IMG/VR virus record: IMGVR_UViG_3300019849_000036
Location: 1 to 47,075 of that record
Reading direction: 5' to 3' (one strand)
Length of the DNA stretch: 47,075 nucleotides
Origin: a virus
Program-made: the position numbers and the translations under genes
Notes under the pieces: generated by a model
Databases searched by the model: none
Seen by the model: the letters and a program-made list of their open reading frames with translations, nothing else
What the model was told of the DNA's origin: nothing
Shown here: piece by piece, positions 1 through 47,075 of the stretch
Numbering within the stretch: position 1 is the first letter of the stretch
How the letters are laid out: the number at the start of each line of letters is the position of its first letter

Positions 1-1092
1 TCAGGCCAGCCTGCGCTTTCGTTGTTCAATTTGAACAACGGCCCCCTCTTGACATTCTGAAATGTCTATATCCAGCGCTGCAGCGGCCCCTGACAGATAG
101 TCTGGCGAGTAGCGTGCATAGTGCTTTTCGGTCACTTTTGTGCTGCTGTGGCCCATATACTGCGAGATCACCGACATGGGTACATTCGCCTCTGCCATCC
201 ATACACCTGCAGTATGTCGCAGCCAGTAGGGGCTGCATTCGATCTGGGCGCGCTTGGCAGCCGCATAGACACCTTTTTTGATACTGGCGATCCGGGAGGT
301 GCCGTCATAGGTGACCACATAGTCCCCCAGCTTTATCCTGTAGGCCTCCAGCAGCGCATCCCGGCACAGCCTGTTCATCGGCACGATGGCCCGGCCCTTG
401 GTGGCATGGACTTCCTCTGTCGGGTCCCAAAGGTTGATCTGGCCATTTACGCCGGCGTCAAAATCCACACGGTCCCAGGTCAGGCCCAATATGGCCCCTG
501 GCCGTGCTGCGGTGGTGACGGCCATGATGCAGAAGAGGCGCACATGCGGCGATACGCACCCCTTCAGCAGCTGGGCAAACATCGGCTTGGTCAGATAGTA
601 ATCCCGCGGTGGTGCCTTGCCGCAGTTGGGCACCTTCGGGGCCTTTCCGGATATCCAGGCATTGTCGAAGGCCATCTTGGCGCAGCGGCGCAGCAGGCTC
701 ATTTCATCCGACACCGTGGAGCGGCTGGCCCCGTCGCCGTCGATGCGCTGGCTGATATATTCGTATATCTCGCCTTCCTCGATGTCCTGCACCAGCAAGT
801 GCCCGAATTCGCCGCCGACATTCTTCCAGTGATAGGCATTGCGCTCATAGCTTTTGCCGCGCATTGTTAGGTCGGCTTTCACCCGCTCAAACACATCATT
901 GAAGGTCCAGGCATCGGTTTCCGGCTCTGCGCTGTGGCCCATTCGCCGCCAGGCGATGGCCGCCTGTATCCGCGCCTGGTCTTCGTCAGTATCAGTGACC
1001 GCAAGGCCCAGCGACTGACGCCGCCACTTGTCGCCGTCCTTCCAGATCAAGCCCCATTTGCCCCGGTATTGTTCAAGACGGTAATCAGTCAT
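1..1092 (-). CDS. int: Tyrosine recombinase (phage-type integrase)
   Basis: Site-specific recombinase that would integrate and excise the 16.4-kb element at a tRNA-Val gene. Catalytic residues can be read: Arg197 (TAARPGA), Lys232 (ATKGRA), Arg292 in YWLRHT, His315 in MGHSS, and nucleophile Tyr325 in KHYARY. The usual first His of the HxxR box is Tyr289 here. The N-terminal half (about 1-165) is the arm-binding and SAM-like core-binding region. At 363 aa it is full length. Its ATG overlaps the stop of the upstream gene (1085-1855) by 8 nt, so the two are probably translationally coupled. The last codons contain a palindrome that recurs near the right end of the element. The gene lies at the left end, next to the attL expected just outside the window. 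Confidence 0.95.
   Translation of the reverse strand: MTDYRLEQYRGKWGLIWKDGDKWRRQSLGLAVTDTDEDQARIQAAIAWRRMGHSAEPETDAWTFNDVFERVKADLTMRGKSYERNAYHWKNVGGEFGHLLVQDIEEGEIYEYISQRIDGDGASRSTVSDEMSLLRRCAKMAFDNAWISGKAPKVPNCGKAPPRDYYLTKPMFAQLLKGCVSPHVRLFCIMAVTTAARPGAILGLTWDRVDFDAGVNGQINLWDPTEEVHATKGRAIVPMNRLCRDALLEAYRIKLGDYVVTYDGTSRIASIKKGVYAAAKRAQIECSPYWLRHTAGVWMAEANVPMSVISQYMGHSSTKVTEKHYARYSPDYLSGAAAALDIDISECQEGAVVQIEQRKRRLA
21..39. repeat. Palindrome at left end, shared with both attR copies
   Basis: A perfect 19-bp palindrome with arms GTTGTTCAA and TTGAACAAC around one base, inside the end of the integrase gene. Near-identical palindromes (TTGTTCA / TGAACAA) stand at 16212-16228 and 17620-17636, exactly where the two 176-bp attR repeats begin. 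Presence at both ends of the element suggests an integrase or excisionase arm site; this is inference. Confidence 0.6.
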
Positions 1093-1855
1093 CGGACGTC
1101 TTTAAAAGCCAGTTGTCTAAGTCAATTTTGAATAAATCAGAGTAATTCTCGATAAGGTACTTATGTGCATCCGAGCGATATCGATCATTTATATGTAGTC
1201 GAGCTAGTATAGTAAAAAGATTGCGGAATATACGTAGATCAATAAGCTCCGTATCTTTATGTTTTTTCGGGGGTATGATTTCCTCCAATTTGTCACAGAA
1301 AATTTTAAAGTGTACCTCTTGTGCTAAATTTTCAGAAAAATAATCTATGTTTCCCTCAGCAGTATGTTCCTCGCTGGCTTCAAGTAGTGCTTTAACCGAC
1401 TTGGAATACACATAAATGAAGTCGGGCAACATGCTGTTAGCCGTAGACCTCTCTTCAATTCGCATGGTTTTTTCAAGCTCTAGAAGCGCAAATTCTTTCA
1501 TCAAGCCGTAGGACTCTGCGCCGACTAGGGTCTGAGTTAGCACTGTTTGCAGTGCTTGGGTCATTACCAGTCGTAAGTCTGAATTTCGATCATTTGTGAT
1601 AGCAAACTTGTCCGGGTCATAGTTCTCGAAATCCTTGAGCAGCCTCTCGTGAATACCAGCAAACTGCCGCAGAATATTTGAAAATTCCTGATCTCTGAAA
1701 AAGAGCTCAAGCCACATATCGTCTTGGAAGGAGCGCTCAAGGCGATATTCAGCCTCTTGGCTCAGTGATCGCCCATTTTCCTGGGCCTGGGTTTCCAAAA
1801 GCTCTCTGATCCTCTCTGTTGTTCTGAAGCCTATTGAAACTCTTTTTCCTGCCAT
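1085..1855 (-). CDS. Ribbon-helix-helix (Arc-like) N-terminal domain protein, element regulator candidate
   Basis: The first 45 residues (MAGKRVSIGFRTTERIRELL, then a second helix with NGRSLSQEAEYRLERSF) look like an Arc/MetJ-type ribbon-helix-helix DNA-binding unit. The remaining 210 residues are helical, AT-rich in coding, and unrecognised. I start it at 1855, not at the longest ORF start (1894), because GGAGG lies 6 nt upstream of the ATG at 1855. It is divergent from the HTH gene at 1971, with a strong palindrome between them, and it is followed directly by int. The arrangement fits a regulator of the element's early genes or of excision. It has no S24 or CI-like features. Confidence 0.75.
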   Translation of the reverse strand: MAGKRVSIGFRTTERIRELLETQAQENGRSLSQEAEYRLERSFQDDMWLELFFRDQEFSNILRQFAGIHERLLKDFENYDPDKFAITNDRNSDLRLVMTQALQTVLTQTLVGAESYGLMKEFALLELEKTMRIEERSTANSMLPDFIYVYSKSVKALLEASEEHTAEGNIDYFSENLAQEVHFKIFCDKLEEIIPPKKHKDTELIDLRIFRNLFTILARLHINDRYRSDAHKYLIENYSDLFKIDLDNWLLKTSDD

Positions 1856-1910
1856 AAGCACCTCCATAAACCGATTTACTGCTTGAGAAATCATATGTCA
1901 TTAAAAAATG

Positions 1911-1944
1911 TTGACACACGTATAAACATTATGAATGTTCATAC
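1911..1944. promoter_or_regulatory. Divergent control region with a 25-bp imperfect palindrome
   Basis: The palindrome at 1920-1944 has arms GTATAAACATT and AATGTTCATAC around ATG, with one mismatch in 11. A TTGACA hexamer lies just left of it at 1911-1916. I could not place a convincing -10 at the right distance, so the promoter itself is uncertain. Position between the divergent RHH gene and the AlpA-like gene makes this the obvious operator for one of them. Confidence 0.6.
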
Positions 1945-1970
1945 CGGTAAAAACATCGAGAGAGGTCTTT

Positions 1971-2177
1971 ATGACAATACCTATTCCCAAAACACCAGAT
2001 GGGCGCACAACGCAGGCAGGTGCTGCCCAGTATCTTGGCCTTTCAAGGCCGCAACTGTCCAAACTACACCGCGCTGGTAAAGGCCCCGCCCGTGTTCAGC
2101 TTGGCCGCCGTGTCTATTACTTCATCAAGGATCTTGACGAGTATATCGCCAAGTGCCGCGTCACGTCGGAGGGCTAA
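1971..2177 (+). CDS. AlpA/excisionase-like MerR-type HTH protein
   Basis: A 68-aa basic protein. Residues about 13-60 form a winged-helix pattern: QAGAAQYLGLSRPQLSKLHR, then a wing with RVQLGRRVYYFIKDLDEYI. This is the AlpA/Xis-type layout found next to integrases in prophages and satellites, where such proteins drive excision or early transcription. The start at 1971 is chosen because AGAGAGG lies 6-12 nt upstream; the longer frame from 1935 has no such site. It is first in the rightward early operon, 3 nt before the next gene. Confidence 0.8.
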   Translation: MTIPIPKTPDGRTTQAGAAQYLGLSRPQLSKLHRAGKGPARVQLGRRVYYFIKDLDEYIAKCRVTSEG

Positions 2178-2180
2178 GAT

Positions 2181-2390
2181 ATGGGCGATAAGATTGCTCT
2201 GACCGGTGCAAAGGCTATTGCACTCTTTTTGTTTGGGGGTGACAGCCCGAAAGAGGTGCGACGTATCTATGCGCTCAGTGAACGTGGGCATATTCAGACC
2301 TGTCGCCATACAGGTCGTCTGATTGTCACCGATTCAGAACTTTTAGAACTACGATCGCTTGTTGATGAGCACGCGCTTTATCACGCATGA
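2181..2390 (+). CDS. Small early protein with an HTH-like pattern, function unknown
   Basis: A 69-aa protein with GGAGGG upstream of its ATG. The stretch SPKEVRRIYALSERGHIQTC followed by RLIVTDSELLEL resembles the DNA-recognition fold of small MerR/AlpA-like phage proteins, so it may be a second small regulator. It sits in one operon with the AlpA-like gene. No family is recognised with certainty. Confidence 0.65.
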   Translation: MGDKIALTGAKAIALFLFGGDSPKEVRRIYALSERGHIQTCRHTGRLIVTDSELLELRSLVDEHALYHA

Positions 2391-2407
2391 CCAGAAAGGA
2401 CTAAATC

Positions 2408-2707
2408 ATGGAAGAACACGACGGGCCTACTGTGGGCCAACTTCTGAACATTACCAGCCAGATGCATGTACGGATATCTGAGCGCACCGGTGATCTTGGT
2501 GATATCGCCCTCGACATCGATGGCGCTTCAAAACTTGTTCAGCTGTTGAATGATACCCAGGCGGATCCTGATATGGGTGCGCAATTACATCTTATTGCAG
2601 GATCGCTTGCCAAGCTGGCCAGTTCGCTTCAGCGGCTGGAAGGTGAGTTTCAGGATACGTGCCGAGAGGTCACCAGTCGCCTGCAACATGCCTATGCAGA
2701 TGCCTAA
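2408..2707 (+). CDS. Hypothetical early protein
   Basis: A 99-aa acidic protein with AAAGGA 11 nt before the ATG. It is predicted helical throughout (for example QLHLIAGSLAKLASSLQRLE), with no cysteines in a metal pattern and no membrane segment. It is not recognised. Its position between small regulators and the replication gene suggests an early-region accessory gene. A stable hairpin follows the stop codon. Confidence 0.65.
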   Translation: MEEHDGPTVGQLLNITSQMHVRISERTGDLGDIALDIDGASKLVQLLNDTQADPDMGAQLHLIAGSLAKLASSLQRLEGEFQDTCREVTSRLQHAYADA

Positions 2708-2713
2708 ATGAAA

Positions 2714-2743
2714 AGGCGTCAGATGTTGCCGCACCTGACGCCT
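2714..2743 (+). terminator. Strong hairpin after early gene, attenuator or processing site
   Basis: Perfect 9-bp arms AGGCGTCAG and CTGACGCCT with a 12-nt loop, 7 nt after the stop of the 2408-2707 gene. There is no T-run, so it is not a classical intrinsic terminator. It may instead act in mRNA stability or partial termination before the next gene at 2783. Confidence 0.45.
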
Positions 2744-2782
2744 CGTATCGATCTAATCTTATAGACCAAAGGAAATCTAACA

Positions 2783-3268
2783 ATGACACATCAAACACCA
2801 GATATCAAAGACCTTTCGATTGATGACGTTCTCTCGTCAGACCTGCTTTGCGATTTTGAGAGTACCGTACAGGAAATGGGAGCGGTCCTTGGTATTCAAG
2901 AAATGACATCTGACATCCTCTGGGATGAGATGATGTCACTCGAAAAACGCCTGGGTATGGGACGGGAAATTCTCAGCTGGTCCAAGTCCTGTGTTGAAAA
3001 GGATGTTTTCCTGCGCGGTCTGTTACATGATTACAGAAGAAAGCTCGAGGCGCTAGATCCTTATATCCGCCTACTATATTGGCATGTGCGTGACCATCAG
3101 GGTGCGGGGAAGGCAGCTAGTACTGATCCTTCGCAGGTATTAGAACGCGGCGGTAATCGTTATATTTTCAAGCCTGCGCCTGGCGAGCATAACGATCCAG
3201 AGGAAACAACAGCATTTGGCGTTGATGGGAATCCGTTGGATGCCAATCACCACTGGAACCAAAGCTAA
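2783..3268 (+). CDS. Hypothetical early protein
   Basis: A 161-aa acidic protein with AAAGGA 11 nt before its ATG. Mostly helical up to about residue 110, then a polar, probably disordered tail (KPAPGEHNDPEETT). No catalytic motif is recognised. It lies between a hairpin and the replication initiator gene and is probably part of the same early transcript. Confidence 0.65.
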   Translation: MTHQTPDIKDLSIDDVLSSDLLCDFESTVQEMGAVLGIQEMTSDILWDEMMSLEKRLGMGREILSWSKSCVEKDVFLRGLLHDYRRKLEALDPYIRLLYWHVRDHQGAGKAASTDPSQVLERGGNRYIFKPAPGEHNDPEETTAFGVDGNPLDANHHWNQS

Positions 3269-3315
3269 GCAGCTACTCTTTTCGACAAGTAAATCAATTT
3301 CAGGGGGTAGCTGTT

Positions 3316-4320
3316 GTGGGCCGTAAAGTTACTGCAAAAGGGCGAAATAAGTATAATCGCTTCGTAAAGCTTGACAGGTACTTCCTGAAATCTGCCGCCT
3401 ATCGTTCGCTTAGCACCGACGCAAGAGCGCTCTACACAGAACTTAAAATGCGCTTCAATGGCAGCAATAATGGTGACATTGCGATGAGCAATCGTGATGC
3501 ACAGCAAGCCATAAATCTGAGCGCAAAACCTGTCACCAGAGCCTTCAATGAACTTGAGAAGAAGGGCTTTATAAAGCGGTCACGGGAGGGCCTTTTCACT
3601 ACGCGTATGGCCACAACCTGGACACTGACAGAAGAGAGTTACAACGGTCGAGACGCTACGAAAGAGTATATGCGTTGGCAAAATTCCGGCCCTGAAAACG
3701 AGAAAAAAAAACAGAACATAGTGGTCGAATCGACCACGTATGGTGGTCAATCTGACCACGATGGTGGTCAAAACGACTACGAGAAAAAAGGAAAAAACAG
3801 CCTCATGGTGGTCGAAATGACCACCAACAGCGATTTTCTTGGTGGTCGAATTGACCACACATATAATATACCACCTACTAGGGGTGAAAGTGTACCGCCA
3901 TCCGCAGCTGACGATACGGAGCCCGCGTTTCCATTCCTTGATGATGACGTTCCGATACAGGAGCCGTTTCCAGTCGTCAGGTTTGAACAATTGATCGTCA
4001 GCCAAACAGGTGCTGACCTGGAAACAGTCCGAAGGCTTATCGCCATGTCCAAGACGGATCGGCCACACCTTCTCGAGGACCTAGAGCGCGGGGACATTTC
4101 GGTCAGCGACGCAGCAAACCACATCCTCGCAAACTTCACGGAAATTCTTCGGCGTGAAGCGATTAATCTTACAGATCGGCGTTTCGGCGTATATTCAAAC
4201 AACAAGCTGGCTGAAATGATCCACGTGAGTGCGGGAGCACTCTCAAATTTCAAGGGCGGCAGGAAAGCCATATCCATGGCAGCGCTAATGCGGCTGTATG
4301 CCTATGCTTCAGATCAATGA
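3316..4320 (+). CDS. Replication initiator-like protein with origin iterons inside its gene
   Basis: A 334-aa protein. Residues about 15-100 form a winged-helix domain (KSAAYRSLSTDARALYTELK, then SNRDAQQAINLSAKPVTRAF and ELEKKGFI), as in phage and plasmid replication initiators. The middle (about 115-200) is a low-complexity region encoded by five palindromic repeats. The C-terminus carries a second HTH (KLAEMIHVSAGALSNFKGGR). The start is GTG at 3316 with GGGGG upstream. As in lambda O, the origin probably lies inside the coding sequence. It is the only replication-type gene in the element. Confidence 0.75.
   Translation: MGRKVTAKGRNKYNRFVKLDRYFLKSAAYRSLSTDARALYTELKMRFNGSNNGDIAMSNRDAQQAINLSAKPVTRAFNELEKKGFIKRSREGLFTTRMATTWTLTEESYNGRDATKEYMRWQNSGPENEKKKQNIVVESTTYGGQSDHDGGQNDYEKKGKNSLMVVEMTTNSDFLGGRIDHTYNIPPTRGESVPPSAADDTEPAFPFLDDDVPIQEPFPVVRFEQLIVSQTGADLETVRRLIAMSKTDRPHLLEDLERGDISVSDAANHILANFTEILRREAINLTDRRFGVYSNNKLAEMIHVSAGALSNFKGGRKAISMAALMRLYAYASDQ
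3721..3858. repeat. Five palindromic iterons, putative replication origin
   Basis: Five 17-bp units with GTGGTC and GACCAC arms around 5 variable bases, at 3721-3737, 3743-3759, 3764-3780 (one mismatch in the right arm), 3808-3824 and 3842-3858. The first three are spaced 22 and 21 bp, about two helical turns; A-rich DNA lies between the third and fourth. All are inside the initiator gene, in the part that encodes a weakly constrained linker. This matches the lambda-type origin layout and is the probable ori of the element. Confidence 0.75.
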
Positions 4321-4617
4321 CTGGATCGCTCGGCCTCGTGTGTCCCAACCTGGGACAGACCATTTGGCATGAACACCCCGGATCGTCCGGGCCTTACCCG
4401 TCTCCTTGGCAAGCTGAAATTGCTCAGGGTTATCAGCAGCCCACATGGCTGCGGTGCGGTCGTGATCTTCCAATTTTGCTCCGGCAAGTTGCCGGGGCAC
4501 ATTGTCTTCAATCCATTGTCCGAATTGCTCATCACTCGGAAATAAGGCGCGACCTTCATTCAGGGCGGCAGCGCGGTCGTGGCTCTCGGGCGTGAATGGC
4601 AAGTTGCCAGACACCAC
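4309..4617 (-). CDS. Hypothetical protein, convergent to the initiator, possibly a decayed gene
   Basis: A 102-aa frame that reads like real protein: FPSDEQFGQWIEDNV, DHDRTAAMWAADNPEQF and TIRGVHAKW resemble a compact helical domain seen in phage accessory proteins, but I cannot name it. It overlaps the initiator stop by 12 bp. Upstream, another reading frame (about 4640-4720) also looks coding (LSRQLQELHELQAEEI). The gene may therefore be a frameshifted remnant of a longer one. Confidence 0.45.
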   Translation of the reverse strand: MVSGNLPFTPESHDRAAALNEGRALFPSDEQFGQWIEDNVPRQLAGAKLEDHDRTAAMWAADNPEQFQLAKETGKARTIRGVHAKWSVPGWDTRGRAIQSLI

Positions 4618-4620
4618 TCC

Positions 4621-4641
4621 TTTCCGCCAAGTTGGCGGAAA
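4621..4641. promoter_or_regulatory. Perfect 21-bp palindrome upstream of the structural operon
   Basis: Arms TTTCCGCCAA and TTGGCGGAAA around a single G, about 140 bp before the tail-tube gene. It may be the operator or activator site of the rightward structural operon, or part of the decayed reverse-strand gene. Three near-copies of TGTAATTC (about 4672-4695) follow. The only weak promoter-like match nearby is TTGACG at about 4695, without a good -10. Confidence 0.4.
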
Positions 4642-4777
4642 CCCAGTGTCAAATAGGCTATCTCCTCAGCCTGTAATTCGTGTAATTCCTGTAATTGACG
4701 GGAAAGGTCGGGAAACACCGATACGCGAGCGCACCCGTCATGCATGGTGACTTCAGAATATATTTTGGAGGTCAGCC

Positions 4778-5185
4778 ATGTCAGATGGTTCAAAATTTCT
4801 TATTCGGACCGAGGTCGATAGCATCGCGAATACCGTTGTTGCAGGCCTGATCAGCAACGGATTTACCCGAAGCCGCGAGACGGTTGATATCACCAACAGC
4901 GACAGTGGCCGCAACCGCGAACTATTGCCAGGCGGTGGCACTCAGTCTGCGACCATCAGCGGCAGCGGGATCTATTCCAGCGATGCCAGCAGCGAGGAAA
5001 TGCAGAACCGGATGAATTCGGGATCCATCGATGCCTACACGGTTGTTGACGTGAATTCCGGCGACGAATGGTCGGGGTTGTTTCAGCTGACCCAGCTTGA
5101 ACTGACGGGCGAGGTGAACGGTGCCCTGACCTTCAACCTGACGCTGGAGAGCAGCGGCGCAATCACCTTCACGCCTGGCGCGTAG
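4778..5185 (+). CDS. Major tail (tube) protein, TP901-1 family
   Basis: A 135-aa protein that would polymerise into the tail tube. It shows the family pattern of a beta-rich core with GSGIYSSD in the middle and the C-terminal strand pair LTGEVNGALTFNLTLESSG. The tail tube protein of the other cluster (35767-36171) has the same layout (SGSGVFVSD; MTGEHNGEVTYSLSLESAG), so the two are homologous. GGAGG stands upstream of the ATG. It is the first gene of the structural operon, which is unusual: head genes come later. Confidence 0.85.
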   Translation: MSDGSKFLIRTEVDSIANTVVAGLISNGFTRSRETVDITNSDSGRNRELLPGGGTQSATISGSGIYSSDASSEEMQNRMNSGSIDAYTVVDVNSGDEWSGLFQLTQLELTGEVNGALTFNLTLESSGAITFTPGA

Positions 5186-5204
5186 GTTTTAGAAAGGCGG
5201 ACAC

Positions 5205-5585
5205 ATGACCAAGACACCAACTAACAACACCGCAGGTGATCAGACATCTGGTTACGGCATCATCACCCTGAGCGGCGTGGACTACCATCTGAAGCTGAGC
5301 TTTAAAGCGCTGATGCAAATTCAGGACGGGGTGAAGCTGCCGATTTACCAGGTTATCGAACAGCGCTTGGCGCTGGGTGATATTGAGGTGGCGGCGCGCT
5401 GTTTCACGCATATGGCAGAGGCCGGGGGCAACCATGTCACACTCTACAAGGCGGGTGATTTGATCCTGGAGAATGATCCGCTGGAGGTTGTCGAGCAGAT
5501 CATTGCCATCATGGTGAGTGCGCTTGGGGGCGCTGGCGACGGAAAAAAGCCGAAAGCGGCAGCGAAGACGAAGACGCCGGACTGA
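5205..5585 (+). CDS. Tail assembly chaperone, G-like product (GTA gp10-type)
   Basis: A 126-aa protein. After an unstructured start, residues about 18-100 (GIITLSGVDYHLKLSFKALM) match the GTA-family tail assembly chaperone placed between the tail tube and tape measure genes. The C-terminus is Lys/Ala-rich (KKPKAAAKTKTPD). The end of the gene contains a -1 slippery heptamer; slippage would append the T-like domain. Together they would coat the tape measure protein during tail assembly. Confidence 0.85.
   Translation: MTKTPTNNTAGDQTSGYGIITLSGVDYHLKLSFKALMQIQDGVKLPIYQVIEQRLALGDIEVAARCFTHMAEAGGNHVTLYKAGDLILENDPLEVVEQIIAIMVSALGGAGDGKKPKAAAKTKTPD
5543..5549 (+). promoter_or_regulatory. Probable -1 ribosomal frameshift site (A AAA AAG)
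   Basis: The zero frame of the chaperone gene reads GGA AAA AAG, giving the classical X XXY YYZ heptamer used by dnaX. A slip by -1 continues at 5549 in a frame open to 5782, with no stop. The conserved part of the downstream domain (DWRALRRAAGAMGWTP) begins before any ATG in that frame, which favours frameshifting over independent initiation. Confidence 0.75.
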
Positions 5586-5782
5586 TTGACTGGCGCGCGC
5601 TGCGCCGGGCAGCAGGGGCGATGGGCTGGACACCACATGACCTTATGGCTGCAACCCCCGCCGAGTTTACAGATTTTTACCACGGGTGGGCAGTGGCGAC
5701 CGGACGCATGCAAGAGCCAGGGGTTACAGCAGATCAGGTGGACAGCTTGCGGGCTGCGATGGCGGAAGGGGCTGAACAATGA
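5549..5782 (+). CDS. Tail assembly chaperone, T-like extension made by -1 frameshift
   Basis: A 77-codon segment with no start codon of its own before residue 25. Joined to the first 115 codons from 5205 it makes a 192-aa G-T-like fusion. The core (DWRALRRAAGAMGWTPHDLM, then TPAEFTDFYHGW) resembles the small rcc01693-type protein that follows gp10 in GTA clusters. The stop overlaps the tape measure start by 3 nt. An internal ATG at 5621 with AGGGG upstream could also give a shorter product, but it would lack the front of the conserved domain. Confidence 0.7.
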   Translation, partial: AESGSEDEDAGLIDWRALRRAAGAMGWTPHDLMAATPAEFTDFYHGWAVATGRMQEPGVTADQVDSLRAAMAEGAEQ

Positions 5783-7902
5783 CCACAGATGTCGATAGAG
5801 CCTTAATCCGCATTGAAGCAACGACGGAGCAGTTGCGCCGGCAGCTGCGCCAAGGCGACCAAAGCGTTGCCAAGTTCCAGAAATCAGTGGACCGCAAGCT
5901 TGGTGGGCTGGACAAGCGCTTTAACAAGCTGGGCGCTGGCCTGTCCAAAAGCCTGGCAGGATTAGCGACGGTGGCGGTTGCTGGTGGTCTTGCCACCTTT
6001 GTCCGGCGCACCATTGCCGCCGCAGACAGCCTGGAGGATACGGCGGATGCCGCCGGTGTCGCGATTGAGCGCTATCAGTCCCTGCGCTTTGCCGCAGAGC
6101 AGGCGGGGCTGGGCACGCAGCGCTTTGACGAAGGTATGGCCCGGCTGAGCCGCCGTATTGGTCTGTTTGCCCAGGACGGCGGTGGGCCTGCCGCCAAGGC
6201 CTTCCGCGAATTGAATATCGCTATTGCCGACAGTGCGGGCAATATCCAGCCGACTGGCGCGATCTTCGACCAGATTGTCACCAAGCTACAAGGCGTTGAA
6301 AACCAGTCCCGGCGCACGGCGCTGGCATCGCAGTTTTTTGGGGACCGCGTTGGCGGCCAGTTTACCCTGCTGTTGAACAAGGGCGGTGAGGGGATCGAAC
6401 AGTTGGAGGAGCGCGCCCGCCGCCTGGGCATTGTGCTGAAGGAGGATGTGGTCAGGGATGCGGGCCGCGCCAATGATGCCATCAACACCCTGAGTTCGGT
6501 TATCGGTGCCCAGTTTTCCAACGCGGTGCTGCAGAATGCGGATGATATCGCCCGGCTAAGCCAGGCCTTTGCCGATGCCATCCCCAATATCATTGCAGCG
6601 ACAGAGGATCTGGCCAAGTTCTTCGGCCTGATTGATGAGGACGCCCCCAGCCTGGAACAGGCGCAGAAAGACCTTGCCGGATACCGGGCAGAGTTAGAGC
6701 GCCTGCGGAATATGCCCGCAATCGGTGGTCGCGGTGGTGGTGCCCAGGCGGCGCGTATCATTGACCTGAACCGACAGATTGCCCAGCAAGAGGCCCTGAT
6801 CGCCGATTTGGAGGCGAAGGCCGCGCAAGCTGCCACCGCCGCCGCATCCCAGCCGGGCGGGTCCGTAGCTGGTCAGACTGGCGGTGGTGCCGGGCAGGGT
6901 GCAGACCAGATGGCGGGTGCCTTTGGCAGTGCTGCGGCGGCGGTGGCCCGGCTGGAACAGGAATATGCCCGCCTGACCGCCACATCACAGTCGATGTCGA
7001 TCCTTTCGGCGCTGGGTGTGGACCCGGATGACCCGGCGGCGGACCGCATTGTTGCCCTTTCCCAGAAGGTCGAGGGCCTACGCACAGCGCAGGATCGGCT
7101 GTCAGCTGCCCGAAGGTCGGCACAGGCGGTGATTGACGCCAATCTAAGCGGTGAGGAGCGACTGGCAGAGGAAAAGCAGCGTCTGGCGTCCCTGCTGCCC
7201 ACCATCACGGAATTGACCGGATCGGAGGCGCGGGCGCGTGAACTGATCAACCGGGCGATTGAGCGACAGACGGAACTGCTGGACAAGACCGAAGAGCGAC
7301 TGGTGCAGACATCCCGTCTTTCGGAACAATTTGGCCAGGCCGCAGCGGGGGCGTTTGAGGAAGCGGCCCTGAGCGGTGAGAGCCTGGGCAACATCCTGAA
7401 AGGCCTGGCAGAGGACATTGCCCGTCTGGCGCTGCGGCAGGCGCTGCTGCAACCGCTGGCGGGTGCCATATCGGGCGGGATTACCAGCGTGCTGGGTTTC
7501 AAGGACGGTGGGCAGGTAAAGGGCTTTGCATCCGGTGGGTATGTGTCAGGCCGGGGCGGCCCGCGCGATGACAAGATACCGGCCATGCTGAGCAATGGGG
7601 AATATGTGATCAATGCTGCGGCAACCCGGAAGTTCCGCCCGCTGCTGGAGCGACTGAACACAGGCACACTGAACCTTGCAGGCGGTGGCATGGTGTCCCC
7701 AACACCAGTGACAGGCCCGCCGAGCGCTGGTCAATTCGCTGGTGCTAACAGTGAACCAGTCACCGTGAACATGCCGATTACCTACAACATGCCACAAGAG
7801 GCGGTGGCGGTGGCGACCGAGGCGACTGTCCGCGCCCTTCTGCCCCAGATCGAGCAACGGGTCCTGGCGACTGTCGCACGGGCGCGGACACGCAGGTTTT
7901 AG
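5779..7902 (+). CDS. Tail tape measure protein
   Basis: A 707-aa protein setting tail length. It has an N-terminal coiled-coil start (LIRIEATTEQLRRQLRQGDQ), hydrophobic helices near residue 60, and long alternating helical and Ala/Gly-rich stretches. The C-terminal cap region (GGYVSGRGGPRDDKIPAML, NGEYVINAAATRKF) is typical of siphovirus tape measures. The length predicts a tail of roughly 100 nm by the usual 1.5 Angstrom per residue rule. The next gene is the portal, so no tail-tip genes follow as they normally would. Confidence 0.9.
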   Translation: MTTDVDRALIRIEATTEQLRRQLRQGDQSVAKFQKSVDRKLGGLDKRFNKLGAGLSKSLAGLATVAVAGGLATFVRRTIAAADSLEDTADAAGVAIERYQSLRFAAEQAGLGTQRFDEGMARLSRRIGLFAQDGGGPAAKAFRELNIAIADSAGNIQPTGAIFDQIVTKLQGVENQSRRTALASQFFGDRVGGQFTLLLNKGGEGIEQLEERARRLGIVLKEDVVRDAGRANDAINTLSSVIGAQFSNAVLQNADDIARLSQAFADAIPNIIAATEDLAKFFGLIDEDAPSLEQAQKDLAGYRAELERLRNMPAIGGRGGGAQAARIIDLNRQIAQQEALIADLEAKAAQAATAAASQPGGSVAGQTGGGAGQGADQMAGAFGSAAAAVARLEQEYARLTATSQSMSILSALGVDPDDPAADRIVALSQKVEGLRTAQDRLSAARRSAQAVIDANLSGEERLAEEKQRLASLLPTITELTGSEARARELINRAIERQTELLDKTEERLVQTSRLSEQFGQAAAGAFEEAALSGESLGNILKGLAEDIARLALRQALLQPLAGAISGGITSVLGFKDGGQVKGFASGGYVSGRGGPRDDKIPAMLSNGEYVINAAATRKFRPLLERLNTGTLNLAGGGMVSPTPVTGPPSAGQFAGANSEPVTVNMPITYNMPQEAVAVATEATVRALLPQIEQRVLATVARARTRRF

Positions 7903-7914
7903 GAGGCGCTGGCA

Positions 7915-9114
7915 ATGTTTGGACCATGGAAAAAGACATCACAGACCGCGCCAGAGCAGAAAGACACTCATTGGTGGGATGCGCTGGCACCCGTGATCGA
8001 GACCGCATCAGGGCTGGATATGTCGCCTGCGGCGGCGCTGCGCAACCCGACTGTTTATGCTTGTGTGCGTGTGATCAGCGAAACGGTGGCGCAACTGCCG
8101 CTGAACCTGTTTGAACGCCTGAGCGATGAAAGCCGGGAAAAAGCGACCGGCAATGCCCTTCATGATCTGCTGCGCTGGCAGGCGAATGACTGGACGTCAG
8201 CAGCTGAGTTTCGCATCACCATGATGATGGACGCCCTGTCACGAGGGCGGGGCTATGCCTTTATCAATCGGGACCGTAACGGGGAGCCGGTGGAGCTGAT
8301 CCACCTGCCTGCAGGCCATGTGACCCGCGACCAGTCCAACGCATCTGCACCGCCGATCTACAAGGTGCGCGGTACGGACAACACGGAGCGCGTCTACAGT
8401 GTTGACCAGATACTGGAAATCGCCGCACCTGGTGGACTTGCGCCCATCGCCCAGTGCCGGGAGGCCATTGCGCTATCCACTGCGCTGGAGCGGCATGCCG
8501 CCAATCTGATGAAACGCGGCGCGCGACCATCGGGGACTCTGGAAACCGATGATGCCTTGACGCCTAAGGCGCTGGAAAGCCTGCGGAAGGCGATGGAGTC
8601 GATTACATCTGGACACAAGAATTCCATGGGTCTGTTACCGCTCGATAAGGGCATGAAGTTCAACCAGCTGACGTTCAACAGCGTGGACATGCAGTTTCAG
8701 GAAATGCGGCGGTTCCAGATCGGCGAAATCAGCCGGGCGTTTCGGGTGCCGCTGACCCTGATCAATGATCTGGAAAAGGCCACGCTGAACAATGCGGAGA
8801 CCCTTGGGCGCCAATTCCTTACCTACACAATCCAGCCCTGGCTGGAGACATGGCAGCAGGCCATCCGGGCGCGCCTGATCCGCCGCGATCAGCGCGAGAC
8901 TTTGTATGCGGAATTCGACACCAACTTGCTGGCGAAGGCCGATATGGCGGCGCGCTGGGACGCTTACACCAAGGCGGTCAGCAATGGACTTCTGAACCCC
9001 AATGAGGTCCGGTCCCGTGAAAACCTTCCCCATTACGCCGGCGGCGAAGCGTTCATGCGTCCGCTGAATATGGGGGCAGCGACAGAGGCAGACGATGGAA
9101 ACGACAACCTATGA
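7915..9114 (+). CDS. Portal protein, HK97 family
   Basis: A 399-aa protein forming the dodecameric DNA gate at the capsid vertex. The family signature is clear: NPTVYACVRVISETVAQLPL near residue 45, then the SAAEFRITMMMDAL region, and FRVPLTLINDLEKATLNNAE near residue 285, where HK97 portals carry the conserved Asn/Glu motif. GGAGG lies upstream of the ATG. It overlaps the next gene by 20 nt, so the capsid gene is translationally coupled to it. Confidence 0.93.
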   Translation: MFGPWKKTSQTAPEQKDTHWWDALAPVIETASGLDMSPAAALRNPTVYACVRVISETVAQLPLNLFERLSDESREKATGNALHDLLRWQANDWTSAAEFRITMMMDALSRGRGYAFINRDRNGEPVELIHLPAGHVTRDQSNASAPPIYKVRGTDNTERVYSVDQILEIAAPGGLAPIAQCREAIALSTALERHAANLMKRGARPSGTLETDDALTPKALESLRKAMESITSGHKNSMGLLPLDKGMKFNQLTFNSVDMQFQEMRRFQIGEISRAFRVPLTLINDLEKATLNNAETLGRQFLTYTIQPWLETWQQAIRARLIRRDQRETLYAEFDTNLLAKADMAARWDAYTKAVSNGLLNPNEVRSRENLPHYAGGEAFMRPLNMGAATEADDGNDNL

Positions 9115-10648
9115 AATGAAATTTGAAGCCGGGAGCGCTGGTGCCTTCACAGGTATGGCCAGCGTTTACGGCAATGTGGACCGGGACGGTGACCGTGTGG
9201 AGCGGGGTGCCTTTGCAAAGTCCATTGAAGAGGCAAAAGCAAATGGCATCCCGCTTCTATGGGCGCACAATCCGCAGCAGCCCATCGGCATCATTACTGA
9301 GCTGGAAGAAACCGACACCGGCCTTTTGGTCAAAGGGCGCTTTGTTCTGGATAGCCAGGAGGCCAGCAGCAAATACGCGTTGGCCAAGGCGGGTGCCGTG
9401 CGCGGCCTGTCCATCGGGTTCATCACCAAGGCGGCGCAGCGGGACCCGGCGAACGGTGTCCGCACCATCACCGAAATTGATCTGAGAGAGGTGTCGCTCG
9501 TCACTTTTCCCGCCAACGAACTGGCGGGCCTTACGAGCTTGAAAGAGGCTGCGGTGGTCGCAGCCAGCAAAGAGGAGGGCGATATGCCTGATGATATCAA
9601 GACGGGAGACCAAGGCACGCCCGAAACCAAAGCGGCCACTATTGATGACGTGAAGGCGATTGCTGACCAGATCAGTGGGCTGGAAGCCAAGATGAACCGG
9701 CCATCGGTGCCAGCGGCCCCGAAGGATGATGTCGAGACCAAGGCCTTTGACCAGTTCCTGCGCACAGGCGCTGTTGCCCCCGGCATGGAGACCAAGGATT
9801 TAACGCTTGGCAGTGGCGGCACTGCAGGCTTTCTGGCACCAGAGCAATATATCGCAGAGCTGGTGAAGGATATTGTCGAATTCAGCCCCGTACGCCAGGC
9901 GGCGCGGGTGTCGCAGATGAATGCCAGCACGGCCCGCCTGCCAAAGCGTACAGGCCGCCTGAATGCTGTCTGGGTGGGGGAAACTGAGGCGCGAACCGAG
10001 ACCGAGCCGAGCTACGGCGATCAGACTTTCACACCGCATGAAATGGCCTGCTATGTCGATCTGTCCAATCAGGCGCTGGAAGACAGTGCATTCAATATCG
10101 AGGCAGAGCTGCGCATGGACTTTGCCGAAGAGTTTGGCCAGACTGAGGGCACGGCATTTGTGACCGGCGACGGCAACGGCAAGCCAACCGGTTTTACCAC
10201 CGCAGCTGTAACGGAGGTCACAAGCGGAAGCGCTGGAACCTTTGATGCCGATGATCTGATCGATCTGTTCCATGCCATCAAGACGCCATACGCCCAGCGC
10301 GGCGCATGGATGATGAGCCGGGCAACCATCGCCGCCGCCCGCAAGCTGAAGGACGGTCAAGACCAGTATATCCTGAACATGCAGGGGCTGAACGGCGTGC
10401 CGACCACCACCATCCTTGGCCGCCCTGTTGTGGAGGTACCGGACTTGCCGGGTGTGGCCACAGCCGAAAGCCCGATCTGGTTTGGGGACTTCAACCGCTT
10501 TTACCGGATCTTTGACCGGGTGGAGCTGCAGGTCATGCGCGACCCCTACAGCCAGGCGGCCAATGGTATGACGCGCTTCCATGCGCGCCGCCGTGTGGCC
10601 GGTGCGCCACTGGTGGCGGAAGCCGTTGCCAAGCTGACGATCGGCTAA
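9095..10648 (+). CDS. Fused prohead protease and major capsid protein (HK97 fold)
   Basis: A 517-aa polyprotein. Residues 1-140 are an HK97-type prohead protease: ASVYGNVDRDGDRVERGAF, catalytic His58 in LLWAHNPQ, and Ser106 in RGLSIGF. Residues about 140-215 form a charged scaffolding-like delta region. Residues about 215-517 are the HK97-fold capsid protein (FLAPEQYIAELVKDIVEFSP to the end, with VMRDPYSQAANGMTRFHARR). Separate genes are the usual state, and the other cluster in this window has them separate (28758 and 30454). Maturation must release the capsid subunit by self-cleavage. Confidence 0.93.
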   Translation: METTTYEMKFEAGSAGAFTGMASVYGNVDRDGDRVERGAFAKSIEEAKANGIPLLWAHNPQQPIGIITELEETDTGLLVKGRFVLDSQEASSKYALAKAGAVRGLSIGFITKAAQRDPANGVRTITEIDLREVSLVTFPANELAGLTSLKEAAVVAASKEEGDMPDDIKTGDQGTPETKAATIDDVKAIADQISGLEAKMNRPSVPAAPKDDVETKAFDQFLRTGAVAPGMETKDLTLGSGGTAGFLAPEQYIAELVKDIVEFSPVRQAARVSQMNASTARLPKRTGRLNAVWVGETEARTETEPSYGDQTFTPHEMACYVDLSNQALEDSAFNIEAELRMDFAEEFGQTEGTAFVTGDGNGKPTGFTTAAVTEVTSGSAGTFDADDLIDLFHAIKTPYAQRGAWMMSRATIAAARKLKDGQDQYILNMQGLNGVPTTTILGRPVVEVPDLPGVATAESPIWFGDFNRFYRIFDRVELQVMRDPYSQAANGMTRFHARRRVAGAPLVAEAVAKLTIG

Positions 10649-10662
10649 GCGAGGTCAGCGAT

Positions 10663-11022
10663 GTGCCTGTACGTCCGCCCAGAGTATGTCGCTGCGGTGC
10701 GGTGGTTCAACCGGGGATCCTTTGCCCCCGGTGCCACCGCGCCAACAAACGCGCCCGCGACCAACGCGCCGATGCCAAGCGCGGGACCGCAGCCCAGCGC
10801 GGCTACGGCCACAAATGGCGCACCGAGCGGGAAAAGTATCTCGCCGGTCATCTCTACTGTGTCATGTGCCTGCAGGATGGCCGGCAGGTCCCTGCAACGG
10901 TGGTTGATCACATCATCCCGCACAAGGGCGACAAGAAACTGTTCTGGCGCAGATCAAATTGGCAGGCGCTCTGCCAGTCCTGCCACAATGGCCGGAAGCA
11001 GCGTGAGGAATCTAATCAATAA
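10663..11022 (+). CDS. HNH endonuclease
   Basis: A 119-aa protein with a zinc-binding N-terminus (CRCGAVVQPGILCPRCH) and the HNH core VDHIIPHKGD, then SNWQALCQSCHNGRK. HK97-like cos phages use such a protein with the terminase for DNA cutting and packaging, so cos-type packaging is likely. The start is GTG at 10663 with GAGG upstream. The 3' end overlaps the reverse-strand gene by 11 bp. In this element the HNH gene is far from the terminase genes (13504-15472), which is unusual. Confidence 0.9.
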   Translation: MPVRPPRVCRCGAVVQPGILCPRCHRANKRARDQRADAKRGTAAQRGYGHKWRTEREKYLAGHLYCVMCLQDGRQVPATVVDHIIPHKGDKKLFWRRSNWQALCQSCHNGRKQREESNQ

Positions 11023-11686
11023 GTCTTCCTCTGGATATAGCCTCGCCGCATGCCTCAATCAGTGGTTTAACTTGTTGCATTGTAAGTATCCCGAGGCCAA
11101 TCATAGACCTGACAATCGCGACATCGCTCACTATGTAGAGCGAATTTTCAGGGTAAAGCGCTCGCGCACTCGGCACATCCTTGATTGTTGCTGTCAATTG
11201 TTGGTTCCACAGCAAATCAATGACTTTGAGTCTGGCAGAAACTTTTATTCCCTCTTTTCCAAGTTCTTGAGACCACTCTCGCCATTGCTCAATATTGATA
11301 GGCGTGGATGCAAACTCGATGGCTCTGAGGTGCTCGAGCGAAATTTCGTCGCCTTCAGACACCACTTTCAGCGCGTTTACAATATCACCGATAGTATTAT
11401 TAACAGTCCAAAGCTGCTCGACGAGGTTGTGTCGCGGGTGGGCGGTTCGTTCCTCAAATTCTGCGGCAGCCGACCGCCTCTGCCATTCAAGTGGGACAAT
11501 GATTGCTGCCAAACCGATCACTATGGTGCCGACAGAGCCTATCCAGGTGGCCATATCACCGCCGTGTTCGGCGAAGCTCAACTTGGCTTCCAGAATGGCA
11601 CCAAGAACGATGCCATTGCCGAAGATCAACAGACCCACTGCAAGCCTTACCGTCCAATCTCTCATCAGGTTGAAAGTCTTCTCCAT
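11012..11686 (-). CDS. Membrane protein of unknown function, reverse-strand moron
   Basis: A 224-aa protein with two N-terminal membrane segments (about 14-33, LAVGLLIFGNGIVLGAIL, and 47-65, WIGSVGTIVIGLAAIIVPL) and a soluble C-terminal domain without recognised motif. It interrupts the rightward structural operon on the opposite strand and has a lower GC content than its neighbours. This is the typical signature of a moron expressed during lysogeny. A role in superinfection exclusion or host modification is plausible but unproven. Confidence 0.75.
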   Translation of the reverse strand: MEKTFNLMRDWTVRLAVGLLIFGNGIVLGAILEAKLSFAEHGGDMATWIGSVGTIVIGLAAIIVPLEWQRRSAAAEFEERTAHPRHNLVEQLWTVNNTIGDIVNALKVVSEGDEISLEHLRAIEFASTPINIEQWREWSQELGKEGIKVSARLKVIDLLWNQQLTATIKDVPSARALYPENSLYIVSDVAIVRSMIGLGILTMQQVKPLIEACGEAISRGRLID

Positions 11687-11789
11687 AAACGGGAGGGGGC
11701 CTCAAAACCTATGGCGGTGTCAAGAGGACCGGCGGAGGAGGTCAACTTTTTTGCGCCGTGGGTTTGGGGCTTTTTTTTAGGAGGGTACT

Positions 11790-12356
11790 ATGCAGCCAAG
11801 GCTTGAACTACTGACTACAACCAATGTGAACCCGGGTGCCGATGCCTGGATGCTGCAGAGTTTCGAGGATTATGTGCGCGTCAATGCAGGTGCCGGGGCG
11901 CTGTCACCGTCGCTGGAAATGGCAGGCCCGATCATTGAAGACAAGATTGACCGGAAGATCCTGACACAGGATTGGCGTGTCCATCTGAGCGATATCTATG
12001 ACACGCTTCCGCTGACGCCTGTGCAGGAGATACTGGCCTTCGGATATATCGACCAGGACGGCCTGGAGGTATCTATCCCGCTGAGCGCGTTGAACTGGCA
12101 TGAGCTGCCCGACGGTCGCTGGCGGCTGGCGGGTTGGCCGTCCGGTATTCCAGCATTCGAGACTGACCCCAGCAAGTTCTGGCCAATCCGTGTGGATGTG
12201 CGCGTTGGTTATGCCGACAGCATGGATAAAGCCCCCATGCCATTGGTGAGCGCGATCAACATTGCGGCCACTGCGATCTGGGAAGGACGCCCGCCCAAGA
12301 CCCATGAGTACCAGGAAGAGATAGCGAGTTTCCGCCGTCATGACTCAGCATTCTGA
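11790..12356 (+). CDS. Head-tail connector protein (gp6-like)
   Basis: A 188-aa protein. N-terminal helices (DAWMLQSFEDYVRV, GPIIEDKIDRKIL) are followed by a beta-rich middle and C-terminal helical LVSAINIAATAIWEGRP. This matches the HK97 gp6 / GTA gp6-type connector that binds below the portal. AGGAGGG stands 5 nt upstream of the ATG. It overlaps the next gene by 17 nt, as head-completion genes often do. Confidence 0.75.
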   Translation: MQPRLELLTTTNVNPGADAWMLQSFEDYVRVNAGAGALSPSLEMAGPIIEDKIDRKILTQDWRVHLSDIYDTLPLTPVQEILAFGYIDQDGLEVSIPLSALNWHELPDGRWRLAGWPSGIPAFETDPSKFWPIRVDVRVGYADSMDKAPMPLVSAINIAATAIWEGRPPKTHEYQEEIASFRRHDSAF

Positions 12357-12687
12357 CTATCGATTCACACGGCTTGTAACCATCGATCGCTTGACCGTCA
12401 CATGCAATGACATTGGTGACGAAATCGAGATCTGGGAGAACATTGGCGGATTCTGGGCCGATGTGAAGTTCGTCCGCGGTTCTGAAGGTCTAAGCGGTGG
12501 GGTTATACAGGTTAGCCAGACCATATTGGTGACGGTGCGTCATCATGCTGCCGGTGGAGGGATTTTTCCGACAGCAGAAGATCGCCTGCGTCTTGACCTT
12601 GAAGACTTCAATATCACCAAGGTGCATGACCGCGATGGCCGCGGGCGCTTCTTGACCATTGAGGCGGTATCCGGGGGGCGGCCATGA
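12340..12687 (+). CDS. Head closure / head-tail adaptor protein
   Basis: A 115-aa beta-rich protein in the position of HK97 gp7 / SPP1 gp16 head closure proteins. The pattern ENIGGFWADVKFVRGSEGLS followed by ILVTVRHHAAGG and DLEDFNITKVHDRDGRGRF is characteristic of this family (W.DV.P..G.E; V..RY; I.Y.G..Y.I). It overlaps genes on both sides by 4-17 nt. Confidence 0.8.
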   Translation: MTQHSDYRFTRLVTIDRLTVTCNDIGDEIEIWENIGGFWADVKFVRGSEGLSGGVIQVSQTILVTVRHHAAGGGIFPTAEDRLRLDLEDFNITKVHDRDGRGRFLTIEAVSGGRP

Positions 12688-13109
12688 GCAGGTCGCGGAT
12701 CAGCGGTGTCAATCGTCTGCGCCGTAAGCTTAGACGCTTGCCCGATACCATTCAGACAGAGGTCGTTCGTGCCGTTCAGGACGGCGGCAACAGGCTGGAG
12801 CGGGAGGTCATAGCCGAGACGCCCGTTGATGAGGGCGAACTGCGCGATACGCTGAAGAAACAGTTCGGGCGTGACAAGCTGAGCGTTCGCGTCGGTTGGT
12901 GGGAAAAGGGCAACCTTCGGAACTGGCGTAAAGCGGGATGGCGTGCCCAATTCACTCTGTTCGGTACCAAGGGATCAGCCAAACATAATATCCCGGCCCA
13001 GCCTGCAAATCATTTCTTGCACCGCGCCTTCAAACGGGTGCGTAGCCAGATCCGTGGGCGCATCAACCAGGCAATTGATACAGCGCTTGAGAAAGCGAGC
13101 AAGCTATGA
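12684..13109 (+). CDS. HK97 gp10-family tail component
   Basis: A 141-aa basic protein. It begins with ISGVNRLRRKLRRLPDTIQT and continues with RLEREVIAETPVDEGELRDT, the hallmark of the HK97 gp10 family (helical N-terminus, then A...P.D.G.L), and ends in NHFLHRAFKRVRSQIRGRI. These proteins act at the head-tail interface. It overlaps both neighbours by 4 nt (ATGA-type), so it is translationally coupled. Confidence 0.85.
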   Translation: MSRSRISGVNRLRRKLRRLPDTIQTEVVRAVQDGGNRLEREVIAETPVDEGELRDTLKKQFGRDKLSVRVGWWEKGNLRNWRKAGWRAQFTLFGTKGSAKHNIPAQPANHFLHRAFKRVRSQIRGRINQAIDTALEKASKL

Positions 13110-13507
13110 CCGATTTTGCTAAGGCCCTGCATGCGGCCATATATACAGCACTAAATGGTGATTCTGCGCTGACCACGCTTATTACCGGTGTGTTCAATGC
13201 TTCGCCGCGTCGGCATGATTATCCCTTTGTGGAGATCGGCGATATCGAAGGTGCTGACTGGTCAACACAGACGCAGTTTGGTCAGGAACTACAGGTCAGT
13301 ATCCATATATGGTCTGATGGCAAGGCCCGCTCCGGCAACTATGATATTTCGGGTGAGGTCATTCGTATCCTGCACCGGTCAGCCCTGGCCGTCACGGATA
13401 TGGAATTGGTTTCTATCCGCCTTGTGTATCGTCATACGCAGTGGGAGCCGGACGGTAATGCTGTGCAGACTATTTTGCGGTTTGTAGCGTTGGTGCGCGA
13501 TCCATGA
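13106..13507 (+). CDS. Tail terminator / completion protein, DUF3168 family
   Basis: A 133-aa protein starting with ALHAAIYTALNGDSALTTLI, then FPFVEIGDI-like HDYPFVEIGDIEGADW and LQVSIHIWSD, as in DUF3168 tail-completion proteins (homologous in role to lambda gpU). The matching gene in the other cluster is 35268-35687 (same order of motifs: LTG.YD.PP, Y..FG, FDISVWT). It overlaps both neighbours by 4 nt. Confidence 0.85.
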   Translation: MTDFAKALHAAIYTALNGDSALTTLITGVFNASPRRHDYPFVEIGDIEGADWSTQTQFGQELQVSIHIWSDGKARSGNYDISGEVIRILHRSALAVTDMELVSIRLVYRHTQWEPDGNAVQTILRFVALVRDP

Positions 13508-13914
13508 GGGGCGATAAGCCAAAATCGATAGCGCTGGCGGCTGACGCGCTGGAGGATATCCCCGCAGTGCCAAGCTGGTTCGGCCAATATGCCAAGGCTG
13601 AATGGAAGCGGGCAGGGGCGGCACTGGTTGCCCGCCGGGTGCTGACACAGGATAACCTGGCGCTCTTGGAAAGTTACTGCATCAATTATCAGCAGTTCCG
13701 GGACTGCGTTGTCGCCATCCGCAAGTCCGGGCTGACGGTCAAAAGCAAAACCAGCGCACCGCGCCCGAATCCGGCGATCACCCTTCGCAATGAAGCCATG
13801 AAGGAAATGCGCCTTTTGGCGTCAGAGCTGGGCTTGTCGCCTGTGCGCCGGGACAAGGTGTCGTTGATTGGTAATGAGAACGATGATGACTTTGCCGGTA
13901 TGGATATCGGGTGA
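13504..13914 (+). CDS. Terminase small subunit, P27 family
   Basis: A 136-aa protein. The pattern AKAEWKRAGAALVARRVLTQ, DNLALLESYCINYQQFRDCV and NPAITLRNEAMKEMRLLASE, then LGLSPVRRDKVS, is the P27-family small terminase (DNA recognition for packaging). It is followed, with overlap, by the large subunit. Terminase genes stand last in this structural operon instead of first. Confidence 0.88.
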   Translation: MRGDKPKSIALAADALEDIPAVPSWFGQYAKAEWKRAGAALVARRVLTQDNLALLESYCINYQQFRDCVVAIRKSGLTVKSKTSAPRPNPAITLRNEAMKEMRLLASELGLSPVRRDKVSLIGNENDDDFAGMDIG

Positions 13915-15472
13915 TGAACCCATACCGGACCCATATGGCTATGGTCGCCGTGCGGTAAACTTCATCGAACGTCTGCGCCTGACAGAAGGCAAGCTGGCCG
14001 GTCAGCGCTTCAAACTGCCGGAATGGCAGAAGAATATCGTCCTGAAGGTCTATGGTGATGTGCGCGAGGATGGCCGGCGGAAGGTCCGAACCGTCTTTCT
14101 CTACCTGCCGCGCGGTAACGGAAAAACCACTTTCACCAGTGCGCTGGCGCTGTTGCATCTGATCGGCCCGGAACGCGAGGCCGCTGGCCAGGTCATGTGC
14201 GCGGCGGCGGACCGTGAACAGGCGGCGATCTGTTTCAACTCTGCCCACCGGATGATACTGCAATCCAAGCAGCTGCTGCGTGTCACGCGGGTGAAAGAGA
14301 GCGTGCGGGAAATTCTGCACAAAAGCTCTGCGTCCAAACTGAAGGCGATCAGCCGGGACAGCCGCACCAAACACGGTATGAGCATCAGCTTTCTGTCTGC
14401 GGACGAAGTCCATGCCTGGAAGGACCGGGACCTGTGGGATGTGCTCAGGTCGTCCATGCTGAAGCGTGAACAACCGCTGACCATGGTGACCACCACTGCT
14501 GGACACGGTCGGGAAAGCTTCGCCTGGGACCTTTATGATTATGCCAGCAAGGTTGCAGCCGGGGATGTGGTCGATGACACCTTTCTGCCCATACTGTTTC
14601 AGGCGGACCCGGATGATGACATTTATGACCCAGCCATCTGGCGAAAGGCGAACCCGGCGATTGTCAGCGGGTTTACCAGCACCGACTATTTCGAGACCAT
14701 GGCAGAGCGCGCCCGTGAAAGCTCAGCAGAGCGGCGGATCATGGAACAGCTGCACCTCAATCTCTGGCAGGACGGCCACACAGACCCATGGGTGGAGCTG
14801 GATGTCTGGGACGAGGGCGCGGATGACTTCACGCTGGAAGCGCTGGAACTGCATCCCTGCTGGATCGGTGTTGACCTGTCATCGACGGGTGACCTGACGG
14901 CGGTGGTGGCCGTCTGGCGCGTAGAGGGTGAGTTCTTCGTTGTGCCCTGGCTGTATGTGCCGGAAGACGCGCTGGACCGCCGGGAACGCCGGGACGAGGC
15001 CCCATACCGGACATGGGTGGATGACGAAGCCATGTATGCGACACCCGGTGCGGTGGTGGACTATGACGTGATTGAAGACCGTATTCGGTCGCTGTGTGAG
15101 CGATTCGATGTCCGCGAAATCAGCTTTGACCGCTGGCATGCGGACGCGATCAAGAACCATCTGATTGCAGAAAGCCGCCCTATAGTCGATTGCGGGCAGG
15201 GCTTTGCGACCATGAGCGGCCTGTCCAAGGCGACCGAAAGCGCGCTACTCCAGCGCCAGGTCAGGCATCTGGGTAATCCGGTGCTGCGCTGGTGTATGGC
15301 CAATGTTCGCATGGATATGGATGCTGCGGGCAACATCAAACCCGCCAAGAACAAGTCCGTTGACCGTATCGACGGGGTCGTCGCCATGATCATGGCCCTT
15401 GGCCGCGCTTCCCAGGCGACGGAGACCAGCTCCATATGGGAGACATGGAACGGTGATGACTTGGTGCTGTAG
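13883..15472 (+). CDS. Terminase large subunit (ATPase and nuclease)
   Basis: Packaging motor. Residue numbers here count from the earliest possible start (TTG at 13868). Walker A is PRGNGKTT (about 81-88), Walker B FLSADE (about 175-180), and the coupling motif TTTAG follows. The RNase H-like nuclease shows Asp336 (GVDLSST) and a late Asp in SVDRIDGVVAMIM. All key residues are present. Possible starts are TTG 13868 and ATG 13874, 13883 or 13886; I use 13883 because a weak GAGA precedes it. The gene overlaps the small subunit by about 30 nt. A related 3' end recurs at about 16425-16500. Confidence 0.92.
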   Translation: MMTLPVWISGDEPIPDPYGYGRRAVNFIERLRLTEGKLAGQRFKLPEWQKNIVLKVYGDVREDGRRKVRTVFLYLPRGNGKTTFTSALALLHLIGPEREAAGQVMCAAADREQAAICFNSAHRMILQSKQLLRVTRVKESVREILHKSSASKLKAISRDSRTKHGMSISFLSADEVHAWKDRDLWDVLRSSMLKREQPLTMVTTTAGHGRESFAWDLYDYASKVAAGDVVDDTFLPILFQADPDDDIYDPAIWRKANPAIVSGFTSTDYFETMAERARESSAERRIMEQLHLNLWQDGHTDPWVELDVWDEGADDFTLEALELHPCWIGVDLSSTGDLTAVVAVWRVEGEFFVVPWLYVPEDALDRRERRDEAPYRTWVDDEAMYATPGAVVDYDVIEDRIRSLCERFDVREISFDRWHADAIKNHLIAESRPIVDCGQGFATMSGLSKATESALLQRQVRHLGNPVLRWCMANVRMDMDAAGNIKPAKNKSVDRIDGVVAMIMALGRASQATETSSIWETWNGDDLVL

Positions 15473-15528
15473 CTCTGCTTCGGTGCTGTACGAGCGCTAC
15501 AGCGAATGGATATGAACCTTAAAAGCAA

Positions 15529-15549
15529 AGCCCCGCACAAGGCGGGGCT
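15529..15549. terminator. Terminator hairpin between terminase and the MazF-like gene
   Basis: Perfect 8-bp arms AGCCCCGC and GCGGGGCT with a 5-nt loop. On the minus strand it is followed by TTTGCTTTT, so it would end transcription of the MazF-like gene. It may also stop readthrough from the terminase side. A decayed copy lies at about 16549-16570 in the neighbouring remnant. Confidence 0.75.
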
Positions 15550-15617
15550 ATGTGACATCACATCTGGCTTGCAATCACCCTCGATATGATGGCCTCCGAA
15601 GAGGACTTATGCGGTGA

Positions 15618-16079
15618 CTACGAGGCCCCGCTAACGGGGTAAGGTGTATCTTCGTTTACATGTTGTGTCAAGAAACCGAGATTTAAAGAGGCAAGGACGC
15701 AGCGCTGAATACCCATTAGATCAGGCTTAGGAATAGGCTGAGTGCGGTATTTTCTATTGCCATTGGCATCTTTGCTGATTGGTATTGCTGAGAGCCGGTC
15801 AAAACTTACTGAATAGAGCATATCCGCCTTTACCCACATCTCGGGACTGTTATAGGGGCTAGGCAGAGGCTCTTCCAGTTTCAGTAGATAGTGGAAGTTT
15901 CGTACAGGGGCTGGCGGTGTTGTGCTGGTTGGAACCACTGTCACCAGACCACTTCTCGGTAAGTTTGGTGAACTCAAAACGATAACAGGCCTGCGCTTTT
16001 GCATTTCAGGCGGCACAAATGCCCGCGTAAAATCGCAGTAGCATATAGCGCCTATTTTTGGGTGGAATTTAATAGCCAT
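15618..16079 (-). CDS. PemK/MazF-like toxin-family protein, without visible antitoxin
   Basis: A 153-aa protein with the PemK/MazF barrel pattern: MAIKFHPKIGAICYCDF, KRRPVIVLSS, LVTVVPTSTT, then VKADMLYSVSFDRL. MazF-type members are sequence-specific endoribonucleases. This longer subgroup is commonly found alone, and no antitoxin gene is adjacent here. I take ATG 16079, which begins the conserved MAIKFHP, over the upstream GTG. It occupies the cargo slot between the terminase terminator and the attachment site; the related remnant to the right carries BrnT/BrnA in that slot. Confidence 0.82.
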   Translation of the reverse strand: MAIKFHPKIGAICYCDFTRAFVPPEMQKRRPVIVLSSPNLPRSGLVTVVPTSTTPPAPVRNFHYLLKLEEPLPSPYNSPEMWVKADMLYSVSFDRLSAIPISKDANGNRKYRTQPIPKPDLMGIQRCVLASLNLGFLTQHVNEDTPYPVSGAS

Positions 16080-16118
16080 CGGAAACACTTAAGTATGGCT
16101 CTATACAAGGTCAACCTG

Positions 16119-16143
16119 AACCCGCCCACCTGTCGGGTTTTTT
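16119..16143 (+). terminator. Intrinsic terminator near the right end of the element
   Basis: Stem AACCCG / CGGGTT with a 9-nt loop, followed by a run of six Ts counting the last arm bases. It would stop rightward transcription before attR, or shield the element from host transcription. It lies in the leader of the MazF-like gene on the other strand. Confidence 0.6.
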
Positions 16144-16211
16144 ATGAGGCAATCATTGAATCAAGACTTTTCCCTGGTGGCAGGCAGATGGTGGACCCTG
16201 CTGGGTGGCCG

Positions 16212-16387
16212 TTGTTCAATCTGAACAATGACCCGTAAATTCAGTGCAATTTATGCCCTATCTGGGCTGTTCTGTAAAAATAATATACAATGAAAACAGA
16301 TAGATAACGACAAACCTAGGTGTTGACATCGCAGGGGTCGGCAGTTCAATCCTGCCCGCGTCCACCATTTCCCTTCAATGACTTAGC
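16212..16387 (+). repeat. attR repeat, copy 1 (176 bp), right end of the element
   Basis: Direct repeat of 17620-17795 with about five substitutions and no gaps. It starts with the TTGTTCA / TGAACAA palindrome and contains an AT-rich stretch and then the 3' half of a tRNA gene. This is the right attachment site of the 16.4-kb element; the phage arm of the site is conserved together with the core. Confidence 0.9.
16323..16367 (+). other. Attachment core: 3' half of tRNA-Val(GAC), copy 1
   Basis: 45 nt from the anticodon loop to CCA. TTGACAT fits a 7-nt anticodon loop with anticodon GAC. CGCAG is the 3' side of the anticodon stem, GGCAG-TTCAATC-CTGCC is the T arm, and CGCGTCC plus ACCA is the acceptor end. 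The 5' side of the anticodon stem (it would need CTGCG) is absent, so this is not a functional tRNA. Crossover in the anticodon loop is typical for tRNA-targeting integrases. Confidence 0.85.
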
Positions 16388-16424
16388 TGTAATTTGCACA
16401 GGGGTTGGTGGGGCAGACGTACCG

Positions 16425-16650
16425 CGGGCCGTCTAGGCCACAGAAACCAGCTCCATATGGCAGGCATGAAACGGTGACTTTGGTGCTGCACGGCAACATC
16501 GGTGCTGTTCGGGCGCTACAGCCAATCGATATGAACCTTAAAAAGCAAAGCCCCGCACAAGGCAGGACTTGATTGCGTCATGCCAAGCTTGCAATCGCGG
16601 ATGGCATGACGGCCCTAACGGGTCTTAAATGTGGATACAGAGTAGAGCCA
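16425..16650 (+). pseudogene. Remnant: end of a terminase-like gene plus its terminator region
   Basis: From about 16425 the DNA aligns with 15405-15645: the last codons of the terminase (ACCAGCTCCATATGG in both), the GGTGCTG repeats, the GATATGAACCTTAAAA stretch, the terminator (now mutated), and GCTTGCAATC, at roughly 75-85 percent identity. This is the right end of a second, related element whose body is missing. The 62-codon frame across it (16573-16761) has no support as a gene. Confidence 0.8.
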
Positions 16651-16734
16651 CAAGCAACTGGAATATATGCCTTTGCGTATATTTTGTCTACCAAGACGTT
16701 CTTATTGCATCGAGAGATCACATTAAAATGTAAT

Positions 16735-16775
16735 GTCAATTTATTATTGACCGCTTATTAAATTGGCGTTACAAT
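16735..16775 (+). promoter_or_regulatory. brnTA promoter with overlapping inverted repeat
   Basis: TTGACC (16747-16752), a 17-bp spacer and TACAAT (16770-16775) make a good vegetative promoter. The inverted repeat GTCAAT / ATTGAC (16735-16751) overlaps the -35 and is a likely operator for the BrnA antitoxin, which autoregulates in known systems. The start point should fall at about the brnT ATG (16782), suggesting a leaderless transcript. Confidence 0.75.
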
Positions 16776-16781
16776 CTATCG

Positions 16782-17054
16782 ATGGATGTAGACACAGTAT
16801 ACCAATGGGATGAAGCCAAAGCGGCGGGCAATCTTGCCAAGCACGGTGTTGGTTTCGAGGCTGTGTTCGGTTTTGACTGGTCCAGCGCAATCATCACGTC
16901 TGACAGTCGATCAGATTATGGCGAGGACCGCTTTGAGGCGGTTGGCTTTATCGACGATCGGTTGTTTGTGTTGATTTTCACATTACGCGGTAGTGCGGTG
17001 CGGGTGATCAGCCTGCGCAAAGCAAACAAACGCGAAAGGAATGACTATGCCTGA
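16782..17054 (+). CDS. brnT: BrnT toxin, ribonuclease of a type II toxin-antitoxin system
   Basis: A 90-aa protein with the BrnT pattern from end to end: YQWDEAKAAGNLAKHGVGFE, the central DDRLFVLIFTLRG strand pair, and the C-terminal VISLRKANKRERNDY. BrnT folds like RelE-type toxins and cleaves RNA, inhibiting translation until bound by BrnA. It overlaps the antitoxin gene by 8 nt; toxin-first order is normal for this family. It sits in the cargo slot of the remnant element. Confidence 0.93.
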   Translation: MDVDTVYQWDEAKAAGNLAKHGVGFEAVFGFDWSSAIITSDSRSDYGEDRFEAVGFIDDRLFVLIFTLRGSAVRVISLRKANKRERNDYA

Positions 17055-17427
17055 CAAGAAAATAGTATCCTCTGATCCTGACAAGCGTATTGGCCAGGAT
17101 GCCGCGACTGGGCGGGCAGACGTGGTCGCCCGTGCCCTGAAGGACGCACCGGAATATGGAATCCCCGACGCTGAAAGCCCTGAAGTTACAAAGGAAGCCA
17201 TGCAGTCCGGTCTCTCTGCGACTGAGTTTTTTGCTGCCCGCGGTATGGCCCCACCAAAGCCAGTGCGTGGTCGGCCTGCTGGTAGCCGGAATAAAGCCCC
17301 AACCAAGGAACAGGTGACGATGCGCCTTGATGCAGACCTGGTGGCGGCCATGAAGGCGACAGGTAAGGGCTATACGACCCGCGCCAATGCGGCTTTGCGC
17401 GCAGCATTTCTGGCTGAAGCTGAATAG
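17047..17427 (+). CDS. brnA: BrnA antitoxin, N-terminally extended
   Basis: A 126-aa protein. The C-terminal part (EQVTMRLDADLVAAMKATGK and TTRANAALRAAF) is the BrnA ribbon-helix-helix used for dimerisation, DNA binding and toxin neutralisation. The first 80 residues are longer than in typical BrnA and include FFAARGMAPPKPVRGRPAGS. I start at ATG 17047, which has GAAAGGA about 6 nt upstream; the in-frame ATG at 17041 is too close to that site. Confidence 0.88.
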   Translation: MPDKKIVSSDPDKRIGQDAATGRADVVARALKDAPEYGIPDAESPEVTKEAMQSGLSATEFFAARGMAPPKPVRGRPAGSRNKAPTKEQVTMRLDADLVAAMKATGKGYTTRANAALRAAFLAEAE

Positions 17428-17432
17428 GCTAG

Positions 17433-17639
17433 AGTGGAGACGCCACGGCGAAGGATCAAAGTTCTGAGCCAGGGGAAAAAGAAACCCGGCAAAATGTGGA
17501 TCCATATCTTATTGATGAAAATACTGCGTCGTTGACGGACGCGGAAATAGCAAAGCTACACCCTGCTACTCAAGTCTTTGCAGAGCTGGGTATGCCCATG
17601 CCACCACCTCCTCGGCCTATTGTTCAATCTGAACAATGA
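17433..17639 (+). pseudogene. Truncated BrnA-like reading frame running into attR
   Basis: An open frame without a good start (a GTG at 17496 would give 47 aa). NTASLTDAEIAKLHPATQVF, then ELGMPMPPPPRP, resembles the region just before the RHH domain in longer BrnA-type antitoxins (compare GMAPPKPVRGRP in the intact brnA). The frame then ends inside the attR palindrome (IVQSEQ stop). It looks like the N-terminal part of a second antitoxin gene cut by the repeat boundary. Confidence 0.45.
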
Positions 17640-17795
17640 CCCGTAAATTCAGTGCAATTTATGCCCTGTCTGGGCAGTTCAGTAAAAATAATACACAATG
17701 AAAACAGATAGATAACGACAAACCTAGGTGTTGACATCGCAGGGGTCGGCAGTTCAATCCTGCCCGCGTCCACCATTTCCCCTCAATGACTTAGC
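17620..17795 (+). repeat. attR repeat, copy 2 (176 bp), right end of the remnant element
   Basis: Second copy of the 16212-16387 repeat, offset exactly 1408 bp. It marks the outer boundary between tRNA-Val-targeted elements and host DNA on the right. Conservation beyond the tRNA core shows that both elements carried the same arm sequences, so their integrases were closely related. Confidence 0.9.
17731..17775 (+). other. Attachment core: 3' half of tRNA-Val(GAC), copy 2
   Basis: The 45-nt core is identical to 16323-16367. It too lacks the 5' half of the tRNA, so neither copy in this window encodes a functional tRNA. Confidence 0.85.
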
Positions 17796-18045
17796 GATAC
17801 CGCTTTTCAAGTCTGAACAGATCCAGTGGTTGGACGTCTGCTTGCGGCGTGTCGGGCCGCTATATGTCCGCGCTGCGCCCCGGCTATGGTCAAGCAGTCA
17901 ATCATTTGGCTGTTATATGTGGGGTGGTGTCGCAAGGTCCTCAGGCCACTTTTGTAAATCCCCCCATAAAAGCACAGGGACTCAAAAAGCAGTGGGGCCG
18001 GATCATATCTGACCCAGCCCCAGCGCAGTCTATTTTCAGATCGTC
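17796..18045. other. Intergenic host DNA right of attR
   Basis: About 250 bp with no convincing gene. Short frames here show no domain pattern. The end of the large reverse-strand exported-protein gene follows. Confidence 0.5.
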
Positions 18046-21000
18046 TTAGTCTTGTGTTTCCACTGTGACGCCTGAGAAGGTTGCCGTGACATCATCGTTA
18101 CCATCGACTGAGGTCGCCACCAGACCAATTGTGAAGCCCTCGTCGAACTTTACACCGCCGACTTTGCCGTTGATTATCCGCAGGCGAACACTGCCTTTGC
18201 CGCCGGTATCACTAACGTGCTTACCATCAGCGCGGCGTCTCCAGTCACGCCGTGCACCATCACGACCCCGGGCAGTGTTGTTCTCCCGGCCGACCATGAA
18301 GGTCCGTACGCCCTGTTCTGTGCTTTGACGCACGGCCAGATACGCACCGCTGTTTTCGCTCAGGTCGATATCCGCATTCACGACAATCGTGCCAGAGGTA
18401 GACAAGTCGGTTGCCAGTGGAACAAACATCAGGTTATCGCTGCGTGAACGGTTGCGCATGGAACTGCCACCACCCGTTAGCGTGTAGGTGTCACCATTTT
18501 TGCTGACAGTACCCAGGAAGCCGCCCAGGCTGACCGAGTCAAGGGTTTCACCCAGTACCGGTGCGTCGTCAACAGGCTCTTCCTCAACAGGGTCTGGTGT
18601 GTCGACAGGGGCAGGCGCATCCACGGCTGCATCCGTCTTCACGAAGTCCAGATAGTCAACGCGGGCATATTCATTCGCTTCGCGCATCCCTGTGATGCTG
18701 ATCACATCACCAGACTTCAGGGTGACACCTTCCATGGTCTCGGTCGCACGGTTACGTGCCGCAACCGCGCCGTGGCCCAAATCCCCGTTGAAGACAACCT
18801 GTTCGATCACTTCGCCGTTCACTTCAAGGGTAGCGCTGGCCACCCCGTCATTTTCGTCAAAGTACCCAAGGGTCAGATCGTAAACACCAGCCTCGCCCTG
18901 GAAGGTTGTGGTTGCTGTACCGCTGGCACCTGCAACCTGTGGACCATTTGGTACATGGAGCGTTACCAGACTGCCACCAGAGGCTGGGCCTTTGTTCTCA
19001 ACCCGGTAATCACCGCTGAGCGTAAAGCTTTCCAGCTCGATCCGCGTTGCGTCCGCAGGCGGTGTTACGTCCGCTGGAGGCGTGTTGTCCACTGGCGGGG
19101 TGTAATCGGAACCGCCATTATCGTTACCGCTGTCATTATTGTCGTCCGACGCAGGTGGTGTTTGGCCACCTTGGGCGATTTGATAATCGACAAACAGCAC
19201 ATCCCCGTCACCGTCACCGTCGACCGCAATGGCCGCGAAGTGGAAGGTCCGGCGCTTGCCGGGTGACCGGGTTTCAGACTGTGGACGCCGCTCTGGCGTA
19301 CCGCTCAGCACACCGTCTTTGCTCAGCGTCATCCCGTAAGGCATCTGACCGCCCGCATACCAGGTGATCTCGCCTTCACCGCCAGTCGCTTCGAACTGGT
19401 GTTCAAACGGCACACCTTCAAACACCTCTAGCGAAACCCCTTCCGGAAAATATTCCCGGTTATAATCACTATAGCGTGTCGGGATATTGCCGTTCTGCAT
19501 CACTTCAGGATGGGTGTCGCTGTCCGACGCCTCTGACGTGGCAGTGGTATACAGGAATTCAGGGCGGACAAAGTCCAGTGGCTGATAGTTCTCGCTTGCC
19601 CACTGCAGGATGCCTTTACCAGCCTTTGGGTTTGGCGAGGACATTTCGACCACGACCTTGTAGCGCTGGCCTTTTTCCAGATTGATGAACCAGGATGGGT
19701 CACGTTCGCCCATGCCAACATGCAGTTCTTCAACACGGTTGTTTGGATAACCGTCTACACGGGAACCAGGGACCTTATGATAGACAAGCTTATCATCGAC
19801 CCAGACTTTGTACTCGTCAACGCTTTTCATATCCGCACGCCAGCCGTCTTCATACACGGTGATGTCATAGCGGTCGGTATAGGGTGCCAGAAGATAGCCT
19901 TCCCAGCGTGCCGACATGCCGGGCTGATCGCCGTGTGGAATAGGATAGTTATACGGATTCATAGCCTCGATTTTTTGTGGTACTGCGCCCTGGAAGTCGT
20001 AGGCTCGTTCTTCATTCGTACTTGCCAGATGTATATCGGGCAGGGCCATGGTCACCAGCGGTGTTTTGAAATTCTGGTCGTCAAAGGCCGTGAAGATGAC
20101 ACCGTCACCATTGCCCTCAGCAGGGTTTGGATCGCCGTAGCTGCCGTAAACCTGCGCACGCCAATATTCGCTTTCCAGCTGCAGGTCCAGAAGCTCTTGC
20201 GCCACTTCCGGCATGTCTTCGGCAACCCATTCGGCCAACCAGTTAACCTGAAACGCCTCACGGTAAATCTGGTTACCTTCTGAAGCACCCCCTTTCGTAA
20301 GGGTGTTTTTCAGGCCGCGACCATTCAATGCGAAACGTTTATTGTTTTCAATTTGATACAGCATCGTCATTTTGCGGGTATTCACGGCCAGCTTTTTGAT
20401 CAATGCGCGGTGTTCATCATTGGCGATCGCATCGGCGACCATCATGGCGCGGTACGGCAAAATCCGGAAACTTAAACGATCATAATGATCTTCAATATCA
20501 ACAAACCGGCTTTTCTCCGCCCGTTCCAGCGCCCGCTGATAATTGAAGTCATGCTCGATGACGGCCGCGCGCATTGTGGCCCAAAGATTGAAACCTGGAT
20601 AGCCTGGCTTGGCGGTTTCGCGGGTCACACCTTCGCGGTCAAGGTCAATGGTATACTGCGTGCCATACTGTGTCATGTCGCCAATCCAATAGGCGGCTGT
20701 GTGGAAGACATCTCGCCAGGCAAAGATATGCGTCATGGCCCACCAGTCGACCGAGCCGATATAGGCATGGTCGGAGACGATGGCTTCTGTGCGCTCGCTG
20801 CTGCCGAGGAATCTACTTGTGTCCACGAATTCATCACCCAGGAAGGCTTCGATGATAGACGTTGGATATTTCAGGCGATTCTTACCGATCGGCTGACCAG
20901 ACGCATCCCCGACACCAAGGTAGACATTTTCTTTTTCTGCTAGACGCGCATTATAAGCTTTTTGGAAACCAGGACGGAAGAGATTGTTAGGATCTTCCAG

Positions 21001-22014
21001 GAAGGTCAAAAAATCTTTTGGCAGCAGGCCGGCATCGCGGAACGCAACCTGCTGGTCATTGTGCCAGGCAATCATACCGATCAGGTATTTTTCCATTTCA
21101 TATTTGGCGGCAGCCGCATTGGTCTGGCTGGCCAGAGGATGCGCATCAACCGCAGCTGTCCGCTTGCCGGTTGTGTTTGATTCTGAACCAAAATCTTTCA
21201 CTCTGAAGCCAAGCGGGCCAGAACCCAGATCAACGGCCCGGTACCAGTTCCAGAAATTGGCATTGTTTGGTTCTGCCAGATAGGCTTCGCGCCGCTGGCG
21301 AATAATCTCTTCATTCGCAGCACTTGTGGGCTGGATTGGCAGCACCGTGACCCATTTGTGGATCGTGCCGGTGTTGTCATGGTGGTGTTTGTCACCCGAA
21401 TACACCGGTGATACGAACGGGAACTGCACCTTCATCGGGTTTTTGGTGTTATCGATAAATTGCTCATACGCTTCTTGTGCGTCTTTGAATGTATTGATGT
21501 CCCCCAGCATTTTCGGGGTCACTTCTGACACCACATCTTTAAGGAAGTTGTAATCACGTTCCCAGTAATGCTCGCCGTCGGTCGGCGCGCCGCCTGGCTG
21601 CATGACGAACTTGGAATCGCGGTCCGCATCTTCCGGCAGGTTCAACAGTTCGACCAGCTTGTCATTCCCGGCGATAAGTGTGCGAATTTCCTCTTCGCTG
21701 TGGTGGAGAATGCCGCGGCGCATGATGTCATCCTCATCGACGCCAACAAATTTGAATTCTGCTGCATTGGGTGACGAGTGACATTCGGCACACTTCATGC
21801 CGTCAACATCACCGCGACGGTTCCAGATTTCCAGCATTTCTGCCACCATTCCATCACTGTAACTGATTTGTGGTGCGATAAAATCTGTATCCCGGAATGC
21901 ACTGGTTGGGTATGCGCCAAGCGCTGTGTCATTGTCTTGCGCAACGGCGATTGTATGAGCGCCCCCTATTGCCATACACAGGGCTGTTGACCCTAATAGA
22001 AGCTTTTTCATCAT
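18046..22014 (-). CDS. Large exported single-haem c-type protein with PA14, Ig-like and carbohydrate-binding-like parts
   Basis: Residues are numbered from the ATG at 22029 (1327 aa). I prefer ATG 22014, which has GAGG 9 nt upstream. A Sec signal peptide ends near AVAQ (30/31). A haem-c motif CAECH (80-84) with possible distal Met143 marks a cytochrome-like domain; I see no second CxxCH. A large region of about 150-690 is unrecognised. A PA14-like domain lies at about 700-825, an Ig-like (He_PIG type) domain at 870-945, an Asp/Pro-rich linker at 975-1015, a CBM6-like domain at 1015-1135, and a C-terminal beta-sandwich (LamG-like) from about 1170. It is probably a cell-surface or secreted redox enzyme acting on a polymer; the substrate is unknown. 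Confidence 0.8.
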   Translation of the reverse strand: MMKKLLLGSTALCMAIGGAHTIAVAQDNDTALGAYPTSAFRDTDFIAPQISYSDGMVAEMLEIWNRRGDVDGMKCAECHSSPNAAEFKFVGVDEDDIMRRGILHHSEEEIRTLIAGNDKLVELLNLPEDADRDSKFVMQPGGAPTDGEHYWERDYNFLKDVVSEVTPKMLGDINTFKDAQEAYEQFIDNTKNPMKVQFPFVSPVYSGDKHHHDNTGTIHKWVTVLPIQPTSAANEEIIRQRREAYLAEPNNANFWNWYRAVDLGSGPLGFRVKDFGSESNTTGKRTAAVDAHPLASQTNAAAAKYEMEKYLIGMIAWHNDQQVAFRDAGLLPKDFLTFLEDPNNLFRPGFQKAYNARLAEKENVYLGVGDASGQPIGKNRLKYPTSIIEAFLGDEFVDTSRFLGSSERTEAIVSDHAYIGSVDWWAMTHIFAWRDVFHTAAYWIGDMTQYGTQYTIDLDREGVTRETAKPGYPGFNLWATMRAAVIEHDFNYQRALERAEKSRFVDIEDHYDRLSFRILPYRAMMVADAIANDEHRALIKKLAVNTRKMTMLYQIENNKRFALNGRGLKNTLTKGGASEGNQIYREAFQVNWLAEWVAEDMPEVAQELLDLQLESEYWRAQVYGSYGDPNPAEGNGDGVIFTAFDDQNFKTPLVTMALPDIHLASTNEERAYDFQGAVPQKIEAMNPYNYPIPHGDQPGMSARWEGYLLAPYTDRYDITVYEDGWRADMKSVDEYKVWVDDKLVYHKVPGSRVDGYPNNRVEELHVGMGERDPSWFINLEKGQRYKVVVEMSSPNPKAGKGILQWASENYQPLDFVRPEFLYTTATSEASDSDTHPEVMQNGNIPTRYSDYNREYFPEGVSLEVFEGVPFEHQFEATGGEGEITWYAGGQMPYGMTLSKDGVLSGTPERRPQSETRSPGKRRTFHFAAIAVDGDGDGDVLFVDYQIAQGGQTPPASDDNNDSGNDNGGSDYTPPVDNTPPADVTPPADATRIELESFTLSGDYRVENKGPASGGSLVTLHVPNGPQVAGASGTATTTFQGEAGVYDLTLGYFDENDGVASATLEVNGEVIEQVVFNGDLGHGAVAARNRATETMEGVTLKSGDVISITGMREANEYARVDYLDFVKTDAAVDAPAPVDTPDPVEEEPVDDAPVLGETLDSVSLGGFLGTVSKNGDTYTLTGGGSSMRNRSRSDNLMFVPLATDLSTSGTIVVNADIDLSENSGAYLAVRQSTEQGVRTFMVGRENNTARGRDGARRDWRRRADGKHVSDTGGKGSVRLRIINGKVGGVKFDEGFTIGLVATSVDGNDDVTATFSGVTVETQD

Positions 22015-22048
22015 CGACTTTGTCCTCATTTAAGCTTTGTCGAACTGT

Positions 22049-22168
22049 GAAAGGCACATGGCCTTTCGTGAGAGTAGTCAGAGTGTTTATGCCGGCTTTG
22101 CGGTTGGCTTTTGTCAGACGCTGCCTGTCTTCATTCCTCAGTACACAATCTCGAAAGACAGTCTTTCG
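22049..22168 (-). promoter_or_regulatory. Two palindromes in the leader of the large haem protein gene
   Basis: A hairpin with arms GAAAGGC / GCCTTTC (22049-22067) lies about 35 nt upstream of the start codon. A 17-bp palindrome CGAAAGAC / GTCTTTCG (22152-22168) lies about 140 nt upstream. The first may act in the mRNA leader, the second as a protein-binding operator. Both readings are inference. Confidence 0.4.
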
Positions 22169-22921
22169 TCGTATCAGCGCCACCACGCCGGTATGCAGTT
22201 GCACGAGACTCGCGCTTGCAGTTGGAATACACCTCCTCGGGCTGTTTTTCTCAAGTCACGCCAGATTTTTTTGATTAATTTTAGATAACTTTACTTGGAT
22301 GATTAATGCGTCTTTCATCTGTCCAAGCACCGATATCCTGGCTGCCTTATAGTCTTGCTGGGTGAATATGGGCAAAATAAGGACAGATTATGGCGACCGG
22401 AATATCGTCTGCCTTGCGCCAAAAGGCCTTTGTTTTTCAAGCAGAATTTTGGATTATTATTGCCGGTGACCGTGCCATGGATCGGCCAGGTTGGCGGTGA
22501 AATGCGGCGCTGTGTGCGTGCTGCTCTGTACTGCTGTCTGATATACAAAAAATTAAGTAAAAATTTACGGAAAGCGGTGGTTTGTAAATAAATAATTAAG
22601 AAATAAGGCAGGAAATCATATGCAAATATGAAAACAAGGATTTTCTTCTATAAATTTACATGTATCCATATTTGGAGGGGTGAGTTTTGCGAAACTGTAG
22701 TAATTTCATACTACTATCGGCTCAACTATGGCCGTTTAGGGTGTCTAGCCGTTGCGTATGCCATGGAAAACAGGCGCGCGCGTAGACACCTAATCGCCGC
22801 GATTTTCATCGCCCATATTTGTATCAATATGTCCCAAATGCCCGGTTCTCTGGTGGGAAAACAACACTATGGGCGTTCGGCGGGCCAAAGGTACCAGACC
22901 ACAGGTGGCGGTGCGTGTCTG
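22169..22921. other. AT-rich intergenic region without a convincing gene
   Basis: About 750 bp between the haem protein leader and the TPR gene, AT-rich in the middle (about 22540-22720). Frames at 22315-22548, 22355-22591 and 22628-23056 lack domain patterns; the last is largely the shadow of the TPR gene. I see no RNA gene. Confidence 0.5.
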
Positions 22922-23377
22922 TTACGCTTCGGGCTGCAGCGCAGCGTGGTAGGCTGCCAGAGCCTCAGTATCCAAATGCTTTTCCGCGTGGGTGGTCAGC
23001 TCTGCCAGCGCCGCATTCTGGCGATACGCAGTATATATCTGCGCCATATGTATTAGCGAATCTGTGTCGCCCGGGGTCAGTGCAATGGACTTCGCGCACA
23101 TATCAATGGCAGGGCGTACACTGCCCATTTGCAGCAATAGCCGGCTGGCCAGCAGATAGGCCTTGCTGCTGTTCAACCGGTCCAGAACCGGGTCCAGCGC
23201 CGCGAAGGCTGCGCTATAGTCTCCTTGGTTCAGATACAGATGACATAGCATGGTATTTGGCTCTGTATCGTCAGGATAGGCAGCTATCGCATCTTGCAAG
23301 ATTTGTTCTGCAGCAGCAATGTCGCCCATGCTGAAGGCAGTCTGTGCATCTTGTTTCCACTGACTGATCTGCGTCAC
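22922..23377 (-). CDS. TPR-repeat protein
   Basis: A 151-aa protein of tandem tetratricopeptide-like helices: AFSMGDIAAAEQILQDAIAA with YPDD, LYLNQGDYSAAFAALDPVLD, and MCAKSIALTPGDTDSLIHMA. No signal peptide or catalytic domain is visible, so it is a cytoplasmic protein-protein adaptor of unknown partner. The start is GTG with a GGGGGA site upstream. It is the last recognisable host-type gene before the particle cluster. Confidence 0.8.
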   Translation of the reverse strand: MTQISQWKQDAQTAFSMGDIAAAEQILQDAIAAYPDDTEPNTMLCHLYLNQGDYSAAFAALDPVLDRLNSSKAYLLASRLLLQMGSVRPAIDMCAKSIALTPGDTDSLIHMAQIYTAYRQNAALAELTTHAEKHLDTEALAAYHAALQPEA

Positions 23378-23787
23378 AGCCTGTCCCCCGAGGATTTATA
23401 CCCTGATACGTTCCATAATTGTGCGGCCTGCGCCGGGCTGCGTCCAGCGGATTTTTCAGCTTTGGCCGGTGCATCTGCATATCAGTCGGTACCACAGGTC
23501 ATCCGCCGCTACCCTTTTGTTGGTATGCGCTTGCTTTATCAATGTGCGTTTGGCCGCTACGCGGCGATGCGACCTATATAAAATGGCGTGAATAAAAAAA
23601 TAAATCCCGTTTTGGTTGACTTTGATTTGGTCCTGCTGGCAGGCTGAACATTAGAGATAGAAAAATGCGCCCCTTGGTTGCCGGGTCCTGTGTCGTTGGG
23701 TGGGCGCAGAGGGTCCGGCTGGGCGTGACTAATCAGACAAGACTATAGGGTGCGTTCGTATTCTAAGGTGAGTCTGTGGGGGGTGAT
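23378..23787. other. Intergenic region left of the particle cluster
   Basis: About 400 bp without a supported gene. A 27-codon frame at about 23665 has no ribosome site. An inverted repeat TGCGCCC / GGGCGCA spans part of it without a T-run. No attachment-site duplication was found here. Confidence 0.4.
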
Positions 23788-24192
23788 ATGGGCAAGCATC
23801 GGGGGACGGGGTCCCATAGCGTCAGACCGGGTGGGGAGGGCGCAAAGTCTGATGATATGTCTGGTGGTGCATCGGGGGCCGCATCGGACGATATGGCAGA
23901 CTATGCCAGTCTGCCAGTCTGGTCCAGGCGTGCCGTTCATGCGGCAGAGACCGCGCCTACCGGACATGGGTACCTGTCGCTGGCGGATCGCGGCGGTCGC
24001 ATCCGCACAGTGGTGGATGGATTTTGGGGGCGGTCGCAGCCCTCTGCGCCAAAGTCTAGCCCGTACCAGCCAGTGTTTCAGCCGGTTATGCCGGTTTGCG
24101 ATTCTGATGCACCCACAAAACACCCGCAAATATGTCGCGCGTGTGTACGGTTTCAGTCGGCGGTGCTTCCATGTCCGTGGACGCGGGACTAA
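23788..24192 (+). CDS. Doubtful small gene convergent with the repressor
   Basis: A 134-codon frame with GGGGGGTG 2 nt before ATG 23788. The first half reads like protein (ASLPVWSRRAVHAAETAPTG, GGRIRTVVDGFW). The last third is antisense to the repressor's 3' end and is probably not real as read. Either a short gene ends earlier after a frameshift, or the frame is an accident of GC-rich DNA. Confidence 0.3.
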   Translation: MGKHRGTGSHSVRPGGEGAKSDDMSGGASGAASDDMADYASLPVWSRRAVHAAETAPTGHGYLSLADRGGRIRTVVDGFWGRSQPSAPKSSPYQPVFQPVMPVCDSDAPTKHPQICRACVRFQSAVLPCPWTRD

Positions 24193-24790
24193 GATCATCT
24201 GCCACTGACAACTGAAAGCTTTTCAACTGCGGGTCCGGGTCGCGGGGGGTTGGCACCAGCCAGTGTTCGCCGCTGGCTGTTATATGGATACGGCGCAGAT
24301 ATATTGCTTCGTCCACCCGGAACAGGACTAGCCCACCGTGGGTCATGGGAAACACATGAAGCTTCGGGTCGGCTGCAATGATCAGACTGCCTTCGTCCAC
24401 GTCTTCCGACATCGAGGCATCACCGACCATATAACAGGACAGGCCCTCGCTTCTGGCGGCGTCTGGCGGCAGGGCCACGGTGCTATAGGACAGTCCGGTC
24501 TCTGTCACAACACGGCCGTCGCCATATAGGCGGCCCAGAATTTCCAGCCGGTCGGGGGCTGTGAATTGATCGTCAGCGGCAAAACTGCCTATCTCCAGAC
24601 TGCGCAGCAGGCGTGTGGGGGAAATGCCCAGCATATCCGACAGGGGCAGGATTTCGTCTGCCTGTACCTCGCGCATACCTTTGATGATGTCGGTGACGCG
24701 CGGCGGTGTGATGCCCAGCCGGTCAGCCGCGTCCTTTAGCTTGTAGCCGCGCTGCTTCAGCGCAGTCTTTATCCAGGATTGCTCTCTCAT
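24086..24790 (-). CDS. Phage repressor: XRE-type HTH plus S24/LexA-like domain with altered catalytic pair
   Basis: A 234-aa regulator. Residues 5-60 are a Cro/CI-type HTH (LKDAADRLGITPPRVTDIIK). Residues 115-215 follow the S24 peptidase layout, but the nucleophile region reads MVGDASMSED (Ser126, one residue more than the usual GDSM), and the position of the catalytic Lys is Arg (YLRRI, 166/167). Self-cleavage is therefore doubtful, and induction may be indirect. It is divergent from the DUF6362-type gene, with an AT-rich 117-bp operator region between. It probably keeps the particle cluster silent. Confidence 0.85.
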   Translation of the reverse strand: MREQSWIKTALKQRGYKLKDAADRLGITPPRVTDIIKGMREVQADEILPLSDMLGISPTRLLRSLEIGSFAADDQFTAPDRLEILGRLYGDGRVVTETGLSYSTVALPPDAARSEGLSCYMVGDASMSEDVDEGSLIIAADPKLHVFPMTHGGLVLFRVDEAIYLRRIHITASGEHWLVPTPRDPDPQLKSFQLSVADDLSPASTDMEAPPTETVHTRDIFAGVLWVHQNRKPA

Positions 24791-24907
24791 ATCCGTATTA
24801 TTCCGGAATTTTGCTGAAAAGTCATTTGCGAAAATAGAAAATACTGTGGAATTTTTTCAAAAAATACGATATGCGAAATAATTAAATTATGAAGCAAGGG
24901 ACTGATT
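24791..24907. promoter_or_regulatory. Divergent repressor/early control region
   Basis: A 117-bp AT-rich region. It contains the palindromes ATTCCGGAAT (24800-24809) and ATTTTTT / AAAAAAT around one C (24851-24865), and two direct TGCGAAA copies (24827-24833, 24872-24878). These are candidate operators for the repressor. I cannot assign exact -35/-10 boxes. Confidence 0.5.
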
Positions 24908-25504
24908 ATGACGCATATCCACAGCAAAGGCACGAACGGCAGGAGGGTGACAGACGCACCGGCAGACACACTGGCGAATGCATTGGCGGCCGCACTGAAT
25001 ATCTATACCAAGGGGGGAGCTGCCGCTGCCGGCGATATCTCTGCAGGCGACAGGACAGCCGGTATCGGAATGGCGGCGTTTCTGGAAGCCCAGATTGTGG
25101 ACGCGGTATGGACCCTGCGCCGTTTGCCGGACAAGGAGGCGGGGCTGTTATATTGCCGCGGGATTCTGTGGCCGGAATTTGCAAGAGATTACGGGCAAGA
25201 TATTGATTATACAATGAATACAGTGCTTGCGCGGAAACGGGTTCAGCCAACGCCGCGCCAGATTGACGCCATGCAGCCAACCCTGGATTTGTTGCGCTTC
25301 ATTCCCGATCAGTTGGACCGCCAGATTGTGTTCTGGGGTGCCTGGCACCAGGACGGGGAACGCCAAACGCGCCTGCCATGGGCAAAAGTGCGCCGCAGTG
25401 TCGGGGCCGATGTGTCTCGCTGGACTCTGAAGCGCCGCTATGCTGGCGGGCTTGACTGGTTGTCACGGGTGCTGCAGCAAGCCCATGAAAAAAATTTCAA
25501 ATAA
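24908..25504 (+). CDS. DUF6362-type protein, possible late-gene regulator
   Basis: A 198-aa protein. After a low-complexity start, AFLEAQIVDAVWTLRRLPD, then RQIDAMQPTLDLLRFI and DRQIVFWGAWHQ, resemble the DUF6362 family common just upstream of terminase genes in alphaproteobacterial phages. The C-terminus (LPWAKVRRSVGADVSRWTLK) has an HTH-like look. AAGGGA stands before the ATG. It is the only gene between the repressor and the late promoter-terminator leader, the position of Q in lambda and of the late activator in PBSX; the regulatory role is inference. Confidence 0.75.
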   Translation: MTHIHSKGTNGRRVTDAPADTLANALAAALNIYTKGGAAAAGDISAGDRTAGIGMAAFLEAQIVDAVWTLRRLPDKEAGLLYCRGILWPEFARDYGQDIDYTMNTVLARKRVQPTPRQIDAMQPTLDLLRFIPDQLDRQIVFWGAWHQDGERQTRLPWAKVRRSVGADVSRWTLKRRYAGGLDWLSRVLQQAHEKNFK

Positions 25505-25516
25505 TGTAAAAATAAC

Positions 25517-25545
25517 TTGCACCCTGTTTGCCGATTTGCTACATA
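25517..25545 (+). promoter_or_regulatory. Late promoter in front of the terminase operon
   Basis: TTGCAC (25517-25522), a 17-bp spacer and TACATA (25540-25545). Transcription should start near 25551. A terminator follows within about 20 nt of that start, so the promoter would yield only a short RNA unless termination is overridden. Confidence 0.65.
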
Positions 25546-25550
25546 GAGAT

Positions 25551-25598
25551 TGTCACCGTGACAGAGTGTGCCCGCCGCGACCCGGCGGGTCTTTTTTT
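25551..25598 (+). terminator. Leader with palindrome and strong intrinsic terminator (tR'-like)
   Basis: A 13-bp palindrome TGTCAC-C-GTGACA (25551-25563) begins at the predicted transcription start. It is followed by a hairpin with arms CCCGCCG / CGGCGGG (25571-25589) and then TC plus seven Ts. This is a textbook intrinsic terminator placed between a promoter and the terminase genes. The layout equals lambda pR'-tR', where an antiterminator loads at the promoter. Confidence 0.75.
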
Positions 25599-25637
25599 GG
25601 CCCGCGAGGGCATGTCGGCTCACAGGGTGGTGATGCT

Positions 25638-26282
25638 ATGTCAAAACGTTCTCGCGCCCGGCATCGCCGGACGGGGCGGCCCCATACACCGCCGTCCACC
25701 ACCAATACTGATACGACCTGCACGTCAGCGATCAAAAATTCTGCGACTAGCCTGACTGCGACTGCCACTACGCGCGCCCAGTCACGCGCCCAGTCACGCG
25801 CCCAGTCACGCGCCCAGTCATCCCTGTCGCCTGACATGCAGGCCCGGTTTCTGGACGCTTTGGCACAGGGTCTGTCGGTTGCAGCAGCAGCCAAATCTGC
25901 AGGTATTGCCCGGACGACCATCTATGGATTGCGGGGCCGCGACCCGGCTTTCGAAGCGGCCTGGCAAGATGCCTATGATGCGGGCACCGATCAGTTGGAA
26001 GACGAGGCCCGCCGCCGCGCCGTCGAGGGTGTCGAAAAACCGGTTTTTCGCGGGGGCGAGATTGTTGGCCATGTCCGCGACTATTCAGACGCTGTGCTGA
26101 TGTTCCTGTTAAAGGCGCGCCGCCCTGATATTTTTGGCTCGGCTGTAAGGCAGAGCACCGCCAAAGACAGCGAGACCGCGGATGATAGCGCAGCTGCCAA
26201 AGAAACGCTTTACCGCAAATTCGCTCAGGTCCTATCCAGCGACGCTGATCAAAAAGGTCCTGAGAAGCCTGACGGGCGCTGA
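25638..26282 (+). CDS. Terminase small subunit-like protein
   Basis: A 214-aa protein. A basic, Thr-rich start includes four RAQS repeats (about 46-61). It is followed by a terminase small subunit HTH (FLDALAQGLSVAAAAKSAGI, ARTTIYGLRGRDPAFEAAWQ) and the RRRAVEGVEKPVFRGGEIVG motif with YSDAVLMFLLKARRPD, typical of this family. I start at ATG 25638; the upstream part of the frame overlaps DUF6362 and the terminator. It overlaps TerL by about 100 nt. Confidence 0.87.
   Translation: MSKRSRARHRRTGRPHTPPSTTNTDTTCTSAIKNSATSLTATATTRAQSRAQSRAQSRAQSSLSPDMQARFLDALAQGLSVAAAAKSAGIARTTIYGLRGRDPAFEAAWQDAYDAGTDQLEDEARRRAVEGVEKPVFRGGEIVGHVRDYSDAVLMFLLKARRPDIFGSAVRQSTAKDSETADDSAAAKETLYRKFAQVLSSDADQKGPEKPDGR
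25773..25820 (+). repeat. Four perfect 12-bp tandem repeats
   Basis: CGCGCCCAGTCA repeated four times without change, in frame, giving (RAQS)4 in the disordered N-terminal part of the terminase small subunit. Identical copies at the DNA level point to recent slippage. The repeat number is likely to vary between strains. Confidence 0.9.
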
Positions 26283-27543
26283 GGCAGAGACCCTTTTACA
26301 TGACTGGGCATTCTGGGCGCGACCGACACAGATGCCACCACCCGGTGACTGGTCGCACTGGCTAATACTGGCGGGGCGCGGTTTCGGCAAGACCCGCACC
26401 GGTGCCGAATGGATCCGGGCACGGGTGGCCAGTGGCCAGGCGCGGCATATTGCGCTTCTCGCCCCGACACTCGGTGATGCGCGGTCGGTTATGGTCGAGG
26501 GCGAGTCCGGCCTGCTTGCGATCTCTCCGGCGCATGAACGTCCGCATTTCGAGCCGTCCAAACAGCTTTTGACATGGCCATGCGGTGCCCGTGCGCGCCT
26601 GTTCAGTGCCGACCAGCCAGAGCGCCTGCGTGGGCCGCAGCATGATACGCTGTGGGCTGACGAACTATGTGCCTGGCGCTATGCGGATCAGGCCTGGGAT
26701 ATGGCGATGTTCGGCCTGCGCCTTGGTGTACAGCCGCGCAGCTGTATCACAACAACACCAAAGCCAATCCCGCTGTTGCGGCGATTGCTTGACGCCGAGG
26801 CAACAGCAGTTACGCGCGGCAGTACCTATGACAATGTGCACAATCTGGCCCCAAGCTTTGCCCGCGATATTATCGGCAAATACGAAAATACCCGCCTTGG
26901 GCGTCAGGAACTGGACGCCGAAGTCCTTTGGGATGTCCCGGGTGCCCTGTGGAGCCGGGCAAGCCTGGAGGCCTGCCGCCGTCCGGCCCCGGTTGGTCTG
27001 GCGCGCATTGTCGTGGCGGTGGACCCCCCGGCGACTGGGGGCGCGGGGGCGGATGCCTGCGGTATTGTAATTGCTGGTATAAGCGCCGGGTGGGGAGGTG
27101 CGGACGACCGTGCCTCAGGCTGTGCCCGGTCCCAAGCCTTTGTTCTGGGGGACCGGTCCTGTCAGGGGCTAACGCCCCATGGCTGGGCTGCGCGTGTGGT
27201 CGCTGCCTATCATGATATGCGCGCCGATATGGTCATCGCTGAGGGCAATCAGGGCGGTGACATGGTGGGGGCCCTGATCCAGCAAATTGATCCGGCAATT
27301 CCCGTCCGGCGGGTGCATGCCCGGCGCGGCAAATATCTGCGCGCAGAGCCTGTGGCTGCACTGTACGAGCAAGGCCGTGTTTTTCACGACCATCCCATGC
27401 CCGACCTTGAAGACCAGATGGCGACCTTTACCGGACATGAGGGTGGGCGCGGACAAAGTCCTGACCGGCTGGACGCGCTGGTCTGGGCGCTTTCTGATCT
27501 GATGCTGACGCCGAGGGGTCAGCCGCGACTGAGGAGCTTATAA
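26182..27543 (+). CDS. Terminase large subunit, GTA gp2-type
   Basis: A 453-aa packaging ATPase and nuclease. Walker A is AGRGFGKT (about 64-71), Walker B is TLWADE, and the C-terminal RNase H-like nuclease has VAVDPPATGG, VIAEGNQGGD and SPDRLDALVWAL. All acidic catalytic positions are present, so it should be active. It is not closely related to the terminase at 13883-15472. GTA terminases of this type package by headful; whether this one does cannot be read from sequence. The start at 26182 gives a 101-nt overlap with TerS; no better start is visible downstream. Confidence 0.92.
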   Translation: MIAQLPKKRFTANSLRSYPATLIKKVLRSLTGAEAETLLHDWAFWARPTQMPPPGDWSHWLILAGRGFGKTRTGAEWIRARVASGQARHIALLAPTLGDARSVMVEGESGLLAISPAHERPHFEPSKQLLTWPCGARARLFSADQPERLRGPQHDTLWADELCAWRYADQAWDMAMFGLRLGVQPRSCITTTPKPIPLLRRLLDAEATAVTRGSTYDNVHNLAPSFARDIIGKYENTRLGRQELDAEVLWDVPGALWSRASLEACRRPAPVGLARIVVAVDPPATGGAGADACGIVIAGISAGWGGADDRASGCARSQAFVLGDRSCQGLTPHGWAARVVAAYHDMRADMVIAEGNQGGDMVGALIQQIDPAIPVRRVHARRGKYLRAEPVAALYEQGRVFHDHPMPDLEDQMATFTGHEGGRGQSPDRLDALVWALSDLMLTPRGQPRLRSL

Positions 27544-28751
27544 TGGCATTTTGGACACGATTATGGGGCGGCGCAGCCAGCGGTGCTGGCAGGGATGACC
27601 GTCAGTCTTACGGGGCGGATATGTACCGTACCGAGAAGGCGGCGGGACACGCCGCAGGATCCAGTTTTCGCCCCGTCACGCCTGCAAGTGCAGCGGCCAC
27701 CCCGCACCGCTACGGCGCGCTTGCCCATGAGGGATATGGCCGCAATGTGATTGTCTTTCGCGCAATTAGCCTGGTGGCACGGGCGCTGTCCTCCCTTCCG
27801 CTGTGCCTCAGGTCAGGCGGGCAGGTCCTTGATGCACACCCCGTGCTTGATCTGCTCGCCGCACCCAATCCGCGCCATGATCGCAGCCAACTGATCGCTG
27901 ACCTTGCCAGCGCCTATCTGATCGCCGGCAACGCCTTCTTGCTAAAGGTGGGGGACAGCAGTGCCCCGCCGCGGGAATTGTGGCCTGTCCGCCCTGATAC
28001 TGTGACTGTTATGCCGGGTGAAGACGGCACGGTCGCGGCCTTTGTGCATACAGTGTCGGGACGCAAGCAGGAGATCGCACCCCGGCATATGATGCACTGG
28101 CGTACCTATAATCCGCTGTCGCAGTGGGTTGGTCTGGCACCCTTGTCGGCAGCGGCCACAGCGGTGGATGCACACAATGCGGGGTCGCGCTGGAATTTGG
28201 CACTCATTCAGAATGGCGGGGCACCGTCCGGGGTCCTGTATCAGGATGACGGCGACCATCCGCTGACCCCTGAACAGTTTCAGGATCTGAAAGCCCAGGT
28301 GGATGCCGGGCATACCGGACCAGAGGCCGCGGGTCGCCCCTTGCTGCTGGAAGGGGGATTGAAATGGCAGGCAATGGGAATGTCGCCAAAAGATATGGAC
28401 TGGCAGGACGGCCAGCACATGTCAGCGCGCGAAATTGCGCTGGCCTTTGGGGTGCCGCCGCAGATGATGGGTATTCCAGACAGTCAGACCTATTCCAACT
28501 ATGCCGAAGCGCGGCTTAGCCTTTGGGAAGATACGGTTATCCCGATGGGGCGGGAATTGGTCTCGGCGCTGAACAGCTGGCTGCTACCAGACTTTGGTCC
28601 GGGCCTGCAGCTGGATCTGCAGCTTGATGATGTCCCGGCGCTAGAGCCAAAACGCCAGCGCCGGTTTGAGCGCATCGCAGCTGCCGATTTTCTGTCGGAC
28701 GCTGAAAAACGCGAGACACTGGGATTTGCGCCCGTACAGAAACAGGAGTGA
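27543..28751 (+). CDS. Portal protein, HK97 family (GTA gp3-type)
   Basis: A 402-aa portal. Signature segments are RNVIVFRAISLVARALSSLP near residue 62, HPVLDLLAAPNPRHDRSQLI, MHWRTYNPLSQWVGLAPLSA, and FGVPPQMMGIPDSQTYSNYA near residue 305. Its ATG shares a base with the TerL stop (TAATG), so translation is coupled. It differs clearly from the portal of the 16-kb element. Confidence 0.92.
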   Translation: MAFWTRLWGGAASGAGRDDRQSYGADMYRTEKAAGHAAGSSFRPVTPASAAATPHRYGALAHEGYGRNVIVFRAISLVARALSSLPLCLRSGGQVLDAHPVLDLLAAPNPRHDRSQLIADLASAYLIAGNAFLLKVGDSSAPPRELWPVRPDTVTVMPGEDGTVAAFVHTVSGRKQEIAPRHMMHWRTYNPLSQWVGLAPLSAAATAVDAHNAGSRWNLALIQNGGAPSGVLYQDDGDHPLTPEQFQDLKAQVDAGHTGPEAAGRPLLLEGGLKWQAMGMSPKDMDWQDGQHMSAREIALAFGVPPQMMGIPDSQTYSNYAEARLSLWEDTVIPMGRELVSALNSWLLPDFGPGLQLDLQLDDVPALEPKRQRRFERIAAADFLSDAEKRETLGFAPVQKQE

Positions 28752-28757
28752 TACCCG

Positions 28758-29465
28758 ATGGATCATCTACCCATATACCCACCGCACTGTCCGGCTACAT
28801 TGCCGACAACCGTTGATGTCCCGCTGGAGGTCAAGGCTGATAGCGATGGCCGGTTCGAGGGATATGCCAGCGTCTACGGTGTTGTTGACCGCGACGGCGA
28901 CCGTATTGTCCGTGGTGCCTTTGATGCCAGCATCAAACAGCATATGCCTGCCCTGCTCTGGCAGCACAGCCCCAAGGATCCGATCGGCCGTCTGGATGTC
29001 GTTCGTGAAGATACCAAAGGGCTGTTTGTGCGCGGACGGTTAGCAATGGAGGGACGCGGGGCAGAGGCCTATGCGCTTCTCAAAATGGGGGCGCTGGACG
29101 GCTTATCGATAGGTTTTGTCACTAAGGAGGCTAGCCGCGACGCCGCTACGGGCGTACGCACCATCACCCGCGCAGACCTGGCGGAAATATCGCTGGTAAC
29201 CTTTCCGGCCAACAGCCTTGCACGGATCGAGGCGGTGAAGGCTGCCCATGCCCTGCCGGTCACAGACACAGGCGCGGGCATTGATGCCGCCATCCGCTCA
29301 GCCCCACCTGCAGATGTTCGCGCCTTTGAGCATTTCCTGCGCGATCAGGGCGGGTTTTCCCGCGCCCAGGCCAAGGCGATTATCGCCAAGGGGTGGACGA
29401 AAGATACGCCTTTGTCACTTGAGGTTGGTGACCTTGTAGCCAAGCTTGACCCAACCCGTTTCTAG
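28758..29465 (+). CDS. HK97-family prohead protease
   Basis: A 235-aa maturation protease: YASVYGVVDRDGDRIVRGAF, catalytic His70 in LLWQHSPKDPIG, and Ser117 in DGLSIGF. It is homologous to the N-terminal part of the fused protein at 9095-10648 (same VDRDGDR, RTIT, ISLVTFPAN blocks), but here it is a separate gene. The last 50 residues (RAFEHFLRDQGGFSRAQAKA) are a helical tail often seen in GTA-type proteases. Confidence 0.92.
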   Translation: MDHLPIYPPHCPATLPTTVDVPLEVKADSDGRFEGYASVYGVVDRDGDRIVRGAFDASIKQHMPALLWQHSPKDPIGRLDVVREDTKGLFVRGRLAMEGRGAEAYALLKMGALDGLSIGFVTKEASRDAATGVRTITRADLAEISLVTFPANSLARIEAVKAAHALPVTDTGAGIDAAIRSAPPADVRAFEHFLRDQGGFSRAQAKAIIAKGWTKDTPLSLEVGDLVAKLDPTRF

Positions 29466-29534
29466 AGCGGATTTCGCGGCCGCAGTTTTGTTGAACCACT
29501 GGTCCTGACCGTAACCGTTAGCTAGAGCGATATT

Positions 29535-30215
29535 TCAGTCTGGTGTTGCAGTTTTTTCTGCCTGTCGGACCGCTTCCATGTCTTCTTTCAGAACTTTGGT
29601 GACCGCAGTCTCATAGGTTGTTTTGAGCTGAATGGCATAAGGGCTGTTAATGCAGAGCTTGGGCTTAAGGTTATAGTGTTTCTCGATCATGTGCAGTGCT
29701 TCATCATAATCATATGGCCGAACAGACATGTTCAATACATATGGCCCACCGATTGAGATTTCTGCGTCAAGTCCTTGGCGGTGAATACCAACCAGACCGA
29801 GATCAATATAGTCCAGGCGCATGCCATAAGGTCGCCCTGCATGACTTTGATCAATCAAGTTTCTCATTACAGGTTTTATGGCCTTGGCGCCATCGTCAGT
29901 CAGCGTAATATCGAAGCGTGCATAGATGCCTTCCAGTCCCGAAAATCGGTCGGGCGATTGCGAAAACATTGCACAGATTGCGCCAATCATACCGGGTTCC
30001 AGAACGAATACGGCCTTTGTTCTGTATAGCTCAATAGGGACAGGTGCTGGTGAGCTTAGGTGCATCGTCCCATTCCAAACGCCGTAACCGCTGCTGATGC
30101 CAGGACCAACTATGAGTGTGCGCCCCATTGGCGCTAATGCTTGATGGGCGGCGGTATTCGGGTCCTGCTTTTGCAGCGCGAAGATGCATATGGTCAAAAG
30201 ACATCCGAGTGCCAT
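29535..30215 (-). CDS. Membrane-anchored exported protein of unknown function, reverse-strand moron
   Basis: A 226-aa protein with a single N-terminal hydrophobic segment (MALGCLLTICIFAL) and a soluble, probably periplasmic domain without recognised motif; a repeated Gly/Ile pattern (GRTLIVGPGISSGYG) is visible. I use ATG 30215 over TTG 30221. It is inserted backwards between protease and capsid genes. A palindrome ACAATA / TATTGT (30223-30239) sits at its start and could be its operator. Role unknown. Confidence 0.7.
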   Translation of the reverse strand: MALGCLLTICIFALQKQDPNTAAHQALAPMGRTLIVGPGISSGYGVWNGTMHLSSPAPVPIELYRTKAVFVLEPGMIGAICAMFSQSPDRFSGLEGIYARFDITLTDDGAKAIKPVMRNLIDQSHAGRPYGMRLDYIDLGLVGIHRQGLDAEISIGGPYVLNMSVRPYDYDEALHMIEKHYNLKPKLCINSPYAIQLKTTYETAVTKVLKEDMEAVRQAEKTATPD

Positions 30216-30403
30216 GCCCAAAACAATATTTTGTATTGTGGTGCCTCAGGTTATAGTTCGCCTTAAAGTTTAAAGTCTTTTGTTGCAGAAGTCTAATATT
30301 CCCGCGTGAAGCGGGCCTGGATGCCGTGTGGCCGTCTGCGTGATGCAGATCTGTGCGCCGCGTCGTCGCCCATCACCCACAACCGTCCAAGCCCTGGCAT
30401 TGT

Positions 30404-30428
30404 CGCCGCGCTTCGGGCGGTTTTTTTT
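30404..30428 (+). terminator. Intrinsic terminator upstream of the capsid gene
   Basis: Hairpin CGCC-(G)-CG / CG-GGCG with a CTT loop, followed by a run of eight Ts, ending 26 nt before the capsid ATG. It would block readthrough from the protease/moron side unless RNA polymerase is antiterminated. Confidence 0.7.
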
Positions 30429-30453
30429 ATGTCCAAAATCAAAGGAAATTCCC

Positions 30454-31623
30454 ATGGATCTGACCGATCTGAAGACCGCCATTGATGGCTATCAATCGGC
30501 AGCTGAAAGCGCTGTCGGCGACCTGAAAGCGCGCATGGATGCGCTGGAATGCAAAGACTTACGACCCCGCCCGGCACCCGATGTGAAGCCCGACCCCGTC
30601 CGTGATGGTGGTTATGGTGGCGGTGAGGCCGAATATAAGTCTGCCTTTTTCACCGATTTTATCATGAAGGGGGATACGGCTGCGCTGAAAACCCTTGCGC
30701 ATGCGGGCCTTGATACCAAGGCATTGAGCACCGCAGGCGGCGCCGATGGCAGCTATGGTGTGCCGACGGTTATTGACAGTGACATCGAGGCCCAGGTGCG
30801 CGCCCTGTCGCCTATTCGTCAGATCGCCCGGGTGAAAACGGTCGAGACTTCGGACTATAAACGGCTGGTGTCGCGCGGCAATGCTGCCAGCGGCTGGGTC
30901 GGTGAAACCGACGCACGGGCAGAAACAGCGACACCGGGTCTGGAAGAGGTGGCGATTGTCCCCGGCGAGCTGTATGCCAATGCTGCCGCCACCCAGCGCG
31001 CGCTGGATGATATGCAGTTCGATGCCGAGGCGTGGTTGATGGAAGACGTCGCCGAGGAGTTTGCCGCACAGGAAGGCGCGGCCTTTATCACCGGTGACGG
31101 GATGAACAAACCCAAGGGCTTTTTGTCCGGCGCTACTGCAAATACGGCAGACGGGGCGCGGGCCTTTGGTACGCTTCAGCATCTTGAAACCGGTGTTGCG
31201 GGCGGTTGGCCTGCCAGTGACCCTGCGGATGTACTGATTGATCTGGTGCACAGTCTGAACCCGCGCTACCGGGCGGGCGCGGTGTTTGTGATGAATGCTG
31301 CCACGCTTGCCGATGTGCGCAAGTTCAAGGATGCTGACGGCAACTTTCTGTGGCGCCCCGGCCTGATCGAGGGGCAGGCGGATACGCTTCTGGGCTATCC
31401 AGTGGTCGAGGCCGCCGATATGCCCGATATCGCGTCGGACAGCCTGTCTGTGGCCTTTGGCAATTTCGAGCGCGGCTACACCATTGTCGAGCGTACGGGC
31501 ACACGCGTTCTGCGCGATCCCTATTCCAACAAGCCCTATGTGAATTTCTATGCGACCCGCCGTGTCGGCGGTGCGGTGGTCAATGATGCGTCCATCAAGC
31601 TGTTGAAATTCGCGGCGTCTTAA
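30454..31623 (+). CDS. Major capsid protein, HK97 fold (GTA gp5-type)
   Basis: A 389-aa protein. Residues 1-70 form a helical scaffolding-like segment (TAIDGYQSAAESAVGDLKAR), normally removed by the protease. From about 85 on, the HK97 capsid signature follows: GGADGSYGVPTVIDSDIEAQ, RALSPIRQIARVK, SGWVGETDARAETATP, and FGNFERGYTIVERTGTRVL, ending in YATRRVGGAV. I start at ATG 30454 with AAAGGA upstream; the longer frame would cross the terminator. Confidence 0.95.
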   Translation: MDLTDLKTAIDGYQSAAESAVGDLKARMDALECKDLRPRPAPDVKPDPVRDGGYGGGEAEYKSAFFTDFIMKGDTAALKTLAHAGLDTKALSTAGGADGSYGVPTVIDSDIEAQVRALSPIRQIARVKTVETSDYKRLVSRGNAASGWVGETDARAETATPGLEEVAIVPGELYANAAATQRALDDMQFDAEAWLMEDVAEEFAAQEGAAFITGDGMNKPKGFLSGATANTADGARAFGTLQHLETGVAGGWPASDPADVLIDLVHSLNPRYRAGAVFVMNAATLADVRKFKDADGNFLWRPGLIEGQADTLLGYPVVEAADMPDIASDSLSVAFGNFERGYTIVERTGTRVLRDPYSNKPYVNFYATRRVGGAVVNDASIKLLKFAAS

Positions 31624-31675
31624 GCGACTGGGCCTAGATTAATTGGGCCTGAGCCTGGGCCAAAATCAATGGACT

Positions 31676-31698
31676 GGGGCCTTACGGGGCCCCTTTTT
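31676..31698 (+). terminator. Intrinsic terminator after the capsid gene
   Basis: Stem GGGGCC / GGCCCC with a 6-nt loop, then five Ts. It lies between the capsid gene and the next structural gene (ATG 31720), so it could reduce downstream expression relative to capsid. Confidence 0.75.
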
Positions 31699-31719
31699 CT
31701 TTCTGCAAGGGATTTTGCT

Positions 31720-32832
31720 ATGACGCTGTTTAACCGTGTACGTGAGACGACTTCCACCACCGGCACCGGCGACCTGGTGCTGACGGGCGCGGTGGTGCGT
31801 CATGTGGCCTTCGCCGATGTCCTTGCTGCCGGTGCGCGCGTCGCCTATTGCATCGAGGACGGCGATAATTTTGAGATTGGCGAGGGCGTATTTCTCGCCA
31901 GTGGTCAGCTTGGCCGCGACACGATCTGGGAAACGCTGGAAAACGGCGTTCACAGCACGCAGTCGCCTGGCCCCATCGCCCTTTCCGGGTATGGACAGGT
32001 CTTTGCAGCGCTATCGGCGACGATGTTACAGCCTGTGGGGGCCACGGACAGTCCGGGCTTTGCGTCGCTGAAGCTGTCAAACAGCCTGACATCCAAAGGG
32101 GTTATCACCATCGATCAGCATGACAGCCCAACCGCAGGCGATGGTCTGTTGATTGGCTTGTCCGCGGGTCGCAAAATCTTCTTTGCGCCGCGCGATGCGG
32201 GCACTGCGCACTGGGACAAGGAACTGTATTACAGTTTTTCCTATCAGAAATGGGTGGTCGAGACGCAGCTGGATGTGTCCGGCGGGCTGTTTTGTGGTGG
32301 GGCGATAACCTCTCATGGTGCCATTATCACCAACAACCGTTTCAACATTGAAGGCGGCGGCAGCCCCGGCGACGCAAACGGTGTGGACGGGTTGCAAATC
32401 GGTATATCTGAAGACAGACGCCTTTTCTTTGGGCCGAAAGTGGGCGGTACCTTTCGTTGGAGCAGCGAGCTTTTTTACAGCGCGGTGAGCGATGACTGGA
32501 CTTTCGAGACAGATCTGAATGTTCAGGGCGGCCTTGTGGTGGACGGCGATACCCGTTTTCGCGGCAATACCACGGTTGATCTTCTGGATGGATCAGCAAA
32601 GGCATTCACCACCGTTGATGCATCCAACAATCTGGTGATCGGGTCCGAGGGGTTTGCCAATATTCGCATCCGTGCTGACCAGCGCTTGATCATCAAGGGG
32701 GATAGCAGCGCGACCTATATAAATCTGCCTGACACACCGTCTTTTGCTGACCATGCAGCCGCAGATGCCGCCCTGATCGCAGGGGATGTCTACACGCTTG
32801 CAGGCGACCGTACCCTGTACATCAAACCCTAG
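31720..32832 (+). CDS. Fibre- or decoration-like structural protein
   Basis: A 370-aa protein. The N-terminus (NRVRETTSTTGTGDLVLTGA, then VAYCIEDGDNFEIGEGVF) is a widespread phage tail-fibre/structural module. The middle has two similar blocks, DGLLIGLSAGRKIFFAPRDA and DGLQIGISEDRRLFFGPKVG, each followed by W..ELFYS-type sequence and a V.GGL motif, as in trimeric beta-helical fibres or knobs. It sits directly after capsid, not with tail genes, so it might decorate the head (compare the RcGTA head fibres). Confidence 0.7.
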   Translation: MTLFNRVRETTSTTGTGDLVLTGAVVRHVAFADVLAAGARVAYCIEDGDNFEIGEGVFLASGQLGRDTIWETLENGVHSTQSPGPIALSGYGQVFAALSATMLQPVGATDSPGFASLKLSNSLTSKGVITIDQHDSPTAGDGLLIGLSAGRKIFFAPRDAGTAHWDKELYYSFSYQKWVVETQLDVSGGLFCGGAITSHGAIITNNRFNIEGGGSPGDANGVDGLQIGISEDRRLFFGPKVGGTFRWSSELFYSAVSDDWTFETDLNVQGGLVVDGDTRFRGNTTVDLLDGSAKAFTTVDASNNLVIGSEGFANIRIRADQRLIIKGDSSATYINLPDTPSFADHAAADAALIAGDVYTLAGDRTLYIKP

Positions 32833-32873
32833 AGTCCTGCCTCTATAATATTCCAACACACCGGAGATTGACT

Positions 32874-33194
32874 ATGCCGCCGATAACCTATGCCGAGCTT
32901 CGCCCTGCCGTCGAACATGCTGCCTATAACCAGCTGAAAGACGATGGGGGTGAACGCGGCTTTACCCGTGACCTGATGCGCCTGAAGGGACGGTGCAGCC
33001 GTCTGGTCGCAGCGCTTGAAGGCGATGACTTTGCCAGTGACGCCAAAGCGGTTTTCGCAGGCAATGGCGAGGCCGCCGCGCTTGCGCTTGAAGCAGAAAT
33101 CGCACGCTTGCGGGCCGCCATCACGGCTTCTGGCGTCACACCGTCCATCCCGCCAGGACCGGGCGGTGACACAGACCCTGAACAAGGAGCATAG
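32874..33194 (+). CDS. Small helical protein, unknown
   Basis: A 106-aa protein with a helical middle (AEARLRAAI-type: AALALEAEIARLRAAITASG) and a Pro/Gly-rich tail. It lies between the fibre-like gene and the adaptor genes. No family is recognised. ATG 32874 is used with GGAG upstream. Confidence 0.6.
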   Translation: MPPITYAELRPAVEHAAYNQLKDDGGERGFTRDLMRLKGRCSRLVAALEGDDFASDAKAVFAGNGEAAALALEAEIARLRAAITASGVTPSIPPGPGGDTDPEQGA

Positions 33195-33197
33195 ACC

Positions 33198-33434
33198 GTG
33201 ATCCTTGCCGGTGCCGCAGCTGCAACACAGGGGCCCGGGGCGGGATATCCACCCCAAAGACTGACATGTCACCGCGTCGGTACGCTGACTATTACGGCCA
33301 GTGTTGGGGCGTCCTCTACGGCGTGGTCGCTGCCATCGATCACCCGGGCGGCGCGCCGGGCTGTTGGGGCACCGGGCGGACATATCCCCGTGGTCGCTGA
33401 CCCGGTCGCCGCGGTCCGGTCTGACAGCGACTGA
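33198..33434 (+). CDS. Small hypothetical protein, doubtful
   Basis: A 78-codon frame starting with GTG 3 nt after the previous stop, with AGGAGC about 8 nt before it. Composition (GTLTITASVGASSTAWSL) is compatible with a small structural protein. The Arg/Ala-rich end may be chance. About 115 bp without a gene follow it, with short direct repeats of CTGGTCCT. Confidence 0.35.
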   Translation: MILAGAAAATQGPGAGYPPQRLTCHRVGTLTITASVGASSTAWSLPSITRAARRAVGAPGGHIPVVADPVAAVRSDSD

Positions 33435-33550
33435 AATCTGCACGCCCAGCGCCCTGGTCCTGGACCTGGTCCTAGTCTTGGACGCATCTGATGTGCGGCA
33501 GCCCGCAACTGCCTGCACAGTTTTTCCATATCGTATCAAGGAGACGCGCC

Positions 33551-34012
33551 ATGGCTGTAACTGCCCTGCGCCTGTACCAAAGCGCGCGCGATGCCCTGTT
33601 TGGCGGTGGCTTGGGTGTCCTGGCAAGTGGACCCAAAACCGCCTGTCTGCTGGTCCAGTCCTATAGTCCCGACCCTGTCACCCACAGCCAGTTTTCCGAT
33701 GTTATCGACGCCCAGGTACAGGATCCTGATTACCGGCCCCTGGCCGTGCCGGACTTGCGGATCGTCTCTACGCCGGATGCTGTACAGCTGCATAGCGGGC
33801 CGCTGGATTTCGGCCATGCCGTGTCCTTTCACGATGTCAAATACTTGCTGTTGGTTGCAGGGCAGTTCGACGATTTGCGCGGCGACAATCTGTTGATCGC
33901 GGTTGCGGATCTGTCCAGCCCGCGCGGCACGCTGTCCAGCTATGGCGGGGCCTTTTCCATCACACCGCCCGAAGCGGGCTGGTTTTCTTTAAGCGAGGGG
34001 AATGTATCATGA
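33551..34012 (+). CDS. Hypothetical structural protein
   Basis: A 153-aa protein with AAGGAG upstream of ATG 33551. It is beta-rich (ACLLVQSYSPDPVTHSQFSD, KYLLLVAGQFDDLRGDNLLI), with an SPRGTLSSYGG segment. The pattern resembles the small proteins that precede fibre-tail adaptors in alphaproteobacterial prophages, but I cannot name the family. It overlaps the next gene by 4 nt. Confidence 0.65.
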   Translation: MAVTALRLYQSARDALFGGGLGVLASGPKTACLLVQSYSPDPVTHSQFSDVIDAQVQDPDYRPLAVPDLRIVSTPDAVQLHSGPLDFGHAVSFHDVKYLLLVAGQFDDLRGDNLLIAVADLSSPRGTLSSYGGAFSITPPEAGWFSLSEGNVS

Positions 34013-34290
34013 GCGTATATGCCAAAGCACCGGATAGCCGCGTGGATTTTAGCCTGGACTGGACGGACTGGCTGGGGTCGGGCGAGACCATCAGCAGTGC
34101 CAGCTGGCGTGTGGACCCCGATGATGCGGACGGCCTGACGCTGGACGGTCAGATCGACGCCGATGCCTTGCGGGGCATCCATGTCTCGGGCGGTGTGCGC
34201 GGCCATATGTACCGGCTTTTGTGTCGGGTCACGACCTCTGCAGGCCGGGTTGTCGAGCGCGGGATTAGCTTAAAAGTGATGGAGCGGTGA
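34009..34290 (+). CDS. Fibre-tail adaptor-like small protein
   Basis: A 93-aa beta-sandwich-type protein: DFSLDWTDWLGSGETISSAS, WRVDPDDADGLTL, and HMYRLLCRVTTSAGRVVERG. This is the pattern of the small Ig-like phage proteins annotated as fibre-tail adaptors. It lies just before the connector gene, so it may bind at the head or neck. Confidence 0.7.
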   Translation: MSVYAKAPDSRVDFSLDWTDWLGSGETISSASWRVDPDDADGLTLDGQIDADALRGIHVSGGVRGHMYRLLCRVTTSAGRVVERGISLKVMER

Positions 34291-34291
34291 T

Positions 34292-34918
34292 ATGCGCATA
34301 GATCCCGTCACGATCGCCCCGCGCGAACCCATCACGCTTGACAGCCTGAAAGATCATCTGCGCATTGACGAGGCCACAGAGGATGCCTATCTGGCGTCGC
34401 TGATCGAAACCGCCCGGCAAACGCTGGAGGTTGCCTATAATATCGCCTTCATCACCCGCGATGTGCATGTGTATCTGGACGGATGGCCCCATGACAGCGC
34501 TGAGCGTTGGTGGTCTGGTCAGCAGGGCGGCGCGCTTGGCGATATGGTGTCGCCGCGCCTGCGGATTGCGATTCCCGTTCGGCCGGCACAGACCTTGGTT
34601 ATGGTTGAGGTTTTCCGCGATGAAGTCTGGCAAGCGGTTCCCCAGGATGGCAGTTATCTTCAGCCTGGTCTTGGCCCCATGCTCTATCCCTCAGCCGCGT
34701 TGCGATCAGCCAAAAGCGACCGCGCCACCGATGGTATCCGGCTGCGCCTGGCAGTCGGTTTCGGGGCCGACTGGAATGCTGTGCCTGCTGCCATTCAAAT
34801 GGCGGTGCTGCGTCTGTCAGCGCATCTGTATGCCCACCGCGGCGACGCCCCGGTTGCGGCCATGACCGCATCGGGTGCGCGGCAATTAATGGCCCCTTAC
34901 AGGCAGGTGACGCTGTGA
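34292..34918 (+). CDS. Head-tail connector protein (GTA gp6-type)
   Basis: A 208-aa protein. It begins with PREPITLDSLKDHLRIDEAT, then EDAYLASLIETARQTLEVAY, the classical gp6-like connector start, and ends with helices AAIQMAVLRLSAHLYAHRGD. It binds beneath the portal. It overlaps the next gene by 4 nt. Confidence 0.88.
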   Translation: MRIDPVTIAPREPITLDSLKDHLRIDEATEDAYLASLIETARQTLEVAYNIAFITRDVHVYLDGWPHDSAERWWSGQQGGALGDMVSPRLRIAIPVRPAQTLVMVEVFRDEVWQAVPQDGSYLQPGLGPMLYPSAALRSAKSDRATDGIRLRLAVGFGADWNAVPAAIQMAVLRLSAHLYAHRGDAPVAAMTASGARQLMAPYRQVTL

Positions 34919-35253
34919 CCAGCTATCTGAATATCGGCAAGCGCCGCACCCGTATCCACCTGCAAACCGTGCGCCGTGTCCATCATGCGGGTGGCCGGAC
35001 AACCGAAATTGCTGATGATATTGCAACCGTTTGGGCTGCGATCAAATCCCGACCTTCGTCTGCAAGCGTCGAAGCGGATCAATATCACCTGCGCGGCGAG
35101 GTTCTGGTCGAGACCCATTATGCCCGACGGTTTCTGGCCGCCCGGCGTCTGGTAATCGACGGCGAGGCCTATGATATCACCGGTATTGAAGACCCGGAGT
35201 TCGCCCACAAAGTGCTGATGTTCCGTGCCCGTGCCCGTACCTTCGCGACCTGA
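34915..35253 (+). CDS. Head closure protein (GTA gp7-type head-tail adaptor)
   Basis: A 112-aa protein: LNIGKRRTRIHLQTVRRVHH, TTEIADDIATVWAAIKSRPS, VLVETHYARRFLAARRLVID and GEAYDITGIEDPEF follow the head-tail adaptor family closely (W..I.P; V..R; I...G..Y.I..I.D). It closes the connector after packaging. The start is GTG at 34915, overlapping the previous stop. Confidence 0.87.
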   Translation: MTSYLNIGKRRTRIHLQTVRRVHHAGGRTTEIADDIATVWAAIKSRPSSASVEADQYHLRGEVLVETHYARRFLAARRLVIDGEAYDITGIEDPEFAHKVLMFRARARTFAT

Positions 35254-35267
35254 TAATAAGGAGAGAC

Positions 35268-35687
35268 ATGATGTCTGCTTTTGCTGCCCACCGGCTGCAG
35301 GAGGCGGTATTTGCTGCGCTGTCAGCAGATGCGGACCTGGGTGCCCGGATCACGGGTCTGTATGACCGACCGCCAGAGGGTGCCATTGCCCCCTATATCA
35401 GCTTTGGCGACACCAGTATTGATCCGTATGACACCAAAACTATCGGCGGTACCCGCATTCGCTTTGATATCAGCGTGTGGACATCGGGAAGTGGCCAGAT
35501 GGATGCAAAAGAGATCATGGCGCTGGTCGATGCGGTGCTGCATGACAGCCTGCCAGAGGTGTCAGGCTTTGATCTGGTTTCCCTGCGGCTTGCAAGTGCG
35601 CGGGTCACCCACGATGACAGCGACGCTGCCGCGCTTACAGAAGGACGGATCAGTTATCAGGCGGTTCTGTTCAAGGCGCAAATCTGA
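35268..35687 (+). CDS. Tail terminator, DUF3168 family (GTA gp8-type)
   Basis: A 139-aa protein: AHRLQEAVFAALSADADLGA, ITGLYDRPPEGAIAPYISFG, then IRFDISVWTSGSGQMDAKEI. This is the standard DUF3168 pattern for the protein that caps the tail tube at the head side. AAGGAG lies before its ATG. Confidence 0.9.
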   Translation: MMSAFAAHRLQEAVFAALSADADLGARITGLYDRPPEGAIAPYISFGDTSIDPYDTKTIGGTRIRFDISVWTSGSGQMDAKEIMALVDAVLHDSLPEVSGFDLVSLRLASARVTHDDSDAAALTEGRISYQAVLFKAQI

Positions 35688-35766
35688 GAGCAGTTTTCTG
35701 CGCTGTACCTCAGGGTGAATTTCACCAACTCGAAATCTCAATGAAACATAAGATAAGGAATTGACC

Positions 35767-36171
35767 ATGTCTGCACAGCACGGCAAAGACTTGCTGATGA
35801 AAATTCTGACCGGTGGAAGCTACACATTAGTGGGCGGTTTCCGGTCCAATGGTATCACGATCAACGATCAAAGCATTGATGTGACAACCAAATCCTCAGG
35901 CGATTTTCGTGAATTGATGGAAGGGGGAAGCTTCCGGTCAATTTCGATCTCGGGGTCCGGGGTGTTCGTCTCTGACGCGGCGTTTGGCGACGTACACGGC
36001 CATGTTCTGGCGGGTACCCATCCCGACTGCGAATTGGTGATCCCGGGTTTCGGGACCTATCAGGGCAAGTTCCAGATCACCAGCCTGGCGATGACCGGCG
36101 AACATAATGGTGAAGTGACATACAGCCTGTCGCTGGAAAGCGCCGGCAGCGTCACCTTTACGGCAGCATAG
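35767..36171 (+). CDS. Major tail (tube) protein, TP901-1 family (GTA gp9-type)
   Basis: A 134-aa protein: GKDLLMKILTGGSYTLVGGF, SIDVTTKSSGDFRELMEGGS, SISISGSGVFVSDAAF and the C-terminal MTGEHNGEVTYSLSLESAGS. This is the typical tail tube pattern shared with 4778-5185. ATG 35767 is used rather than TTG 35761. A 13-bp palindrome GGTGAA-T-TTCACC (35714-35726) lies in its leader. Confidence 0.9.
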   Translation: MSAQHGKDLLMKILTGGSYTLVGGFRSNGITINDQSIDVTTKSSGDFRELMEGGSFRSISISGSGVFVSDAAFGDVHGHVLAGTHPDCELVIPGFGTYQGKFQITSLAMTGEHNGEVTYSLSLESAGSVTFTAA

Positions 36172-36180
36172 GGGGTTCCC

Positions 36181-36621
36181 GTGACCAAAACAGCCTCTAG
36201 ACAGTCGGACACACCAGCACCCCATAAAGCCGGGACCGGTGCAACCGCCGCTATAACACCAAGCGCGACCCCAAAAAGCAAGATACCTGAAAGCACCAAC
36301 CCACCCGAACCGGACCGCAGCCTGTCCCTTGGGGACCGGTGCTACACGCTGACCTTGAACTTCGCCGGTATCCGTGCCTTTGAAGCGGCGACCGGGACCG
36401 GAATTTTCGCCTTTTTCGACCGGGCCGCTGACGGCGGGCGATTGACCGATGACACGATTGCCCTGTTCGAGGTGATGGCAGGCCTTGACTGTCCCGACAC
36501 CAGCTTGCGGCAGTGGCTGGAAACCGCCCCTGCAGGCATTGCCCAACCCTTGATGGAGCGCACGCTGCGCGTCGCCTATCACGATATGGGGATGGAAGTG
36601 GTACCGGACCGTGACGCATGA
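36181..36621 (+). CDS. Tail assembly chaperone (GTA gp10-type)
   Basis: A 146-aa protein. About 50 disordered, Thr/Pro-rich residues precede the conserved LSLGDRCYTLTLNFAGIRAF, EAATGTGIFAFFD and PLMERTLRVAYHDMGM segments. The disordered start is longer than in its counterpart at 5205-5585. No slippery heptamer is seen near its end; the partner gene follows with an ATGA overlap instead. The start is GTG. Confidence 0.85.
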   Translation: MTKTASRQSDTPAPHKAGTGATAAITPSATPKSKIPESTNPPEPDRSLSLGDRCYTLTLNFAGIRAFEAATGTGIFAFFDRAADGGRLTDDTIALFEVMAGLDCPDTSLRQWLETAPAGIAQPLMERTLRVAYHDMGMEVVPDRDA

Positions 36622-36923
36622 CAACACCGTCCGGGCATGCCTCCCTGTCCTTTCGCGACGGTGACTGGCTGAACCGGCGGACACTGGACTGGTTCACAGG
36701 CTATATGGGCTGGCCGCCGGACGTTGTCATGGCTATGACTCCAGCCCGCGCCCTGGGCGTTTTTGAGGGGCGTCTTGCCTTCCAGCTCCGCGATGTGCTG
36801 ATTGATCACCTTGGCGGCGGCTTGACCGGCAGCACGTCCGCCCAGATGGGCCCCATAATACACCCCATACCGCACCCAATGACCCACCGCGAGCTTATGG
36901 CTCTCGCCGCGGATCATATCTGA
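36618..36923 (+). CDS. Second tail assembly chaperone-like protein (gp10.1/rcc01693 position)
   Basis: A 101-aa protein. TLDWFTGYMGWPPDVVMAMT, then PARALGVFEGRLAF, resembles the rcc01693-type small protein between gp10 and the tape measure. The C-terminus (PMTHRELMALAADH) is typical. It is made from its own start, unlike the frameshift product at 5549-5782. Confidence 0.78.
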   Translation: MTTPSGHASLSFRDGDWLNRRTLDWFTGYMGWPPDVVMAMTPARALGVFEGRLAFQLRDVLIDHLGGGLTGSTSAQMGPIIHPIPHPMTHRELMALAADHI

Positions 36924-36964
36924 CCGCAATCACATGCCCGCAATCCTGATAGGGAGACCTGACG

Positions 36965-37558
36965 ATGTCTACACTGCCCCGTGTTCGCAGCTCACAGCCG
37001 AGACATAGCCGCAGCGCCCAGCGCGGTGGGGCCTTGTTCGGGCATGTGGCTGGCGACACCGCAAACCATATCATGCGCGTCTTCAAACAGGCAGCGTCCC
37101 GGATCAAGCTGGATTTCAAGGACCTTGGCGGCAGTTTGAAGACGACTATGAAAGGGATTGGGATATCGCTGATCTCTCATCTGAAGTCTACGGCGATGAG
37201 CCTTTTGAAACAGGTGGGGGGCAACCTTCTGGGGCGGCTTATTCCAGGCGGCGGCCTGTTTCCATCGGTGATGGGGCTGTTTGGCCGGGCATCGGGCGGG
37301 CGCGTCCAGCCGGGCATGCCGACACTGGTCGGTGAACGCGGGGCAGAGCTGATTGTCCCCGACCGTGCAGCCACCATCATCAATGCCGGCGATAGCCAGC
37401 ATGTCAGCCAGTCGAATAGCGCACCCCATGTCACCCAGAATTTTTCGATCACGGCCGATGTACGCGACAGCGTGCGGGCACAGATCTACAGTCACTTGCC
37501 CGCAATCGAAGCCCGCATCATGGACAAGCTGACACGCGCCCGCGCCGGTATTCGCTAA
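36965..37558 (+). CDS. Very short tail tape measure protein (GTA gp11-type)
   Basis: A 197-aa protein. Central amphipathic and hydrophobic helices (TTMKGIGISLISHLKSTAMS) are followed by the tape-measure cap sequence FGRASGGRVQPGMPTLVGE, RGAELIVPDRAATIINAGD, and a C-terminal segment with VTQNFSITADV. It is of the size of GTA tape measures (about 200 aa) and far shorter than the 707-aa protein at 5779. It predicts a tail of only about 30 nm by the per-residue rule, though GTA tails run longer than that rule suggests. Confidence 0.83.
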   Translation: MSTLPRVRSSQPRHSRSAQRGGALFGHVAGDTANHIMRVFKQAASRIKLDFKDLGGSLKTTMKGIGISLISHLKSTAMSLLKQVGGNLLGRLIPGGGLFPSVMGLFGRASGGRVQPGMPTLVGERGAELIVPDRAATIINAGDSQHVSQSNSAPHVTQNFSITADVRDSVRAQIYSHLPAIEARIMDKLTRARAGIR

Positions 37559-37592
37559 ATGCATTCGGAATATATATTGTTGGAGCCCGGTT

Positions 37593-38099
37593 ATGACCCC
37601 GCAGACCCCGCCAGATATGCCAGACCGCGATGGGGATACGGCACTGGCACCTGTTCCAAAGCCATATCCTCAATCACAGGACGTGTTTCTTGCCGGTATT
37701 CTGGATCTGTTTGCCAGTATCAGGGCTTCGGTTAGCGGCAGCGTAAACACCCTGGATCGCAGCCTGCGCCAAAACCATCCACGCAGCCGTCAGCAACCTG
37801 CACATCTGGCACGTCCCGTCATCCAGATTGCCCCATCGCTGAATGCGGTTTTACAGACGGCTCTATCCCGGAACACCACATCCCTGAATGCCGTGTCACG
37901 GGCGGCACCTTATAGGACACCAAGGGCATTGGCCCCAGCAGACCCATTGCAGCGGGGTACTGGGTCCAGCGTGCGCGGCGCGGACGGCACATGGCATCAG
38001 CACATGCGCTATACCATGCCCGAGGGCCTGAGCATTGTGGAGGAAATGCGCTTCGTCCGCGCGGTGGCGGAAGCCGCGCTGGACCATCAGCCTGTATAG
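37593..38099 (+). CDS. Hypothetical protein between tape measure and tail tip genes
   Basis: A 168-aa protein, Pro/Arg-rich and probably largely disordered to about residue 120 (with LNAVLQTALSRNTTSLNAVS), followed by an ordered end (WHQHMRYTMPEGLSIVEEMR, FVRAVAEAAL). No family is recognised. GGAG precedes its ATG. It may be an assembly factor of the tail. Confidence 0.65.
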   Translation: MTPQTPPDMPDRDGDTALAPVPKPYPQSQDVFLAGILDLFASIRASVSGSVNTLDRSLRQNHPRSRQQPAHLARPVIQIAPSLNAVLQTALSRNTTSLNAVSRAAPYRTPRALAPADPLQRGTGSSVRGADGTWHQHMRYTMPEGLSIVEEMRFVRAVAEAALDHQPV

Positions 38100-38142
38100 G
38101 CGGTATTTGCTGATCTATGCCTTTACCCCCGTCTCGCGGATA

Positions 38143-38174
38143 CCCCGGTCCTGCATCTGCAGCCGGGGTTTTTT
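38143..38174 (+). terminator. Intrinsic terminator before the tail tip genes
   Basis: Stem CCCCGG / CCGGGG with inner CTGCA / TGCAG, followed by six Ts, ending 34 nt before the next ATG. It is the strongest hairpin of the late operon. Confidence 0.8.
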
Positions 38175-38207
38175 ATGTCCATCATGTGTTTTGCATAGGA
38201 GGAAAGC

Positions 38208-38861
38208 ATGAGCACATCTCCCGATCCGTTTCCTGGAATCACCTTTCCGATCGAGATGCCGATGACGCGGTTTCAACGGTCCAGTTTTTATCTGGACCGG
38301 TACGAAACCACGCAGGAAAGCCTGTTGTCGCGGCGGGCGCAGACCCTGTCCATTGGTGCGGGGACTTTGGACCGGTGGCGGGGGGTGTATCAGACGCCGC
38401 CGCTGAGCCGTTCTGAGGCCCGTATGTGGACTGCATTTTTTGATGCGCTGCGCGGGACAGAGGGATGTTTTGTCACCGCTGACCCCGGCTGGGACGGCCC
38501 GTCTGCGGCGCTGGTCGCGCATCTGCAGGCGAACGGCGGTCCAACCCTGTTGTCGGGGGCAGAGCCCAGACGGTGCACGATGGCGGGATTGCCGCCGTCC
38601 AGTCCGTCGGTCATGCGTGCGGGGGACTATTTCAAGGTCGACCGTGAGTTAAAGCGTCTGGTTGTAGACGCTGACAGCAATGCCGCTGGCGAGGCGGTGC
38701 TGATTTTCGAGCCAACCCTGCGGATCCTGCCGCCCACGACATCGGCGGTAGAGCTGATTGCCCCGACCCTGGAGGCGCGGCTGGAGGCTGTGCCAGAACC
38801 CATAGAGGTGGGTCTGCGTGCTGACCCCGTGGCCTTTAACTGGGTGGAGGTCGATCCATGA
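38208..38861 (+). CDS. Distal tail protein (GTA gp12 position)
   Basis: A 217-aa protein with GGAGGA upstream. GITFPIEMPMTRFQRSSFYL, RTMWTAFFDALRG-type RMWTAFFDALRGTEGCF and PPTTSAVELIAPTLEARLEA are typical of the beta-rich proteins linking tail tube to tip. It overlaps the next gene by 4 nt. Together with the next three genes it forms the tail tip complex. Confidence 0.8.
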   Translation: MSTSPDPFPGITFPIEMPMTRFQRSSFYLDRYETTQESLLSRRAQTLSIGAGTLDRWRGVYQTPPLSRSEARMWTAFFDALRGTEGCFVTADPGWDGPSAALVAHLQANGGPTLLSGAEPRRCTMAGLPPSSPSVMRAGDYFKVDRELKRLVVDADSNAAGEAVLIFEPTLRILPPTTSAVELIAPTLEARLEAVPEPIEVGLRADPVAFNWVEVDP

Positions 38862-39538
38862 GCCTGGAGGCGGCTATTGCCGGGCGTCTTGATGATATCC
38901 GTCTGGCTGTTGCCATGCTGATCGAAATGCATTTGCCCGGCGAGACGGTCTATGCGTGGACCGGGTCCGGCAGTCTGGACTGGAATGGTATCACCTGGCA
39001 GGGCGATGCGCGCCTGACCAATTTTGACAAAATCGGCCATGATCTGGACGGCGGTGATAACAAGGTCACCTTCCGGCTGGCTTTTGATGACCGGGACCCG
39101 GCGTTGTGCGCCTTGCGCGATGGTCAGGGCCGTGGCGGCGCCATCATGATCGACATGGTGTTCTTTGATGCGGTCACCAACGCTGCCCTGGGTGCAGAAC
39201 CATGCTTTATCGGCGAAATCGATAGCTGCGCCATGACAGCAAGCAGCGGCGGTGGAACTGGACGTCGCGGATCAACTGGTGGTCCGGGTGGTTCTGCAGG
39301 CGGTGTTGGGGCGGCGCTGACGATGACGTTGTCGGGGTCAAGCGAAACCGCACTTCTGCGCCGCAGTACACAGCATATGCTGACCGACGGCGCCCAGCAG
39401 CAGATCTTTCCGGGCGATAAGGGTCTGGAATTCGCGACCCAGCCACAAACGACCAAATTCGGCGGGGGCCGCACGGCTTACGGCATCGGTGGCCCTGGCG
39501 GCGTGTCAGCCCGTGCGGGGACTATCCACCTGCATTAG
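38858..39538 (+). CDS. Tail hub/baseplate protein, DUF2163-like (GTA gp13 position)
   Basis: A 226-aa protein: RLAVAMLIEMHLPGETVYAW, TGSGSLDWNGITWQGDARLT, and a Gly/Ser-rich insertion (about 126-148) before MTLSGSSETALLRRSTQHML. It ends in a Gly-rich tail. In GTA particles this protein builds the hub below the distal tail protein. Confidence 0.8.
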   Translation: MSLEAAIAGRLDDIRLAVAMLIEMHLPGETVYAWTGSGSLDWNGITWQGDARLTNFDKIGHDLDGGDNKVTFRLAFDDRDPALCALRDGQGRGGAIMIDMVFFDAVTNAALGAEPCFIGEIDSCAMTASSGGGTGRRGSTGGPGGSAGGVGAALTMTLSGSSETALLRRSTQHMLTDGAQQQIFPGDKGLEFATQPQTTKFGGGRTAYGIGGPGGVSARAGTIHLH

Positions 39539-39629
39539 TTAGGGGTCTCCGCCTATGCGGCCGACCCACGGCGATCTTTGTTACGACCTGCCACCGCGGC
39601 ATAGCCCTATTTTTTAAAGGACAGCGTTT

Positions 39630-40070
39630 ATGAACCGGCGCGAAGACTGGCCAGAGGCACTGGCCCGCAGCATTGCGGCTGCGCGACATCTTGATTTTCA
39701 GTGGGGTCAGCATGACTGCGCGGCCTTTGCCGCCAGTGTTGTCGAGGCGATGACCGGTGAGGATCTGCTTGGGCCGTTTCGGGGGCGTTACAGCGATGCA
39801 ACAAGCGCGCAGGCAGTGCTGAAAGCAGCCGGTCACCGCAGTCTCTATCACTTTTGCTGCAGCACCTTCGGGCAGCCCGTGCATGTGTCGCGGGCCGGGC
39901 GCGGTGATCTGGCTCTGGCGCGCGGGGAAGACGGTCCGGCCCTGGGTATTTTCACCGGCAAGGATGCGCTGTTTGTTGGTGAGGCGCAAATCGGTGGTCG
40001 CACCGTCCAAACCGGGCTGGTGGCCGTTCCAAAATCCGAGATCAAACACGCGTTCAAGGTAGGGTCATGA
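39630..40070 (+). CDS. Tail tip cysteine-peptidase-like protein, DUF6950 type (GTA gp14 position)
   Basis: A 146-aa protein. The motif FQWGQHDCAAFAASVVEAMT has the Cys of NlpC/P60-like folds, and AGRGDLALARGEDGPALGIF fits the beta part. RcGTA gp14 is a cell-wall peptidase at the tail tip. Here the catalytic His is not obvious, so activity is uncertain. The gene is preceded by a long-stem terminator-like structure (about 39553-39615). Confidence 0.75.
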   Translation: MNRREDWPEALARSIAAARHLDFQWGQHDCAAFAASVVEAMTGEDLLGPFRGRYSDATSAQAVLKAAGHRSLYHFCCSTFGQPVHVSRAGRGDLALARGEDGPALGIFTGKDALFVGEAQIGGRTVQTGLVAVPKSEIKHAFKVGS

Positions 40071-43000
40071 GCAAGAAAGTCGTCGCAATAGCAAGCATCG
40101 CTATCGGTATCGCCATGTTGTTTGTACCAGGGGTGCGCGAATTTCTAGTCGCCAAAGAGATCTTTACCGCGACAACGCTGGCAATCACCGGGGCGGGGCT
40201 GGTGGTATCGGGGGCGTCGTCACTGTTGATCAAGGCCCCGCGATTTCCGGACGGTTTTGGCCAGCTTTATCCCACCCAGGGCGGAGTTCAGCCGCGCACT
40301 TTGCTATTCGGTATGTTTGCAACCCCTGGCAACAAGGTGTTCGAGCTGACCAGCGATGACGGCAGTGTGCTGTGGCAGGTGTTCGTGCTGGGTATTGGTC
40401 AGATTGACGCCATCACTAAGGCCACCACAGTTGAAGGCGAGACGTTATTCATCAGCGACCTTGAAACCGGTCAGGTCAGTGGTCGCTATAGCGGCGGCAC
40501 CGTGCGCCTGTACACGCGTCTCGGCACCGATGGTCAGCCCGCCATCAGCCGCCTGCGCGATGAGGTGGCGCAGTGGACCGATGATCACCAGCTGAATGGC
40601 CTGGCCTATGTGGCGGTGCGCCAGGAACTGGACCCCGAGATTCTGACCGCGCCGCTTAGCCTGAAATTTCATGGCCGTGGTTTGCGGGTTTATGACCCCC
40701 GGGACGATGACACAGCGGGGGGCACAGGCGATCAGCGCCGGGATGATCCCGTCAGTTGGGGGTATAGCGAAAATCCGGTTCTGTGCGCGCTGACCTATTG
40801 CATCGGGTGGCGTCAGGGGACCAGTCAGGCGTTGGTCGCGGGCATGGGGCTGCCGGCAAGCCGGACATCGGCTTATGGTGACGAGATTATTGCCTCCGCC
40901 AATGTCGCGGACGAGACAGTGACAACCCAGTCACCCGCAGGCCAGGAACCGCGCTACCGCGCGTGCGGGGTGATGGATGCAAGCGCGGATCATCTGACCA
41001 ATCTTCAGCATTTTGAAATTGCGATGGCCGGCCATATTACGCTGTTGGCACGCGGGGTGCGCATTCTGGCCGGGGCCTGGATGCCGCCTGTGGTCACGCT
41101 TGGTGCGGGCGATGTCCTGTCGGTGGGCAGACTGCAGACGGTGAAGTCGAAAACCGGTCTGGTGAATACGGTCGGCGGTACCTTTGCCAATACCGCTAGC
41201 GACATGAAGCTGGAAGAATATCCAAAGGCGCGCGATGATGCTGCCTTCGCGGCCGACGGTCAGGAGCTTATGGCCAAACTGTCGCTGCCTTTCACCCCGA
41301 CGCACAGCGCCGCGCAGCGTCTGGCGCATGTAGCACTTAAGGCCAGCCGTACAGGGGGGGAGGGCGGCCGCGAACCTCGCACCCTGACGCTGAGTACCAA
41401 ATTGTCCGGTCTGCAGGTCGAGCCTGGCGATATCGTCACTCTGGACTTGCCGTATTTGATGGATGCGCCCTGCTGTTTCCGTGTGCGTGACCGTGTAATT
41501 GCGGTGGACGACCGGTCTGTCAGCATCGACTTTGACCTTGTCGAGGAAACCGAGGCGGTCTGGGCATGGGCCGCATCGGACGAGGCCGCGCATTTTGAAA
41601 CCCCGGTCTTGCCCACAACGGCGACACTGCCTGCCGTGACAGGCTTTGCCGGGGAAAGCAGCGCCGAGAGAAGCATTGGCGGCATCCCCGTGCCAGGCAT
41701 TCTGGTCAGCTGGAGCGCCGAGACCCATAGCGGTCTGGGAATGAGTGAGCTGCGCCTGCGCCCAAGCGGTGCGGCGTCTGCACCCTGGGTCAGTCATTTG
41801 GTCGCCCCCGCCGCTGGCGGTCACCTGATCGCGCCGGTAACACCGGATGTGGCCTATGATCTGCAGATGCGCCACCAGGATGTTTACGGCGCGGCGGGTG
41901 CCTGGTCATCCGACATTACGGTCATGGTCACCGCCGAGGCGCTGGATATTCCCTGGTCGGCGGTTGGCGGTGCTGACCGGCCCGAGGACGGGGCCACGGA
42001 CGGGGCCATTCCCGGCACCAATATTTACGACCCTGATACCGGTGCCGTCCTCCCGCGTGAGGCCCTGATAACAGCCGATGCCGCCCTTGCCCTGTTGCCG
42101 GTATGGGACTTTGATGCCACCGATACCACCCAGTGGACCGGGGATAATCTGACCATTGTCCCGGCTGCCGGTGGCTATCAGGTCACCACCACCGGCACAG
42201 ATGCCAAGCTGATCAGTCCATCCGGGCTGCAGGTGGTGGGGGCTGCGAGTGACAAGGTCGCGGTCAAGCTGCGCCGTGTGGGGTCAGCGGGCGGCGTCAA
42301 CGAGAATGTCCGCCTGTTTTTTGCAACAGATGATCACGGATTCTCGGCGGCTAATAGCGCATCCCTGGTTGTGAATATCCCCGCGAACGCAGAACGCGTT
42401 CTGGTGTTTGACATGGCAGGGATCGGTGACTGGTCGACATCGACCATCCAGCAGATCCGCTTTGATCCCTCGACGACGGTGGGGGATGTTTTCTTTATCG
42501 ACTATATCGGTATTGGCCGTGCCTCCGGTGTACCGCAAGCGCCCGAATCCGTGAACCGGGTGGGTACAAGTGCGGCACTGTTCGACATTGCCGCCGCGGA
42601 TACAGCCGCCAACACATCCATTGCGGTCCGGACACTGTCTGCCATGGGGCTTAGCGCCGGGGATCAGATCAGCTGCGGCCTTCAGGTCGTCTCGCCAGGA
42701 AGCCGGCGGGGGTTGTTGAGCATATCCTGCAAAGACACAAGCGGAACCACATTCGAGACGCACCGCAGTACGTTCAGTGTGGCCGGTACCGCCGATTATC
42801 AGCGCGTGACCTTTCCCGGACTGGTGATCCCGGCAGGGACCGTATCAATCGCCTTTGGATTACAGCGCGAGGATAGCGGGACAGGTGCCGTGGGCGCGCG
42901 CGGTCTGACCGTCAATCTGGGTGGGCGCAGTGCGGCATGGCGCGACGAGCGGGCAGACTGGTCCACGCTTGCCAATGACGACGGCAACAAACCCGAAAAC

Positions 43001-43585
43001 GGTGCCACCCTTGGTGCCAGTTGGGGGGCGAATATCGCCGGGCAGCCGTCTGATAGCAATCTTCTGAACAGTAGCCAGCAATGGTCGGATATTGCCGGAT
43101 CCGGCAAGCCTGCGGACTTTGCAACGCGCAATACCGGGGCGCTGGCTGACCGGAATACGGTTGGAACGGACCATATGGACGTCTATGCGGTGACCGAGCC
43201 CCAATCGGTTGCTGGCAGTTCGGGAACATGGTCGCTTAGCAATAGCCAAAATGTCGTGCAGCTTGCGCAGATAACCGGGGTGCCGGTCTATAGCGGGTCG
43301 CAGAAAATCGGGGTCACTTTGACCGGCAGTTTCTGGATACGCAGTGCGTCGGGCGTTGCCGACCTGGTGCTGTATATCCGCCGTAACAACAATCTGAATG
43401 CCATTCATACCGAACAGATTGTGCTGGGCAGCAATTATCAAAGCTTCAGCATCCAGTTTGACGATATCGACCGTGGGTCGGGAAGCACCAATTCCTATCA
43501 GTTGCTGGTCGGTCGCCTGCATTCGCAGAATGTCACGGTGGATGTTGGTGGCAGTGCCCTGAAACTACGAAAGTTCTACCGATGA
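40067..43585 (+). CDS. Tail tip / host specificity protein (GTA gp15 / gpJ-like)
   Basis: A 1172-aa protein. Two N-terminal hydrophobic segments (about 4-22, 32-52) are usual for tail tip proteins of this type. Beta-rich hub domains follow to about residue 560 (LQVEPGDIVTLDLPYLMDAP), then an Fn3-like part (ILVSWSAETHSGLGMSELRL) and repeated carbohydrate-binding-like sandwiches to the end. These decide host contact. It overlaps gp14 and the following gene by 4 nt. Confidence 0.88.
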   Translation: MSKKVVAIASIAIGIAMLFVPGVREFLVAKEIFTATTLAITGAGLVVSGASSLLIKAPRFPDGFGQLYPTQGGVQPRTLLFGMFATPGNKVFELTSDDGSVLWQVFVLGIGQIDAITKATTVEGETLFISDLETGQVSGRYSGGTVRLYTRLGTDGQPAISRLRDEVAQWTDDHQLNGLAYVAVRQELDPEILTAPLSLKFHGRGLRVYDPRDDDTAGGTGDQRRDDPVSWGYSENPVLCALTYCIGWRQGTSQALVAGMGLPASRTSAYGDEIIASANVADETVTTQSPAGQEPRYRACGVMDASADHLTNLQHFEIAMAGHITLLARGVRILAGAWMPPVVTLGAGDVLSVGRLQTVKSKTGLVNTVGGTFANTASDMKLEEYPKARDDAAFAADGQELMAKLSLPFTPTHSAAQRLAHVALKASRTGGEGGREPRTLTLSTKLSGLQVEPGDIVTLDLPYLMDAPCCFRVRDRVIAVDDRSVSIDFDLVEETEAVWAWAASDEAAHFETPVLPTTATLPAVTGFAGESSAERSIGGIPVPGILVSWSAETHSGLGMSELRLRPSGAASAPWVSHLVAPAAGGHLIAPVTPDVAYDLQMRHQDVYGAAGAWSSDITVMVTAEALDIPWSAVGGADRPEDGATDGAIPGTNIYDPDTGAVLPREALITADAALALLPVWDFDATDTTQWTGDNLTIVPAAGGYQVTTTGTDAKLISPSGLQVVGAASDKVAVKLRRVGSAGGVNENVRLFFATDDHGFSAANSASLVVNIPANAERVLVFDMAGIGDWSTSTIQQIRFDPSTTVGDVFFIDYIGIGRASGVPQAPESVNRVGTSAALFDIAAADTAANTSIAVRTLSAMGLSAGDQISCGLQVVSPGSRRGLLSISCKDTSGTTFETHRSTFSVAGTADYQRVTFPGLVIPAGTVSIAFGLQREDSGTGAVGARGLTVNLGGRSAAWRDERADWSTLANDDGNKPENGATLGASWGANIAGQPSDSNLLNSSQQWSDIAGSGKPADFATRNTGALADRNTVGTDHMDVYAVTEPQSVAGSSGTWSLSNSQNVVQLAQITGVPVYSGSQKIGVTLTGSFWIRSASGVADLVLYIRRNNNLNAIHTEQIVLGSNYQSFSIQFDDIDRGSGSTNSYQLLVGRLHSQNVTVDVGGSALKLRKFYR

Positions 43586-43953
43586 ATTTGGATGACTATA
43601 AAATCGTTTACTGTCAGGCCGTTGACCATGATGCGGGCCGGGCGCGGGGTCTGGTCTATTCGGCGGGGCCCTATATGGATCAGGTGTATATGGTCAAGCG
43701 GCTGGAAGCAGAACGCTGCCTGGCGGACACAGAACCGCTTGCAGCATCTTATCCGCTTCTGGCCGAGGGCGGAACCCCTGACGCAGCGGAACTTACGACC
43801 CGTGCGGACGCGGTGCTGACGGCAGCCAGCGCCTGCGATCAGCGAGTTGGGGCCATTGAAGGCATACGGTTTGCCGCCAAGGCTGCGATCATGGCAGCCA
43901 GCGATATAGCCGCGGTGGATGCGGTCATCGAAACCCTTGTCTGGCCGGACTAA
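43582..43953 (+). CDS. Small protein after the tail tip gene, function unknown
   Basis: A 123-aa mostly helical protein (MDQVYMVKRLEAERCLADTE; GIRFAAKAAIMAASDIAAVD). It overlaps the host specificity gene by 4 nt, so it may be a tip chaperone or a minor tail component. A 9-bp hairpin GGTGT / ACACC (43969-43989) without T-run follows. Confidence 0.65.
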   Translation: MNLDDYKIVYCQAVDHDAGRARGLVYSAGPYMDQVYMVKRLEAERCLADTEPLAASYPLLAEGGTPDAAELTTRADAVLTAASACDQRVGAIEGIRFAAKAAIMAASDIAAVDAVIETLVWPD

Positions 43954-44022
43954 ACCGATTTCCGGTCTGCGGTGTGGCCAGCGGCTACACCAATACCCCT
44001 CACACACAAAAAGGAATTTCCC

Positions 44023-44175
44023 ATGATGCACTGGCTTCGCGCCGGGGGCATGCGCCTGCGCACGGCCCTTACGGTTTTTATCAAGTGTCTATCCCGTTTT
44101 TTGCGCCGCGCCTGGGTGCCTGAATGTGTCCTGGCTGCTGCCCTTCTGCTGGCTGTCGGGCACCTGATCCGATGA
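44023..44175 (+). CDS. Small membrane protein of the lysis cassette, holin candidate
   Basis: A 50-aa protein: a basic N-terminal half (RMRLRTALTVFIKCLSR-like) and one C-terminal membrane segment (VLAAALLLAVGHLI). AAAGGAA lies before the ATG. It overlaps the next gene by 4 nt. The size and position before an endolysin support a holin or pinholin-like role, but this is inference. Confidence 0.6.
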   Translation: MMHWLRAGGMRLRTALTVFIKCLSRFLRRAWVPECVLAAALLLAVGHLIR

Positions 44176-44366
44176 GCAGCGGCACCCCGGCAAGCGATGT
44201 CCAGCAGGCGTTGATCAAGGCCACCCTGGCTATCGACCGTCTCGCCCGGCACGAACAGGCGTGCGACCAGCGCTGGCAGCTGGTGCGGCGTCTCTTGTGG
44301 GTGGTGATGACCAAGCTGGGTCTGTTGCTGCTGTTTCTTCTGACCGACAAACTGGGATGGGCATGA
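44172..44366 (+). CDS. Second small membrane protein of the lysis cassette
   Basis: A 64-aa protein. The first 40 residues are a soluble helix (DVQQALIKATLAIDRLARHE), followed by one C-terminal membrane segment (VVMTKLGLLLLFLL). This is the layout of XhlA-like haemolysin/holin helpers of PBSX. It overlaps the endolysin start by 4 nt, so the three genes form one translationally coupled lysis cassette. Confidence 0.65.
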   Translation: MSSGTPASDVQQALIKATLAIDRLARHEQACDQRWQLVRRLLWVVMTKLGLLLLFLLTDKLGWA

Positions 44367-44902
44367 TGACCACCGTTTATCAAGGCACAGGCTATGACCC
44401 CTATCTGGCCCTGTCGCCAAATTTTACTCTGTATGAATTCACGCGCAGCCGTATCGCCAAAAGTCGCGGTATCGATAACCGCATTGCTGAGGATCATATC
44501 ATCGCCAATCTGCGCCAGCTGTGTCTGCATGTGCTGGAACCTGTCCGCACGCTGGCGGGGCGACCGGTTCGCGTCAGTTCCGGCTATCGGTCTGCAGCGC
44601 TGAACCGTGCGGTTGGCGGTGTGCCAGAGTCGTCGCATATTTTCGGCGAGGCAGCAGATATTGTCGTTGGTGACGGCCTTGTCGATCTGGCGACCCTAAT
44701 TGCAGACGATGGGACGATCCCTTTTGACCAGTTGATTCTGGAAGAACGCCGGCGCACCACCAATGTGCATTTGGGGGCGTGGTCCCGGTGGCTGCATCTG
44801 TCTTACCGGGCACATGGTCCCAATCGCGGGGACATTCTGACAATTTCCCGCGACGGGGACGACTGGCGTCGCGAATGGGGTCTGCATCCGTCAGAGGTCT
44901 GA
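44363..44902 (+). CDS. Endolysin, M15-type D-Ala-D-Ala carboxypeptidase-like
   Basis: A 179-aa protein with the M15A fold: NFTLYEFTRSRIAKSRGIDN, LEPVRTLAGRPVRVSSGYRS, NRAVGGVPESSHIFGEAADI (zinc ligands His and Asp: SSHIFGEAAD), and the later FDQLILEER and NVHLGAWSRWLHLSYR with a third His. It would cut peptide cross-links in peptidoglycan to release particles. No signal peptide is present, so it needs the holin. ATG 44363 is used; upstream parts of the frame are shadow. Confidence 0.9.
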   Translation: MMTTVYQGTGYDPYLALSPNFTLYEFTRSRIAKSRGIDNRIAEDHIIANLRQLCLHVLEPVRTLAGRPVRVSSGYRSAALNRAVGGVPESSHIFGEAADIVVGDGLVDLATLIADDGTIPFDQLILEERRRTTNVHLGAWSRWLHLSYRAHGPNRGDILTISRDGDDWRREWGLHPSEV

Positions 44903-45218
44903 CCAACACCGCACCGCACAGGCAGATTAGCCGCATGAATATCATCACCGGGGGCAGGGCGCGTGCAAGGTAGATTTTGTCTCAGAAACTGGCGATCAAG
45001 ATGTGTCCCGGCATTAACCCCTTTGTAAAGACACAGGGTTATGGTGCTGGCGTTAGTATGCGCCTGAAATCGAGGCATAGATCATATTTCCAGCGCATAT
45101 TCAGGGCATATACCGTCACTGCCATATCTTTCGCGCTTGCGTGCTTTGGTCGTGCCACCTATAAGCCCGCGCAAGTGCCTTGCACCGTGCAGTGCACAAT
45201 GAACAGAAAGCCATATCC
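44903..45218 (+). promoter_or_regulatory. Intergenic region with typA promoter
   Basis: About 315 bp between the endolysin and typA with no supported gene. TTGCGT (45137-45142), a 17-bp spacer and TATAAG (45160-45165) form a likely promoter for typA, giving a leader of about 45 nt. I see no attachment-site-like repeat that would mark the right end of the particle cluster. Confidence 0.6.

Positions 45219-47075
<1,857 letters not shown>

Follow-up and report, generated by a model that had tools for sequence, protein, structure and literature searches.

A probable cf-PICI-like satellite with genes for its own head and tail shaft and none recognised for tail tip or lysis

Introduction

Phage satellites have been sorted by what they steal, whether whole virions, shrunken heads or tails. 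Capsid-forming PICIs (cf-PICIs) are described as taking whole tails from a helper (PMC10690885, PMC12987554). The original prediction for the locus reported below held that these satellites lack tails altogether, which is too strong, as some cf-PICIs encode putative tmp genes, shown as maps whose legend names no tube (PMC12987554, Extended Data Fig. 10b). In V. cholerae, PLEs have been shown experimentally to form chimeric tails with a satellite tape measure and chaperone; they replace the tape measure, chaperone and hub, and the tube is the helper's (PMC12987554). The Mulch and Flayer satellites of Streptomyces have no significant homology with cf-PICIs (PMC10690885).

Here we describe an element, integrated in an alphaproteobacterial host, that carries genes for both head and tail shaft. 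Its gene content and order suggest that it is probably a cf-PICI-like satellite, which would make its own head and shaft and take tip and lysis functions from a predicted helper.

Results

Organization of the element

The window, a 47,075-nucleotide stretch of an IMG/VR virus record, opens with one intact element (1-16387) that extends from integrase through attachment site (Table 1). Integrase, AlpA-like regulator, rep with iterons, tail tube, chaperone, tape measure and portal are followed by the protease–capsid fusion, HNH, four connectors, TerS, TerL, toxin and attachment site. Pfam, PHROG and repeat evidence confirmed this inventory as originally predicted, from integrase to att, with one amendment. 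Of the predicted chaperones one is a plain ORF, and the second is a probable −1 frameshift product. The −1 frame is open to a TGA at 5780-5782 that overlaps the tape-measure start, as in the lambda G/GT layout, and the extension resembles its counterpart in phage L028 and, weakly, PF09550 (TAC_6, 0.0083). All ORFs are intact, the head and packaging set is complete, and 91% of the element is coding, in agreement with the initial observation that its space is fully used.

Table 1. Features of the element and of the adjoining remnant, in window coordinates
Feature	Position	Strand	Evidence
Tyrosine integrase, 363 aa, complete	1..1092	-	PF00589 Phage_integrase 3.3e-13
Arc/TraY-like DNA-binding protein, 269 aa	1085..1894	-	PF05509 5.7e-5
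AlpA-like HTH regulator, 80 aa	1935..2177	+	PF12728 HTH_17 5.9e-9
Three small ORFs (69, 99, 161 aa)	2181..3268	+	No Pfam match
Replication initiator/helicase-loader-like protein, 334 aa	3316..4320	+	phrog_186 DnaD-like 4.8e-13, phrog_428, wHTH PF13412
Iterons, five 22-nt repeats TGGTGGTCnnnnTGACCAC, inside rep; candidate origin	3716..3858	+	Repeat family D2
ORF, 102 aa	4309..4617	-	No family above cut-off
Tail tube protein, 135 aa	4778..5185	+	PF06199 Phage_tail_2 5.6e-28
Tail assembly chaperone, 126 aa	5205..5585	+	PF11836 Phage_TAC_11 0.0026; phrog_2115 1.2e-7
Probable -1 frameshift chaperone product	5543..5782	+	Slippery A AAA AAG at 5543-5549
Tape measure protein, 707 aa	5779..7902	+	phrog_10574 4.8e-34
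Portal, 399 aa	7915..9114	+	PF04860 5.4e-92
Fused prohead protease and HK97-type major capsid protein (MCP), 517 aa	9095..10648	+	PF04586 Peptidase_S78 2.1e-26, PF05065 Phage_capsid 1.2e-75
HNH endonuclease, 119 aa	10663..11022	+	PF01844 1.4e-11
ORF, 224 aa, apparent membrane protein, probably cargo	11012..11686	-	No family match
gp6-like head-tail connector, 188 aa	11790..12356	+	Relatives' gp6-position proteins, E 1e-4 to 1e-8
Head completion protein (Phage_HCP)	12340..12687	+	PF05521 6.3e-15
HK97 gp10-like connector	12684..13109	+	PF04883 3.5e-8
Tail completion gp17-like protein	13106..13507	+	PF11367 9.3e-19
Terminase small subunit (TerS)	13504..13914	+	PF05119 Terminase_4 5.1e-25
Terminase large subunit (TerL), 534 aa	13868..15472	+	35-50% identity to satellite TerLs; uninterrupted ORF
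PemK/MazF-like toxin, cargo	15618..16088	-	PF02452 3.5e-11, sole match in scanned set
Right attachment region	16212..16387	+	176-nt repeat, copied at 17620-17795, 97%
att core	16318-16370		Resembles tmRNA/tRNA 3' end
Tandem remnant of sister element	16388..17795	+	terL 3' end, BrnT/BrnA-like pair, second att
BrnT/BrnA-like pair in tandem remnant	16782-17427		Named from ORF sequences

Several assignments draw on more than the matches listed. The AlpA-like regulator scored 0.081 against PF05930 (AlpA), below the cut-off, and the call is based on HTH_17 and position. Rep also matches replication-initiation PHROGs, and the 69-aa ORF weakly matches a PHROG of unknown function. Homologues of the Arc/TraY-like protein adjoin int in relatives L122 and L233, and homologues of the toxin sit 3′ of terL in L240 and L248. 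The tube ORF, intact and in line with chaperone and tape measure, matches the RcGTA tail tube Rcc01691 (6tba) at 1.4e-14; the tape measure is 31% identical to that of phage L028 over 279 aa. TerL matches both satellite and phage TerLs.

The right att repeat ends in a tRNA/tmRNA-like 3′ end, and the att core tested as tmRNA gave a weak partial match (12.8 bits, below the gathering score). The tandem remnant that follows aligns with the element's end over 137 nt at 82% and 176 nt at 97%. Position 1 is both the end of the IMG/VR record and the integrase stop codon, which puts the left att site, and whatever may lie to the left of int, out of view. The window's typA is at most 69% identical to those of 289 alphaproteobacterial genomes, and the bacterial order of the best typA match yielded no related capsid.

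Tip and lysis genes

As originally predicted, tip and lysis genes could not be recognized: profile searches matched no ORF of the element to tip, hub, fibre, holin or endolysin families. Because no genes for attachment tip or lysis are recognizable, the element probably borrows both functions from a helper phage.

A small autonomous phage could present the same picture if its tip and lysis proteins escaped the profiles or lay left of int beyond the record; several ORFs do lack a family match, and the left end is hidden. We consider this very unlikely. The window ORFs without assigned function span 69-269 aa and may include a distal protein of no known family, but they are too small for a hub. 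Where relatives have the integrase at one end, an att repeat lies just beyond it. The tip and lysis families were also missing from the 75 unannotated ORFs tested, those of at least 140 aa from 14 relatives together with the window's, and the tip profiles used on the locus maps did find tips in phages. No att was found for L122, the nearest left-end relative, and about 17 kb more of its downstream sequence showed no tip gene. Two relatives have one distal gene each, a Dit-like gene after terL in L206 and a tail-fibre-like gene after the tape measure in L194, and the missing-tip rule is therefore not absolute. What had been named as marking the element as a deletion was the existence of relatives whose terL is separated from att by tip and lysis genes; the search for these gave no lysis gene and no hub.

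A family of alphaproteobacterial relatives

Searching viral contigs with the window tape measure alone gave one remote match, and tape measures were therefore sought through capsid neighbours. The capsid search uncovered a large alphaproteobacterial family around the element. The order portal–protease–MCP–HNH–connectors–terS–terL recurs in 105 MCP-anchored loci, and a single clade (SH-aLRT 99) unites 74 satellite TerLs, the window's included, to the exclusion of the phage TerLs sampled. Repeats at tRNA genes mark the ends of 14 genomic relatives, which measure 16.9-18.5 kb, and all 14 have a tape measure. L121 of Mesorhizobium sp. LHD-90 is one example of an att-bounded element. In close pairs of relatives, omega is 0.16-0.28 for the tape measure and for the chaperone, indicating purifying selection, and 0.016 for the tube of the closest pair (L236/L237), indicating strong constraint.

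These relatives bear on the two readings first offered, a satellite or a tip-deleted prophage. A decayed siphoprophage that lost tip and lysis genes by deletion, its remainder on the way out, would account for the ordinary siphophage and GTA families into which tube, chaperone and tape measure fall, and the adjoining tandem copy did decay to a remnant. Yet the ORFs of the element are intact and densely packed, its terS–terL pair lies after the connectors and adjoins att (the phages that were found have the pair ahead of portal), 14 att-bounded relatives located at various tRNA sites share the omission, and the tail genes of relatives are under purifying selection (omega 0.016-0.28 overall). 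This family evidence contradicts the deletion, which is largely refuted and which we hold to be improbable. It supports the satellite, the proposed check for conserved 14-18 kb elements that lack tip genes and have intact genes under purifying selection having come out positive, with no recognized tip or lysis gene in the 14.

The window's exact order, with tube–TAC–TMP before portal, was not found in any relative; the nearest is that of L240, which has HCP and tape measure before portal and lacks a tube. The satellite family includes tape measures from several families (TMP_2, TMP_3 and PhageMin_Tail), and the terL tree shows at least 13 switches between tape-measure presence and absence; an apparent minus-strand tape measure of L166/L190 was left out of the counts. 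A second satellite group of three relatives (L206, L236/L272 and L237/L273) has its own tube, of an unrelated family, and a tape measure that shares 68% identity, over residues 4-560, with the one of phage L275, in which tip genes lie directly 3′ of the tape measure.

Many relatives have a tape measure at the least; most of these show no recognizable tube, so tube ownership is a minority trait. This points to the ruler as the common piece and is what one would expect if such satellites swapped just one helper part or two, such as ruler and chaperone, while helper tube made most of the tail and satellite tube were minor or conditional; PLEs, too, replace tape measure, chaperone and hub yet use the helper tube (PMC12987554). 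For this element we judge that arrangement unlikely, given a tube ORF that is intact, has kept the RcGTA tube sequence family and stands in line with chaperone and tape measure, and given the constraint on the L236/L237 tube.

The neighbouring GTA cluster

An RcGTA-like cluster at window 25.4-45 kb, 8 kb from the element, has tip12-, tip13-, tip14- and hub-type genes that resemble siphophage ones. Its tube is 41% and its protease 52% identical to the element's. This same-host cluster, rather than an infecting phage, could on these grounds be the tip donor, but we regard that as distinctly improbable: only 197 aa stand at its tape-measure position, compared with 707 in the element, phage tubes match the window tube about equally well (39-42%), and chromosomal closeness can be chance.

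RcGTA-like GTAs and siphophages L026, L028, L275 and L276 have tube, chaperone, protease, capsid and connector families in common with the element. Unlike it, the GTAs and siphophages of this tail type place terL before portal and have tip genes that immediately follow the tape measure; the GTA-type order has terL first and the element has it last. The cluster in the window shows neither the integrase nor the att that the element has. MW091529, an 18 kb phage record with a similar tube, was rejected as a relative, being a GTA-type cluster that opens with its packaging gene and in which several genes follow the tape measure.

Discussion

We favour the cf-PICI-like satellite with its own head and shaft, for which the following sequence of events can be proposed from gene content. 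During growth of a helper siphophage in the same cell, AlpA and Rep would activate the island, and TerS, TerL and HNH would package satellite DNA into satellite heads. A tip complex supplied by the helper (Dit, hub, peptidase and fibres) would bind the C-terminus of the satellite tape measure and so nucleate a tail. Satellite tube would polymerize around the satellite ruler to a satellite-set length, gp17 and HCP would cap the tail and connect it with the satellite head, and helper holin and endolysin would release the particle.

It is about an even call whether the satellites of alphaproteobacteria grade from those with just a head, through those with head, ruler and chaperones, to those with head and whole shaft (this element and one or more independent groups), with the helper's share shrinking to adhesion tip and lysis. 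If so, tail length would be set by the satellite and the tip of any phage fitting the ruler would be acceptable, so that host range would no longer be tied to the remainder of the virion. An element with its own head and shaft that lacks only the tip would commit a very small structural theft and would be intermediate between phage and satellite. The question raised by PLEs, why satellites replace the tail ruler, becomes testable, and a diverse tRNA-anchored family in culturable alphaproteobacteria offers many natural experiments.

Compared by description with the cited accounts of cf-PICIs, the element likewise has an integrase, att, AlpA-like regulator, replication gene, portal, protease, MCP, connectors, HNH, TerS and TerL, falls in the same 14-18 kb size class and also shows no lysis genes. 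It departs from the cf-PICIs described there as having no tail genes of their own in carrying tube, chaperones and tape measure. From autonomous tailed phages it differs in showing no recognizable distal tail, hub or receptor-binding genes and no holin or endolysin. Mulch and Flayer also have their own head and packaging genes, but no tube or tape measure genes are reported for them and their helpers are virulent (PMC10690885). The V. cholerae PLEs, especially PLE11, are like the element, by description, in having a satellite tape measure and tail chaperone; a chimeric satellite/helper tail is proven for PLEs and would be predicted here (PMC12987554). PLEs use the head and tube of a contractile helper, ICP1, and PLE11 adds its own baseplate hub, both unlike the element (PMC12987554), which its own head genes also set apart. 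Satellite tape measures are already known from PLEs and, as putative tmp genes, from some cf-PICIs (PMC12987554); what is new here is a tube encoded by a satellite and how large the family is.

Gene content and ends of the element

Every gene of the integration, replication, tail-shaft, head and packaging set listed by the original prediction was recovered intact within positions 1–16387, a sequence that is 91% coding. The tube belongs to the Phage_tail_2 family and matches the solved tube of the gene transfer agent RcGTA, the 707-aa ORF is recognised as a tape measure by many PHROGs, and rep has five palindromic iterons of 22 nt each. Within the chaperone ORF lies a slippery A AAA AAG, downstream of which the −1 frame stays open until a stop overlapping the tape-measure start, the same arrangement as lambda G/GT; its product is similar to the frameshift extension of siphophage L028. 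Pfam and PHROG profile searches of the element's genes gave no match to tip, hub, fibre, holin or endolysin families. Inserted in the head operon is a minus-strand ORF whose product appears to be a membrane protein; it had no family match when searched and is possibly a cargo or defence gene.

The window is the IMG/VR record in full (47,075 bases), therefore position 1 is a contig end and no biological end. The right att region, which terminates like a tmRNA/tRNA 3′ end (weak match), recurs at 97% at the end of a tandem sister remnant, whose terL 3′ end is 82% identical to the element terL across 137 nt. The sister's post-terL remains are thus also toxin–antitoxin cargo and att. The palindrome TTGTTCAATyTGAACAA, found at three positions, may represent integrase/excisionase arm sites or an operator. 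An RcGTA-like gene cluster lies 8 kb from the satellite and contains two genes that are unusual in GTA clusters.

Features of the window and of individual relatives
Locus	Feature	Position	Detail
Window	Palindrome	20–44	within int end
Window	Slippery A AAA AAG	5543–5549	chaperone ORF
Window	Membrane-protein ORF	11012–11686	minus strand
Window	Palindrome	16210–16234; 17618–17642	beside each att copy
Window	Right att region	16212–16387	
Window	Second, tandem sister satellite remnant	16388–17795	terL 3′ end, BrnT/BrnA-like genes, second att
Window	Second att copy	17620–17795	
Window	RcGTA-like cluster	25440–44902	TerL, portal, protease, MCP, connectors
Window	Unusual cluster ORF	29535–30221	228 aa, minus strand, between protease and MCP genes
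Window	Unusual extra cluster gene	31669–32832	387 aa
Window	Cluster tube	35761–36171	
Window	Cluster tape-measure position		197-aa ORF
Window	Cluster tip-type genes	38208–40070	
Window	Cluster hub gene		1172 aa
L206	Dit-like gene, 3′ of terL	11611–12204	phrog_1302, 1.3e-31
L194	Fibre-like gene, 3′ of tape measure	14147–16606	phrog_38233, 3.8e-54
L022	Tape measure with embedded D-Ala-D-Ala carboxypeptidase/M15 domain	11603–14395	VanY
L240	Tape measure with embedded D-Ala-D-Ala carboxypeptidase/M15 domain	6028–8775	M15

A family of probable satellites and their tail-shaft genes

A capsid search returned many relatives (37–51% identity) and no close copy of the element; where a host was named, it was always an alphaproteobacterium. 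Satellite gene order, with terL downstream of MCP, was seen in 105 mapped loci. In the TerL tree, 74 satellite TerLs including the window's formed one side of a branch (SH-aLRT 99) that excluded the phage TerLs sampled; a single satellite row with a long branch, L122, was placed outside. Among the window's closest neighbours by path are L236 and L206, satellites that likewise carry a tube. A tape measure occurs in 44 of 71 satellite rows with enough post-terL sequence (rows not deduplicated), a frequency that is not a population estimate because the sample is MCP-anchored and rich in one order; across the tree, no fewer than 13 switches between presence and absence are needed. The capsid-only satellites L003/L113, L010, L164 and L002 have TerLs 98–100% identical across different records, which suggests recent transfer between hosts.

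Fourteen genomic relatives (L121, L123, L238–L242, L245–L247, L250, L252, L254, L255), 16.9–18.5 kb in size, are bounded by 15–67 bp repeats at tRNA genes, the shortest repeats being supported mainly by their position at the tRNA end. All 14 carry a tape measure (677–1121 aa), and several also TAC_11 or TAC_6 chaperones. L123 has the order HNH-TAC-gp10-TMP-gp6-terS-terL-att. The arrangement nearest to the window is that of L240, with HCP and tape measure upstream of portal and PemK downstream of terL.

Unannotated ORFs of at least 140 aa from these relatives and the window gave 75 sequences, a few overlapping ORFs being omitted. Among these, Pfam recognised TAC_6, AAA/DnaB, regulators, restriction (GmrSD, DpnI), Fic, PemK and unknown domains and no distal or lytic family; nor was a distal or lytic PHROG among the commonest 25 of the 52 families matched by unannotated ORFs. 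The tip profiles used on the locus maps did detect phage tips. The cargo of the bounded elements (L121, L123, L238–L255; set A2) includes restriction proteins of the GmrSD and DpnI types and Fic-like proteins, and this zone is likely anti-phage.

No hub or lysis gene was recognised among the satellite-order elements examined. L206 and L194, satellites otherwise tipless, each have a lone distal gene, Dit-like and fibre-like respectively, and the family is therefore graded, not uniform. Some satellite tape measures enclose a peptidase domain.

Tube ownership and selection

Only four of the 105 loci have a recognisable tube: the window, L206, L236 and L237. The L206/L236 tube belongs to another family (phrog_158; 16–17% to the window tube), so tube ownership probably arose twice. 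By Nei–Gojobori, omega in close pairs was 0.16–0.28 for tape measure and chaperone, 0.03–0.23 for portal and capsid of the same pairs and 0.016 for the L236/L237 tube; the tube of the more distant L206/L236 pair gave 0.43, and L194/L197, with dS above 1, is unreliable. The satellite tail genes are maintained and not decaying.

Full records of the L236/L237 type (L272, L273) read portal, protease, MCP, HNH, tape measure, gp6, HCP, gp10, gp17, tube, TAC, terS, terL, small genes, integrase. The tape measure of these records shares 68% identity over residues 4–560 with that of siphophage L275 and is the longer of the two (820 aa versus 699 aa); both have a common C-terminal motif, and in L275 tip12-, tip13- and hub-type genes directly follow. 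This comparison gives the best sequence link from satellite shafts to helper-type tips.

Comparison with known satellites

The sequences show gene content, the boundaries of relatives, conservation and selection. We infer that the satellite depends on a helper: its particle would be a chimeric assembly, with the tip borrowed from the helper and lysis driven by it. This model leans on work on PLE, a V. cholerae satellite whose tape measure and hub are incorporated in chimeric tails that are shorter, matching prediction, and in which tmp deletion lowers transduction by 96–99.9% (PMC12987554). The same study gives a sampling of capsid-forming PICIs (cf-PICIs) with putative tmp genes, and satellite rulers are therefore no novelty. 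In the open-licence literature searched, we found no description of a satellite also carrying a tube, or of this alphaproteobacterial family. The element shares head, packaging and integration features and the absence of lysis genes with cf-PICIs, but not the lack of own tail genes by which they are described; by gene features it is therefore a cf-PICI-like variant and not a plain member.
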